A stretch of DNA of 64,000 nucleotides from Enchytraeus crypticus (lineage: Eukaryota > Annelida > Clitellata > Enchytraeida > Enchytraeidae), in the NCBI GenBank assembly GCA_905160935.1, contig CAJHZI010000877.1, forward strand, positions 51,929 through 115,928. The letters are read 5' to 3'. Below, one piece after another: positions 1 to 64,000 of this stretch. The position numbers and the translations under genes are program-made. Numbering within the stretch: the stretch's first letter is position 1; the number at the start of each line of letters is the position of its first letter. The notes beneath the pieces are model-generated. The model was not told the DNA's origin. It saw only the letters and a list, made by a program, of their open reading frames with translations, and ran no database searches.

Positions 1-1094
1 TAGGCATGAGGAAAGACGTGATATTTTTTTCTGAGTTAATGACTATCGCCATTAGGCAACCAACTATTTTAAATTAATTAACTAATACATTTTTTTATTT
101 TTTATTTTAAGTCATTTTTGATAAATTTATATTGAGAGAGTTTCAGACGATAGCTGAATGCTTTTGCAGTGTTTAATTACTCGTATAATGAGAAAGACAA
201 CGATAAACTATTTCAGATGTCAATATTAAAACTGATTAGTAATAAAAGGTTGAAACTGACTCTTTTGAGGTTTGAAAATTGGCTAAGTAGATTAAATAAG
301 TCGAATACTTGACTGAGAATCAATTAGGTGCTTGGATATTGCATTTATAACTTTAGTTATTAATAAATTATTCGAATAACGTTTACAAAACGGAAATTTT
401 GGCCGAAGAGATATTTAATTTATTAAACAAACATCTGCTTAAATGAAAGAAACAATAAGAACAATCTGTATTATGTATAGTACGCCTATATATTTAGCCT
501 AATATGCATTATGTGTGTGAGAACTTGAGAAGTAAGACTTATATTTTCTGCTACTATTAGTATTAATGTGCTAGTTCTAATAATTCTAGTTATTAAATAT
601 TGAAACAGGCATTAATATCCTTTAAATAATTACAATGTATTCTTCGTGTGAAGCGAGTCAAGCGGCTGTGTTATGAATAAATCTGCTTAGAAATTAATAA
701 ATAAATATATGATTGACTTGAATAGCGTTGTTTCGTATTGGTTTTTGGGAGTATAATTACGTGATCGTATGAAGTGGTCAAACTATCAAAAACTGACCTT
801 AAGTACATCTAATTACAATAAAATAATACTAAAAGCAGATCATTATTTTGCCAATAGCACTAATTACCAGTCAACTGAGTCAACTTCTAATAGAGTATTT
901 ATAGAGTATTTAAGTATTTAAGTTAAAATATTTCTAATTAATCTTTATTAACCAGTCAGACTCATATTATGTCTGATTTTTTTCACACCTTCATTTTTAG
1001 CGTTTCAAACATATATTTTAATGTGAGTGTTTAGATAGCTATTTCAGTTCATTGATTTTGGATTTAGTAATTTGAAATTACAGATTTTTCGAAA
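1..1094. other. AT-rich 3' flank of gene B, no gene seen
   Basis: I find no ORF or recognisable repeat here. The sequence is AT-rich and lies downstream of the stop codon of the minus-strand ARM-TIR-SAM gene, so its right part is probably that gene's 3' UTR. Confidence 0.5.
944..949 (-). terminator. candidate poly(A) signal of gene B
   Basis: A canonical AATAAA hexamer on the minus strand lies about 146 nt downstream of the gene B stop codon. AT-rich sequence makes chance hexamers common, so this is only the nearest candidate. Confidence 0.35.
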
Positions 1095-1239
1095 TCATAG
1101 ATTTTTGAAAGCTTTAGTGAGTTTGAGAATGTCCGAGAGGAAGAAGTTGTTTTGCTGCAGAAGATTGTAGAAGAATTCCGGAGCATCCATCCTCATCTGG
1201 ATAAGCTCAGCCAACATGGGTCCGTTGACTTCCGCAAAC
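1095..1239 (-). CDS. Gene B exon 10: C-terminal half of SAM domain
   Basis: The acceptor ends in tgtgtag and the exon opens with G, completing the Trp codon split from the previous exon (phase 2). It encodes [12 protein letters not shown], the second half of a SAM domain, then a Gln/Asn-rich helix, and stops at TGA (1097-1095). The matching exon of gene A aligns along its whole length, including the E-A-P-E / D-A-P-E-F segment. Confidence 0.88.
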
Positions 1240-1354
1240 CTACACATAAAATAAAAACAGTAACTTTATCCAAGATAACATCAGGCATAGATACAATGAA
1301 ATTAAAGAAAATAAATTAGCATGAGGTCAATGCATATAAAATAAAAAGCCAGTA

Positions 1355-1433
<79 letters not shown>

Positions 1434-1961
1434 TCTTCAGTGCACTGCCAAGTGGCAGGTTCAAGGTACACATTCATACTCAAAGTCGGTTTTCTCGCTC
1501 CATAAGAGCACTCCTTAGATCAACAAGTTAATCCCTTCACAAAGTCTATGCCTAATCCATACCTATCTAGCCTATAGATTGGGGAAAATGGCTTCTGAGG
1601 TGGTTTCCCGATGCCTTCCTCAGTTAGGTGGATTAATTACCATTTAGACCTGGGGGAAAATATTTCACTGTGAGGTGGGTCCCCTCTTGCCCTCCTCAGC
1701 TCCTGCCTTTAGCCGCCTCTTACGTACACGCGGCAGATTGTTTACGGTTGCCCTATTCTGCAGTGGTCCAACCACACCCGAGTACAACACGGGGATATAT
1801 ATATATATATACACTGGTTGGAGCCAGTGGCGACATCGGTAAGATATTCGACCGCGGATCAGTATATGCTGGGTTCAAATCCTGGGCTCGCCCGTCACTG
1901 ACATCTCTTTGGAGTGGAAAGCTGACGTTAACCTTAGCTTTTTTATAGCTTTATATATACA

Positions 1962-2050
<89 letters not shown>

Positions 2051-2069
2051 CCTGTACATATATACACAT

Positions 2070-2137
<68 letters not shown>

Positions 2138-2156
2138 ATAGGATATATATGTGTCA

Positions 2157-2206
<50 letters not shown>

Positions 2207-2274
2207 GTGTATATATGTGTATATATGTACAGGATATATATATATATATATATCCTGTACATATATACACATAT

Positions 2275-2311
<37 letters not shown>

Positions 2312-2313
2312 CA

Positions 2314-2348
<35 letters not shown>

Positions 2349-2480
2349 TGGTAAAGCTAAGGTTAACGTCAGTTTCCTCACTCGAAAGCGATGTCAGTGA
2401 CGGGCGAGCCCAGGATTTGAACCCAGCAGCTACTGATTCGCGGTCGAGTATCTTACCGACTTCGCCACAGGCTCCAGCCA

Positions 2481-2529
<49 letters not shown>

Positions 2530-5500
2530 GTATGTATATATATTCTGTATCTCCTAACACGGCATGGGCAATTAAAAGATAAATTATAACAATATGTATT
2601 AATGTACATGTAGACTAATGTAGATAATTAGATAGATTTATTTTAATATAATCTTCTTCAATAATTTATTCACAGTTCGTGGTATTTTGCTATGTTACTT
2701 TTATGAAACTTTTATTAAATTAGCGTACTAAATTTTTATTTCTAATTTTTAAAGTCTATGTAATATTTCATTAAATCGTTTCAATAGAAAATATCAAACG
2801 GGAGCGTGCAACTTCATATCATTTTACTCGAGAATTAACGGGTTAAAAGAGCCGCGATCGGATAAAGAGCAACAAGCAATAATGTAATGTCTATATTACT
2901 ATGAACTTTACCAAGTTCTTTTATGTGTCAACTGATTCCTCTCTAGCCAATCAGCAACGTCATCTTCAGTCCACTGGGTCAAACTGACCTCATTACTTGA
3001 CCTGACCTCTTTAGAAGACCCAATCACTTTCGTCGTCTCTCTGTACATTGGCTGTGAATCTATAAATTCAATAAATGCTAAATATAACATTTAGCCGATG
3101 GAAAGGTATAGAAACTATAATTCAATCTATGCTTGACATTACAAATCTTACAAATCTTACAAATCGTTTACATGAAAACATCAAGAAAATTTTAAAATGA
3201 AGCTAATTCTTCCTGTTTTCTTACATGCAGTCTACTGTTAACTCTATGGCTACCAAGTAGGCCTAATAAACTAACAACATGTAATGCTAGTGAACTAAAC
3301 GAATAACGTAATTATCTATCATCACCTTTAACCATGCTCTGCTAATTTTAGACGGCGGGATTTAGAGAATTTGGTTTAGTTGCGGGTCAATTATCAAAGT
3401 TAAGCTACGTCGACCTCGGTTAGTACTATGTGAGTGACCACCTTGGAAGACCGAGTGTTGACAGCTTAGGAAGGAAAAATATCCCAGGGTGATGGAAGGT
3501 TATTCCTAAATCCGCGCCGGCTGCAATTGATGCTCCATTAAAAGGAGCATTTAATGAGCATCAATTGCATCCTCAATACGATTACTAAAAGCCATGAAGA
3601 GGAACGAGGAAATGAACCTCAAACAAGCATCTGTGCTTCCTGACACAGTGTGCCGTTATGTTATGTTATGTTATACCTTACATTTATGAGATATCTTAAA
3701 TTAAAAATGCCTGCCGCAAAACAGTCAACTGTTCAGTGCACAGTGGCGCCCTCCGACGAATAAGAAAATATGCAAGGTGATTTTTTTCAAAGCAGGCACA
3801 TTTTATGAATGGTCTATATTAACGGTGCTAAATATTATCGTGAACGCTAGTAACCCAGAGGAGAGGTAATCCTGGACACAGCTTTTCCTCTATCACCCAG
3901 GTCTCTGAGGAGATCCTCGAGGGCCCGGTCGTTGACCCCACCACTGAGGTCATGCACCAGCTTGCTGCCCACCAGGGCTCCCAGCCACCCGTCAGGCTGG
4001 TAGCCCTTCTCCAAGCTTACCGGTACCACCTCCTTCTTCAGTCTGAACGCGTACTCCGCTTCTGTCATTTGAATTTCACATTTTAGTTATTTATTGATTT
4101 ATTTAATTTTTATTTATTGCTATTTTTCAGGCGTAATAACCCATACATGAATCTTGCACACTCAGCAATGCACTCTTATATAAATACTCCGCTTCTGTCA
4201 AATGAATTTCACATTTTTATTTTTTCCACATTTTATATAACATTCTCCCGTGTTGTGTCCGCGTAGTTTGAAGAATAGATCGACCGGTACTGCACGTGTC
4301 GCAGAAGGCGACTAAAGCACTTTCAAATTACTTTGAATTTCACATTTCCAAACTACACTGACCAATAGATTCAAGTTGAATTACTATGAATCATAAAATA
4401 CAAAACTTAACAGAAAACTTGTCAGGATATTAATGTCAGGGTATTAATGTCAGGGTATTAATGTCAGGGTATTAATGTCAGGGTACGACTGTCAGGGTAT
4501 GAATGTCAGGGTATTAATGTCAGGGTATTAATGTAAGGGTATTAATGTCAGAGTATTAATGTCAGGATACGACTGTCAGGGTACTACTGTCAGGGTACGA
4601 CTGTCAGGGTATTAATGTCAGGGAACCATTAACCTGTTCTACAGTTAGGACTCTCCTTGTAGCTCTGTGTCAGTCCCACGAGCACCACGGCTGCATTCTC
4701 CACCGCATCCGCCATCGCTTCCAGAACTGAACCAGCTGTTATCAATGAATGAATGAATGAATGAATGAATGAATGACTGAATGAATGAATGAATGAATGA
4801 ATGAATGAATGAATGAATGAATATATAAATAAATCAGTCAATCAATTAATCAATAAGCCAATCAATCAAACTAATCAATCAAAAATTAATTAGTCAATCA
4901 ATCACCCAATCAGTCAGTCAATCAAACAATCAATCAATTAAACAATCATTAATTCTATTTGCTTATCCAAAATAAATTCGTTATGAATCATTTCTATGTT
5001 GAAATATTAATTAGAGACGTTGAGCTTAGGACGTCGAGAGATTTGCATGTCTTTTTGCTAAAGCTCTTTATTGGCTAAACGAAAGAAGAAAATAAATATA
5101 CAGGAGCTTGCAATAGTGTTCATTTGAAATAAAAAACGAAATATTAAGCTTCCTAGTGAAACTTGATGATTATAACAATCAGAATTTGTCAATTAAATCT
5201 TTCATATAGATCTAAGATAAATAACTGAGCAAGATAATAATTACGATTGAATGGCTGAATGAATGGCTCGCTTGCCTAAGAAGTAGAACACTCTTGGTTT
5301 GAATCTCTGCCAGTCTCTGATAGTGCACCTTGTGATAAGGTAACGTACGTTAAACTTAGTTTAATAACTTCTCGTATCAGCTGATAGACAGTTGATGAAT
5401 ATATTAAGAAATAGGAAGAAGAGTTGGAAAGGACAAATCTAAGGGGAGGTCTATTAATAGAGGTCATTGAAGGTAGAATAGAAGGAAAAAGAGGCAGGGG

Positions 5501-8500
5501 CAGGCCGAGATTAGGTATGTTTGATGATTTAAAGACCCACTCAAATGTGGAAATGAAAAGGAAAGCGGAAGACAGAGAAGAGTGGAGGCTTTATATACCA
5601 TGGACCTGCCAGTAGGCAGTGCACTAAGAGAGAGACATATCAGTTGATATACTGACCCATGTTATCAACATCCACCCACACGTTATATCCTGCCTCTCTC
5701 AGTCGATCTCTCAGCCTCAGAACGATCTTCTTAGAGCTCCACTGGTAGCTGATGAATAGATGATGTCTTGAACGAGAGGCAGAACTGAGACGAGAGGCTG
5801 CCAGTGAGCCAGCCAGTGACTGAGCGATGGAGGAAGGGTTAGAACCTGCTGGCAGGGGGGATTGAGCGTTTAGATAAAGATTAGCAGGTACAGATTCTAT
5901 TATATCATAATCTTTCATATCTTCTGAATGGGAGTCGGGTGAAGTAATGGATGAGTTACCATTGGTTACATTTGAGTCATGTTTTGCTTTTATGTTAGAT
6001 GATTTGATTTCGGCGCCTCTGATGTTTTTCTGAGATTTCTCCGAATCACTTTCGTTTCTAACTTGATCAAACTGCTCTTCGTCATTTGTAAGATCAGATA
6101 AATTGTCGTCAGTCGTCCTATTAGAGTCCAGCTCTCCACTTGCATCTTTAGTGGCCTCTGCCACTTTAGTGCTGCCCCAACCATACTGCGTCTTTGCTAA
6201 TTTATTTCTCATTTTAGCGTCAAATAACGAAGACCAATCATCATTGGTGGAGCTGAAACCATTGGGTTTGTTGGAAGCTTCTGTCTCACCGTGCCGTGTG
6301 GAACCAACCTTATCACCGGAACTGTCGCCATTAACCAATGGTTTGTGATTGATTGGTTTAGAAGAATATTCCAGTGACTTCTTGCTATCAACCGGTCGTT
6401 TTGATTCTGCAGATTTGCTAGAAATTTCTCGTCCATTCTGTACGGCACTAGTTCGCAACGAATCACTGCTACATAGCGTTATTCTACTGGAGTACAAATC
6501 CTGGGCAGGGTGGACCATATGAGTCCTGCTAGGGTTGGAATAGTCTGCCCTTGTCTGAGCCAGGGTGCTCCGGTAGACAGGTCGGGGCTTCCTATCAGAG
6601 TTAATATCCGGCAAACCGGGCTTCCTTTCACTTTCTGCATCATTTCTATGGCAATTATGTTTGGTATTAGAGATCGACATCGTAGTAGTCGTTCTTCTAT
6701 TAGATTGTCTGTTGTCTTTTTCCTTTGCAAGATTTGTCTGCATGGTAATTGAAATAGATTTGCTGTTTGTTTTGCGACCAGGTGAAGCATTTTTCTCGAG
6801 CCTGGTCTCTGTTTGTCTATCTGCTGACGATGCTAACCCTATATCTGTCACACGGTCACTCTTAGAGTTATTTATTGTCATATTCTTCTTACTATTAGCA
6901 AAGTTTTCTTTATTGCTGTCTGTAATAGTCTGATTAACTCCTTTGATAAGATTTTGCTTATCTCTATTGATAGTATTTTTATCGCTAATCAATTGTGGTA
7001 GCCTAACTGCTAGCCTATCCACCCCTCCTAGCCTATCTTCTAGCCCATCCACTCCTTCTAGCCTATCTGCTAGCCTATCCACCCCTCCTAGCCTATCTGC
7101 TAGTCTATCCACTACTCCTAGCCTATCTGCTAGCCTATCCACTCCTCCTAGCCTATCTGCTAGTCTATCCACTACTCCTAGCCTATCTGCTAGCCTATCC
7201 ACTCCTCCTAGCCTATCTGCTAGTCTATCCACTCCTAGTCCTTGGGCTGCCCTCTCTCGCACGTAGTTCGAGTCTTTTCCTCTTCGCGCTCGACGCAGAA
7301 CCGATGAGCCACTCGTGTGCTGATCAGACGAGAGTTTGTGCCTATTGTGGAGAATCCAGAGCACACCCTTTAGATGTTGCTGTAGCGTTTGGCTGTTGGT
7401 CCTCTCGATCAACTTTCTCTGAGCTGAACAAGAATTAGTTAGTTTAAAAAATAATTGATTAAACAATAAATCACTTCAATATTTAGGCCTATCATAAAAA
7501 TTTGTATCTTGTAATATAAATTAAACACTTTAATAAAGACACTCCGAATGGAACAGGTTTATTTTCAAAGCCCTGCATAATCTGTTTGACAAGGCTGCTA
7601 CAGCGGGGTTGATGACACTGAAGGGAGATCTGATATATAGCAGGATATTCAGACTGAGCTTCTAATAGGGCAGGCGTCAGGCGCAGTAAAGAGCTCACCG
7701 TCGATCAGCTTGGATGTTGTAGTAGAGCAGAACGCTTAAGATATCGTGCTTGCACTAGGGGAGCTCACTGCAACTGTTCCAGTATGAACAAAACTGTGGC
7801 ATCTGTCGTAGACCCTTCTCTTTCGGTCACTTCAAGGAGTCAATATGGGTCTGCCGCGAATAAAAGCACAAATTCCTCCTAGAGAACTATCCTCCTCTAG
7901 TCGAACAATGTACAGGACTTTCGCTTGTTTTTTTGTTCGTATAGTTATACACTATATTCTTAGTTATACACTATATTCTTAGTTATACACTATATTCTTA
8001 GTTATACACTATATTCTTAGTTATACACTATATTCTTAGTTATACACTATATTCTTAGTTATACACTATATTTATAGACTATATTCTGATAAAGCAACGG
8101 TACAGGAATAGTGTGAAGAATTCAAGGGCTTATCCAGGAGCCGATATTAATTCAGACCACAATCTAGTAATGGCAAAAGTATGGCTTCAGCTGAAGAAAA
8201 TACTTAAGAAGAAAAGCAGTAAGAGATGGAATTTGAACGGATTGAACAAGAAAAGAAGTCAGTTTCAGGAAGCAGTGGAAAGAAAAGTTAAGGAAATGAA
8301 GGACTACGAAAGAACAGGGGTAAATGAAAGATGGTTTCAGCTAAAGGAAGCTATTAAAATAGGTGCAAAAGAAGTTTATGGCTTTCTTGAAGAAAATACA
8401 GCTAAAAAACCTTGGATCACAAGCGAGATGCTAGACAAAATGGATGAAAGGAGGAAATGGAAAAGTATTGACACCAGTCATGGCCGAAGGAAATATAGAA

Positions 8501-11500
8501 GCTTAAACAGTGAACTTAAAAGAATTACAGACAAAGCAAAAGATCATTGGTGCGGTGAAAAGTGTGATGATTTAGCAGAATATGATAGAAGAGGGAGGTC
8601 GGATCAATTATACCAGGAAGTCAGGATATTGACAAGAACCGATAAGAAAAAGAAAGGAGATGCAAAGAATATTAGTAGGCCTATAATGGGAAAAGATGGG
8701 GAATTGAAGACAGAGCTGGAAGAAATAAAAGAAAGATGGAGAGAATATGTAGAGGAATTGTATGATAAGGCTGGGAATCCAGTTCAAGAGGATTTTAAAA
8801 TAGAAGAAGAAAATATCATAGAAGACGATAAAAGGGGCCCCGATTTAATGAAGGAGGAAATTTATTCTGCAATTAACAGTATGAAAAGGGAAAGGCAGTC
8901 GGAATAGATGAAATCCCAGCAGAATTCTTGAAAATGTTGGAAGGAGAAAAACTCAAAAAGTTAATGAAGGTATGTATGGAAGTGTTCAATAAGGTATTTG
9001 GCCAGACGACTTTACCAAGTCAGTGATGATTCCAATTCCCAAAAAAGCCAATGCTGTGGAGTGTTCGGATTGCAGAACAATCAGCTGAATACCTCATGCA
9101 TCGAAGATCTTATTAAAGATAGTGAATAATCGCATTCGGTTGAAAGCAGAGTTGATACTGAGCAAGACACAATTTGGTTTTAGGAAAGGATGCGGCACAA
9201 GAGAAACAATAGGAGTAATGCGGGTTCTTTGCGAAAGAAGCTTAGAATATGGAAATGACGTTTTTGTATGCGTTGTAGACTTCGAGAAGGCCTTTGACAG
9301 GATTGATTGGATAACGATGATGAATATCTTAAAAAGAATAGGAATTGACTGGAGAGATAGAAACTAATTTTGAACTTGTACATGAATCAAAGTGCAGTAA
9401 TCAAATCCAACAAGAATACTCAGAAGAAGGTGAAATAGGACGTGGAGTTAAGACAAGGTTGAGCATTTCGCCCGCTGCTGTTTTACACTTATGCTGGCAA
9501 TGATGAAGGAAGCCATGGAAACTTGGAATAATAAATAAGAGGGAATTTGTTACAAGATGTACGATTGCAGAAACAAGAATGGTAGCGGGCAGCGAGATTG
9601 GATTGCAGAAGAAATGATAGCTGAATGATACGGCCCTGAGATACATGAGATTAGTTAAAAGAAAAAGTTAGTGATGTTCCAATAAAAATGGAAAAGTGCA
9701 CAAATAAATGAACGATTGGACAGGAGGAGTTTCAAATAGGGGTCATACTATAACCGATGAGGGATGTGAGAGACGGAAATATGCAGGATTGCCAAGCAAA
9801 AGCGGCCTTTGGTAGTAGAAAAGAACTATTAACAAAAAGTCTAAAGAAAGACACAAAGATAAGATAGTGAAAACTTTGGTTTGGACCACGCTATTGTATG
9901 GATGTGAAGCATGGACCTTAAGGAAGGAAGATATTAGGAAACTGGAGGCACTGGAAATGTGGATTTGGAGAAGAATGGAGAGGATTAGCTGGACTCAAAA
10001 GGTTACAAATGAGGAAGTCCTGGAGAGAGTTGGCACAGATAGACAGTTGATAAATGTATTAAGAAATAGGAAGAAGAGATGGATAGGACACATTCTAAGG
10101 GGGGAAGGTCTATTAAAAGAGGTCATAGAAGGTAGAATGGAAGGAAAAAGAGGCAGGGGCAGGGCGAGATTAGGTATGTTAGATGATTTAAAGACCAATT
10201 CATATGTGGAAATGAAGAGGAAGGCGTAAGACAGAGAGGAGTGGAGGCGTTATGTACCATGGACCTGGCAGTAGGCAGTGCACTAAGAGAGAGAGTTATA
10301 CACATGACATACCGCATGTGCTACATAGTTTCCTTTCTTGGTTTCTGTTTTTATAGTTTTCGCTATTTCCTCCATTCCTCTCCATGATTATTAGTAATCG
10401 TTGCCTTTTGTTGGCGCATCAATTGCAGCCGGCGCGTATTTAAGAATAACCTCCCATCACCCTCGGGATTTTATACTTCAAAGCTCTCTCGATGATGCTC
10501 GTGATAGAGCGAGACTCGTTGATAGGCTGATGGCTCTGCAGGTAGGCTCGAGGGAGGAGAGAGTATCCTCAAGTTCCTCGTGGAGACGAGCTTCGATCTA
10601 GACCGCGCAGCCGATAGGCTTCTGTCCGGCAAAGCCAGTTGTGTTTAGACTTTAGAGACAGTAACGCTGACGAAGGCAACGGGAAACCGCCTCAGAAGCC
10701 ATACATTTCCTAAGAGAGAGGCTACATAAGGTATGGCTAAGGCATAGACTTTGTGGAGGGATTAACTTGTTGATCTAAGGAGTGCTCATATGGAGCGAGA
10801 AAGAAGACTTTGAGTATGCATATGTAACTAGAACCTGCCAATTGGCAGTGCACTGAAGAAGAAGAGAAGATTTGGTTTAATTGAAAGGATCAGAATGTTA
10901 GTACTTAATTTACCATTGAAGTTGTCGATAATTGATGACCAATTATTACAATTATTATCTAAAATATCCTCTACATATAAATAGAAAAAATACAAATTCA
11001 CACAATTAATTAATAACATTCATTAAAAAACACATTTATTATTAAAATATTGACAAATATAATAATCCACTTATATTTAGTTCATTAAGTTTCTTTTTGA
11101 TGTTTAAGATATTGGTAGAAAAGCCTTTACAAGCATGGTAGTTTACATACCAGTGAATTGCCAGTAACTTACTGTTGCCTTAATCTTTGTGACGGTAGCT
11201 CGAGTGTGTCGAGTAGTCATGAAAAGATGCCTTGTGCTCCTGAACCTTGACGTTAAACACACTACAACCTACCTACCTATCTCTACCTATTGACAACAAT
11301 AATTATCCACTTATATTTAGATCATTACGTTTAAATGAGTTTTGATATCTTGATGGCTCGTAGTGTAAGCGTGTGAAGTCTTAATAAATTAAATGCCGTT
11401 TCTGAGGTCCTGGGGTCAATTCCCGGTAGAGCTGATCAGAGAGTAAAATCTTGTATGTTCACCTTTCAGGGTACACCGGTACACCTGATGTCTTGAAGAA

Positions 11501-14500
11501 AAGCCCTTCAAGCTTCTGACCTTGACTTTAAACCCACATTTTTAAGATCATTACGTACCTATAACCATATTGTACCTTAAATACACCACACAAAGTTATA
11601 ATATAATATCATATCGTATCATATCGTATCGTATCGTATCATACCGTATCGTATCGTATCACATCGTATCGTATCGTATCACATCGTATCGTATCATATC
11701 GTATCGTATCGTATCGTATCGTATCATATCGTATCGTATCGTATCACACCGTATCGTATCGTATCATATCGTATCGTATCGTATCGTATCATATCGTATC
11801 GTATCGTATCATATCGTATCGTATCGTATCACATCGTATCGTATCATATCGTATCGTATCGTATCACACCGTATCGTATCGTATCATATCGTATCGTATC
11901 GTATCATATCGTATCGTATCATATCATATCCTATTATATCATTATATTCGGACATTCGGGCTGGAGCCAGTGGCGAAGTCGGTAAGATACTCGACCGCGG
12001 ATCAGTAGGTGCGGGGTTCAAATCCTGGGCTCGCCTGCCACCTACATCGCTTTCGAGTGAGGAAACTGACGTTAACATTAGCTTTACCAGCTTTTAAATG
12101 CACAGTAAAACAAAGACGAAGAGGTAACTATTTATTCAACTACAGTGAGCAGTTCACTAATTATTGGGAGGGGTTGATTATTATGAATTAACTGATCGAT
12201 TAATCGATTGATTTACTGACTGATTGAATTGTTTGATTGATTGATTCAGACCTTCCACACAGCCGGATTCATTCAGAATGGCCTCTCTACACCTGATTAA
12301 CTGACAGACTGACTGATTGATGAATTGTTTGATTGATTGATTGATTGATTGACTAACTGATTAATTGATAAATTGTTTGATTGATTGACTCTCTGACTGA
12401 TTGACTGATTGATGAATTGTTTGATTGATTGATTGACTGATTGATTGATGAATTGTTTGATTGATTGATTCAGACCTTAAACACAGCCGGGTTCAGTCAG
12501 GATGGCCTCTCTACACCTGATTGACTGATTGATATATCGTTTGATTAACTGACTGATTGAATAATTAACTGACTGAGTGATTGACTGCTTGATGATTTGA
12601 TTGATAGATTCAGACCTTCCACACAGCCGGGTTCATTCATAATGGCCTCTCTACACCTGAACGCAAGCACCCACAACCCCTCTGCCGCCACTGTCTGGAC
12701 TGCTTCACTGCACCCCTCCCCTAGCATCTTCACATAGAGGGGCAGGGCACCAGCCTCGATGATCTTCGTTTTGTTGGAATCATTGGCGGCGTATCTGTTG
12801 AGAGCCGCAGCGACCTGTAAGGTCGTAAATCCTGCAGTGGATGATCCGGACTCCAAGGATTCGCTGAGGACTTCAACGAGGAAAGAAAAAGCTGAGAGGT
12901 CAGAGTTGATGATCTTGTTTTCCTCCTCGTCTATTATGTATGCCTGGACAGTTAGAAATACTCTAAATTTATAAGTTACATTTAAATTCATACTTTTCCA
13001 TCCATCTCATTTTGGATACTTACAGGCTGGAGCCAGTGGCGAAGTCGGTAAGATACTCGACCGCGGATCAGTATATGCGGGGTTCAAATCCTGGGCTCGC
13101 CCGTCACTGACATCGCTTTCGAGTGAGGAAATTGACGTTAACCTTAGCTTTTTTCTTTACTTATCATTGAATTTATTATACTTTATTCACTAAAGCTTCA
13201 GCAACTGTCAAGTGCAATCAGTGTAGTTCATTAAAAGAAGACATACAACCACAGAGGCACTCAGAAGTCCCAACCATTCACAGTCGTAATAAAACTGCAG
13301 CTCAGATTAAGACAAAACAGATGTCATAAGTAGCACCTTTATTATAAAGTTTTATGTCAAACCACAACATGTATGTACAATAGAAATTAACATATCAACG
13401 TTAAACATAATAATAGAGAAATAACAGCCAAATAATAAAAATAAGATATATAAAATTAATAAAGAAATACTAAAAATAGCAATAAATAATAGCCACATAA
13501 AAATTATATTAGAATCACCAGAGGATCGGCATTACGATGATTTATAGTTTCATGAGGACCCCGTTGGTAGTACTTACAAGTAGTAGTAGGGCCTGACACT
13601 GTAGAGTACTTACCAGTAGTAGTAGGGCCTGACACTGTAGAGTACTTACCAGTAGTAGTAGGGCCTGACACTGTAGAGTACTTACCAGTAGTAGTAGGGC
13701 CTGACACTGTAGAGTACTTATCAGTAGTAGTAGGGCCTGACACTGTAGAGTACTTATCAGTAGTAGTAGGGCCTGACACTGTAGAGTACTTACCAGTAGT
13801 AGTAGGGCCTGACACTGTAGAGTACTTACCAGTAGTAGTAGGGCCTGACACTGTAGAGTACTTACCAGTAGTAGTAGGGCCTGACACTGTAGAGTACTTA
13901 TCAGTAGTAGTAGGGCCTGACACTGTAGAGTACTTATCAGTAGTAGTAGGGCCTGACACTGTAGAGTACTTACCAGTAGTAGTAGGGCCTGACACTGTAG
14001 AGTACTTACCAGTAGTAGTAGGGCCTGACACTGTAGAGTACTTACCAGTAGTAGTAGGGCCTGACACTGTAGAGATGAGAGAGATAGTACTTACCAGTAC
14101 CTGACAGACTACTGTAGAGATCAGAGAGATAGTACTTACAAGTAGCAGAAGGGCCTGACAGAACACTGTAGAGATCAAAGAGGAGCGGGTCGTACAAGTA
14201 AACACGCATTACAGTGAATGATCAACTATTTTGATATCTATCACTTTTTAATACCACATGTTAAAACCGATCAGCATTTTAGTCCATTTTCCGTGTAACC
14301 GATAATATTAATCACCAATAATCTAATTACCAATTATTAATTATTATGAATTATATAATTATTATTACTAGTAGCAGCAGGGCCTGACAGGCTACGGTAG
14401 GGCTGAGGGAGGAGCGATAGGGTAGGAGTGTTTGCACGGCCCCCGAGTCCCTGAAGGGCTGTCGAGCCTTGCTCACGTGCTGGACGAGGTGGTAGACAAC

Positions 14501-17500
14501 GCGTAGTAGACCAACGACAAACGACATGAGTCTGCGCATAATCATAGTGAAGATTACGATTTCAGAATCAGAATCATGATTTAAATCACGATTTCAGAAT
14601 CAGAATCATGATTTAAATCACGATTTCAGAATCAGAATCATGATTTAAATCACGATTTCAGAATCAGAATCATGATTTAAATCACGATTTTCAGAATCAG
14701 AATCATTTCAGAATCAGAATCATGATTTAAATCACGATTTCAGAATCAGAATCATGATTTAAATCACGATTTCAGAATCAGAATCATGATTTAAATCACG
14801 ATTTCAGAATCAGAATCATGATTTAAATCACGATTTCAGAATCAGAATCATGATTTAAATCACGATTTCAGAATCAGAATCATGATTTAAATCACGATTT
14901 CAGAATCAGAATCATGATTTAAATCACGATTTAGAATCAGAATCATGATTTAAATCCACGATTCAGAATCATGATTTAAATCAATTTCAGAATCAGAATT
15001 TAAATCACGATTTCAGAATCAGAATCATGATTTAAATCACGATTTCAGAATCAGAATCATGATTTAAATCACGATTTCAGAATCAGAATCATGATTTGAT
15101 TCAGAATCAGAATCACGATTTCAGAATCAGAATCATGATTTAAATCACGATTTCAGAATCAGAATCATGATTTAAATCACGATTTCAGAATCAGAATCAT
15201 GATTTAAATCACGATTTCAGAATCAGAATCATGATTTAAATCACGATTTCAGAATCAGAATCATGATTTAAATACGATGTTCAGAATCAGAATCATGATT
15301 TAAATCACGATTTCAGAATCAGAATCAGAATCATGATCAGAATCATGATTTAAATCACGATTTCAGAATCAGAATCATGATTTAAATCACGATTTCAGAA
15401 TCAAAATCATGATTTTTTAAATCACGATTTCAGAATCAGAATCATGATTTTTTAAATCACGATTTCAGAATCAGAATCATGATTTAAATCACGATTTCAG
15501 AATCAGAATCATGATTTAAATCACGATTTCAGAATCAGTACCAGAATCATGATAATATTTATGATTTTAGTAGCAGAATGATAATCAAAATCACGATCCT
15601 ATTCATGATTTCAGAATCAGAATCATAATCATTACTTGAATCATAATCATGATCATAATCATTACTTGAATCATAATCATAATCATAATCATTACTTGAA
15701 TCATAATCATAATCATAATCATTACTTGAATCATGAATCATAATCATAATCATATCATTACTTGAATCATAATCATAATATGTATGCATGCAATCATAAT
15801 CCATCACTGATCATAATCATAATCATTACTTGAATCATAATCATTACTTGAATCATAATCATAATCTAATCATTACTTGAATCATAATCATTACTTGAAT
15901 CATAATCATGATCATAATCATATTACTTGAATCGTAATCATAATCATAATCATGATCATTACTTGAATCATAATCATAATCATGATCATTACTTGAATCA
16001 TAATCATAATCATATCATTACTTGAATCATAATCATAATCATAATCATTACTTGAATCATAATCATAATCATAATCATTACTTGAATCATAATCATAATC
16101 ATAATCATTACTTGAATCATAATCATAATCATAATCATTACTTGAATCATAATCATAATCATAATCATTACTTGAATCATAATCATAATCATAATCATTA
16201 CTTGAATCATAATCATAATCATAATCATTACTTGAATCATAATCATAATCATAATCATTACTTAATCATAATCATAATCATAATCATTACTTGAATCATA
16301 ATCATAATCATGATCATTACTTGAATCATAATCATAATCATGATCATTACTTGAATCATAATCATAATCATGATCATTACTTGATCATAATCATAATCAT
16401 GATCATTACTTGAATCATAATCATAATCATGATCATTACTTGAATCATAATCATAATCATAATCATTACTTGAATCATAATCATAATCATAATCATTACT
16501 TGAATCATAATCATAATCATAATCATTACTTGAATCATAATCATAATCATAATCATTACTTGAATCATAATCATAATCATAATCATTACTTGAATCATAA
16601 TCATAATCATCATCATTACTTGAATCATAATCATAATCATAATCATTACTTGAATCATAATCATAATCATAATCATTACTTGAATCATAATCATAATCAT
16701 GATCATTACTTGAATCATAATCATAATCATAATCATTACTTGAATCATAATCATAATCATAATCATTACTTGAATCTTAATCATAATCATAATCATTACT
16801 TGAATCATAATCATAATCATAATCATTACTTGAATCATAATCATAATCATAATCATTACTTGAATCATAATCATAATCATAATCATTACTTGAATCATAA
16901 TCATAATCATAATCATTACTTGAATCATAATCATAATCATAATCATTACTTGAATCATAATCATAATCATAATCATTACTTGAATCATAATCATAATCAT
17001 AATCATTACTTGAATCATAATCATAATCATAATCATTACTTGAATCATAATCATAATCATAATCATTACTTGAATCATAATCATAATCATAATCATTACT
17101 TGAATCATAATCATAATCATAATCATTACTTGAATCATAATCATAATCATAATCATTACTTGAATCATAATCATAATCATAATCATTACTTGAATCATAA
17201 TCATAATCATAATCATTACTTGAATCATAATCATAATCATAATCATTACTTGAATCATAATCATAATCATAATCATTACTTGAATCATAATCATAATCAT
17301 AATCATTACTTGAATCATAATCATAATCATAATCATTACTTGAATCATAATCATAATCATAATCATTACTTGAATCATAATCATAATCATGATCATGATC
17401 ATTGTCATACATACAGAACTGATTTCCTAACCGTACAAGGAGATTCACATAAACATGACTTATCATGATAAATGAGTCATGATCGTAAACAAAGTATTCA

Positions 17501-20500
17501 ATAAAAATTATGATTGAATTGGTTCCTCTAGTAAAACCTTCTCACCGTACCAAATATTAAATCTACCATGGGCAGACGCTCCTTCATGTTTCCTGCTCCG
17601 ACAATATGGAACTCTCTGCCACAAGATCTCCAATCTTGTAATTGTCTAGGTACTTTCCTTGGCAAGGTAAAAACCCATCTCTTTCCGCCTTAGGTCTAAA
17701 TTTTGACCCGCTTGCCTTGGATCTTGGACTTGCACTGTTTTGATCTCGCTTTCTCTTGTGGTCTCTGTGTACTCAGTCGTCATCGTCTGGTGCTTTGGTG
17801 CCTATTTGTGTACAGTCTGCAAGAGACGTCCCGAACATTGCCTTATGGCGAGGACCGGACGTTAAATTCTTATTGATTGATTGTTGGATTACAGTCACAA
17901 GTGTAGGTATTCCTATTTAAAACTGTTGGTATTAGTTTAGAAAAACTAAAATTAGTAGATTTTGCTGAAGAAGAAGCTTAAGACAATACAGACGACGTTT
18001 AGACCACTTTCTTCTCTTAAGTGACTGAGCCAAGATAAACCAAGTGTGTCTATACCACGAACCAGCCATGTATGAGGAGCAAATTCTCAAACTCATAAAA
18101 CACCGTTTATTGAATTACAAATAGCTTATATCCATATATAGGCTTTAAACAATTTAATCCCTTTACGGCCTCTCATTCCAAATACCTAACACTCCTAAAA
18201 AGAATGTATTCACACTAATGTATTCAAAGCAGCCGATATTCCGTGCAACCAAAATCATCATCATCTTCCCTTTAATCAGAGTTTAACTAGGGTTGGGATA
18301 CGAATGAATCTTCTCCACTCCTCTTTGTTCCATACCCAAAACTCTTCCATTCGTTTTAGATATTTTTTGTGGAAATTTCTGGACCCTAGGCGCTCACTAA
18401 CCGAACGCCCTTTCTGCCATTGGTTTGGATCTTAGGGCTTTAGTCGCCTTCTAAAACACGTGCAGGCACCGGCTGGTCTATTTTTCAAACAACCCGAATG
18501 CAATACGGGGAAAGCAATCCGTGCAATCAAAACAATATTCCGTGTAGTCAAATGAAGTATGACTAATAGCATATAGGTTATGTTGCAGATTCATCCGCAA
18601 ATGTGCAATCAAAATAAGAAGATAGAATTAGCTGAGTCCTCACCTCGAGTCAGCCAGGTCTGTGGAAGAGCTGACGCTCAGCTTAGATGAGCTGAGAAAA
18701 GAGAGAACATCTTGATAGAGCTTTACGTTGAACTCATGTTTACACAGGACCACACATCTCTCAGTCATGTTACACAGAACTGTCAAAATGTCCGCCATGT
18801 TGGAGTAGAGAACACTGGCAGAGTCCTGAAGAAAGTCCTGCGTGAAGTGACGCCTCCAGATCTTCTGGAACAACTCCGGGACGTTTAGCTCGGACATTCG
18901 CTCTCCCAGTTCGTTCTGGATTTCCGGTGTGCTTCCGTATCTGAAAATGAGTGGAAGTTTATTGAGTGTGATCGTACGGATTGGGGGTCCGTTGCCTAAT
19001 TTACTCTCATTTCTCTCATTTCATTTAAATATTGCTTTTACTTGCTTTTAATTGTATTTGCTTGTATACTGATTTTGTGTAGTGAATTTATTTTATCAAT
19101 TTCTGAGATTACCTTCACTCTTTTATGAAGGCTACTATAATTTTATTACTTAAGCTTTTTATTTAAATTTTCTACTTTAAATGAACCACATCCGGAATAT
19201 GTAAGCGCTTCTATGGCCTGTATCTTCCGCTCACACAAACGTTTCCATATTTCCCTTTCTATTTGCTTTGCCTGTGTTTTTAAAGTTTGATGTGATGAAT
19301 GAATAAATCATCATCTTCTTCTTCCTTTGAATCCCAGTTTAACTAGGGTCGGCATACGAATAGACTTCCCAAATCCTCTCTGAGTTACATCACATCATCC
19401 ATCAGTCAATCCCCTATTTGATGAATGAATAAATAAAGATAAAAAAATAAAGCAGAAATAGTAAAACAAGGTAAAAGTTTAAAAAGAGCGAAAATCACCA
19501 GTACATACCCGGACACCACTCTTAAAAACTTCAGATGTTCCGAGGCTTCTGGTGTGGAGAACTCTTCAATCTCGTGCAGTTTTCTGCAGCGAGGTCTCAT
19601 CTCTTCCATCATCTCCTCCACGCTCATACCACTTCCTGGTTTTCCAGGTCCCACTCCAGAATCAACCACTTGACCTCCATATGGAAGTGACACAGCTCGC
19701 CGAGTCATCTATTAGCCGGGCGAATTTTCCGTCAAAACGACAACAACAATATTTGCATTAATACTTTGTTTACAATAATTACATTTTATTTAGTGGAGTG
19801 GATTGGGACTAGTGTGCTGCCTTCCTTTTCCCGTACCTACGATTGCAAGTGTTGCTTTCACACATCGGTGCGCAGAAATGCATAATACTACTACTACTAC
19901 TACAACTAATACTACTACTACTACTACTACTAATAATAATAATAATAAGAGTGCTACCGTCATCGATGACAACAGCGAGAACTAGGGAACCAATGCTGAA
20001 CCGATAAAAACTAAAATCTTTCGAACAAAAATCGGTCGATAAAAAACTGGAATATTTCTTACGGTTTAGTATAAACGAGTAGACATATTTTCAATTACTT
20101 AATTAAATGTCTACTAATTAATTAATCAAAAATTTCGGACTCGCAAATATTAAAATATAATTGGTCAAAAACTTGTGAATTTATCAGCTAACAATGTATG
20201 GTCTGGCTGAAACTAATTAAAAAGAAAACTACTGATTGTGCAATTTGTATTCAATTAAAATTTGACTTCAGAGGTTGAATCCCATTAGAATTCTCAGTAT
20301 AGTAGCTTCTTACAACACGTGCAGTCTGCGTCGGCTCTATTCTGAACCGAATTAGTACAAAAAGTGAACATATTTTGTCAGTTTTCATTGTGTTTGTTAG
20401 CAATTCAAGGCCTCGCCGATTCGAATGTTATTTTTGTAGAATAACAATACTAAATGCCGACTTGATTTTGTCTCAATAGTGCTCGACGTTGTCATTGATG

Positions 20501-21204
20501 GCTGTAGCACTCTAATTTTTGTTAAGTTAAAGTGACAAACCAATTAAATATCAATATGGTACCGTGACGCAGAAATCTTATATTGTTAAGAAAACTTTTA
20601 AGGTAATATTATACGTTAAGAATTATCATACTATCTTGGTGCTTTAAAATTATTTTCGTAAATAGATTTTAATGTATTAAGGTAGGCCTATGCTTTTATG
20701 CTAATGTGAAGTGGCATTGTGAAGCATGAAGCAGTATGCTAGATTGAATGACTTGATTTGCTGTGAGCTTTTAACTACTTTATGTGGTTTATTTTGGCTA
20801 TGTTTGTTCAGGGCACATGTCAGTGCTTTCGTGGCCTTTGTGTTTTTTCACTACATATCATGTGTTCCTTTGCTTATGATGTAGCCTAAAGTGAAATAAA
20901 CATGATTCAATTCAATATAACTGAGAATTATTACCGTTGTCTTTGCTTCATCAGAGTGATGACTCCCCGTTGATTTGAAGTCATTAGGGAGATGACCAAG
21001 CACAGAACCTCTCAGCTCTCCAACATCTTCATCTTCTAATCCGCTCTCTCGTTCTTCTGATTCTACTTCAACTCCAGTTCTCGAAGCTTTACTTTCAGTC
21101 GTAGAGTGGGCACCATCAGCAACTTGGCATTGTCCTGACACTGAATCGCTATCATTTGTTACAGAGCCAAGCCCCTGTTCACATTCATCTCTTCCTGATT
21201 GCAT
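1095..21204 (-). CDS. Gene B: ARM-TIR-SAM protein, 1208 aa, 10 coding exons
   Basis: Coding exons in order of transcription are 21204-20935, 19708-19509, 18940-18644, 14531-14369, 12943-12616, 7423-5657, 4735-4634, 4061-3855, 3059-2912 and 1239-1095. Intron phases are 0,2,2,0,1,1,1,1,2; the sum is 3627 nt with one stop at the end. Predicted parts: acidic Ser-rich N terminus (1-90), helical block (about 157-256), armadillo-like repeats (about 257-465), low-complexity linker (about 470-970), TIR (about 973-1085) and SAM (about 1141-1208). The TIR has the F-I-S-Y-Q-W start, V-D-V-D before the BB loop, and Glu1043 in C-R-T-E-A-E-Y, aligning with the SARM1 catalytic Glu. It is a paralogue of gene A upstream, on the same strand with the same phases. 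Probably a cytosolic TIR NADase or signalling protein (inference). The junction between exons 8 and 9 is the least certain, and a 5' UTR exon may lie further upstream. Confidence 0.85.
1360..1430. repeat. (TA)n microsatellite
   Basis: About 70 bp of pure TA dinucleotides in the last intron of gene B, ending where a SINE-like repeat begins. Confidence 0.97.
1434..1795 (-). mobile_element. Short interspersed repeat, family 2, near full length
   Basis: A copy of a family of about 370 bp also seen at 35546-35912 and 48258-48628, with shorter copies elsewhere. Sense strand is minus: it starts with a CCCGTGTTGTGNNCGGG-like head, contains an acgtaagaggcgactaaa-like core, and ends in ggcagtgcactgaagaag. 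That tail resembles the 3' end of the LINE at 8084-10290 (ggcagtgcactaagagag), which suggests a SINE moved by that LINE. Confidence 0.75.
1814..1944 (+). mobile_element. tRNA-derived SINE (family 1)
   Basis: The tRNA-like head has an A-box-like stretch (tggcgacatcgg) and a B-box-like stretch (gggttcaaatcc), followed by the family body ending in gacgttaaccttagctttt. Nine other copies lie in the window. It has inserted beside TA repeats. Confidence 0.85.
1958..2345. repeat. (TA)n with CA/TG interruptions
   Basis: Nearly 390 bp of TA-rich microsatellite with short (CA)n/(TG)n runs and a repeated tcctgtacatatata motif on both strands. ORFs of 100-190 codons across it are artefacts of the repeat. 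Confidence 0.95.
2346..2483 (-). mobile_element. tRNA-derived SINE (family 1)
   Basis: Inverted copy of the element at 1814-1944, about 530 bp away; the two flank the TA-rich tract and could pair as a long hairpin. The A box reads tggcgaagtcgg on the minus strand. It is followed at 2484-2518 by more TA repeats. Confidence 0.88.
2912..3059 (-). CDS. Gene B exon 9: linker and first half of SAM domain
   Basis: Encodes a short Ser-rich linker and then [11 protein letters not shown], the start of a SAM domain. The donor (acttg|gtaaag, phase 2) matches the gene A counterpart. The 5' end is less certain: the tatag acceptor at 3060-3062 fits a phase-1 donor in the previous exon, while a cacag acceptor at 3052-3054 would need a weak phase-0 donor. 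Confidence 0.8.
3345..3675 (+). mobile_element. 5S-rRNA-derived SINE
   Basis: The head (about 3372-3470) resembles the 3' two thirds of 5S rRNA, including the intermediate element ggttagtac and a box-C-like gtgaccaccttggaag. The body follows, and the tail is repeated TTATG. Other copies are at 45873-46155 and, inverted, 55662-55941. A short palindrome at about 3523-3568 (inverted gatgctccatt / gagcatcaattg) is peculiar to this copy. Confidence 0.8.
3855..4061 (-). CDS. Gene B exon 8: C-terminal half of TIR domain
   Basis: Starts after the acceptor atgacag with AA, completing the Glu codon split by the phase-1 intron (E-A-E-Y-A-F). It then encodes [13 protein letters not shown] and K-L-V-H-D-L, the end of the TIR fold shared with gene A. 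The donor is uncertain; the phase-1 site ctctgg|gttact at 3854 gives a consistent join to exon 9, though the reading frame stays open only a few codons beyond it. Confidence 0.82.
4249..4322 (+). mobile_element. Family 3 SINE-like fragment
   Basis: Short copy of the head of a dispersed family (cgtgttgtgtccg... cacgtgtcgcagaaggcgactaaag). Longer copies are at 43482-43705 and 45430-45690. Confidence 0.65.
4425..4624. repeat. About 14-bp minisatellite beside the gene B exon 7 donor
   Basis: About 14 tandem copies of gtcagggtattaat, some reading tacgact or tactact. It begins about 9 bp inside the intron downstream of exon 7. The intron sequence right after the donor (ttaatggttccctgaca on the minus strand) looks like the parent of the unit. 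Confidence 0.9.
4634..4735 (-). CDS. Gene B exon 7: central TIR domain
   Basis: 102 nt, the same length as the gene A counterpart. Encodes [19 protein letters not shown] and S-P-N-C-R-T, the middle of the TIR fold. Phase 1 on both sides; the last base G begins the codon of the putative catalytic Glu. Acceptor gataacag, donor aacag|gttaat. Confidence 0.9.
4742..4821. repeat. (TGAA)n tetranucleotide repeat at an exon acceptor
   Basis: About 20 copies of TGAA with one variant. It ends a few bases from the gene B exon 7 acceptor, so it lies where the branch point and pyrimidine tract are expected. It continues into looser ATCA-rich sequence to about 4950. Confidence 0.95.
5235..5345 (+). mobile_element. 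tRNA-like SINE fragment
   Basis: Contains tggctgaatgaatggctcg, an anticodon-stem-like stretch and a B-box-like ggtttgaatctctgcc. It resembles the tRNA-like element at 59401-59585 and is followed directly by a LINE 3' end. Confidence 0.45.
5370..5638 (+). mobile_element. LINE 3'-end fragment (same family as 8084-10290)
   Basis: Matches the last 270 bp or so of that LINE. It encodes remnants of [20 protein letters not shown] and ends in ccagtaggcagtgcactaagagagaga. It lies in the intron after gene B exon 6, ending about 20 bp from that exon. Confidence 0.85.
5657..7423 (-). CDS. Gene B exon 6: last ARM helices, low-complexity linker, TIR start
   Basis: 1767 nt in one exon. It opens with the end of the armadillo block ([10 protein letters not shown]), then about 500 residues rich in Ser, Asn, Lys, Asp and Arg with no visible fold, including the decapeptide array at 7005-7245. 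It ends with the first TIR strand and helix (H-H-L-F-I-S-Y-Q-W to V-D-V-D-N-M). Gene A has two exons (153 and 228 nt) and a much shorter linker in the same place. Donor catgg|gtcagt, phase 1. The frame is open throughout, which supports real coding despite the low complexity. Confidence 0.88.
7005..7245 (-). repeat. Coding 30-bp minisatellite: eight decapeptide repeats
   Basis: Eight copies of V-D-R-L-A-D-R-L-G-[GV] in the gene B linker, residues about 480-560. Units ending GG and GV alternate, pointing to a 60-bp duplication unit. The period of 30 keeps the frame. The peptide is charged and amphipathic and might form helices (inference). Confidence 0.93.
7943..8071. repeat. 19-bp minisatellite
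   Basis: Nearly seven perfect copies of agttatacactatattctt in the intron before gene B exon 6, directly upstream of a LINE insertion. Confidence 0.95.
8084..10290 (+). mobile_element. 5'-truncated, decayed APE-type LINE
   Basis: Begins within the end of an apurinic-type endonuclease (S-D-H-N-L-V at about 8152). A 264-codon open stretch (8113-8907) continues into reverse transcriptase motifs in broken frames: G-I-D-E-I-P-A-E near 8900, I-P-I-P-K-K near 9030, T-Q-F-G-F-R-K-G near 9175 and V-D-F-E-K-A-F-D-R near 9280. The C-terminal part at 9867-10229 reads Y-G-C-E-A-W-T-L and R-W-I-G-H-I-L-R. Frameshifts and stops make it non-functional. It lies in a gene B intron, antisense to the gene. Clade not certain (RTE-like). 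Confidence 0.85.
10300..10355. repeat. Dispersed repeat shared with 24893-24955
   Basis: More than 50 bp (cacatgacataccgcatgtg onward) is nearly identical at both places. Here it follows the 3' end of the LINE. Type unknown. Confidence 0.6.
10384..10465 (-). mobile_element. Fragment of the 5S-derived SINE body
   Basis: Inverted match to the middle of the 5S SINE (caattgcagccggcgcg, then ccatcaccctcggg). It lacks the 5S-like head. Confidence 0.55.
10655..10865 (+). mobile_element. Family 2 SINE-like repeat, 5'-truncated
   Basis: Carries the last 210 bp of the family (gggaaaccgcctcagaagcc to ggcagtgcactgaagaagaa). Confidence 0.75.
11175..11275 (+). mobile_element. SINE-like tail, family 6
   Basis: gacggtagctcgagtgtgtcgag ... 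gaaccttgacgttaaacacac matches 26175-26275 closely. Related in its 3' part to the tRNA-like element at 11350-11545. Confidence 0.6.
11350..11545 (+). mobile_element. tRNA-like SINE, family 6
   Basis: Has an A-box-like ggctcgtagtgtaagcg and a B-box-like ggggtcaattccc, then a body ending in ttctgaccttgactttaaac like the neighbouring family 6 tail. Confidence 0.5.
11600..11935. repeat. (GTATC)n pentanucleotide array
   Basis: About 67 copies of GTATC with ATATC, ACATC and ACACC variants arranged in short higher-order patterns. It is open in several frames for simple arithmetic reasons and is not coding. Confidence 0.97.
11960..12096 (+). mobile_element. tRNA-derived SINE (family 1)
   Basis: Full copy with A box tggcgaagtcgg and B box gggttcaaatcc, ending gttaacattagcttt. 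It sits against the (GTATC)n array. Confidence 0.88.
12247..12296 (-). pseudogene. Duplicated 3' end of gene B exon 5 with donor (copy 2)
   Basis: 50 bp, nearly identical to 12611-12660. On the minus strand it keeps C-R-E-A-I-x-N-E-x-G-C-V-E and the donor gaag|gtctga, with no stop. A tcag just upstream could act as an acceptor; the resulting 41-nt exon would break the frame. Confidence 0.85.
12471..12520 (-). pseudogene. Duplicated 3' end of gene B exon 5 with donor (copy 1)
   Basis: As the previous copy but more diverged. The Val-Glu codons before the donor have become Val-stop, so this copy cannot code in the exon frame. The donor g|gtctga is kept. Confidence 0.85.
12616..12943 (-). CDS. 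Gene B exon 5: armadillo-like repeats
   Basis: 328 nt, from acceptor actgtccag to donor gaag|gtctga (phase 0 in, phase 1 out). Encodes [23 protein letters not shown] and E-G-L-W-V-L-A-F-R, typical armadillo/HEAT helices. The gene A exon is 337 nt and aligns throughout. Confidence 0.9.
13026..13155 (+). mobile_element. tRNA-derived SINE (family 1)
   Basis: Full copy, head ggctggagccagtggcgaag and end gacgttaaccttagctttt, about 85 bp upstream of gene B exon 5 in its intron. Confidence 0.9.
13570..14200 (-). repeat. 36-bp minisatellite made of exon 4 end plus splice donor
   Basis: About 14 near-identical 36-bp units at 13570-14072, with three diverged longer units at 14073-14200. On the minus strand each unit reads tgtcaggccctactactact then g|gtaagtactctacag. 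The first part matches the last 18 nt of gene B exon 4 (C-Q-A-L-L-L) about 170 bp upstream. Each unit thus has a pseudo-exon of 21 nt, a consensus donor and a cag acceptor-like end. The long ORF across it follows from the period of 36. Confidence 0.9.
14369..14531 (-). CDS. Gene B exon 4: armadillo-like helix
   Basis: 163 nt, the same length as in gene A. Acceptor atgcgcag, donor ctacta|gtaata (phase 2 in, 0 out). Encodes [11 protein letters not shown] and D-S-G-A-V-Q-T-L, aligning with L-M-N-L-L-Y-D-L-V-Q-N of gene A. Its donor is a weaker match to the consensus than the GTAAGT donors repeated in the downstream minisatellite. Confidence 0.88.
14575..15545. repeat. 32-bp minisatellite array
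   Basis: About 30 copies of a cacgatttcagaatcagaat-catgatttaaat unit with indels. The unit is partly palindromic (atcatgat, atttaaat). It starts about 40 bp upstream of the exon 4 acceptor and merges leftwards into related GATTC words. Confidence 0.95.
15610..17400. repeat. 30-bp minisatellite array, highly uniform in its right part
   Basis: Units of cttgaatcataatcataatc-ataatcatta. Units at 15610-16020 vary in length; from about 16021 to 17390 nearly all are identical, with a few single-base changes. It lies in the intron before gene B exon 4. The 343- and 352-codon ORFs are artefacts. Confidence 0.97.
17540..17885 (+). mobile_element. LINE 3'-end fragment (CR1/L2-like)
   Basis: Encodes [15 protein letters not shown] and K-T-H-L-F-P-P then stop, the C-terminal end seen also at 27670-27984. 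The 3' UTR ends gaccggacgttaaattcttattgattgattg. Related tails at 21718-21835 and 53220-53445. Confidence 0.8.
18270..18512 (-). mobile_element. Family 3 SINE-like repeat
   Basis: Inverted copy with the head ending in cccgtattgcattcgggttg and core gaaggcgactaaag on the minus strand; the (ATC)n end lies at its left. Confidence 0.7.
18644..18940 (-). CDS. Gene B exon 3: conserved N-terminal helical block
   Basis: 297 nt, acceptor cattttcag, donor ctcgag|gtgagg, phase 2 on both sides. Encodes [21 protein letters not shown] and [12 protein letters not shown], aligning with gene A exon 2 at every position over the first 26 residues. No family name is recognised for this block; it is helical and leads into the armadillo repeats. 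Confidence 0.88.
19316..19420 (-). mobile_element. Family 3 SINE-like fragment
   Basis: tcttcctttgaatcccagtttaactagggtcggcatacgaatag is the left end of the family. Confidence 0.55.
19509..19708 (-). CDS. Gene B exon 2: N-terminal region
   Basis: 200 nt, acceptor gctaatag (phase 0), donor tccgg|gtatgt (phase 2). Encodes a Gly/Pro-rich start then [15 protein letters not shown] and [12 protein letters not shown]. The end aligns with the C-terminal part of gene A exon 1 (S-E-D-F-S-Y-L-S-I-I-T). Confidence 0.8.
19885..19950. repeat. (CTA)n / (AAT)n microsatellite
   Basis: Short trinucleotide runs in the first intron of gene B. Confidence 0.9.
20450..20525 (+). mobile_element. Family 4 repeat fragment
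   Basis: gttgtcattgatggctgtagcactctaatt matches longer copies at 22630-22775 and 25168-25312. Confidence 0.65.
20935..21204 (-). CDS. Gene B exon 1: acidic Ser-rich N terminus
   Basis: 270 nt from ATG to donor caacg|gtaata (phase 0). It is rich in Ser, Glu and Asp, with no visible domain. An in-frame TAA lies 15 nt upstream of the ATG, supporting this start, but cttcag directly before the ATG could be an acceptor, so a 5' UTR exon may exist. The frame and the phase-0 join to exon 2 fit. Confidence 0.65.
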
Positions 21205-21299
21205 CTGAAGATCGCGTTACTCTAACTGATTGATTGATTTAATTAGAAAATGTTACATTGAATGCTGCGCTTGTGAAACAACAGCATTGAAGTAAAGAT

Positions 21300-21490
21300 T
21301 TAATACGTTGATTCAGTGGATTAAGTGGAATCCGTGGATTAAGCCGATTAAGCGGATTTATTTAGTGGATTTAGTGTTTCAAGAGGATTATACGGATTTA
21401 GTGGATTAAGAGGATTCAGTAGATTAAGAGGATTCAGTGGATTCAGTGAATTAAGTGGATTCAGTGAATTAAGTGGATTCAGTTGATTAT
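21300..21490. repeat. Degenerate 12-bp repeat
   Basis: Repeated ggattcagtgaattaagt words between the two genes, upstream of gene B. Confidence 0.8.
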
Positions 21491-21717
21491 TAAATTGCTT
21501 GATTTCTCAGCGCTGTTCATCGGTGTGTAATTGTAGATCACTAGGAGTATAGATCCCTTATTGAATTAAATCCTTTGAGGTGTTGCTGTATATTTGCTTG
21601 GATTATTTACACTAGTTTTGGTTATAAAATATTCACAGCTTCATCAAATCTATTTACTACAATTAACAGTTTAGTTTAATCGTTAATTTGCAACTGAATT
21701 GAACGATTAATGGAAGG

Positions 21718-21835
21718 TCATCTCCTGTCGTCATCTTGTGGTGCTTTGGCGCCTGTTTGTGTAGAGTCTGCAAGAGACGTCCCTGACATTGCCTTATGGC
21801 GATGAACCGGACGTTAAATTCTTATTGATTGATTG
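21718..21835 (+). mobile_element. LINE tail fragment (as 17540-17885)
   Basis: gcaagagacgtccctgacattgcc... ggacgttaaattcttattgattgattg, nearly identical to the last 110 bp of the element at 17540-17885. Confidence 0.75.
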
Positions 21836-22016
21836 AGTGAAGATAAAACTGATTTTTAACTCGAGTAGATTTTCTTACGTTAAGCTATCAAAACAATATC
21901 TTGCACTAAATGAAAGAAACTTCGTTGCACAACAGAGAAAAAAATTATCTAACCCACTGAAATACTATTAAATCTCTGGTAGATAATCAAAGTGGATATA
22001 TTAAGCTTACAGTTAA

Positions 22017-22205
22017 GTGACAAATGGGTCTAAAGAATTCAAGAAGACTGGTTCGGTGCCACTAAGAAAATATCGTAACGACACTGCCACAAACAGCAAG
22101 ACCTGGAGGTATCGAAAGAGAGAAAGACCTATAGCAACAGATTTAAATCCGTTACTACCGGCTTATCACACATACGGCAAAGTCGGTAATGATAAACGTT
22201 ACTAA
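22017..22205 (+). other. Small ORF of unknown status
   Basis: 62 codons, Lys/Arg-rich, not repetitive and not matched elsewhere in the window. It has no recognisable domain and no good splice context. More likely chance or a decayed fragment than a gene. Confidence 0.12.
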
Positions 22206-22264
22206 TACATTATAGCCTGTCTACAACTGATACACTCATTTGAGTGAATTTATCCTACATACTT

Positions 22265-22395
22265 CTTAGGCTACATAAGGTGTGGATAAGGCAAAGACTT
22301 TGTGAAGAGATTAACTGATTTAAGGAGTACTCTTATGGAGCGAGAAAGCAGACTTTGAGTATGAATATGTACCTTGAACCTGTCAATGTACAAGA
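22265..22395 (+). mobile_element. Family 2 SINE-like repeat, truncated
   Basis: Carries tacataaggtgtggataagg ... gagcgagaaagcagactttg ... ccttgaacctg, and stops before the usual tail. Confidence 0.7.
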
Positions 22396-22629
22396 AGAGT
22401 TCTTAGAAAGCTGCCTGCAACTGACTTTTCACTTGACTTTTAACAGATTTAGGAGCTAAAAAAGAGGTATTCTTAATGTTCATTTAATCTAAATATTTTC
22501 TATTAGGACTCTTAGGGGTATACGAAGTGACTTGTAGCAAATAGTATTCCGCATGAAGCATTCACTAACATTAGCATCCGATATACATGTATGTATGAAC
22601 TTGTCTTGAATTTTATGTATTAATTTATT

Positions 22630-22775
22630 ACTTTGGACTGAATTTCTGGATTTTGGAATTTGCATCGTTTTTGGACCTTCCTTTTTTGCTCGCCGGCTTG
22701 ATTTTGTCTCAATAGTGCTCGATGTTGTCATTGATGACTGTAGCACTCTAATTGTTGTTGTTATTATTATTAAAC
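22630..22775 (+). mobile_element. Family 4 repeat
   Basis: tactttggactgaatttctgg ... ggcttgattttgtctcaatag ... ctgtagcactctaatt, then (GTT)n(ATT)n. Similar copies at 25168-25312 and 37795-37955. A SINE-like element with a TTA-rich tail; origin unknown. Confidence 0.7.
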
Positions 22776-23128
22776 ATCTATTTCATAATGAAAAATCTCA
22801 TTTACCATCCGTTGACGCCTTTACGCATATTAATATACAAGTACACCAATTCACATAATCATTTAACTAATAAACATTAATAAAAATCAATTAACATAAT
22901 TAATAAATTAATATATATTAATAAACATAAACTACCAATGTACGTAATGTATATTAAGGCTTCCTGTATTACTATCTCCAACTTTCCATCTCTGAATCAT
23001 CAGATTCGTGAACTGAGCCTATAAGACACTCAGTTACTATGATCAATACCCATTAATTATTGTATATCAGCCAAGACCCTCTTCAAAAATTTCGGCTTGG
23101 AGCACTTGAGTTACTATTGAGGTGATTT

Positions 23129-23131
<3 letters not shown>

Positions 23132-23199
<68 letters not shown>

Positions 23200-23201
23200 G
23201 A
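23132..23201. repeat. (GA)n microsatellite
   Basis: About 70 bp of GA with a few GC interruptions. Confidence 0.97.
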
Positions 23202-23454
23202 AGAACTTAAAGGCTTTAAAAGCTTTGATAAAGTTCAATTGGTTGTGCAGGCAACAGTAACTTCATATCTATACGACGCAGCTATATAAGTTTACCACAA
23301 TCCTACATAAAATATAGCATAGCGCTATGAGCAGGTCCAATTTTAAATTCCACTATTTCAACTGGAGCTTCTATCAGTTGATTTAGGACATTGTAAATCT
23401 TCTCAATGATGATGAATTTCTGAATAAATGAATAAATAAAGTTTAATCTCAATC

Positions 23455-23905
23455 ATTGTAAACTACGTGAAATACATGAGGAGCGTGAAATACATGAGCA
23501 GTGTTAAATATATGAGCAGTGTGAAATACTTGAGGAGCGTGAAATACTTGAGGAGCGTGAAATACATGAGCATCGTGAAATACATGAGTAGTGTGAAATA
23601 AATGAGCATCGTGACAGAGGAAATAAACGAGCAGCGTGAAATACATGAGTGATGTGAAATACATGAGCAGCGTGAAATACATGAGTAGTGTGAAATACAT
23701 GAACAGCGTGAAATACATGAGCAGCGTGAAATACTTGGGGAGCGTGAAATACGTGAGCAGTGTGAAATACATGAGTAGTGTGAAATACATGAGCAGCGTG
23801 AAATAAATGAGTAGTGTGAAATACATGAGAAACGTGAAATACTTGAGGAGCGTGAAATACATGAACAATGTGAAATACATGAGGAGAGTGAAACACATGA
23901 GCAGA
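23455..23905. repeat. 18-bp minisatellite
   Basis: About 25 copies of gtgaaatacatgagcagc with substitutions. It is open in several minus-strand frames only because the period is 18. Confidence 0.95.
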
Positions 23906-24339
23906 GTGGATGCCTATCTTCATGATAAAATCAATGAACGAGTTAATAAATAAATAAATCAATAACTAATTAATTAAATATCGTATCAAATCATACTAAA
24001 ATAATCTATATCGATGATGCAATATATCTACATGTAGATATTATAAATCTCCATAGCTGCGTTATCAATTAAATTAACAAATATATCTATTTATAAATAT
24101 GAGCTAGAATATATGTTAAACTAGCTATTGAAGTGGTTTTAAACGTTACACTAAGGCGAGACCTTGACACTATATTGAAAATATTATTCGGTTGTTTGTG
24201 AATCAATACTTTGATCTAGACAAATGAACGCTGTCTATCGCCTCATTATGACTTAGCATGCTGAAGTGTCCTAGATAATCAAGATAGAGGTTGCCATGGA
24301 AACACCGCTCATCAGTTGTAACAGTTATACGTGTTGTCT

Positions 24340-24775
24340 TACACATACGCACACATACACACACACATGAGCACACATACACACACACAGAAACACGCAC
24401 ATAACTTACACAGACGCACACGCACACACACATATACACATACACACAACGCACAAACCCACAGACACACGCACAAAACTGACACAGACGCACACATACA
24501 GACATACACACACAAACACACACACAACGCACACACACACACAGACATGCACAAACACACACACACACATTTACACTAGTGTGCTTGCACACATCCACAC
24601 AAATACAAAGTGCACAAACCATGCACATACATGTGTTTCTCCCATGCACACGTTCTCTCTTGCACAATAGCACACACATACACATACACACATATAAACA
24701 CACACAAAGACATATACACACACATATATACACACATATAAACACACACATACATGCACACATACACACATAAGT
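24340..24775. repeat. (CA)n-rich tract
   Basis: About 430 bp of CA dinucleotides with ATA and GCA interruptions, in the intergenic stretch between the two genes. Confidence 0.95.
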
Positions 24776-25029
24776 GCGAATCCGCTTGAAATATCTTTAT
24801 TATACTGTACATGTAAATATAAAATACAGAAACATTACACTATATACATGTATACATATACAAAATGTTCGACGAAATTGTTTGTTAGCATAGTTACACA
24901 CATGACATACCGCATGTGCTACATAGTTTCCTTTCTTGGTTTCTGTTTTTGTAATGTTTTTGTAGTAACTGTTCAATTAATTATCGAACATTAAGTTAAA
25001 CATTTACTTACAGTACACTTAATATTTAG

Positions 25030-25050
25030 ATGCAACAAAAAATGAAATAC

Positions 25051-25083
<33 letters not shown>

Positions 25084-25125
25084 TTCCCTTGAATCTCAGT
25101 TCAACAACGGTCGGGATACTCAGTA
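25030..25125 (-). mobile_element. Family 3 SINE-like fragment with (ATC)n end
   Basis: (ATC)n run followed by cccttgaatctcagttcaac and cggtcgggatac, the left end of family 3. Confidence 0.6.
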
Positions 25126-25167
25126 ACAAAACCACTTTTTCTTTAATTCCCTTTGCTTGGGGCTGAT

Positions 25168-25312
25168 TTACTTTGGACTGATTTTCTGGATTTTGGAATT
25201 TGAACCGTTTTTGGACCTTCTTTTTGCTCACCGGCTTGATTTTGTCTCAATAGTGCTCGATGTTGTCATTGAAAACTGTAGCACTCTAATTGTTGTTGCT
25301 ATTATTATTAAT
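25168..25312 (+). mobile_element. Family 4 repeat in the gene A 3' flank
   Basis: Nearly full copy ending 16 bp from the gene A stop codon, so it probably lies within the 3' UTR in antisense. Confidence 0.7.
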
Positions 25313-25327
25313 TAAATACACTAGTTT

Positions 25328-25478
25328 TTATTTCTCTAGTTTAGTAAGGGCTGCAATAAGTCTCAGTGATTCTGAGAGAGGTAAATGTTGTTGCTGTATC
25401 AAGGAATGGAAAGCTTCAGGAGCCTCTCGTCTCATGGCTAAGTACTCTACCAATAGACCACCGTCAATGTCTTCAAAC
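25328..25478 (-). CDS. Gene A exon 10: C-terminal half of SAM domain
   Basis: Acceptor attggtag, phase 2. Encodes F-E-D-I-D-G-G-L-L-V-E-Y-L then R-E-A-P-E-A-F and ends with TAA at 25330-25328. It aligns with gene B exon 10. Confidence 0.88.
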
Positions 25479-27365
25479 CTACCAATAGATACCAAATAGA
25501 CGTGTAATATATTAATGGCGACTAGTTTTAACGCAATATGTTAAGCGTGAGTTTCTATAAATAAAGTTAAGCGACGCCGAACCCGATTAGAATTTTTATG
25601 GGTGTTTAATTAAATCTCTGAATGGTGAAACCTCAGGATATTGGACGATTGTTCGTATATTTACACAGGTTGCAATCGATGCACCACCAAAGGCTACGAT
25701 AGATTTATATAAAATAAATACAAATAATCTTTGGGAGCCAGGAGAAGTAATGAAAACTAGAAGATCAAAACTAAGCAAAGAAGCACAGTAAAACTTGCGG
25801 TTTGATATACGTGTAATCATAGGACAAAATAATTATTGATATATTTGTTACGCGATTAGTACATTGACTAATTGTAGACATCTGAAATAGCATAACTATC
25901 GCCTGTAGTCTTTATTGGATGGCTTGGATTAATGATCTCTAAAAATCTAAAGTAAAAATTCAATTAATCATAAGATGTTTAGCGTAAGTTAAACTTAAAT
26001 ACATACCTTCAATAGGGATTATTCTTTGACATATATTTAAATAGCCAATACTCAAGAGTACATAGCAGTACTTAGCAGCACATAGAAAATAGCATGTAAA
26101 ATATGGTAGGCCTACATAGCAGTTCTAGTTACTGCATTGTAAGTTACATAACAGTGACTTACCAGTAAATTACTGTTACATTAATCTTTCTGACGGTAGC
26201 TCGAGTGTGTCGAGTCGTATTGAAGAGAAGCCTTGGGCTTCTGAACCTTGACGTTAAACACACTACAACCTACAGATTAATCCAACCGCGTTAAGGAGAG
26301 GTGATACGTTGTAATCTTATGCTGATGTAGCAATTAATCAATTTCCTCACCAAGCTTGAAGGCCCTGCAGTTTATTTTCAATAAGCCATGATCTGACATC
26401 ATCCTGTGACCAGTTCCGTATTGAGTCTTCTTCTTTCTCTTCTTTTTCTCTTCTACCGTCAACGCTATCAGAGCCACTTGTGCTGGAACTCTCTTGTCGC
26501 TCAGCTGCATTTATACGAACAAATTTATTTTCCTTTTGAAAAAGAAATCAAGAAATAATTCCAATCTTTTGACGCAGATGATTGGCGACTTCTGTTCTAA
26601 TATTAAAGCCAATAGTGGGAATTTACACAATTATGGGTAAATCCCCCGCGATTTATATATTCATCTGCATATTTGGAATATAACAATAAAAAATAAAAAT
26701 ACTAATTATGTTGATTATGTGGGCATTTTTTGTTGGTTATTTAGTACGCTAATCTGATTGAGTCTTTAAATTTATTCCAATGGAAACTAAGAATCTAAGA
26801 AAGCTGGTAAAGCTAATGTTAACGTCAGTTTCCCCTCTAATCAAAAGCAATGTCAGTGACGGGCGAGCCCAGGATTTGAACCCCGCACATACTGATCCCC
26901 GATCGAGTAAGAAAGATTAAATACCGACCTTGACATTTAGATCCTCTCTTCTCCAGCACATCACGTAGACCTCTGAACAGACCCTGATAGAAATCTTGCT
27001 CGCTATCCGGACCACTTCTTGGACGATGATTTGTGGGAGTCCCAACGAAGTCATAGACCACTTTACTTCCGGCCAGGAGTCCCAGCCACCCATCAGGATT
27101 GTAACCCGGCTGCATCCTGACAGGTATGACGTCCTTATGCAGGCGAAACGTGTATTCCGCTTCTGTCGAATTACACATAGAGTTGACAAAGTTAAAAAGT
27201 AATACGTAGAACTATAAAATGTCGAGTTGTTGATAATTTAGAAACGTATAGAAAATAATGAGTGAAACTAACGTAAATAGGCGAAGGTTAGTCTTGCTTA
27301 ACCAGTAATTTGGCCATGCATTATGTCTCTAAATGTTATTTCGTTTAACAGTTACTTTTCTCCAT

Positions 27366-27410
<45 letters not shown>

Positions 27411-30400
27411 CTCTATCTCTCTCCTATCTCTCTCTCGTTCTCTCTCTCTCTCTCTCTCTCTTGTAAAAATAATAAAATAAATAAATAAATAAAGGTTTAA
27501 CGTCCGTTTCCTCATACAAGGATGATGTCAGGGACGTCCCCCCATCACATGTCACTACAAATCAATTCACCCCAAACGATCTGAAAAACATGTGCTGAAG
27601 AGAAATAAAAGATCCTAAACAATGCCGGTCCGGTGATAAAAAAAACAGTCAGGCAAGATGAAATAAAATCTATGGTGGGAAGAGATGTGTTTTCAACTTA
27701 CAACGGAAAGTAGAAGTAGTAGAACATGAGCGAAGATCAGGAGGCAGAGAGTTCCAAACAGTAGGAGCGGAGAAAGAAAATGAACGTCTATCTAACGAAG
27801 TGAGAATATTAGGAATTTTGAGCAGTTTGCTGTCGGAAGAACGAAGCTTACGAGAAGGTTGATATTGGATTAGGAGATCAGAAAGGTAAGAAGGTTTACC
27901 AAAAAGGAGTGTTTTGAAAGTTAAAAGAGCAATTTTATATTTAATTCTTTGAACTACAGGAAGCCAATGAAGGTTATTGAGCAAGGAACTAGAGGTTCAA
28001 TTTTTATCAAGAGATGACCGTATCTGTCTGATTTGACGAACCTGGAAGAAAGATGAACGCCAGACAGATGAGATATGAGATTTAAAATCAAGATTTTCAT
28101 CAAACATGACACCAAAGTTTTTAGCCTTGGGAGTAGGAGTGAGAGCAAGATTTTGAAAATAGATGGAGGAATTGGCAATTTTGGTTCTTTGCTGGGGAGT
28201 GCCGATTAAAAGATATTCGGTTTTAGAGGGGTTGACAGAGAGACGATTACTGCAAAACCATGAATAAACTTTGTCAAGAACAGATGGAAGGTGTTGCAAT
28301 TTCAAGTCAGAATCTGAGCTAGAAAATGAGATGTACAGCTGAATATCATCGTCATAGAAATGAAATTTTATTGAAGCATTGTCTAAAACATAACTGAGTG
28401 GGGTAGTGTAGAGGGAAAAAAGTAAAGGTCCAAGTACAGATCCTTGGGGCACACCACGAAGATGAGGTAGTTCACGGGAGCGTTCATTGTCTATAATAAC
28501 AGATTGAGTGCGACCAGAAAGATAGGAGGAGATCAGAGAGAAAGCGGAATCAGAGATACCAAAGTACGTTTTAAGTCTACTGGTAAAAATGTTATGATCG
28601 ATGATGTCGAAGGCAGCCGAAAGATCAAGTAGTACAAGGGCTGATACCTTTTGAGAGTTTAAGGTTAAGCAAAGGTCATTATGAATGCTGAGTAAGGCAG
28701 TTTCAGTGGAGTGAAGCTTTCGATATGCAGATTGGAAACAAGATAGAGAAGGAAAAGATTCGAGATGGCAGCATAAGCGAGTGTAGATTAATTTTTCCAA
28801 GATTTTGGAAATGAAATTTAAGTTGGAAATGGGACGATAGCTAGAAAGATCATCTTTAAGAAGTGATTGCTTTTTAAGCAGAGGAGAAATAACAACATTT
28901 CTGAAAGTAGAAGGAAAAATTACTTCAGAAAGTGAAAGATTAACCAGATGGGTAATTGGAGGTAGGAGGGCATCAATGCAAGATTTAAGTAGTTTGGTTG
29001 GAATGGCATCTATCGAGCAAGATGAGTCGGTAGAGCAGAGTATTAGATGGCGAATTTCTTCAAGAGAAGCAGGTTTAAAATTTAACAGCAGAGGAGGATT
29101 TGGCATGGACGGATATGAAATAGTCTCAGGACAGGGAGGAATAGAAGAACAGAGTCTAGAAATTTTGTCATCAAAGAAATTAAGAAAATTGCTGGCAAGA
29201 GTTGACGGAGATTTGGAATTTGGAAGAGATTTAGGGATAGTGCGACCAAGCAGTGAATCAAGGGTTCCCCAAAGTTTTTTGGGACAGTTTTGATTCTGCA
29301 AGATCAAGTTCTTAAAGTAAGAACTCTTGGCGGAGGAGATCATATGATCAACTAACTTACGTTGTTTAACGTAGTTAGCCTTGATCGTGGGGTTTTGCAT
29401 TTCAGGAGGATTTTTCTTATCTCTCCTATATTTTGATTCTAATTTGGAACGTAAGGATTTTTTTGCGGGAATTTCATCAGAAATGAAGGGTTTCCTCGGG
29501 TTGGAGCGACAAGAAATAGTTAAGAGAGGAGCGTGCTTGTCTAATACAGACGAAAGCACAGAGTGAAATTGTTGTGTAAAATTAGTATAAGATATTTTAT
29601 CCTGTAATCTTAGTCAATTAACTTGTTACACAATGTTAAATATTTTAACGGACTAGAATTATCAATAAACGAACAAATTAAGTAAATTAATAAAATCTGA
29701 CCAGTTCTACAGTTTGGACTCTCCTTGTATTTCTGAGTCAAACAGACGATAACAACGATCGCTCTCTCTACCGCCTCAGCCATTGCCTCTAGCACTGAGC
29801 CAACTGAATCAATCAATCAATCAATCAATCAGTGACCAGTCAATCACTATCTTCTACCTCAAGCTTTAAAACAAAGTAGCGTTTTATAATTCATACAGAG
29901 AATTTAACGTTTGATTTAGTTTAACTTCAATTAAATTCTACTAAGATATGGAGGAAGTAGATAATGTACAGAAAATGTCTATAGTAGACTTTGGTTGAAA
30001 ATATTCGATAAGGTTTAGAATCCGAGCAATACACTTCCAGCAATCTCTAACACTCCTTTAATTCCTCGTAGTTTCTTGATCTCATACTTGCAAATAAGCA
30101 AGTTAATTTCTTTTAATTTTTATTCTAATAATGAAAAATTAGATAAATAGCTCGCAGAATGAAAGCTAGACTGGAAGGGAAGAGAAGTAGAGGTGTACCG
30201 AGATTAGAAATGTTATGTGATTTAAAGACCCTCTTGTATGTGGACATAAAAAGAAAAGCTGAAGACAGAGAAGAGTGGAGGCGTCAGTGCCATAGACCTG
30301 CCAGTAGGCAGTGCATTAATTACCCCGTATTATATAAACCCAAACTGCTAATCCGGACTTGCTTAATTCTCTCTTAGCCTGATACTTAGAGATAGGGTTT

Positions 30401-32117
30401 AGATAAGAACCCTATAACTAACCTATATTATCCACATCAAACCACTTTGAACCACTTTGAACCCTATAACTACATCACTAGGGTTTAGATAAGAACCCTA
30501 TAACTATATAACTAGGGTTTAGATAAGAATCCTATAACTATACAACTAGGGTTTATATAAGAATCCTATAACTATACATGTATAACTAGGGTTTAGATAA
30601 GCACCCTATAACTAACCCATGCTATCCACATCAATCCACACATTAAACCCTTCTTCTTTCAGTCTGTTCCTCAGCATCATCACGGCAGGCTTGGAGTCCC
30701 ACTGATAACTTAGGAATATGTGCATCTGTGATTGCTGATGGTCCCTTTGGTCTGCTCCATGAGCTCCAGGTGCTTCCGCAGTGTCTCCACGGTGACACCC
30801 ATCCTGGTGTCCATTCTGTCCGGACCTCGCACCGGATTTAGACTCTGTGTTGTAAGCAAAACTAAACCTTAACGAAATTAATCATCATCATCATCATCAT
30901 CGTCGTCGTCGTCATCATCATCATCATCATCGTCGTCTCGTCGTCGTCGTCGTCGTCATCATCATCTTCCCTTAAATCTCAGTTTAACCAGGGTCGGGAT
31001 TCAATAGACTTTCTCCAGTCCTTCCTGTCCCACACCATATCATCAGTCAATCCCCTATTTTTCATGTCCTTCTTAATTACCGCATCCCACGTCAGTTGTG
31101 GTCTACCTTTCTCTTGCTTAACATCCAGCTCTTCCCTCCAAAGAAGAACCTTACCTTAACGAAATTAATAAATTAAAAAAATTCTGCATATAAAGACTAT
31201 AAATTAAAAGATATATCTAGATGCACAAAATGCATTATGCAAGTTAATATTAAATTATAAAAGAGAATACAATAAAATTCAAGATTATATACTGTATACT
31301 ATATGCTCACATCATCATCATCTTCTCTTAGGTCCCAGTTGAATCAGGCTCGGGATGGGAATAGACTTCTATTTAAGTTTGTCAATTCGTTTAAATATTG
31401 TAGCAATTTCTGGAGCCTGGTCGCATGGTAAAATTAGATTATCTTAGATAATATAAGATTTTTAAAGATTATTAAAGATTATAGAAGTTTACCGAAGATT
31501 ATATAAGATAATACGAGATAATTTAAGATTATATAAGAGTATATAAATTATAAAATATTACAGAAATTTTAAAATATTATTTAGATGATAAAAGATTACA
31601 TACGGTGATATAAGATAAAATAAGATTACTGTCTATTTCTAATTGTTATTTTCGTATCCTACAACTGGTTTACTCTCTCAGACGACCTGGTGATACTTCA
31701 AACCTATGCCGGATGTAATATTTCAGTAGATGAATAATTTAACTCTGCGAGACATAAGATTCTGAAAGAAAATTAAACTTTTTATCAATTTCCAAATGTT
31801 TTCTGCTGCTTCAAGCTTGGTATAATTGTGTTTATTCTACAGCAGCAGTAATGCAATAATAATTGTAATAATAATAAGCCTAATAATAATAATAGACCTA
31901 CTAAAACTACTAATAATAATAATAGGCCTAATAATAATCATAACGATAGGCCTAATTGGCTGATAATAATAATAATATAAAAATACTAATAATAATAATT
32001 ATAATAATAATTTTACAATAGTTATGCGGTAATGGGACGGGCGCTGCTGGAGCCAAAAGCAGTGGATTCAGGGCAATGTCACCCGCTGCTGCGATCAGCA
32101 ACGTTTAACTTTCGCAA

Positions 32118-32162
<45 letters not shown>

Positions 32163-33121
32163 GCGGGTTAATAGAGCCGTTTGATGGCCTCGAGTAGCCG
32201 GGTGGCGATTCAGCACGTATTGCTTGAATCATTTTTATCAAACCCCAGGTTCTTTACACCGGGGTAAAAAAATAATAATAATAACAATAATGATAATAAT
32301 AATAATAATAATTATTGTTATTATTGTTATTGTTATTGTTATTATAATAGCAATAATAATAATAATAATAGGCCTTATAATAATAATAGACCTAATAAAA
32401 ATTTAAAAAAATAAAATAATAATAATAATAATAATAACAGTAATAATAATAATAATAACAATACCAATAGTAGTAATAATAATAAACGCAGTAATGTTGT
32501 TTTAAAACTGTAATAAAAATAGCAGTAGCCTAGTAATCATGAATACATTAATGGTCGTAGATAATTATCCTAAAAGACCCAGCAATATCTTTCCCTATCT
32601 TATTTGCTACTGACAGACAGACTATTTGCAGAATGGTTACCGCGTGTGGCTTGAGTCCTGGAGGTTGCGCGTTTGATAACTGAAGGAAGCCTGGCCAGAC
32701 CCTTCTTGTCTATGTTCTTTAGAATCCACAGTGCCCCCTGAGCTTGTAGTCGTACCTTCTCGTCGCTGCTCTCAGTAGCTAATCTCTGTAATCCTGAAAA
32801 AGTTGTCTAAATTAGCTCTGACAACTCCTTATTTGATAATGCTAACTGATAATGTTATTAACAATGCTGCAATTATATTCTAAATAAGCTCAGACAACTC
32901 TTATTAGCTAAATTATAATGCTAATAAAAATGTTTAAAAATAGTTTAAATTAGCTCAGACAACTATTATTAGCTAAATGATAATAGTATTAACAATGCTG
33001 TAAAAATATTTTAACTATTTAGCAGTTTAACTATTTAATAGTTTAATTATTTAATAGTTTAACAACTATTATTAGCTAACTAATAGAGCTAATGACAATG
33101 CTTTTTTAAATAAAACATAGT

Positions 33122-33153
<32 letters not shown>

Positions 33154-35504
33154 AATTATCTCAGATATTTCTCATCGACTAAACTATGCAACCCTGCCAA
33201 AATATTCAAAATTAGCTCAGATGGAGTAGCGATATTAATTAATAATTAGCTCAGATAGAGTAGCGATATTAATTAATAATTAGCTCAGATAGAGTAGCGA
33301 TATTAATTAATAATTAGCTCAGATAGAGTAGCGATATTAATTAATAATTAGCTCAGATAGAGTAGCGATATTAATTAATAATTAGCTCAGATAGAGTAGC
33401 GATATTAATTAATAATTAGCTCAGATAGAGTAGCGATATTAATTAATAATTAGCTCAGATAGAGTAGCGATATTAATTAATAATTAGCTCAGATAGAGTA
33501 GCGATATTAATTAATAATTAGCTCAGATAGAGTAGCGATATTAATTAATAATTAGCTCAGATAGAGTAGCGATATTAATTAATAATTAGCTCAGATAGAG
33601 TAGCGATATTAATTAATAATTAGCTCAGATAGAGTAGCGATATTAATTAATAATTAGCTCAGATAGAGTAGCGATATTAATTAATAATTAGCTCAGATAG
33701 AGTAGCGATATTGATTAATAATTAGCTCAGATAGAGTAGCGATATTGATTAATAATTAGCAAGAAAGTAGACATTCATTAACGATTAAGCTTTTATTTAT
33801 AGGGCAATGAAATTACTCTAAATTAAGTCAAGAAGGCAATGAATTTTATTCAAATTTGTTTCTATTGATAGTGAACATGTTAATCAGGTCAATAAAAACT
33901 TGAAAATTTTTCCAGTGAAATAAATTGCGATAGTGAGATTGTAATGTGTAGGCAGTTACTATATTTGCAAATGATGATAGATTATACTTAATAATAAAAA
34001 TAATAACAGGAAGAAGAGTTTGATAGGACACATTCTAAGGGGGAAGTTCTATTAAAAGAGGTCATAGAAGGTAGAATGGAAGGAAAAAAAGGCAGAGGCA
34101 GGCCGAGGTTAAGTATTTTAGATGATTTAAGGACCCACTCACATGTAGACACATGTAGACATGAAGAGGAAAGCGGAAGACAGAGAACAGTAGAGGCGTT
34201 ATATACCATGAACCTGCCAGTAGGCAGTGCACTAAGAGAGAGTAATAAATCCAAATGACTAAAATTTACACTACGGTTATGATACTGAACAACAAAACCT
34301 TTGAGCTACTCTGAGTGACTTGCGCATATAAAATATAAAGTATAAATACTTAAATTAAATAATAAATATTAAATAATTTAATATTAAACTTAATATTTTA
34401 ATATTTAACATTCAATAAGCTTACCCTCTACACAACCCGGTTCTTTCTGGATTTGATCCTTGCACTTAAAGGCTAGAGTCCAAAGTCCCTCGCAGGCGGC
34501 TGCCTGTTCGTCGCTACTGTAGTCGTTTCCCATTGCCTTCACGTACAGAGGCAATGCTTTGGTGTCGACGAGCCTCTCCTTGTTGTTGTCGTTGGCAGCC
34601 AGTCTGTTGAGGGCAGAGAGAAGCTCTATGGCGCTAAACCCATAGTGTTTAGAGTAGTGCTCAGGGGCGTTCAGTGTAGACGTGAGAGCACACAGCAAAA
34701 ACCGAAACGTTTTGTTGTCGGAATTCAACTTTTCGTTTTCTGTTTCGGTTATGACGTAAGCCTGAGATGTAGAAATATTTGTCGATGAGTTCATTTTGTG
34801 GTGACACGAAATAGGAAATATGGCCATAGATTAGATGTGAGAGGCTTATTTTAGGGTAATTATTCAAGAACTGTTCTTTGTTTTTCTGAACATCGAAATT
34901 GTTACAAATTTAAATGGCTACATCTAATATACTTACCGCTTATAACTTTTGTTTAAATAATCCTTTTGAATGTGACTGCAATTATAGTTTAATAGCTAAA
35001 TTATTACATGCATTGTTGATTAGATAATGCATGCAGGAGTCCTATACATATCATTCAAAAAGACTTATTACATACATATAATCACACTACACAATAACGC
35101 TTAAATCAATTAATATATTTTATAAAATCAATCAAAACAAAAAATAGGCAGTGAATGCTTTATATAGAGATTAAAATTGTTTAAATATAAATTGCTTAAT
35201 ATAAATAACAAGAGAATTAATCAACTACTCAGCCAAAAAGTCTGTCAGTTTGTCCGTCAATCAATCAGTTAGTCCGTCAGTCTATCATTAATCAATAAAT
35301 CAATTAATTAATCAAACAGGAAATTGCACAATCAATCAGTCAGTCAGTTGAATGTCCGCTAGTCAGTAATTAAGTCGTTTAGGCAATCCTTCAATCAGTC
35401 AATTAACAAGAATCAAAGAACTAATAAATTAATCAATCAATTAAACATGAATTAATCAATTAATTAATCTACCAGAAAATTAGCGATGAATCAGAGAATC
35501 GGTC

Positions 35505-35547
<43 letters not shown>

Positions 35548-38500
35548 AGTGCACTGCCAAGTGGCAGGTTCAAGCTACATATTCATTCTCAAAGTCTACT
35601 TTCTCGCTCCGTAAGAGCAGTCCTTAGATCAACAAGTTAATCCCTTCACAAAGTCTATGCCTTATCCATACCATATCTATATATAGCCTATAGCTTGGGA
35701 AAAATATGGCTTCTGAGGTGGTTTCCCGTTGCCTTCCTCAGTTAGGTGGATTAATTGCAATTTAATCCTGGGGGAAAATATTTCATGGTGAGGTGGGTCC
35801 ACTCTTACCATCCTCAGCTCCTGCCTTTAGTCGCCTCTTACGTACACGGGCAGATTGTTTGCAGTTGACCAATTCTGCAGTGGTCCAACCACAACCGAGC
35901 ACAACACGGGGAATCGATCTATCAATCAATTAATCAGTACCTGTAGTAGTAAAGCCTTGCAGCTGATGAGTTCATCCTTGGACTCTCTGTATTTCTGCAG
36001 TGTTGCAACTGCACCTGATGACCTCAGAGGTTCCCAGGACTGTCCTACATTCTGAACCAGGTCGTACAGCAGGTTCATTAGACCAATGATCAACTCCTTC
36101 AATCTGTTGATCAATCAATCGTTCTATCACACATGTACACAAGCAATCAAGTAATCAATAATCAATCAATCAATCAATCGATCAATCAATTAATCAATCA
36201 ATAAACAAATAAATCAATCAGCCAATCAATCAATCATTTTGTAATAAATAAATAAATAAATAAATTGATCAATCAATCTATCTATCGATTTATCTGTCAA
36301 TTTATCAATTAATCAATCAATCAATACGTCAACTTAGTAAAGACATATATTCGGCTCGTCAGATGTAAGCTAATCTAGTCGTTACTCTATTGAAATGGTC
36401 AAACATTTATCAATTGCTAAATATTTAACCAATATTAACAACGATTGAGCAGTTAACTATAGTCCAGTATAGAATATCACTACAAATGATCATGCTGAAA
36501 AGATCGATTGCTCGATATCAAAATCCTTACAGAAACTTTCCCAACGCTCCAGTTACGCATTATCTACTCTTTTTACATCAGTTAGATCCAACTATCATTT
36601 CAGTTATTTTTCAATTATCAGTTCAATTATTATTCGTAAAAAGTTTAATAATATAAAATCTAACATCATTATCATCATATTCCCTTAAATCCCAGTTCAA
36701 CCAGGGTCGGGATGCGAATAGACTTTCTCCAGTCCTAAGACTTTTGAAGTTTATCCATTCGTTTAAGTTTTGTGGCAATTACTGGATCCTAGGCGCTCAC
36801 CAACCGAATGCTCTTTCGAATGTTGGTATGGATCTTAGTGCTTTAGTCGCCTTCTACGACACGTGCAGTCATCGATTGGTCAAATTCTTCAAACGACTCG
36901 GACACAACACCGGGATATATCTCCGTGTTGTGTCCGGATAAATAATATAAAATCTAACAATCCTCTTTAAGTACTACATGTAAATTTACAGTTATTGAAC
37001 AACTGTAACGATTAAGTTAAATAATTACAATGAAACCTTTCATCTCTGACTCCGGCAGGTGGTCTCAGTTTGCTAGAAGCCAGGTATCCCATCATGTCTT
37101 TATGCAGCCCCACGTCATACATGCTGGCACACAGCGGCTCACACTTGTCGCTTATGTTACACAACAAGGATAGGGAATCCTTCATATTCCCGTACAGGGA
37201 CCTCCGATCATCCGCAGCGAAGTCGTCGCTAAAGAAGTGAGTCCTCCAGACCTTCTGGAACAACTCGGATACCCTGAGTCCGGCGAGTCTGGCGCTTAGA
37301 TCCTGCTTCATTGCGACATTAGAGCCAACGCTATCCGCGAGAACATGTAAAATGAATTAGTTTAACAATTAGGTGGTCATTAACATTTACTTTAACAGTT
37401 AATTTAACATGTGCATTAACATTTACTTTAACAGTTAATTTAACATGTGCATTAACATTTACTTTAGCAGTTAATTTAACATGTGCATTAACATTTACTT
37501 TAGCGATCATTTTAACATTTACTTTAACATCTATTTTAATAGTTACTTTAATAGTTACTTTAACATTTACTTTAACATTTACTTTAACATTTACTTTAAC
37601 ATTACAAAACACAAAGCAATGGAGATATACATGTATCCCATTCCGCTCAAGAAAACTTACTATTATTACTTCGAAACTACTTTACTGAAAGAGTACAATT
37701 ATTATAATAAACTATATGAAAGTTAGAATAAATTTATCATATGGACTGCAAACACTGTCCGTACAGCGCCTATCATTAGAGTAGGACTTAATCCGCTAGA
37801 ACACTTCCTTGGACTGAATATCCGGATTCTGGCTCGCACCGTTTGTGGACCTCCTACATTCTGCTCATCGGTTTTGATTTGGTTCCACAGTGCACGATGT
37901 TGTCATGGACAACAGTAGCACTCTAATCGTATTGTTATTGTTGTTGTTGTTAATATTTTATACCTGCGGAGTTGTAGCACTCGTTTGTAACTCTGTAAGC
38001 TATTACCTGGTCATGATTGTAACACTGTAAGCTATTACCTGGTCATGATTGTAACACTGTAAGCTATTACCTGGTAACGACTGTAACTATGTAAGCTATT
38101 ACCATGTCACGATTGTAACTCTGTAAGCTATTACCTGGTCATGATTGTAACTCTGTAAGCTATTACCTGGTCAAGATTGTAACGCTGTAAGCTCTTACCT
38201 GGTCACAATGGTAACTCTGTAAGCTATTACCTGGTCATGATTGTAACACTGTAAGCTCTACCTGGTAATGATGCTCAAGTAGCTGAAATCTTCAGAGAGG
38301 TCTGCCGAGGTGAAGTTATTCAGAGGCAGAAGTTTGTCAACCCTGACTTTAACATCCTTACATTTCTCCTCCAAACTCAGGTTCACTAAATTGCTCTTAA
38401 TGGAGGACATGAGATCAACTAGATTTCCTTGTGAGGGAGGGACCCTTACTTGTGTGGGAGGGGCTTTTGTTCGTGAAGGCAAGGCTTGTACTTTTATGGG

Positions 38501-38950
38501 CCTGTCTTGTGACTTTGAAGGCTGGTCTGTTGCTGGTATAGGTAGGGCTTCTATTTGCGGAGAAGGAATCTGTGCTTGTGAAGGCGGGGCCTGAAATTTT
38601 GTAGGCGGAGCCTGCACTTGTTTAGGCTGAGCTGGATTAGACTGTTGAGTCTGCACTTGTTTAGGCTGAGCTGGATTAGGCTGTTGAGCCTGCACTTGCT
38701 TAGGCTGCGCTGGATTAGGCTGTTGAGCCTGCACTTGTTTAGGCTGAGATGAATTAGGCTGTTGAGTTAGTTCATTGCAGTATATAGATGAGGCAGAAGT
38801 TCTACCGCTGTGCACCCTAGAACTGCTTAGACCGCTGCTTGTTCTGCTTCTTATGTGCTTGTCTGTATCACTAGATGGCGGCCTCTCAGTATCTGCTGAT
38901 TTCTGTCTTTGCACCACCGCAGCAGTCCGGTCACGTGATGAATTGCTCAT
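25328..38950 (-). CDS. Gene A: ARM-TIR-SAM protein, 834 aa, 10 coding exons
   Basis: Coding exons in order of transcription are 38950-38262, 37330-37037, 36103-35941, 34761-34425, 32793-32641, 30844-30617, 29803-29702, 27162-26929, 26504-26351 and 25478-25328. The sum is 2505 nt, with intron phases 2,2,0,1,1,1,1,1,2 and a single stop at the end. Predicted parts: Gln/Pro-rich N terminus (1-229), helical block (230-327), armadillo-like repeats (about 328-535), short linker, TIR (about 586-700) and SAM (about 767-834). The TIR shows M-H-I-F-L-S-Y-Q-W, I-D-V-D-S-M and Glu656 in C-R-T-E-A-E-Y, which by spacing to V-I-P-V aligns with the SARM1 catalytic Glu. A NAD-cleaving or signalling role is inferred. 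Gene B lies 4.1 kb downstream on the same strand and is a paralogue. An AATAAA overlaps the stop codon; another lies near 24796. Confidence 0.9.
26175..26275 (+). mobile_element. SINE-like tail, family 6
   Basis: Close match to 11175-11275 (gacggtagctcgagtgtgtc to ccttgacgttaaacacac). Lies in a gene A intron. Confidence 0.6.
26351..26504 (-). CDS. Gene A exon 9: linker and first half of SAM domain
   Basis: 154 nt, acceptor aaatgcag (phase 1), donor gcttg|gtgagg (phase 2). Encodes a Ser/Glu/Lys-rich linker then W-S-Q-D-D-V-R-S-W-L-I-E-N-K-L. The split Trp codon matches gene B. Confidence 0.9.
26800..26930 (-). mobile_element. tRNA-derived SINE (family 1) abutting an exon
   Basis: Inverted copy that includes the B-box region (ggatttgaaccccgc on the plus strand). 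Its 5' part appears disrupted by about 12 bp and runs into the donor of gene A exon 8, whose ag|gtcggta matches the A-box region aagtcggtaag of the SINE. Confidence 0.75.
26929..27162 (-). CDS. Gene A exon 8: C-terminal half of TIR domain
   Basis: 234 nt, phase 1 on both sides. Begins by completing the split Glu codon (E-A-E-Y-T-F-R-L-H-K), then V-I-P-V, G-Y-N-P-D-G-W-L-G and K-V-V-Y-D-F, then a helical tail (F-Y-Q-G-L-F-R-G-L-R). Acceptor ttcgacag, donor gtcaag|gtcggt. The donor may derive from the adjacent SINE. Confidence 0.87.
27365..27462. repeat. (CT)n microsatellite
   Basis: About 95 bp of CT-rich repeat with TGTT and CTAT interruptions. On the minus strand it is purine-rich. Confidence 0.96.
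27485..29590 (-). mobile_element. 5'-truncated CR1/L2-like LINE
   Basis: The reverse transcriptase is nearly intact in a 520-codon ORF (29559-27997), with Y-R-P-I-S-N-L, L-D-L-S-A-A-F-D-I-I-D-H, R-G-V-P-Q-G-S-V-L-G-P and F-Y-D-D-D in place of the usual YADD box. A frame change near 27990 leads to the C-terminal part (27984-27670) with L-H-W-L-P-V and K-T-H-L-F-P-P. The 3' UTR contains ggatgatgtcagggacgtcc. Endonuclease missing. It sits in the gene A intron that separates the two TIR halves, in the same orientation as the gene. The altered catalytic box and frameshift mean it is not active. Confidence 0.88.
29702..29803 (-). CDS. Gene A exon 7: central TIR domain
   Basis: 102 nt, phase 1 on both sides, acceptor gattgattcag, donor aactg|gtcaga. 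Encodes [12 protein letters not shown] and S-P-N-C-R-T. Identical in length to gene B exon 7. A short (TTGA)n run directly precedes the acceptor. Confidence 0.9.
30150..30325 (+). mobile_element. LINE 3'-end fragment (as 8084-10290)
   Basis: Keeps G-K-R-S-R-G-V-P-R-L and the ccagtaggcagtgcattaat tail. Lies in a gene A intron, antisense. Confidence 0.75.
30393..30616. repeat. About 34-bp minisatellite beside the TIR exon donor
   Basis: Five or six units of ctagggtttagataagaacc-ctataactatata. It starts 1 bp after gene A exon 6. At its far end (about 30415-30440) there is a second copy of the last 17-20 nt of the exon with its donor. Confidence 0.9.
30617..30844 (-). CDS. Gene A exon 6: linker and first half of TIR domain
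   Basis: 228 nt, acceptor acaacacag, donor catgg|gttagt, phase 1 on both sides. Encodes a Gly/His/Gln-rich linker of about 40 residues then M-H-I-F-L-S-Y-Q-W-D, L-K-E-E-G-F-N-V-W-I-D-V-D-S-M. Gene B has this region fused to the preceding ARM exon. Confidence 0.88.
30885..31140 (-). mobile_element. Family 3 SINE-like repeat with (ATC)n/(GTC)n end
   Basis: A run of ATC and GTC trinucleotides followed by cttaaatctcagtttaacc and agggtcgggattcaatagac. The right part (31050-31140, gcatcccacgtcagttgtgg) is not found in the other copies. Confidence 0.65.
31311..31440 (-). mobile_element. Family 3 SINE-like fragment
   Basis: (ATC)n then cttaggtcccagttgaatcagg and ttctggagcctggtcgc. Confidence 0.55.
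31850..32160. repeat. (AAT)n-rich tract
   Basis: Imperfect AAT repeats, interrupted at 32030-32120 by a unique GC-richer segment. Confidence 0.9.
32163..32272 (+). mobile_element. 3'-tail fragment of the GYLDD-type LINE
   Basis: Matches 61985-62090: tgatggcctcgagtagccgg, attcagcacgtattgcttga, ccaggttctttacaccgggg, then A and AAT repeats. Confidence 0.8.
32265..32500. repeat. (AAT)n tract
   Basis: AAT/ATT repeats extending from the poly(A) end of the LINE tail. Confidence 0.93.
32641..32793 (-). CDS. Gene A exon 5: last armadillo-like helices
   Basis: 153 nt, acceptor actttttcag, donor cacgcg|gtaacc, phase 1 on both sides. Encodes L-Q-R-L-A-T-E and L-Q-A-Q-G-A-L-W-I-L-K-N, aligning with the start of gene B exon 6, then a basic tail. 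Confidence 0.88.
33120..33144. repeat. (TC)n microsatellite
   Basis: Short run of TC dinucleotides in a gene A intron. Confidence 0.95.
33205..33760. repeat. 34-bp minisatellite array
   Basis: About 16 almost identical units of attagctcagatagagtagc-gatattaattaata. Related but looser aattagctcagacaactatt words lie between the array and the exon 5 acceptor (32800-33080), so it seems to have grown from intron sequence near that acceptor. Confidence 0.96.
34008..34245 (+). mobile_element. LINE 3'-end fragment (as 8084-10290)
   Basis: Matches the last 230 bp of the LINE, ending ccagtaggcagtgcactaagag. Ends about 180 bp from gene A exon 4. Confidence 0.85.
34425..34761 (-). CDS. Gene A exon 4: armadillo-like repeats
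   Basis: 337 nt, acceptor acatctcag, donor tagagg|gtaagc (phase 0 in, 1 out). Encodes A-L-N-R-L-A-A-N-D-N-N-K, A-L-P-L-Y-V-K-A-M and E-G-L-W-T-L-A-F-K-C-K, close to gene B exon 5. Confidence 0.92.
35512..35545. repeat. (CT)n microsatellite
   Basis: Directly at the 3' end (in sense) of the family 2 element at 35546, so probably its tail. Confidence 0.95.
35546..35912 (-). mobile_element. Family 2 SINE-like repeat, near full length
   Basis: Same structure as 1434-1795, from the cccgtgttgtg head (right end) to the ggcagtgcactgaag(ag)n tail (left end). It ends about 30 bp from gene A exon 3. Confidence 0.8.
35941..36103 (-). CDS. Gene A exon 3: armadillo-like helix
   Basis: 163 nt, acceptor gatcaacag, donor ctacag|gtactg (phase 2 in, 0 out). 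Encodes L-K-E-L-I-I-G-L-M-N-L-L-Y and S-G-A-V-A-T-L-Q, ending C-K-A-L-L-L-Q, the counterpart of C-Q-A-L-L-L-L in gene B. Confidence 0.9.
36104..36345. repeat. (ATCA)n-rich tract at an acceptor
   Basis: Degenerate ATCA/AATA tetranucleotides beginning at the gene A exon 3 acceptor. Confidence 0.88.
36665..36930 (-). mobile_element. Family 3 SINE-like repeat
   Basis: Left part cccttaaatcccagttcaacc ... agggtcgggatgcgaataga, right part gtcgccttctacgacacgtg to the cggacacaacaccggg head. Confidence 0.75.
37037..37330 (-). CDS. Gene A exon 2: conserved N-terminal helical block
   Basis: 294 nt, acceptor gcggatag, donor gaaag|gtttca, phase 2 on both sides. Encodes S-E-L-F-Q-K-V-W-R-T-H-F, L-Y-G-N-M-K-D-S-L and L-L-C-N-I-S-D-K-C-E-P-L-C. 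Aligns with gene B exon 3 without gaps at its start. Confidence 0.87.
37345..37600. repeat. 36-bp and 18-bp TTAACATTTAC minisatellite
   Basis: Units of taacatttactttaacagtt-aatttaacatgtgcat grading into 12-18 bp versions. It lies in the intron directly upstream of the exon 2 acceptor. Confidence 0.93.
37795..37955 (+). mobile_element. Family 4 repeat
   Basis: ccttggactgaatatccggattc ... gatgttgtcatggacaacag ... tagcactctaatcg, then (TTG)n. Confidence 0.65.
37976..38261 (-). repeat. 32-bp minisatellite seeded by the gene A exon 1 donor
   Basis: About nine units. On the minus strand each reads agttacaatcatgaccag|gtaatagcttacag: an exon-end-like part, a donor (gtaata or gtaaga) and an acceptor-like ttacag. 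The real exon 1 end (atcattaccag|gtagag) forms the first unit. The real donor is a weaker consensus match than those of the copies. Confidence 0.9.
38262..38950 (-). CDS. Gene A exon 1: Gln/Pro-rich N terminus
   Basis: 689 nt from ATG to donor accag|gtagag (phase 2). Ser/Arg-rich start, then imperfect Q-P-N-P-A-Q-P-K-Q-V-Q-A repeats (about residues 65-115), then L-V-D-L-M-S-S-I-K and L-S-E-D-F-S-Y-L-S helical segments. An in-frame TAA lies about 30 nt upstream of the ATG. A ttttccag 10 nt before the ATG could be an acceptor of a 5' UTR intron. Confidence 0.78.
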
Positions 38951-38958
38951 AGTGACGT
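38951..38958 (-). promoter_or_regulatory. CRE-like palindrome next to the start codon (weak)
   Basis: The stretch just before the gene A ATG contains TGACGTCA, the CREB/ATF consensus (at about 38953-38960). It would matter only if this lies in the promoter or 5' UTR; chance is likely. Confidence 0.15.
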
Positions 38959-39297
38959 CACTGGAAAATGTTTAATAATTAATTAATAAAACAATCAACC
39001 AATCAATCAATTATATAATTACGCAATAATGCGACTTAAGAAATTATAAAAGCATAGTCATAATTGATGACGTTTAGACGAATTTTCGCCTGATTTCTCA
39101 ATTTCAATTTATATATTTATCTCAATTTATTTAAAACGCTATTTTTTACGAAGATGTACTAAATACGTTTTAATACATCGAACCATATGAAGGATGATAT
39201 CATATGTACGGAGTCACTCAGATTGTGTTTCATAATTCTTTCTGACCTATATACCGATGCTATACTATTATTAATTTTCATTCATTGAACTGCATAT

Positions 39298-39499
39298 CCT
39301 CTGGAGCGTCGAGGTTCCAGAAATTTCTACAAAAATTTAAACGAATGAAAAAGTCTCAAATAGAGGATTGAATGACGGATGATATGATGTAGGACAGAAA
39401 TAATTTGAGACAGTCTATTCGTATTCCGACCATGGTTGAACTGTGATTCAAGGGAAGAAGAAGAAGATGATGATGATGATGATGATGATGATGTTGATT

Positions 39500-39536
<37 letters not shown>

Positions 39537-39540
39537 CGAT
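39298..39540 (+). mobile_element. Family 3 SINE-like repeat with (GAT)n tail
   Basis: gcgtcgaggttccagaaatttc ... gaatgaaaaagtctcaaatag ... attcgtattccgaccatggt, then a GAT run at 39465-39550. The His-rich ORF on the other strand is an artefact of that run. Confidence 0.65.
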
Positions 39541-39942
39541 GATGATGATGATTCATTGAACTGCATACGTTCATTGCATAGACTAACTTTGCATAAACTT
39601 GACACATAATTTTGCCTTGAAATTAATCCGCTTTAGTTGCTCATTACTTAATTAAGATACAGTTTAATTTTAAATGTTAAAAGGAATTACATGTTTAGAA
39701 ACTTTGCAGAAAGTCATTTGCACTCAATTAATTGGTGTAAAACAAATGACTTCAATATTAAGACCAAACTTACATGTAATTTTAGACTCAAAAATGTATT
39801 GTATAGCCTAAACATGCAGTCTCTCTCTCGAGAAACTTTCGCTAATGGAATGCAATCTGATATCTACATCTACATATTATCACATTTCTGTCAATAGGAA
39901 GTCAGATATTAGGCCTGCGATAGGCCACTGCCTGCAATATAG

Positions 39943-39950
39943 CCTATAGG
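39943..39950 (+). repeat. 8-bp target-site duplication, left
   Basis: CCTATAGG, repeated exactly at 40624-40631. Confidence 0.85.
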
Positions 39951-40623
39951 CAGTAATGGGCAGTAATGGGCACTAAAGTATTTAAAAAATATAAATGTAT
40001 TTTCAAAATGGAAAATTCTATTTCATTTTCTACTTTCAAAATACATTTAAAACTTACTTTCAAAAGTATTTTCAAAATAATTTTAAAAGTATTTTCAAAA
40101 TACAGGTATCTTAAGTTTGTGATCTATTGGGCAAGCTATTAATAATGGAACAATTAATTTTTTTTAGGTAAAAGCAATGACTCCAAGGTAAAGAAATGAA
40201 ATTTCTAATATATTAAATTATAAATGAAGGCCTTAAATTTTAATTTTTGTTAAATTTTAAAAATATTTAAACAATATTTGAACTCTTTACAAAGTTTTTT
40301 ATTATAAAATTTTTATATTTTAACCAACTATGTGCATACTATGAAGTCGTTTGTGTACGTCATTGCCTTGGCAATCTCGTTAAAAAGTATTTTAGTACTT
40401 AATACTTCTTATTAGTTTTACTTATTATTTATTTTGTTATTTACTAGTTCCTTATTTATTTAGTTATTTACTTCTTATTAATATTTTCAAAGGTATTTTG
40501 AAAATACGATTTTATTTTCAAATTATTTTCAAATTTCTTTAGATAACTATTTGATTTCAGTATTTTAAAAATACTTTTAAAAAGTATTTCGAAATACTTT
40601 TGAAAGTGTTTTGCCCATCACTG
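39951..40623. mobile_element. hAT-type MITE
   Basis: 673 bp, starts CAGTAATGGGC and ends GCCCATCACTG (imperfect terminal inverted repeats), flanked by the 8-bp duplication CCTATAGG. The subterminal regions are rich in inverted aaagtattttnaaaata words on both strands. An 8-bp duplication and CAGTRATGGGCA ends are typical of non-autonomous hAT elements. No transposase ORF. Confidence 0.88.
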
Positions 40624-40631
40624 CCTATAGG

Positions 40632-41799
40632 CCCGTTTCGAGATAGGCTTTAAACTTAACAGACTAGTAATAGCTACTGCTTGTCATATTTCTTAACCTT
40701 ACCTGTCTATCGAGTATTATACATGTAGGCTAGTGTTGCAAATGAAAAGGAGCCCCCTATCCCCATCATCAAGGAACTGCGAAGTTATATGAACCAATTA
40801 ATTGTTTTATAATAATGTGTGATCAGAATACTAAATAAGGAAAACTATTCGGCCTACAAATCTATGCAGTTCCAATACAAAAGCTTAATATTACTTAAAT
40901 TTGAATGTCCCAATAGCGTAGGAGTAACGTCATGAAGTTTTAAGTTAATTGCACTGTTCTAAGCGATACATACATTATGATCGTATGCATAACTTATGCA
41001 CTTATCACTTAATCTTTGGATCGTATGCAAGATATCTCTTATGATAGTTTATCAAACTTAATGTAAATTGATTTATATTGAGTAAAAAATGATTGTGCAT
41101 AATAATTTGTAAACGATTTAGGCTCTCTCAAAGTCTTTTACAGGAAAACTATACTAGAATGAAAACTGGGTGTTCAACTAGATAGGACGCCTTGCATGCT
41201 CTTTGATGACCTAGTTTTTATTCAATTTCTTATGGACATTTTTGCACTTTCACGACTTATTGCACATATTACTTAGATGCTGATAATGTTTATTTAATTT
41301 GTTTTGTCACATGTTCATTGATGTGATAACTCTGTGAGTCTTTGTGAAAATTAAACATATTTCTCTCTCCATGATGCTTTTAATTAAGTTACAGCTAATT
41401 TTGAATACACTACTCCTATAATTCAAACTCACACAGTTAACAAACTCTTTTGTAGCATGTCATCATTCTTGATTTATTCTTGTTCTTAATGATAGAATAA
41501 ATCTTAATTATTTTTCTTAGTTCTATAACTATAACTGTCCAAGTAATCTGCTAGTGGACACCATATCATTATTCTGTGATTAATGTACTTACTAATTGAT
41601 GCTATGGTAGTTATATTTGACAGTTGATGTTATTGTGTTTTGAGAATAATTAAAATGACTTAAGTACTTTTAAGTTAAATAATTAAGTAATTTTTCGCAC
41701 TCAGTTGTGCAGTACTTGGGCTCTCAATCGCTCTTTGGACAAAGAATCTAAATTATATTAATTCTATTATTATTATTATTATTTTTTATTTTATTTTTT
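40632..41799. other. AT-rich stretch without recognised features
   Basis: No ORF or repeat recognised on either strand apart from a short ATT run at 41763-41790. Confidence 0.5.
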
Positions 41800-41957
41800 T
41801 TACCCCGGTGTAAAGAACCTGGGGTTTGATAAAAACGATTCAAGCAATACGTGCTGAATCGCCGCCCGGCTACTCGAGGTCATCAAACGGCTTAAAAGAA
41901 TTATTGAAGCACACTGCATTAAATCTTTGCAAAGTCATGGAAAGCCTTTCCCAAACA
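41800..41957 (-). mobile_element. 3'-tail fragment of the GYLDD-type LINE
   Basis: Inverted: taccccggtgtaaagaacctgg, then cgattcaagcaatacgtgctg and gcccggctactcgaggtcatc, then tgcattaaatctttgcaaag. Flanked by ATT runs that represent its tail and a target-site repeat. Confidence 0.82.
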
Positions 41958-42344
41958 AATTAAAAGAAATTATTATTATTATTATTATTATTATTAATTC
42001 TCTATATTTCGAACTTTAACGCAGCCGACGAATTGAGACGACTACATAAATTTCACTTTCAAGATTGTTTCACATTGCTCTTCTCGGTTTCTGCTATTGG
42101 TCTCATTATGATAACAAAGATTTGTCACCACCAGCTTATTAAAGTACAGGTAACAATTATTTACAGCTCAATATATTTTACTTGAGGGTTTAATATTACC
42201 GGACGATAGCATACAGTGTATATCATACTGCGTTCAACCAGTATGTGTGAGGACTCACTGAAAGTTATGCAATTGTCCGAGCAAAAGTAATATAAATACT
42301 GAATAAAAATGAAATAAAAAGTAAAATTAAACAAATAAATTAGC

Positions 42345-42400
42345 ATCATCATCTTCAATTCTTCCATCGAATCCCAGTTTAACTGTGGTAGCGAATAGAA
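42345..42400 (-). mobile_element. Family 3 SINE-like fragment
   Basis: tccatcgaatcccagtttaac with an (ATC)n-like start. Confidence 0.4.
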
Positions 42401-42529
42401 AATATTTTATTTCAAAAAATAGAAATAAAAGTAATTTTAACTGTCTTGTGATCAGTTTGAAAACTGATATAAGATGCTTACACAATAAAGAGCTATTAGT
42501 GAGATACGAAGTTATAATATAAGGATTTT

Positions 42530-43060
42530 GTTATCAGGCTATCAGCTGCAAACATCGCAATGAGACAAACGTAAGTTAGATAATAAACGTCAGTTAGGTT
42601 TATTAGATAGATATCTGGTTATCAGCTGGATATATAGTAGTTAATTAGATACATGGTTGTAGACTATATACGTTGAGTTTTCAGAACTATACACGATTGC
42701 CAGCTTGACACGCTGCTGTTAAATAGATACACGATTGGCAGCTAGATATGATATTGCTAGCCAAATACATTGTTGTAAGCTTGATACACGGTATTTAGCT
42801 AGATACAAGGTTGTTATGTAAAACATTGTTATTAGATAGTTACAGTGATGTAAGCTAGAGACACGGTTGTTGGCAAGATATATGGTTGTTATCTAAAACA
42901 TTGTTATTAGATAGTAACAATGTTGTTAGCTAGATACACTGATATTAGATACACTAGATACACTGTTAACTATTTACATTGTTGGCAGCTTGATGCACTT
43001 TTGTCAGCTTAATACCCTTTTGTTAGCTGAATACACTGTTATTAGCTAGATAAACGGTTC
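42530..43060. repeat. Diverged minisatellite of about 20 bp
   Basis: Degenerate ttgttagctagatacacggt words with many substitutions; an old array. Confidence 0.75.
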
Positions 43061-43481
43061 ATTGCCCCAGAACTTGAGATATAATTCAATTAGCCACAAA
43101 TCTGTTTGAAATTCTAGACAGCTCAAAGGTTCAGCAAATTCTATATCAATCTTTGCTATAATTTGCACGATGATACACGAGACTGTAGCAAAGCATCGGG
43201 CCTAACAATTTCCTACAATAATTTTACTACAGAGATAGAGTGGGAGACTTCAGCTTGGCTAGCGATCTCTTGTCAGAGTTAAGAGCCGGCTACTTGAGTA
43301 CTTCCCACAGCCTAGTGCTCATAACTATCACAGTAAATTTTGACTTTTATCATTTCCTCCTGTTGCTATTCGACCTATTTATGAAATTATTGATGGTCCA
43401 ACGAAGAAATTTCAAGAAAGTGAAATTCAATTACAAACTTTGTTAGAAACATATAATCTTGCAAAGTGTTAGGAAAAATCC

Positions 43482-43705
43482 CCGTGTTGTGTCCGGGTTG
43501 CTTGAAGAATAGACCAACCATGTAGAAATGCACGTGTCGTAGAAAGCGACGTAAAAACTGGATCGAAAATAACGCCAGAAAGGGCATTCGGTTGGTAACC
43601 GCTTAGGCACCAAAAATTGCTACAAATTTAAACGAATGAAAAAATTTCAAAAGATGGTCTATTCGTATCCAGACCCTAGCTAACTGGGATTTAAGAGAAG
43701 ATGAT
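43482..43705 (+). mobile_element. Family 3 SINE-like repeat, near full length
   Basis: ccccgtgttgtgtccgggttg, gcacgtgtcgtagaaagcg, aagggcattcggttggt, aacgaatgaaaaaatttc, ccctagctaactgggattta, then (GAT)n. Confidence 0.8.
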
Positions 43706-43904
43706 GATGATTATGAAAGTGTTAAGAAAAAAAGTTTCATAACATGTTTTCACGATTGCTGTTTAATATAAGAATTGACTCATGCTATCCCATGGATCAT
43801 CTCTACAGTCGTCTCGAGGAAACCTCGATCCAACAGCATTTTCTCTATGTCGCCCCCTCCCCCCATTTGCCCTCAGCACCTTCTAGAACAATTCATATCT
43901 CAAC

Positions 43905-43985
43905 CCCCGCACGCCGCCGTTTTACGCCGCGATATCGTCAACCCCTGCACGCCTCCGCTTTACGGCGCGATATCGTAACCGGCGT
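43905..43985. repeat. Two GC-rich direct repeats of about 38 bp
   Basis: Two copies of caacccc-gcacgcc-ccg-ttta-gcgcgatatcgt in an otherwise AT-rich window. Confidence 0.7.
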
Positions 43986-44068
43986 CGTCGTGACAATATT
44001 AGTATATTAATTAGATTTGCCAATATATTTAAAAATTTCTTATTAAAATCTAAGTATAGGCATTTACT

Positions 44069-44211
44069 GGCTGGAGCCAGTGGCGATGTTGGTAAGGTAC
44101 TCGACCGCGGATCAGTATGTGCGAGGGTCAAATCCTGGATTCGCCCATCACTGACATCGCTTTCGAGTGAGGAAACTGACGCTAACATTAGCTTTTTTAG
44201 CTTTAGCTTTA
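44069..44211 (+). mobile_element. tRNA-derived SINE (family 1)
   Basis: Full copy with slightly changed boxes (tggcgatgttgg and gggtcaaatcc), ending acgctaacattagctttttt. Confidence 0.87.
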
Positions 44212-44669
44212 CGTTACAGTACTATTTTATTTGTTATCTAATGTATCGTCCTAAAATAGAACAATTTCAGTATAAGAAATAATTTATTAAATTTCCGGAC
44301 ACTCTAGTCTTGCTTAATAGAGTATATATTTGACTAGGTACGTTATTATTAGAAATTGTTTTGATTTTACCATCGATTAACTAATTATTGGAATGATTTA
44401 TTGATAATTTCTGACCTTCGCTTGATCACGTAAGAGTTTGTTTAATTAACTGAGTGATTAATTGGTTAGTAAAGCAATTAGTTTAGTCAATGAGTTTAAG
44501 CATTCAATCGTAGATATACAGCTGATAATGTCGACACCCCCTCGTACAATATCATTATACTAATTAGATTACGATATCAGTAGATCAAGTGCTACAGGAT
44601 TGGAAGATCTCAAGCGATGTGCAGTAGATAGCAGTGCATTAGTCCGTTAACGGTATCACGGGTTCTAGC

Positions 44670-44670
<1 letters not shown>
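44212..44670. other. AT-rich stretch without recognised features
   Basis: Nothing recognised on either strand. Confidence 0.45.
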
Positions 44671-44716
<46 letters not shown>

Positions 44717-44775
44717 GTGCACTGCCTACCGGCAGGTCCATGATATATAACGCCACCACTCATCTCCATCTTCCA
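44671..44775 (-). mobile_element. (CT)n and LINE 3'-end fragment
   Basis: A CT run at 44673-44714, then tagtgcactgcctaccggcaggtccatg, the inverted 3' end of the LINE at 8084-10290. The CT run corresponds to the (GA)n tail of that LINE. Confidence 0.8.
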
Positions 44776-45429
44776 TTTTATTTAAGGCTGTTATGTTAGT
44801 GTTGAGGGTATACAACATAAATCGGTTGAAAATGAAAAGGACGATATATTATTTTCAATAGAAATATTGTAAGGGTTATTGCCACATGCTACTACCACTA
44901 CTGGGAATACTAATAATATTTAACTGTTATTCTGCTATGCTCATTTACAACAAGACGATACTATTATAATTTGATAGCGCCAGTCTTTAACAGTGTTATC
45001 AGTTATCATATGAGAAGTAAATGAGCGGAAATTTAACTCTATGCTAAATTTAGAATGCCTGTAGCTTCCTGGATTCTGAGATAATAATAATCTCTCCGCG
45101 GTAACTATTTGATAAGTCTCTTCAAAACAAAACAACTAAGTCGAGATACGTACAGCCTCGAAACAAGTAACATTGCCCCCAGTGTCTCCGTAATGAAGTG
45201 GGGCATATCTATGTCAGCCTAAAATACACAAATAAATCAAACAAAAAATAGTGTATGTAGCAATAAATTAATAGCAAATAAATTAATAGCAAATAAATTA
45301 ATAGCAAACTTAATTCTCTCAGTGGAGGTGAACTAAAACACTTATGAACCTGTTTGAGATAAAGGCTTAACACCCGTCAGCGGAAGATTAATATTAACAG
45401 CAGAAATTTTTTTATATAGGTAAAGAGTT

Positions 45430-45690
45430 TCTCCATGTTGTGTCCGGGTTGTTTGAAGAATAGACCTACTGGTGACTACACGTGTCGTAGAAGGCGACTA
45501 AAGCACTAAGATCCAAACCAGCGTCAGAAAGGGCATTCGGTTGGTGAGCGCCTAGGCTCCAAAAATTGTCACAATTTTGTCTAAAACGAATGGAAGAGAT
45601 TTTTATATGGTATGGGACAAAAAGGAATGGAGAAGGTCCATTCGTTTCTTGACCCTAGCTAAACTTGGATTAATTGAAGATGATGAATGA
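45430..45690 (+). mobile_element. Family 3 SINE-like repeat, full length
   Basis: Best preserved copy: tccatgttgtgtccgggttg head, acacgtgtcgtagaaggcg, aagggcattcggttggtgag, aaaacgaatggaagag, tgggacaaaaaggaatgg, gaccctagctaaacttggat, gaagatgatga tail. The head and the gaggcgactaaag core are shared with family 2. Confidence 0.82.
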
Positions 45691-45872
45691 CTACATAAGA
45701 GAGAGATTTTAAGAAATAATATAAACCTGACATCTGACAATTAAGTGACTGATCACATTGTAGCCTAAATACCCGTAAAATTTGCTTAAATTTTATTAAA
45801 ATCTTATTCACTTTAAGATTATGTTAATTATTGAGAAGTAAGAGATAAACGAGTAATGTAGTGTTGTAAATA

Positions 45873-46155
45873 TGGGATTAGCGCACCTGGTTTAGTTGCG
45901 CGTCAATTATCGAAGGTAAGCTGCATCGACCTCGGTTAGTACTTTGTGGGTGACCACCTTGGAAGACTGAGTGTTGGTAAAGGCTTAGAATGGTAAAATC
46001 CCAGGGTGATGGAAGGTTATTCTTAAATCCGCGCCGGCTGCAGTTGATGCGCCATCAAAAGCAACGATTACTAATAACCATAGAGAGGAAGAAGGAAATG
46101 GGTCTTAAACAAGCATCTGTGCTTCCTGACCCAGTGTGCCGTTATGTTATGTTAA
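45873..46155 (+). mobile_element. 5S-rRNA-derived SINE
   Basis: Best copy. The head (about 45905-45980) contains gtaagctgcatcgacctc, ggttagtac and gtgaccaccttggaag, corresponding to box A, the intermediate element and box C of 5S rRNA. Tail ttatgttatgtta. Confidence 0.85.
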
Positions 46156-46720
46156 ATATGCCGATAAATAGAATGCTCTTAGGTTAGACTGCAAGACTGA
46201 TAGCTGAATAAAGAATATATGATTTAGAAAAGCTACATGCTTTAGTTGAGCTGATTTATTTATAGTAAATTAATTCCCTGAGGGATAGAGATAAACGATT
46301 TATAACATCATGAAAACATTTCTTTATAAATTTATTGGTCCTAACATTTAAAAACTAAAAACTCCGTCAACAGACTAACTTCTGAACAGATTATAGTAAT
46401 TCTGCTGGATGAAAATTACTCTCAAAATGTCGACTTCCACGAAACCAAGAAAATTGAGCGACGTTACAATAGCGTAGATATTTATTATTCAGATCTTTGT
46501 AAATTGTTTCATTACTGTCATAACTTTATTTATAATGCAAAAGTTTAATTAAGTTTAGATATTATTTTCGATGTTGCTGAATGGTCGATATTATAGTTTA
46601 ATTTTAGAAAATGATATCCTTTTTAAATAGAGCCAATTAGCCAGATTTATAACAGGCGCGATTAGCACATTTAAAACAAACGTTTCCTTGCAGTCTAACA
46701 AAATGGTAGTCTCTCAAAAT
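46156..46720. other. AT-rich stretch without recognised features
   Basis: Nothing recognised on either strand. Confidence 0.45.
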
Positions 46721-46734
46721 GAGACTTGACAAGA

Positions 46735-46803
46735 TGATGATGAAGATGACGATGATGATGATGATGATGATGCTGCTGCTGCTGATGATGATAATGATGA
46801 TGC
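46735..46803. repeat. (GAT)n/(GCT)n microsatellite
   Basis: GAT run interrupted by four GCT triplets. Confidence 0.95.
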
Positions 46804-47200
46804 CTGAGACACTCAAGGTCGCTACTGCATTCACAGAAGACTAGAAAAGAGATTAATAGACTTTCTGCTTTAAAAATATCTCATCGAACGAAATGCTTGA
46901 TTTCTAAAAATCTAATTTCCTTCTCTTATTGAAAAGATCATTTAAGGTTAATTACTTTACGGCTTATTATTGTGTCAAAAACAATTTTGGGGCAATAATC
47001 AGCAATATCCGCTTCGTTATGGACTTAGAAAAAATAAGATATAATTATTTTTGCTATTATGTGTTTTAATGTCATATGTAGTTTAAAAGATCTTGAATTT
47101 AAATGCAATAAAAGGCTGAAAGAGACGTCATATAAAATTATTTCACCCCTAAGGGAAGCATCTTACACATGTTCAATCTGTTTAAGTGAAAATGCGAATG
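46804..47200. other. AT-rich stretch without recognised features
   Basis: Nothing recognised on either strand. Confidence 0.45.
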
Positions 47201-47207
47201 TCCATTA

Positions 47208-47605
47208 TTGAACGACTATACAGCGTGAAGTCAGATGACTATTGAACGCCTATACAGCGTCGAGTCAGATGACTATTGAACGCCTATACAGCGTGAAGTC
47301 AGATGACTATTGAACGCCTATACAGCGTGAAGTCAGATGACTATTGAACGCCTATACAGCTTCGAGTCAGATGACTATTGAACGCCTATACAGCGTGAAG
47401 TCAGATGACTATTGAACGTCTGTACAGCGTCGAGTCAGATGACTATTGAACGTCTCTACAGCGTCGAGTCAGATGATTATTGAACGTCTATACAGTGTGG
47501 AGTCAGATGACTATTGAACGACTACACAGCGTCGAGTCAGATGACTATTGAACGCCTATACAGCGTAGAGTTAGATGACTATTGAACGTCTATACAGCTT
47601 AGAGT
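47208..47605. repeat. 34-bp minisatellite array
   Basis: About 11 units of gactattgaacgcctataca-gcgtgaagtcagat, with gtcgag and gtctata variants. Confidence 0.95.
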
Positions 47606-47934
47606 GAAAAATCTAAAATTATGGATAGAATGAACTATAGAAAAAATAGAATGAAAATTCTAGTTAATTAAAAGTGAGATTCTGGTCAAGGACTATTGTT
47701 ATTTCTACAGTAGAGCTAATCAGATAGAAGTCAATGACCTGGCTTTTTGTTTTTTCAGTAATATAAGTAAAAAGGAAAAGTAAATTGTTGATTAAATTAC
47801 ATCTCTGTGCAGTCTTGAGTCAGTATGCGTTCATTTATCACAGCAGTATATTGAAAGACTGTATCAGTAAAGTCGTGCGCATAGTACGTCGTTAATATTT
47901 GATTACTCTATGCTATTTTTTTTCAAATGGCAGG

Positions 47935-48150
47935 TATTGATATTCCAAGGCACATATTCATACTCGGAGTATGTTTTCGAGTTACATATAGAGCACTCTA
48001 TATATCAACATGTTGTTCCTTTCACACATGGTTATGCCTTATCCATACCTCATGTGGCCTATAGATTTGGGAAAATATAGCTTCTGACGTTGATTCCCGC
48101 TGGCTTCCTCTGTAATTTGCTTTGTTTCCTCTTATGACACGTGTAGGGAA
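47935..48150 (-). mobile_element. Diverged family 2 SINE-like repeat
   Basis: aaatggcaggtattgatattcc, tactcggagtatgttttcgag, cttatccatacctcatgtgg follow the family order with many changes: an old copy. Confidence 0.6.
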
Positions 48151-48257
48151 TGGTTGGTCTTTTCTTATGGTCGTCGCTTAGTCTACCCCTTCTCCTGTTC
48201 CAATAAAAAGTACTATATGGATGACCCTTAACTATATTTTAAATATTATACTTCGCT

Positions 48258-48628
48258 TTCCCCGTGTTGTGATCGGGTGTGGTTGGACCACTGCAGAATT
48301 GGGCAACCGCAAACAATCTGCCGTGTGTACGTAAGAGGCGACTAAAGGCAGGAGCTGAGGATGGCAAGAGAGGACCCACCTCACCATGAAATATTTTCCC
48401 CCAGGATTAAATGGTAATTAATCCACCAAACTGAGGAAGATAACGGGAAACCACCTCAGAAGCCATATTTTCCCAAGCTATAGATTACATAAGGTATGGA
48501 TAAGGCACCGACTTTGTGAAGGGATTAACTTGTTGATCTAAGGAGTGCTCTTATGGAGCGAGAAAACAGACTTTGAATATGAATATGTACCTGGAACCTG
48601 CCACCTGGCAGTGCACTGAAGAGACTTC
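48258..48628 (+). mobile_element. Family 2 SINE-like repeat, full length
   Basis: Best preserved copy in sense: ccccgtgttgtgatcgggtg head, gtgtacgtaagaggcgac core, caccatgaaatattttcccc, taaggtatggataaggc, gagcgagaaaacagac, then cctggcagtgcactgaagag tail. Confidence 0.85.
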
Positions 48629-49239
48629 GCTTTATCTAAGAATTTGGTCAACGGTGATGGTTCTAGGTTAACAAATTCGAGCAACTATCTTGTTTAATAT
48701 TGCCATCTTCACTTACAATTTTATTAACTTTTATATCAATCCTAATAATACTCATCGCGTTTACAAATAGGATATTGGTAGTGTTAGTTTGTTACGAGAT
48801 TTTATTGCTTTCCTTAGATTGCTTTACCTTGCAATGATCCCCAGCTGCCTACATAGCATAATTGCATTGTTGATAATAAGAAACTACTCTAATTCGATTT
48901 CATTTAAGTGGAAATAGTAGTGAATTTAGAAATCAAGTCAAGGTTTTCAATCTTCCATTTAATCCCTTCGAGTATTTTGAATCCAGTTGTAGAATAAGCG
49001 TGATGTGACAGAGACATCAACCTATCCTGAATTCAATGAAAACCTAATTTGGAAATAAAGGTTTCATGGAAAAGAGACGATTTTCGAAATACAAATTGGA
49101 AGATACAGCCTTCCGAGATATAAAAAGTAGATCTAATTTTGAAGCAAATTTTTCATTCGAATAATATTAAAATGTGGTCAGAAATGGCTACGACTGAATT
49201 TTAGGTTCTTTAGTTGCGACCAAAATATATCAATTCTAG
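48629..49239. other. AT-rich stretch without recognised features
   Basis: Nothing recognised on either strand. Confidence 0.45.
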
Positions 49240-49500
49240 CAGAATTGTTCTGCAAACGGCAGGTCCACGACACATTCTTCTACTCAAAGACAACTTTAAA
49301 GAACACTAAAATTTAGTTAATAGGTCAGCAAATTTCTAGTAGAAAAATTAATCCTGAACTTTTACACACAGACCCTATGGCTCGTGAAAATATAGCTTCT
49401 GAGATGGAAATTTCAGTTGCCTTGCCCTGTTTTTAATTAGTCCCCTCTTACAATACATGCAGTTAATGTCGGTTCCCTTCTGCAGATCTTAGTACTGAAC
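49240..49500 (-). mobile_element. Strongly diverged family 2 repeat
   Basis: gttctgcaaacggcaggtccac, tactcaaagacaactttaaag and agtcccctcttacaatacatgc follow the family order; old copy. Confidence 0.5.
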
Positions 49501-49587
49501 AAAGACAGTATGGCACACTGGTTCAGGCATTTATCACAGTATAGTATTGATTCTTCGGTGTCAGGTTGATAATGAAATAAACATCAT

Positions 49588-49592
49588 TCTCC

Positions 49593-49632
<40 letters not shown>
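49588..49632. repeat. (CT)n microsatellite
   Basis: About 45 bp of CT dinucleotides. Confidence 0.96.
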
Positions 49633-49635
<3 letters not shown>

Positions 49636-50179
49636 AATTATTCAAGCGCACAGTTCGCTACTTAATCGTTAATTAATCATAAATGCGCTTTTGCTTGTCG
49701 TGCAGTCGGCCTACAGCAAAACACAGAATCTCTACATTTTTGCTTTTGCGCACCTCATACTATACAAGATATTAACGATTAAGTAACCTCTCAACGCCTA
49801 ATCAGCATTTCTTATGGCAGAGGATTCTGTGAGAGCTCTGCCGGAAGACTTCTAAGTGAAAGCATAGTAGTATCGTATCGAAGCCCACGGCGATCAATTA
49901 ATCGAACGTGGCAGCGCTGTAAGGAAGGCTTGTTAGGAATTAATGACCCTGACCTTTAGGTCCTTCAGAAGCTGCACGCAACGAGATGCATAACGAAGTG
50001 TCTATTATATATATACTCTCCGAGTGTGAGTGGAGAAAGGTCAACGACTGCTACACTTTTCTCTATCCGTTGAATGCTTCATATCAATTTTCTCTTAGAG
50101 ACATACATGTAAATAATAACTTAAACTTTATTTGCAATATTGCTGTTGCAAAGCTGTTGAGCAGTGGCGTTGAGATGTC

Positions 50180-50223
50180 AATATTAATGATTATAATAGT
50201 AATAATAAAAATAAGAAGAGGAC

Positions 50224-50255
<32 letters not shown>

Positions 50256-50360
50256 GTAATAATAATAATAATAAACCGGGGTAAAAAAAGTAATAACGAA
50301 ACTTGGCATAATAATAATAACAATTATAATAATAATAATAATAATAATAACGTACTAATT
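50180..50360. repeat. (AAT)n tracts
   Basis: AAT runs with a short taaaccggggtaaaaaaagt segment that looks like the tail of the GYLDD-type LINE. Confidence 0.9.
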
Positions 50361-50409
50361 AATACGTACTATGAATACGTACTATAATACGTATTAATAA
50401 CGTACTAAG

Positions 50410-52530
50410 TAACAGTGACGTGCCCCATAATGGGCAGGGAGACTCTAACAGCCATTACCGGTTTTGTAAATCTCCTTTTGCTGGGTAAATGTCACCAGGA
50501 AGTCAAGCCGTTTCTTTTTGGAGCCAACCTGATTGCTCTGAAGAAAAAGACCGGCGGGCTTAGACCGATTGCTGTGGGCTACTCTTGGCGCAGGATCGCT
50601 GCCAAATGTGCTAATTCCTTCGCCCTAGACAGGCTCTCAAACTCTCTTCAACCTATCCAGGTAGGCGTGGGTGTCAAAGGAGGTTGTGAAGCCGCCGTGC
50701 ATGCCACCCGACGATTCATTAGCAGCATGCCAGACGATTGGGTAGTGGCTAAACTGGACTTTTGCAACGCTTTCAACTCCCTGAAAAGGGTTCCCATGCT
50801 AGAAGCTGTAGACTCTTCACTACCTGAGCTGGGGCCTTTCTGCCGTCTGTCCTATGAAGACCCAAGTGTTCTACGTTTCGGTCAACGGGTGATCATGTCT
50901 AGCGAGGGGGTACAACAGGGTGACCCTTTGGGCCCTCTCCTGTTCAGTTTGACAATACACCCGTTGCTCCAGTCGCTATCTTCTTCTCTGAAAATAGGTT
51001 ACTTAGACGACATAACTGTGGGCGGGGTTGAGTCTACCGTGGCGGATGATATCTCAAGGCTGATGGTTGCGGGAAAGGCTTTGGGGCTAAGCCTGAATAT
51101 AAATAAATGTGAGCTCATTACCACTCGATCCGACAGTAACTTTTCGGCCATCAATACATTCATTCGTGTAAAGCCTGTCGAAGCCAGTCTACTTGGAGCT
51201 CCATTGCAGATGGGTCAAGCTATGGATTTGGCTCTTAATACTCAGTGCTCTAAACTAGAGAGAGCCGCGAGCCGGTTGAAGCTCATCTCCGCACACGACG
51301 CTCTAACGATATTGCGGAGCTGTGTAGGTTCTTCAAAACTCATATACATATTGCGTGCCTCTCCATGTGCGGGTCATCCAGCATTGCAGAATTATGATTC
51401 CATCATGCGAAAGTCGCTCAGTAGCATCGTTAATATTAATGTTAACGAAGCTCAATGGATTCAGGCTAGCCTGCCAATATGCTACGGAGGATTGGGTATA
51501 CGCTCTGTCTCGTCGCTGGCACCTTCTGCCTTTTTGGCTTCAGCCGCGGGGACTGGCGTTCTACAGGATTCAATCCTTTCCGGATTCTTTCAAATTCCCG
51601 ACTTGGAGATATCCAGGATTCAGGGCATTTGGACTGCTCTGTCCACATCCGAACCTCCAATCGGTATGATGGCTAATAGCATGAAGGCTTGGGACTCAAA
51701 GGTCACTACTGCTTTGCACACGGAACTCCTTGCGAAGCCGCTTTTGCCACAAGAAAAGGCGCGGCTGCTCGCAGTGTCGGCCCCCCATAGTGGAGACTGG
51801 ATCAAGGCTTTACCAATCTCATCATGCGGCCTCCGTCTGGACGACGAAGCAGTCAGAGTCGCGGCCGGTCTTCGTCTGGGCACTACCTTATGTGAGCCAC
51901 ACAACTGCATATGTGGTGTCTCAGTCAATGCGTTAGGCATTCACGGCCTGTCGTGCAAGCGTAGTGCCGGCAGAATCAGCAGAACCCAGCCATTAAAGAG
52001 CCCCTGGGATTGATCCGCACTGATGGTAAACGTCCAGACGGTGTCTCTCAAATTCCATGGGCAGAGGGGAAGTGTGTTAGCTGGGACGTCACTGTTACGG
52101 ACACTTTCTCAGTAAGCAATCTCGGCCTTTCTTGCGCTGCTGCTGGTGCTGCAGCAGAGGCCGCGGCTAATAGGAAAACTCTGAAGTATGCCGAAATCTC
52201 TGGCAACTATATCTTCATGCCTATTGCCTTTGAGACCCTGGGGCCCATCAACTCTCTCGCATCAGACTTTATTGACGAAATAGGCAGGAGGACCAGCGCC
52301 ATTACTGGTGATAAGCGCGAAAAATCTTTTCTGTGGCAGCCACTGTCTATTGTCTATTGCTCTCCAGCGATTCAATGCAGTCTGCTTCAGTGGCACTTTG
52401 GCTAAAGCGGCTTCCCAGAGTGCAGAGGAATTATTTTAATCGCTTTTTAAAAAAACTTTTAATTAAATAAAGTCTCTTTTATCTTATTTTTAGCCCAGAG
52501 CCCTTTACAGCCCAGGGCATTAAAAAAATA
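50410..52530 (+). mobile_element. LINE with GYLDD reverse transcriptase and restriction-like nuclease
   Basis: A 5'-truncated element with a 532-codon open stretch (50415-52013). It shows G-G-L-R-P-I-A-V-G, A-K-L-D-F-C-N-A-F-N-S-L, V-Q-Q-G-D-P-L-G-P-L-L-F-S-L and G-Y-L-D-D (replacing the usual YADD). A Cys-His cluster (C-x4-C-x-C-x9-H-x3-C) ends it. After a frame change near 51990, a second open stretch (52010-52405) carries R-P-D-G ... W-D-V-T-V, resembling the PD-(D/E)XK core of R2-like nucleases. The linker between them is shorter than in the partial copy's expected order, so a small deletion is likely. Being long and open it is a fairly young insertion. Confidence 0.85.
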
Positions 52531-52557
52531 TAATAATAATAATAATAATAGTATTTC

Positions 52558-52752
52558 CGGCGATAATCGAGAGATCTCTTTGCTTAGGCAAAGGCTTTCT
52601 ATTACTTTTCAAAGATTTAATGCAGTCTGCTTCAGCAATTCTTAGAGAGCTCTAGAGAGCTTTCCTTTAGAGTGCTAAATGACCTCCAGTAAACGATTCA
52701 GCACGTATTGCTGGAATCGTTTTTTTTCAAACCCGTACACCCAGGGTTAAAA
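52558..52752 (+). mobile_element. Second GYLDD-type LINE 3' fragment
   Basis: aggcaaaggctttctatt, gatttaatgcagtctgcttc, cgattcagcacgtattgc, ttcaaacccgtacacccagg match the tail at 61920-62090. Follows the first element after an AAT run. Confidence 0.78.
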
Positions 52753-52754
52753 AT

Positions 52755-53025
52755 AAAATAAAATAATAATAGTAACAATAATAATCTATTGTAAAATAGT
52801 ATATAATAATAATTATTATTATAATAACAATAAATAATAAGAACAATAATGGTAATAATAGTATTAATAATAACAACAACAACAATAGTAATAGTAATAA
52901 TGATAGTAATAATAATTAAAATAATAACAATAGCAATAATAATAGTAGAAATAGTAATAATATTAATATTGATGATAATATAAATAGTAATTATACTACT
53001 ATTAGTAATACTATTATAGCTGATG
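52755..53025. repeat. (AAT)n / (AATAGT)n tract
   Basis: Imperfect trinucleotide repeats after the LINE tail. Confidence 0.93.
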
Positions 53026-53219
53026 CACCTTAAATCACTCTTAAAGGGTAAACTTCAGATTTCTCTAAACTAAGGAGAGTAATCGATTAGATGCAGGTCG
53101 ATGGAAATGGCGACTTGCAGAGTAGTCACAAAAATGTTGAATGATGGATAAAAATTGAGAGTACTGTAGCAGGATCTCTGATAGTCATATGAAAGTAAAT
53201 TATTCATCAGCTACGCCAA

Positions 53220-53445
53220 TCAATAAATCAATAAGAATTTAACGTCCGGTTCCTGGCCATACGGCAATGTCAGGGACGTTTTTTGCTCCGCACGAACATA
53301 GGCCGACGTGCCATACGATGACGACTGAAAATGAGTATACAAAGACGGCAAGTGAAAGCGGGAACAAAACGTGCATGTACATGTAGTAGTCAAAGAATCG
53401 AGAAAAGAGGGTCACATTATTGATCTATGGCGGAAAGAGATGAGT
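53220..53445 (-). mobile_element. LINE 3' UTR fragment (as 17540-17885)
   Basis: Inverted: aatcaataagaatttaacgtcc, ggcaatgtcagggacg, gatgacgactgaaaatgag, ctatggcggaaagagatgag. Confidence 0.75.
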
Positions 53446-53524
53446 TTTTAGCTTGCCAAGGAAAGCGCTAATACAATTAGGCCTACATGATGTAATATCT
53501 TATGGCAAACACTGCATAATCTAC

Positions 53525-54359
53525 TACACTGTGTTTTTTATAATTGATGTCCCAAATTGTTTTAACAATAAAGTCGTAAGAAGTAGACCAATGTTCTTGA
53601 AATTTAAAGCATTTAACCAGCAGCCAATTCTACAAGACATAGAGGAATTTCGTTTGAATATCTTTAATAGCGTGAAAGTTATAGTTTCGCGAATATGAGT
53701 TGGGTCAGATAATAAATTTCCAAAACAGGATTACGGGCGTGTTACATTTAGCGTAGATTATCTCTACAAAAATACTAGCTAACACGCAATAAAAAATTTC
53801 TGCTGATGCTATTTTGAAAAGCAATCATTTCTTTTCCAAACGATGTAAAATACGTGCTGATATGTTCTTAGTTGACAAAATTATTTAACTTTCTATGCAT
53901 GCATTGCATGAAGAGAATAAAAGAAGAAGAGGACGCCGCTGCAGTGGCTGCGGTGATAGCAGTTGTACCCAGACATGCAATGCATGCATGTAAAGTTCAA
54001 TAACTTTGTCAATTAAGAACATATCAGCACGTATTTTGCGTCATATTGAGAAGAAATGATTGCTCTTCAAAATAGCATTAGCAGAAATTTTATATTGCGT
54101 GTTAGCTAGTATTTTTATAGAGATAATCTACGCTAAATGTAACACGCCCGTATTCCTGTATTGGAAATTTCTTATCTGACCCACTCCTATTCGCAAAAAC
54201 TATAACTTTCACGTTATTAAAGATATTAAAACGAAATTTCTCAATGTTTTGTAGAATTGGCTGCTGGTCTATTGATGTAAATTTCAAGAACATCGGTCAA
54301 CTTCTTACGACTTTATTGTTAAAACAATTTGGGATATCAGTTATAAAAAACACAGTGTA
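53525..54359. repeat. Long inverted repeat (fold-back element)
   Basis: Arms 53525-53911 and 53974-54359 are reverse complements along nearly their whole length with scattered substitutions. A 62-bp GC-richer loop (contains acgccgctgcagtggctgcg) separates them. Ends read tacactgtgttttttataa / ttataaaaaacacagtgta. Each arm holds a short ORF with a similar peptide (Q-Q-P-I-L-Q), which follows from the repeat. A fold-back transposon or a hairpin RNA source are both possible. Confidence 0.92.
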
Positions 54360-55055
54360 TATAAATTGTAAGTTTTAATTTAAATAAACTGCGCAACTTT
54401 TAGTATCGACATTTTTGAGATTCGAATGCAGATCTCTCGGTTGTTATGCAGATTCGTTATACGTTATTTTAAATAAATTCCCGTGAAAGTTTCTATCTGA
54501 ATTTAACGCCCATCGCAGATGATGGTTCCTAGATGATGATGGTTCATCGATGATGATGCTTCCTAGCGGAAGGGACATTAGCGTTAAATTTGAACTTTCG
54601 TAAACTTTCTGAAACTCTTCAATAAATGAATAAAGTAAATGTCATGAAATTCTCAGGTGTAGCAGATTTAGTAGTGAAGAAATAGTTAGATTCTATTTTT
54701 TTAAATTAATGAGGAAATAAGAGAGAAGGAGGTAGAGACTGATGGAGGGAGGGAGGAAAGGAGGAAGGGAGAGAGGGAAATAAACGTGTCTAGTGTTAGC
54801 TTCTAGGGAACTAGTTGTGGCTTATAACTTAAATTAAATTTTGGCTGTAAAATTTTCTCATAGGGAATGAACTCAATAACCTCTGCTAGACAAAATATTT
54901 TTGGAGAACATTTAACTTTCAAATCAAATTAGTTCCTCTTCAGTCGGCTTTTCTGCTTCTTTGAAATCTTTAAATTTTCTAATCTACCGAACGATAAATA
55001 CATCGCCCTATTACAGAGATACAGTTATAAATGATTAATTCTAAGATACCCTCTT
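54360..55055. other. Mostly unassigned AT-rich stretch
   Basis: Holds short GATGATGGTTCCTA repeats (54520-54575) and a purine-rich ggagggagggaggaaagg tract (54725-54780). No gene seen. Confidence 0.5.
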
Positions 55056-55057
55056 TC

Positions 55058-55190
55058 TCTCTTAGTGCACTGTTCACTTGCAGGTCTATGGTATATAACG
55101 ACTCCACTCTTCTCTGTATTCCTTGTTCCCTTCATGGTCTCATACAAGTGGACCTTAAAATCATCTAACGTTATATACCATTATTCTTGG
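55058..55190 (-). mobile_element. LINE 3'-end fragment (as 8084-10290)
   Basis: ctcttagtgcactgttcactt then ggtatataacgactccactc and accttaaaatcatctaacg; inverted and diverged. Confidence 0.65.
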
Positions 55191-55661
55191 GGATTCTGCT
55201 TATGAAGAGGTAGGCCCATTATTCTATCCTCAGCCTTCCTAAGATACTATGCAGTGCAGTTTTGATTAAATGTAGTACTCAGAGCTCAGCTCGTGTTATC
55301 CGCTACCACACCATTCGCAATATTTTTCCTCTTTCTCTGTCGTCGCCAATTTGCACCGAGTCGGGTGTAATTTTCTCATGTTGCCTACAATTAGTAAATA
55401 ATTCAAGCTCAACAATTTACTGCAAATCTTCGTTGACTTCTTTCACTTCTTATTCTTAAGTTTGGAATTTCTGTCAATTATCAAGCCATGCAGTTTTTAG
55501 TCAATCTTTACACAACTTTTATATATATTTATGTACATCAGAAACCTTATCGCAAAAGATAAATAAGAGAGTGAGAGAGAGAGAGAGAAAGAGAGGAGAG
55601 ATAAAGAAAGATGACTAGTGTTAGACTCCAGTTAAACATAACATAGCAACTATTAGAGTAA

Positions 55662-55941
55662 ACATAACGACACACTGGGTCAGGAAGCACAGATGCTTGT
55701 TTAAGACCCATTTCCTCCTTCCTCTCCATGGTTATTAGTAATCGTTGCCTTTTGATGGCGCATCAATTGCAGCCTGCGCGGATTTAAGAATAACCTTCCA
55801 TCACCCTGGGATTTTTTCCTCCTAAGCTTTTACCAACAATCGGTCTTCCAAGGTGGTCACCCACAAAGTACTAACCGAGGTCGATGCAGCTTAACTTCGA
55901 TAATTGACGCGCAACTAAGCCAAGTGCGCTAATCCCGCCGT
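55662..55941 (-). mobile_element. 5S-rRNA-derived SINE
   Basis: Inverted copy; the 5S-like head is at about 55835-55925 (gtggtcacccacaaagtact and ggtcgatgcagcttaac on the plus strand). The tail of aacataac repeats is on the left. Confidence 0.83.
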
Positions 55942-55942
55942 C

Positions 55943-56010
55943 TAAGAGTACTACTGTCGTCCATGACAACATCGAACACTATTGAGAGAAATCCAAGCCG
56001 GTGAGTAAAA
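55943..56010 (-). mobile_element. Family 4 repeat fragment
   Basis: agtactactgtcgtccatgac, aacatcgaacactattgag, aagccggtgagtaaaaaa; joined directly to the 5S SINE head. Confidence 0.6.
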
Positions 56011-56270
56011 AAGTGAACGAATTCAGAAACCTTATCTATTGCATATCATTAGATAGGCTTTTTCCATTGGCCTCTGACTTTGATCAGTGCTTTAGAAATT
56101 ATCTTTTCCACAGATATACACATTTATCAGTCTCTTCTACTATAAAATTTATCTTTTCATATATTAATTTTTATCAATTTATCTTTACAAAATTAATTTT
56201 TCACTTCCACGTTACGCTACAGATATGAAAGATTCAATAAAGCTAAGTCTAAAGTATATGACTGTGACTT

Positions 56271-56385
56271 AAGCTGGTAAAATAGCTAAGGTTAACGTCA
56301 GTTTCCTCACTCGAAAAAGATGTCAGTGACGGGCCAGCCCAGGGTTTGAACCCCGCACATACTGATCCGCACATACTGATAAATG
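56271..56385 (-). mobile_element. tRNA-derived SINE (family 1), 5'-truncated
   Basis: Includes the B box (tttgaacccc) but ends before the A box. The cacatactgatccg segment at the break is duplicated. Confidence 0.8.
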
Positions 56386-56593
56386 CAATGACGGTTCGTG
56401 GTTTATTAGAAAAATGTCTATTGGAAAAGTGAGTTAACCACTCATTCAACCACCAGTACACTAATAATATGGATTTGACCAGCCATACAATGATGTAAGA
56501 TTCATTTCTTGTATAATGTGGTCAATGAATCTGAAATGTTTCGGATCGTACCTTTATTTCCTTTCTCCTGCTTATATAAATGTTTATAAAAAA

Positions 56594-56675
56594 AGCTAAA
56601 ACACTAAAGTTAACGTCTGTTTCCTAACTTGAAAGCGATGTCAGTGGCGGGCTAGCCCAGGATTTGAACCCCTAT
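56594..56675 (-). mobile_element. tRNA-derived SINE (family 1), 5'-truncated
   Basis: aaagttaacgtctgtttccta to ggatttgaacccc; shorter than its neighbour, head missing. Confidence 0.78.
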
Positions 56676-57240
56676 ATCGAAAAGCAATGCTTCTCTGCTT
56701 AGTATAATGAGAACTTTTGAGACAGGGACATTCACATATATTGCTACTGGTATTAAACTAGTATTAGTTTATTTTATGTGTATTATTAATATCCGGACTA
56801 AGTAGTACTATGGTAATATTCCAGTGGTTTTTAAACCAATAGGACGTTGTAATAATAGACTAAGTTGCTCAATGAGCAACGAATAAGAATTTAGAATCCG
56901 ATTAACACGCGGATATCATCTCAAAACTGCTGCAATGCTCCCGTGGGTTCTAATAAAACATGAAATCTATCTCTTTCTATTTATCTCTAAAAGAAGTTTT
57001 GTAGATGTCATTCAATTTCACAGGTTTTTCTGCTGAAAAAGTCATCCGCAGAGAAAATATTTACACGTGTCAGGCTCTGGGAGGTGTTGATGACATGTGA
57101 ATAAAAGTGAGATAGAGCGAAGTGGTGTGTACTAGATAGGTTTCTATAGCGTCATGGGTTGATTAACTTATCCACGGCAACAAATCTAACATAACTCAAA
57201 GAAAAACAAGCAGCTTCTGAGCTTTACAGTAAACTTAATC
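56676..57240. other. AT-rich stretch without recognised features
   Basis: Nothing recognised on either strand. Confidence 0.45.
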
Positions 57241-57264
57241 GATTAAATAGTATAAATGTCAAGC

Positions 57265-57400
57265 AATGGTTTGATCAGTCAATCAATCTATCAGCCAATT
57301 GATCAATCATTCAATGAAACAACTAATCAAGAAATCAATAAGTCTATTTATCTATCTATCTGTTAATCAATCAAACAAACAATCAATCAATTAGCTAATT
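57265..57400. repeat. (ATCA)n-rich degenerate repeat
   Basis: Loose ATCAATCA and TCTA words, like those in the gene introns. Confidence 0.75.
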
Positions 57401-57564
57401 CTTTTATATGAACTCCAATATGACCCCAACATCTATTTAGATGTTCAAGATAACACTAAGCACTCTGGTTGAGTGGTGAGTTTGATATTTTTTGCAACGG
57501 ATCCAATACATAAAAGGTACACATATGTCACGCAGTTTTTCAAATAACTTTGGTTCGATATTGC

Positions 57565-57645
57565 TTTCTCTCTCTCTCTCTCTTTCTCTCTCTCTGTCAC
57601 ACACACACACACACATACACACACACACACACATACACACTCATA
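57565..57645. repeat. (CT)n then (CA)n microsatellite
   Basis: About 30 bp of CT followed by about 40 bp of CA. Confidence 0.96.
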
Positions 57646-58267
57646 CATGACACACGTACATGCACATGCATACACGTGCATGTGCTATTAAACTCAGTGT
57701 GTTATATCGTGGGTGTCATATTTATACAAAAACATTTTCATTTTGTTTGTTCATTAAAATTAAAATAATATATATTCACTATTAATATGGTTATTGCTTC
57801 ACTTCAATTTTAATTTCACTATAGACTTTAATATATCATGTCTTGTTTTGAGAAAGGAATACAAATGAAATAGGTAACCCTTTTCTGAGAAGAATTAAAA
57901 GTTAATTGACAAAAACTAAATATAAAGATATGTTTCCAGGGATATTGTTTAAAATTTATTTTCCATGTAAAAACTGCATGCTGGTATACACTCTTTATCA
58001 CTCTTTTAGCAGATTGAAGAGATGGATTGTGTATTCCACATCCTAACCAGTAGAAGATAGGGACCTGTGATTTCAATCACCTTCTCCAACCAAATCCGAC
58101 CTTTTCTGACATAATCGATTTGGTGGAATTAGGAATACCCTAAATATGGCGCTATTGTGGACATTTTCTGCACCTTAAAGTAAGCACTAACCCTTTAGAC
58201 TTTAATAAGTTTGTAAATTTAGTTTATTTATTTCAAATACTTGTTAATTTCCTATGCAAATATTTAG

Positions 58268-58318
58268 GTGGAAACGGTGTCTAAGACTCCTGTGGAAGCT
58301 TTTGTAAACATCTCTTCA
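58268..58318 (+). CDS. Possible isolated exon on the plus strand
   Basis: Follows a good acceptor (aaatatttag after a pyrimidine-leaning stretch) and ends at tcttcag|gtatca. Reads E-T-V-S-K-T-P-V-E-A-F-V-N-I-S-S, not repetitive, in an open frame. No neighbouring exon or family recognised. The donor sequence is the apparent parent of the minisatellite that follows, as at exons of genes A and B. Confidence 0.25.
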
Positions 58319-58690
58319 GGTATCATCACTCCATGTATCAATACTCTATGTATCAATACTCCATGTATCAATACTCCATGTATCAACACTCCATGTATCA
58401 ATACTCCATGTATCAACACTCCATGTATCAACAGTACAGGTGTCAACACTCCATTTATCAACACTCCAGGTATCAACACTCCATTTATCAACACTCCAGG
58501 TATCAACACTCCAGGTATCAATACTCCATGTATCAACACTCCATGTATCAATACTCCATGTATCAACACTCCAGGTATCAACACTCCAGGTATCAATACT
58601 CCATGTATCAACACTCCATGTATCAACACTCCATGTATCAACACTCCATGTATCAACACTCCATGTCTCAACACTCTAGCTCTCCAGGTA
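58315..58690 (+). repeat. 15-bp minisatellite with donor-like units
   Basis: About 25 units of atcaacactccatgt or atcaacactccaggt. Units with ccag|gtatcaa repeat a splice-donor-like motif found at the end of the possible exon 58268-58318. Open in three plus-strand frames because the period is 15. Confidence 0.95.
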
Positions 58691-58799
58691 TCAATTCAGT
58701 ATAGCTTCTCTATTATTGAATTAACATTTACATTAACATTAACATTTTATCAGGGACCTCTTTCATCATCATCATCAAGCACTAGCTTCAGAAAATAAT

Positions 58800-59400
58800 A
58801 TCTTCTGTTCGATACTGTATAAGAATTTCTAAAAGAAATATTTCACAAAACTCAAGATTCTTCCTTTTTTAGAAAGTTCTCCATTTATCTCGACGGCTGT
58901 AGAAAATTTTCTTAATAATAGAACGGAAACACGATTAATTAACTTTAATTTTCAAAATAATATTGAGTGCATATTTATTTCCTGTTTCTCGGTTTGACTT
59001 CCGTTCTGAGATAATTTTTAAAACACGTTTTATAGACATTTACATGCACACAGCTCGATAAGGAATTGCACTTTTAGAGATTCGGGTGAATCATAAAGTA
59101 GTTCTAGGGATTCATTTCATGAGAGACTCGACCTGCTTAACGGTATCGAGACATGTGGTCAAGGTGAGATGAACAAATACCATTGACTATATATCTGAGG
59201 CCAGGAGTTCAAAAACCAGCAAGGCCATTGACAACTTTTTCCAATGAGACATTGACATTCATTAAATCATTATAAATGTATTGCTCAATCTGGTACGATG
59301 CTCATTAGCACATTTAGTACGAAAAAATTAGCGAATAATACATGAGAAAGAATAAAAAAAAAAAAAAAACATGAGACATTCGCAATTATTTAATTTTTTA
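58800..59400. other. AT-rich stretch without recognised features
   Basis: Nothing recognised except a weak tRNA-like piece near 59190-59230 and a poly(A) run at 59352-59370. Confidence 0.45.
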
Positions 59401-59585
59401 CCGGTTGGATGGTCGAATGGATAGAGAGCTTGCCTGAGAAGCAAGAGGTCATCAGTTCAAACCCCAGGTAGATCGTTTCTGAGAGTATTTCTAGTGATGC
59501 CGAAACAGACGTCATACCGGGCTCTTGTAGACATCGCCATTGAGTAGAGAATGTCGTCTCGAAACCTCTAATAGCATTTTTCAAT
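59401..59585 (+). mobile_element. tRNA-like SINE (family 7)
   Basis: ggttggatggtcgaatggat (A-box-like), an anticodon-loop-like cttgcctgagaagcaag, and cagttcaaaccccag (B-box-like). The body after the tRNA part (gtttctgagagtatttctag on) excludes a plain tRNA gene. The CCA-less 3' side and poor stem pairing also argue against a functional tRNA. Confidence 0.55.
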
Positions 59586-59717
59586 ACAATTGGAAGCTAA
59601 TAGAAAGTTGACATTTTTTCGCTATTTCGTTTTACAACATTTCTAGTTGTTTCTGTTTGAAACTATATTTCGAACCGTAAACTGAATAGATGTTCTATTA
59701 TATATGCGTGTGGGAAT

Positions 59718-59984
59718 ATATTGTGCACTGCCACGTGGCAGGTCCAATGTACATATTCATACTCAGTCTGCTTTCACGCTCTATAAAGAGCAATCCATAG
59801 AGAAATAAGTTAACCTTTTAAACCATTTAAAAATTGCTATACCATACCTAATGTAGCTTATAGCATGAAAATATAGATACTGAGGTGGTTACCAGTTGCC
59901 TTCTTCAGTTTTTGCCTAGTCGCCTCTTACGACACGTGGAGTTAACGGTTGGCCCATTCTTCAGTGTCATGGACAAAACACGGG

Positions 59985-59985
<1 letters not shown>
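59718..59985 (-). mobile_element. Family 2 SINE-like repeat
   Basis: gtgcactgccacgtggcagg, actcagtctgctttcacgctc, gtcgcctcttacgacacgtg, acaaaacacggg; shortened internally. Confidence 0.72.

Positions 59986-60044
<59 letters not shown>
59986..60044. repeat. (TA)n microsatellite
   Basis: About 55 bp of TA between two SINEs. Confidence 0.96.
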
Positions 60045-60047
<3 letters not shown>

Positions 60048-60183
60048 CTAAGGTACAGCTAAGGTTAACGTCAGTTTCCTCGCTAGAAAGCGATGTCAGT
60101 GACGGACGAGCCCAAGATTTGAAGCCGCACCTACTAATCCGCGGTCGAGTATCTTACCGACTTCGCCACTGGCTTCAGCCAGT
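60045..60183 (-). mobile_element. tRNA-derived SINE (family 1)
   Basis: Full inverted copy with ggatttgaa-like B box changed to agatttgaag. Its head continues into cagtgacgaagtcggtaa in the opposite sense, forming a small palindrome at 60163-60196. Confidence 0.85.
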
Positions 60184-60213
60184 GACGAAGTCGGTAATTG
60201 ATTTGAATATACA

Positions 60214-60261
<48 letters not shown>

Positions 60262-60365
60262 CTTTATTTCACCACCCAGTATATTTATATTTATATATAT
60301 ATATATAATTTATATTATTAATTAATTTGATTGAATATACAATTGGTAATTGATTTGAATATACA

Positions 60366-60417
<52 letters not shown>

Positions 60418-60465
60418 GTATTTCACCACCCAATATATTTATATTTATATATATAATTTATATTA

Positions 60466-60503
<38 letters not shown>

Positions 60504-60628
60504 TTTTTGTGTTTACTTGTATGATTATATTGTATTTGATACTTGTCTTGCTACCTGGGTGGTGAAATAAAGCTATATATATATATACCTATATATATAT
60601 ATATATATATATAGCTATAAATAATAGC

Positions 60629-60667
<39 letters not shown>

Positions 60668-60678
60668 GTATGCCTATA

Positions 60679-60716
<38 letters not shown>

Positions 60717-60720
60717 TCAA
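60184..60720. repeat. TA-rich tract with a duplicated and inverted 20-bp core
   Basis: A segment starting aattgatttgaatatacag, then (TA)n, then tttcaccacccagtatat occurs at 60196-60330 and again at 60345-60480. The core is inverted at 60553-60575 (ctgggtggtgaaataaagc). The rest is TA repeat. Confidence 0.88.
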
Positions 60721-61250
60721 ATCATATTCAAGGTCAATGACTGGAATCTTTTCCATATTCGCACTAAGTTTGTTCGCAGATAGATGTAAACTGAATGCCA
60801 GGTTTCCTTAAAGAGGGCAGAGACCCAGCCTCTAATCATCAGGCTTTCAATTATTTTATCCCCAGGGCCTGTTGTATTAGATCAGTGATTCTAATATCTG
60901 TTCTCTCGTAATTGCTTGACGTCAAATTTCGTCACAGAATATTTTAAGTCTGCAGTTATTATAAAGACACAGCGTCTGAGAAAATTCTTTAGTTTAAAAT
61001 AATTATAATTTAACAAAAAATTATATTAAGAGTTGATAGCATGTCTTCGAAAAAGGCTGCATTTTACAATATTTTATATTTTATATTTTCTTACAAATTA
61101 ATATCTCAATTTAAATTAATTTAATCAAAGAATTAAAATTATCGTATAACCAATGACGTATGAATCCACGATACACCGACAGGTTCGGGTAATTTGTTCA
61201 CACATTTATTGGTATTTTACGTGAAGCCAATAAGTGGAAATAAGAATCAT
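60721..61250. other. AT-rich stretch without recognised features
   Basis: Nothing recognised on either strand. Confidence 0.4.
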
Positions 61251-61252
61251 AC

Positions 61253-61501
61253 ATGTGCATTAATATACGGCGTCTAGACATGATAGGTTTTGAAAATTGT
61301 CAAATGGAATTATTAGATACCCGCTTGGGCTGCAACGACAAAAGGAATTTGGTTCTGTGTAAGATGATGCTGATGCAAGAGGATGCGATGATACCGGAAC
61401 CGTTGGATAATATTGGTATAACTTGTAGTTCTGCCAACTGCAAATGCGTGCCAGCTTGCGATGTAAATGTTTGTTCCAATGTAAAGCTGATAAAAAGATA
61501 A
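61253..61501 (+). other. Small Cys-containing ORF, status unknown
   Basis: 82 codons with a Cys cluster near the end (C-x4-C-x-C-x3-C-x4-C). It runs into the SINE at 61486, has no signal peptide and no splice support. Could be a decayed exon or chance. Confidence 0.12.
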
Positions 61502-61623
61502 GGTTTAAGTCAGTTTTCTCACTCGAAAGCGATGTCGGTGACGGGCTAGCCCAGGATTTGAACCCGTATATACTGATCCGCGGTCGAGTATCTTACAGTC
61601 GTCGCCACTGGCTTCAGCCAATG
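61486..61623 (-). mobile_element. tRNA-derived SINE (family 1)
   Basis: Inverted full copy: B box ggatttgaaccc, A-box region cttacagtcgtcgcca (plus strand). Confidence 0.85.
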
Positions 61624-61672
61624 TGTGAAAATACGAAATAAAAATTAAGTAAATAGTAATAATAATAGTAAA

Positions 61673-62095
61673 TGTGCCGTTTGGGACGTCACGGTCATTG
61701 ACACTATGGCAAACTCCTACCTGAATACGACTTCAGTCACAGCCGGTGGTGCTGCTGTTCATGCCGCCTCTAGGAAGTTGGATAAATACCGTGATCTGTC
61801 CTTAGGATATGAAGTTGTTCCGGAGGCTATTGAAACCATGGGCCCGATGAATCCCGAAGGAGTTGACTATTAATGGCATAGGCAGACTTATTGCAGAGCA
61901 AACCGGCGATAAGCGAGAGACATCTTTTCTTTGGCAAAGGCTTTCCATGACTTTGCACAGATTTAATGCAGTCTGCTTCAACAATTCCTTTAAGCCGATT
62001 GATGACCTCGAGTAGCCGGGCGGCGATTCAGCACGTATTGCTTGAATCGTTTTTATCAACCCCAGGTTCTTTACACCGGGGTAAAAAAAAAAAAA
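61673..62095 (+). mobile_element. GYLDD-type LINE, 3' end with nuclease remnant
   Basis: Encodes V-W-D-V-T-V-I-D-T and A-G-G-A-A-V-H-A-A, matching the nuclease part of the element at 52080-52200, followed by a stop at about 61870 and a frame change. Ends with the family tail and poly(A)/(AAT)n at 62086-62128. Confidence 0.85.
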
Positions 62096-62127
62096 ATAAT
62101 AATAATAATATTAATAATAATAATAAT

Positions 62128-62280
62128 AGGCTTAAAGGTATAACATCCATTTCCTCATCCAAGGATGATGTCAGGGACGTCCCCACAGCACACATCACCA
62201 CAGATCAATTCACCCAGACCAATCTGAAAAATAAATGTGCTGAGGAGAAGTCAGATCCTAAGCGAAAGGTGATCAAAAAT
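62128..62280 (-). mobile_element. CR1/L2-like LINE 3' UTR fragment
   Basis: Matches 27495-27640 (cctcatccaaggatgatgtc, agatcaattcacccagacc, aaatgtgctgaggagaag). Joined to the LINE tail by AAT repeats. Confidence 0.75.
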
Positions 62281-62509
62281 TAAAATTATTAAATAGAAAG
62301 AGTATATCCTCAGTAAGCGAGAGTTTGAGGATAGAGCTGCTTGTGTTCTATGACATCCATCAAGAAAGATGAGTGCATGCAACTGAAGGCGTTCAGTGTC
62401 CACTGGCTGAATTACAACACAGATCTCTTCATCCTACAGACCTCACTGTTATAATCTAGCAACAGATCATTAAATGCGTTCACTAACAATAATTACAGTA
62501 ATAAAAACA

Positions 62510-64000
62510 ATATAGTTATATGATAGTTATATGATAGTCACATGATAGTTATATGATAGTTATATGATAGTTATATGATAGTTATATGATAGTTATATGA
62601 TAGTTATATGATAGTTATATGATAGTCACATGATAGTTATATGATAGTCACATGATAGTTTAATGATAGTTATATGTGTAGTTATATGGATACGTTATAT
62701 GATAGGGTTTAAGTGATAGTTATATGAGAGTTATATGATAGTGATTATGATATGTTATATGAAGTGTATATGTATAGTATATGATAGTCACATGATAGTT
62801 CATGTGTATAGTGTGATATTGGATAGTTATATGATAGTTATAGTGTAGTCACATGCTAGTTATTATGATTTGTTGTTTAGATAGTTATAGTGATTAGTTA
62901 TATGCTAGTCACTAATAGTTATATCTAGTATATGATAGTGATTTGTGATGGGTTGTTAGTGGATAGTTATATGATAGTTATAGATAGTGATATGATAGTC
63001 ACATGTAGTACATGGTGCCTTGTTATATGTATGGCACATGAGTTTTATGATAGTCTACATGATAGTTATAGATAGTTATATGGAGTTATATCGATAGTTT
63101 TATGATAGTCAATGATAGTTATATTGATAGTTGTGGTGTGATAGTCTTACATGATCGTTAATGATAGTTATAGATAGTTTATATTGGAGTATTATTATGA
63201 TAGTTATATTGTAGTCACATGATAGTTATATTTCGTTCTATGATAGTTATATGATAGTTATATGATAGTTATATGATAGTTATATGATAGTTATATGATA
63301 GTCACATGATAGTTATATGATAGTTATATGATAGTTATATGATAGTTATATGCTAGTTATATGATAGTTATATGATAGTCACATGATAGTTATATGATAG
63401 TTACATGATAGTCACATGATAGTTATATGATAGTTATATGATAGTCACATGATAGTTATATGATAGTTATATGATAGTTATATGATAGTTATATGATAAT
63501 TATATGATAGTCACATGATAGTCACATGATAGTCACATGATAGTTATATGATAGTTATATGATAGTTATATGATAGTCACATGATAGTTATATGATAGTT
63601 ATATGATAGTTGTATGATAGTCACATGATAGTTATATGATAGTTATATGATAGTCACATGATAGTTATATGATAGTCACATGATAGTTATATGATAGTCA
63701 CATGATAGTTATATGATAGTTATATGATAGTTATATGATAGTTATATGATAGTTATATGATAGTCACATGATAGTTATATGACAGTTATATGATAGTCAC
63801 ATGATAGTTATATGATAGTTATATGATAGTTATATGATAGTTATATGATAGTTGTATGATAGTCACATGATAGTTATATGATAGTTATATGATAGTCACA
63901 TGATAGTTATATGATAGTCACATGATAGTTATATGATAGTCACATGATAGTTATATGATAGTTATATGATAGTTACATGATAGTCACATGATAGTTATAT
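62510..64000. repeat. 11-bp satellite running off the right edge
   Basis: Units of gatagttatat mixed with gatagtcacat in irregular order. The parts 62515-62660 and 63235-64000 are regular; 62660-63235 has many one- and two-base indels. Confidence 0.96.

Follow-up and report, generated by a model that had tools for sequence, protein, structure and literature searches.

A candidate ARM-TIR-SAM gene family in the annelid Enchytraeus crypticus with a domain order unlike that of SARM1

Among animal TIR NADases, SARM1 has been studied most thoroughly, and the order of modules in SARM1 and TIR-1 is ARM-SAM-SAM-TIR, with the TIR domain terminal. Several ARM-TIR genes have been named in the oyster (PMC4346834) and in Aplysia (PMC9334734), where the passages concerned count them apart from SARM and do not mention a SAM domain; their likeness to the genes reported here is by description only. 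A table of the Aplysia survey applies the rule that TIR plus SAM equals SARM. The ecTIR-DC families are presented, in the sections bearing on them, as invertebrate TIR proteins absent from vertebrates, and family 6 is said there to carry ARM-like motifs (PMC6321704, PMC6836662, PMC5549309). As described in those sections, family 6 has a Death domain and two TIR domains, whereas our proteins have, by Pfam, a single TIR and no Death domain. In amphioxus, a TIR-SAM gene was reported with a recovered cDNA and pairs TIR with SAM as here, and an ARM region is not mentioned in the relevant passages (PMC2575513).

The window analysed here is a 64,000-nucleotide stretch of the Enchytraeus crypticus genome, and contains two neighbouring genes (A and B) encoding an ARM region, an internal TIR and one SAM behind it. 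Both fit the definition of invertebrate ARM-TIR proteins, an ARM-type region and a TIR in one protein, and the family is probably related to that known group. The architecture is less isolated than the sequence-only reading implied, since both ARM-TIR and TIR-SAM proteins have been published. Among the literature matches listed, none describes the ARM-TIR-SAM combination. The ecTIR-DC families are reportedly the work of Gerdol et al. 2017, and are covered here through the three papers that cite it. Since Pfam does not detect the SAM of A or B either, this domain may have been overlooked in the mollusc ARM-TIR proteins.

Both genes were modelled on the minus strand (Table 1). Gene B has ten exons (38950-25328) in a single open frame of 834 codons (834 aa), which reproduces the length given earlier; this length depends on phase-conserved sites having been picked where exons 8 and 9 join, and the best-scoring model without that constraint has 866 codons. 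Gene A has nine exons (19708-1095) in a single open frame of 1104 codons (1104 aa), with the phase-conserved exon 4 donor; the unforced best-scoring model has 1123 codons. Both of these junctions thus rest on homology. The complete open frame claimed for A was recovered but not its 1208 codons, and we suspect that the gap is an N-terminal difference. An AG precedes the first ATG of A (19708), and an upstream ORF (21216-20851) has a phase-0 donor at 20934 that could splice to exon 1. In the paralogue C177, the apparently equivalent exon contains a Met, but this exon matches only weakly (E 0.023).

The intron phases of A (2,2,0,1,1,1,1,2) and B (2,2,0,1,1,1,1,1,2) agree, as had been proposed, if B exons 5 and 6 are taken as fused in A. 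B exon 5 was absent from the self-comparison of the window ORFs alone and was recovered by comparison with other loci. The linker in A exon 5 was of low complexity by eye and carries a 10-residue repeat. The N termini of A and B are unlike each other, consistent with the divergence described previously. The introns of the region are long, with repeats and a reverse-transcriptase ORF, and several splice sites are weak.

Table 1. Exon models of genes A and B (window positions).
Gene	Exon	Positions	Strand	Content
A	1	19509..19708	-	start codon in 1104-codon model; further exon upstream possible
A	2	18644..18940	-	helical region preceding ARM repeats
A	3	14369..14531	-	helical region, 163 nt
A	4	12616..12943	-	ARM repeats; donor picked by phase conservation
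A	5	5657..7423	-	last ARM repeat, ~500-residue linker, first third of TIR
A	6	4634..4735	-	middle of TIR, 102 nt
A	7	3897..4061	-	end of TIR
A	8	2912..3059	-	linker and first half of SAM
A	9	1095..1239	-	second half of SAM, stop
B	1	38262..38950	-	start codon; N terminus of Gln/Pro-rich repeats; first helix region; donor gtagag, phase 2
B	2	37037..37330	-	helical region preceding ARM repeats; counterpart of A exon 2
B	3	35941..36103	-	helical region; 163 nt, same size in A
B	4	34425..34761	-	ARM repeats
B	5	32641..32793	-	last ARM repeat and linker; found via paralogues
B	6	30617..30844	-	linker and first third of TIR
B	7	29702..29803	-	middle of TIR; 102 nt, same size in A
B	8	26929..27162	-	end of TIR; conserved Glu codon split by preceding intron
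B	9	26351..26504	-	linker and first half of SAM
B	10	25328..25478	-	second half of SAM, stop

Pfam TIR_2 was matched by both full proteins (77 and 71.6 bits) and, at E 0.001, by all eight copies of the family found in the genome. Searched against the PDB, the family TIR profile gave as its top matches Cat1, a CRISPR-associated TIR (1.4e-7), plant RPS4 (1.8e-5) and a chain named ADP-ribosyl cyclase (2.2e-4), all three of which we take to be NAD-cleaving; SARM1 and TIR-1 chains appeared only at 0.13 or worse. The scores of Cat1 and RPS4 are modest, and these proteins carry other partner modules and are not known to have an ARM-SAM pairing. The match list does not single out enzymes, because TLR6 (0.0017) outranks RPP1 (0.0058), presumably an NADase TIR; TLR1 is also present. 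A Glu at alignment column 71 is invariant in the eight copies, was read directly in all eight exon ORFs, and aligns with the Glu of RPS4 and Cat1 (the plant/CRISPR TIR position), which we assume to be the catalytic Glu of TIR NADases. Its retention at the expected position in every copy makes NAD cleavage plausible, although Glu-bearing TIRs may nonetheless be inactive scaffolds. RPS4 and Cat1 have a Trp immediately before the Cys; the family lacks this Trp and reads PNCRTE there.

The Pfam Arm matches were marginal in the full proteins (20.7 and 14.9 bits, with a cut-off of 20.6), and the family ARM profile matched Vac8, catenins and designed ARM proteins in the PDB. Each protein has a single SAM, encoded by two exons. 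A Pfam search of the full A and B proteins showed no SAM up to E 1. The family SAM-exon profile had 30 matches among PDB sequences, every one of them named as carrying a SAM (18 are ETV6 constructs), while the reversed profile, used as a control, gave no SAM-bearing match and one unrelated sequence at 1.2. The best-aligned stretches mostly covered the first half of the domain, three spanning most of it; the single-domain scores were weak (i-values of ~7 and worse in the alignments shown), and the low sequence E-values arise because several SAM copies are present per PDB chain. When applied to six family segments, each Pfam SAM model matched two or three, with A below the cut-off and B unmatched. 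In C177, which lay outside the training set, the profile placed both SAM half-exons correctly (6.4e-5 and 9.8e-17). The C-terminal domain of A and B is predicted from these matches to be a SAM that Pfam misses in the full proteins. Profile searches of both proteins, proposed in the sequence-only reading, thus returned a clear TIR, a marginal ARM and a SAM by the family profile but not by Pfam. The order proposed there, ARM, TIR and one C-terminal SAM, unlike SARM1, is upheld by the exon models, Pfam and the family SAM profile.

We estimate a probability of about one in two that A and B belong to an ARM-TIR-SAM family separate from SARM1, probably of the invertebrate ARM-TIR kind, whose members would act as ARM-controlled, SAM-clustered TIR NADases. 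This is the likeliest mechanism. The proteins would be cytosolic, and the ARM region would keep them inactive or sense a ligand or partner. Upon activation, the C-terminal SAM would self-associate and gather the TIR domains; polymerisation is not universal among SAM domains. Once assembled, the TIRs would cleave NAD+ or produce a nucleotide signal as part of a response to infection or stress, with the N-terminal differences determining the localisation or the sensed input. An immune role for the genes is conjectural. The ARM, SAM and TIR modules are held in common with SARM1 and TIR-1, and regulation through oligomerisation would be a plausible further likeness.

A broader proposal, which we regard as tentative and less likely than not, is that these genes represent a class of NAD+-cleaving enzymes of animals that is independent of SARM1. 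Their TIRs would be assembled by a cryptic SAM at the C terminus and not by internal SAMs, and the trigger would depend on an ARM region whose N termini change fast; such proteins would form an expanded set of intracellular sensors in annelids and perhaps in most spiralians. If there is a second multigene ARM-TIR family that has a SAM of its own, evolution would seem to have joined or reshuffled ARM control and SAM clustering in TIR enzymes on more than one occasion, and B, at 834 aa, would be a compact protein for testing this. The rule equating TIR plus SAM with SARM could mislabel such genes, and the blindness of Pfam to the family SAM is a further warning.

The same three domain kinds occur in SARM1, and A and B might be orthologues of SARM1 that have undergone rearrangement at the C-terminal end; we find this scarcely credible. 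A human SARM1 TIR query of the genome finds only C414 and C407, whose best pieces are 59% and 51% identical to it, and at E 0.001 recovers no member of the ARM-TIR-SAM family. C414 and C407 carry separate SARM1 genes, each with a pair of SAMs ahead of the TIR by Pfam. A phylogeny against SARM1 had been set beforehand as a refuting test, and orthology was not borne out: the SARM1 TIRs split from the family at 99/99, in a tree with good support for 3 of 13 inner branches. The same tree places two other short genome TIRs beside B (88/68) and Cat1 beside SARM1 (43/45), and neither placement is trusted. At E 0.01 the ARM profile has 35 matches in the PDB, none of them a SARM1 chain. SARM1 has two tandem SAMs and our proteins one; the identification of A and B as SARM1 was rejected on domain order, SAM number and TIR grouping. 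Very unlikely, too, is that A or B is a decaying pseudogene or is transcribed just in pieces, as the repeat-bearing introns with their reverse-transcriptase ORF and the weak splice sites might indicate. Against decay, the 19 exons of both genes contain no stop or frameshift, and models with the same phases exist at all four other loci tried (the phases being required beforehand). The differences between A and B concentrate at third codon positions (25/15/49 at positions 1/2/3 over 108 TIR codons; 44/35/69 over 109 codons of the ARM region), a weighting that indicates resemblance beyond chance and is consistent with signs of protein-level constraint on both domains.

The TIRs could instead be non-enzymatic adaptors that bind only other TIRs, such as those of TLRs or MyD88, with ARM and SAM as scaffolds in a Toll-type pathway. 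This is possible, but we doubt it: signalling or adaptor roles are proposed for ARM-bearing TIR proteins in the pertinent passages of the Aplysia and Loripes reports, the genome has LRR-TIR frames of TLR-like appearance, and TLR6 and TLR1 are among the profile matches, yet the top three matches are neither TLRs nor adaptors and the Glu is retained throughout the family. The proteins might also be self-destruct effectors akin to SARM1 or plant TIRs, with activation depleting NAD+ and killing the cell and with members tuned to different triggers; this would suit the unlike N termini of A and B. The resemblance to bacterial defence TIRs (at E 0.1, the PADLOC bSEFIR model is matched by 8/8 TIRs and the SAVED-TIR model by 7/8) points the same way, but these matches reflect fold kinship rather than function, and we consider this reading unlikely.

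Copies beyond the window had been anticipated, and the eight copies in the genome bear this out. The ARM, the TIR and both SAM half-exons occur in that order in seven of them; C439 has no SAM within 7 kb downstream, and C195b is without part of the TIR and without the Cys. Models at loci C, C195a, C195b and C590, for which phases 1,1,1,1,1,2 were required, are incomplete and extend into sequence without homology (in exons 1 and 5 of C, exon 4 of C195a, exon 2 of C195b and exons 1 and 4 of C590); that of locus C uses no acceptor at the homologous TIR2-TIR3 place. For the alignments, the TIR, ARM and SAM segments of the other copies were hand-joined at homologous junctions. C364, C456, C100 and C436 match the B TIR query without an ARM-exon match and were excluded from the eight. 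A simple tandem duplication, as put forward from the window, was not supported: A and B are 48.0% identical, compared with 50.3% for A and C177 and 49.8% for B and C177, and the two neighbours thus resemble each other no more than they resemble a copy located on a different contig. No close pair, A and B included, is resolved in the family tree, and these comparisons do not show that the nearest relative of A is B or the reverse. Two long LRR-TIR frames (L003 and L005), TLR-like by eye, are also found in the genome.

The assembly searched comprised 524 Mb in 802 contigs; the window covers the final 64 kb of contig C769 (115,928 bases). Minus-strand stop-to-stop open reading frames were compared with one another, which gave the matching exons of two genes, A and B; the remaining exons were located through other genomic loci, and both genes were spliced using GT-AG sites and phase matching. 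The model of B reproduced the 834 codons claimed by the sequence-only reading. The 1208 codons claimed for A were not recovered; the surplus would have to come from an upstream exon, for which one candidate open reading frame is known, with no backing from any paralogue. B has the intron phases 2,2,0,1,1,1,1,1,2 and A has 2,2,0,1,1,1,1,2. Exons 5 and 6 of B form one exon in A, which additionally holds a linker of ~500 residues, and two exons (163 nt and 102 nt) are of identical length in both genes. The A-B differences at codon positions 1/2/3 numbered 25/15/49 in the TIR (108 codons) and 44/35/69 in the ARM region (109 codons); their concentration at third positions is a sign of protein-level constraint on both domains.

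Locations of the genes, gene copies, repeats and reverse-transcriptase frames
Feature	Location	Strand	Details
Gene A	window 19708 to 1095	-	nine exons, single frame, 1104 aa
Gene B	window 38950 to 25328	-	ten exons, single frame, 834 aa
Copy C	C769 ~39361-51474	+	ARM and TIR exons
Copy C439	G000:C439:317018-331113		ARM and TIR exons
SARM1 gene	G000:C414:836500-846499 (L038)		frames in order SAM piece, second SAM, TIR piece; SAM_2 3.2e-5, 6.5e-8, TIR_2 6.1e-5
SARM1 gene	G000:C407:814500-820499 (L039)		frames in order SAM piece, second SAM, TIR piece; SAM_2 0.0011, 5.9e-10, TIR_2 2.0e-5
30-bp repeat	window 6999-7236		within A exon 5 (coding); encodes decamers, 7.9 copies
TATCG array	window 11607-11934		5-bp unit, 65.6 copies
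Extra exon 3' ends	window 12184-12632		two copies (RCREAI.NE.GCV), downstream of A exon 4, intronic
36-bp tandem array	window 13569-14074		A intron 3; 14.1 copies, 98% match
Long simple array	window 15918-17468		open frames read NHNHNHYL / DYDSSNDY
Reverse transcriptase	window 27997-29613	-	inside B intron 7; RVT_1 105.7 bits
Reverse transcriptase	window 50409-52013	+	RVT_1 60 bits

The domain order proposed earlier, ARM, TIR and one SAM behind the TIR, was borne out by TIR_2, the ARM matches and a SAM family profile. Pfam TIR_2 was found in both full proteins (77 and 71.6 bits), and Arm was marginal in A and B (20.7 and 14.9 bits against a cut-off of 20.6). Five of six ARM regions were matched by Pfam Arm at E 0.5 (best 1.5e-5); against the PDB, a profile built on all six picked out Vac8, catenins and designed ARM proteins. 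Pfam showed no SAM in the full A and B proteins up to E 1. Among six individual segments, SAM_1 matched three, SAM_2 two and SAM_3 two (best 2.3e-4); the B segment was matched by none of these models, and the A segment fell below the cut-off with SAM_PNT (0.069) and SAM_3 (0.17). Up to E 10, the six-segment SAM profile found 30 different PDB sequences, and by name we take every one of them to be a SAM-bearing protein: 18 are ETV6 constructs, the others including liprin-beta-1, SHANK2, SHANK3, neurabin-1, SMS1, DGK-delta, SAMD12, SARM1 and TIR-1. The top values (7.6e-6) belonged to chains that carry several SAMs, the individual copies scoring weakly, and the top single-SAM chain was SHANK2 (4.1e-4); most alignments covered the first half of the domain, and three spanned most of it. 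The reversed alignment, as a control, matched one unrelated chain (1.2). With the profile split into two half-exons, both were found behind the TIR, in the correct order, in C177, a copy on another contig that was outside the training set (6.4e-5 and 9.8e-17); elsewhere than the seven SAM-bearing loci, the best value in the 261 kb searched was 0.27. We regard the family's C-terminal SAM as established at the sequence level.

Further copies, sought beyond the window, were found on the same contig (C) and on others. At least eight loci carry both ARM and TIR exons (A, B, C, C177, two on C195, C590 and C439), a lower bound, as are all copy counts, because the search scores best candidates only. 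Copy C ends 455 bases outside the window and lies tail-to-tail with A, 1.5 kb from its stop. Both SAM half-exons lie behind the TIR in seven of the eight copies; in C439, which does have the ARM and TIR exons, neither was found within the 7 kb downstream examined. The proposed origin of A and B by a simple tandem duplication found no support in that form: over the ARM, TIR and SAM columns they are no closer to each other (48.0% identity) than either is to the off-contig C177 (50.3% for A, 49.8% for B), so the two read as members of an old, dispersed family and not as a recent tandem pair.

The human SARM1 TIR, used as a query, led to two loci, on C414 (pieces 59% and 41% identical) and C407 (51%), and matched none of the eight family copies at E 0.001. 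This one invertebrate genome holds two SARM1 genes; the end of an ARM region before their SAMs was recognised by eye, and Pfam gives no ARM there. In a TIR tree of 16 rows, the deeper branches of which are unreliable, three SARM1 rows split from the eight family rows (99/99). Given these separate genes and this split, A, B and the family copies are not SARM1; the SARM1-unlike order stands, and SARM1 orthologues with a rearranged end are very unlikely on the sequences compared.

ARM-TIR proteins already form a named class in oyster (PMC4346834) and in Aplysia, where they number 11 genes by table row, or 10 by text, alongside 3 SARM genes (PMC9334734); the family here likewise combines ARM and TIR. 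It likewise shares TIR and SAM with the amphioxus TIR-SAM, found with cDNA included (PMC2575513). PMC6321704, PMC6836662 and PMC5549309 cite Gerdol et al. 2017 for the ecTIR-DC families. In a TIR survey, SARM1 forms a separate group whose TIR is C-terminal, and a mixed group 18 takes in many of the invertebrate TIRs. ARM-TIR-SAM in that order was not described among the literature matches listed; as subscription papers were mostly outside the scope, it may already be in print.

The top PDB matches of the TIR profile were Cat1 (1.4e-7), RPS4 (1.8e-5) and a chain named ADP-ribosyl cyclase (2.2e-4), followed by a SEFIR protein (6.7e-4), TLR6 (0.0017) and RPP1 (0.0058); SARM1 and TIR-1 chains gave 0.13-0.38. 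At E 0.1, the bacterial bSEFIR model matched 8/8 TIRs and a SAVED-TIR model 7/8. The Glu of SPNCRT-E-A was kept in all eight alignment rows, and the exon open reading frames read EA[EQS]Y there in 8/8. The preceding exon ends SxxCRx, with the exception of C195b (SPRVRT), a copy without part of the TIR. This Glu aligned with those of RPS4 SVWCVRE and Cat1 SDWCWDE, which we take to be catalytic. The codon of the family's Glu is interrupted by an intron in four of the gene models (A, B, C590 and C195b); the other four copies had been joined by hand. The anatomy is observed; for regulation and catalysis, which we infer, the most likely working model is one in which the ARM region would restrain the protein, the SAM would cluster the TIR domains and the clustered TIR would cleave NAD+.

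A different TIR type, with a SYQWDKQ...CWLDIxQMGGGDxLY...SxNC-like motif, was observed on contigs C364, C456 and C100 (L001, L002, L004, L006-L008), with several copies on C364. The extra 3' ends of A exon 4 lie amid TGAT-type repeats and are possibly spare splice donors or leftovers of local duplication. Contig C802 (15,205 bases) was mitochondrial by COX1. By eye, its plus-strand frames were nad5, nad4L, nad4, nad1, nad3, nad2, cox1, cox2, atp8, cox3, nad6, cob and atp6, and 22 of 25 tRNA calls were on the plus strand, the 3 opposite being taken as false. An annelid is the most likely host, since the gene order is the ground pattern of annelids, shared by earthworms and siboglinid tubeworms.
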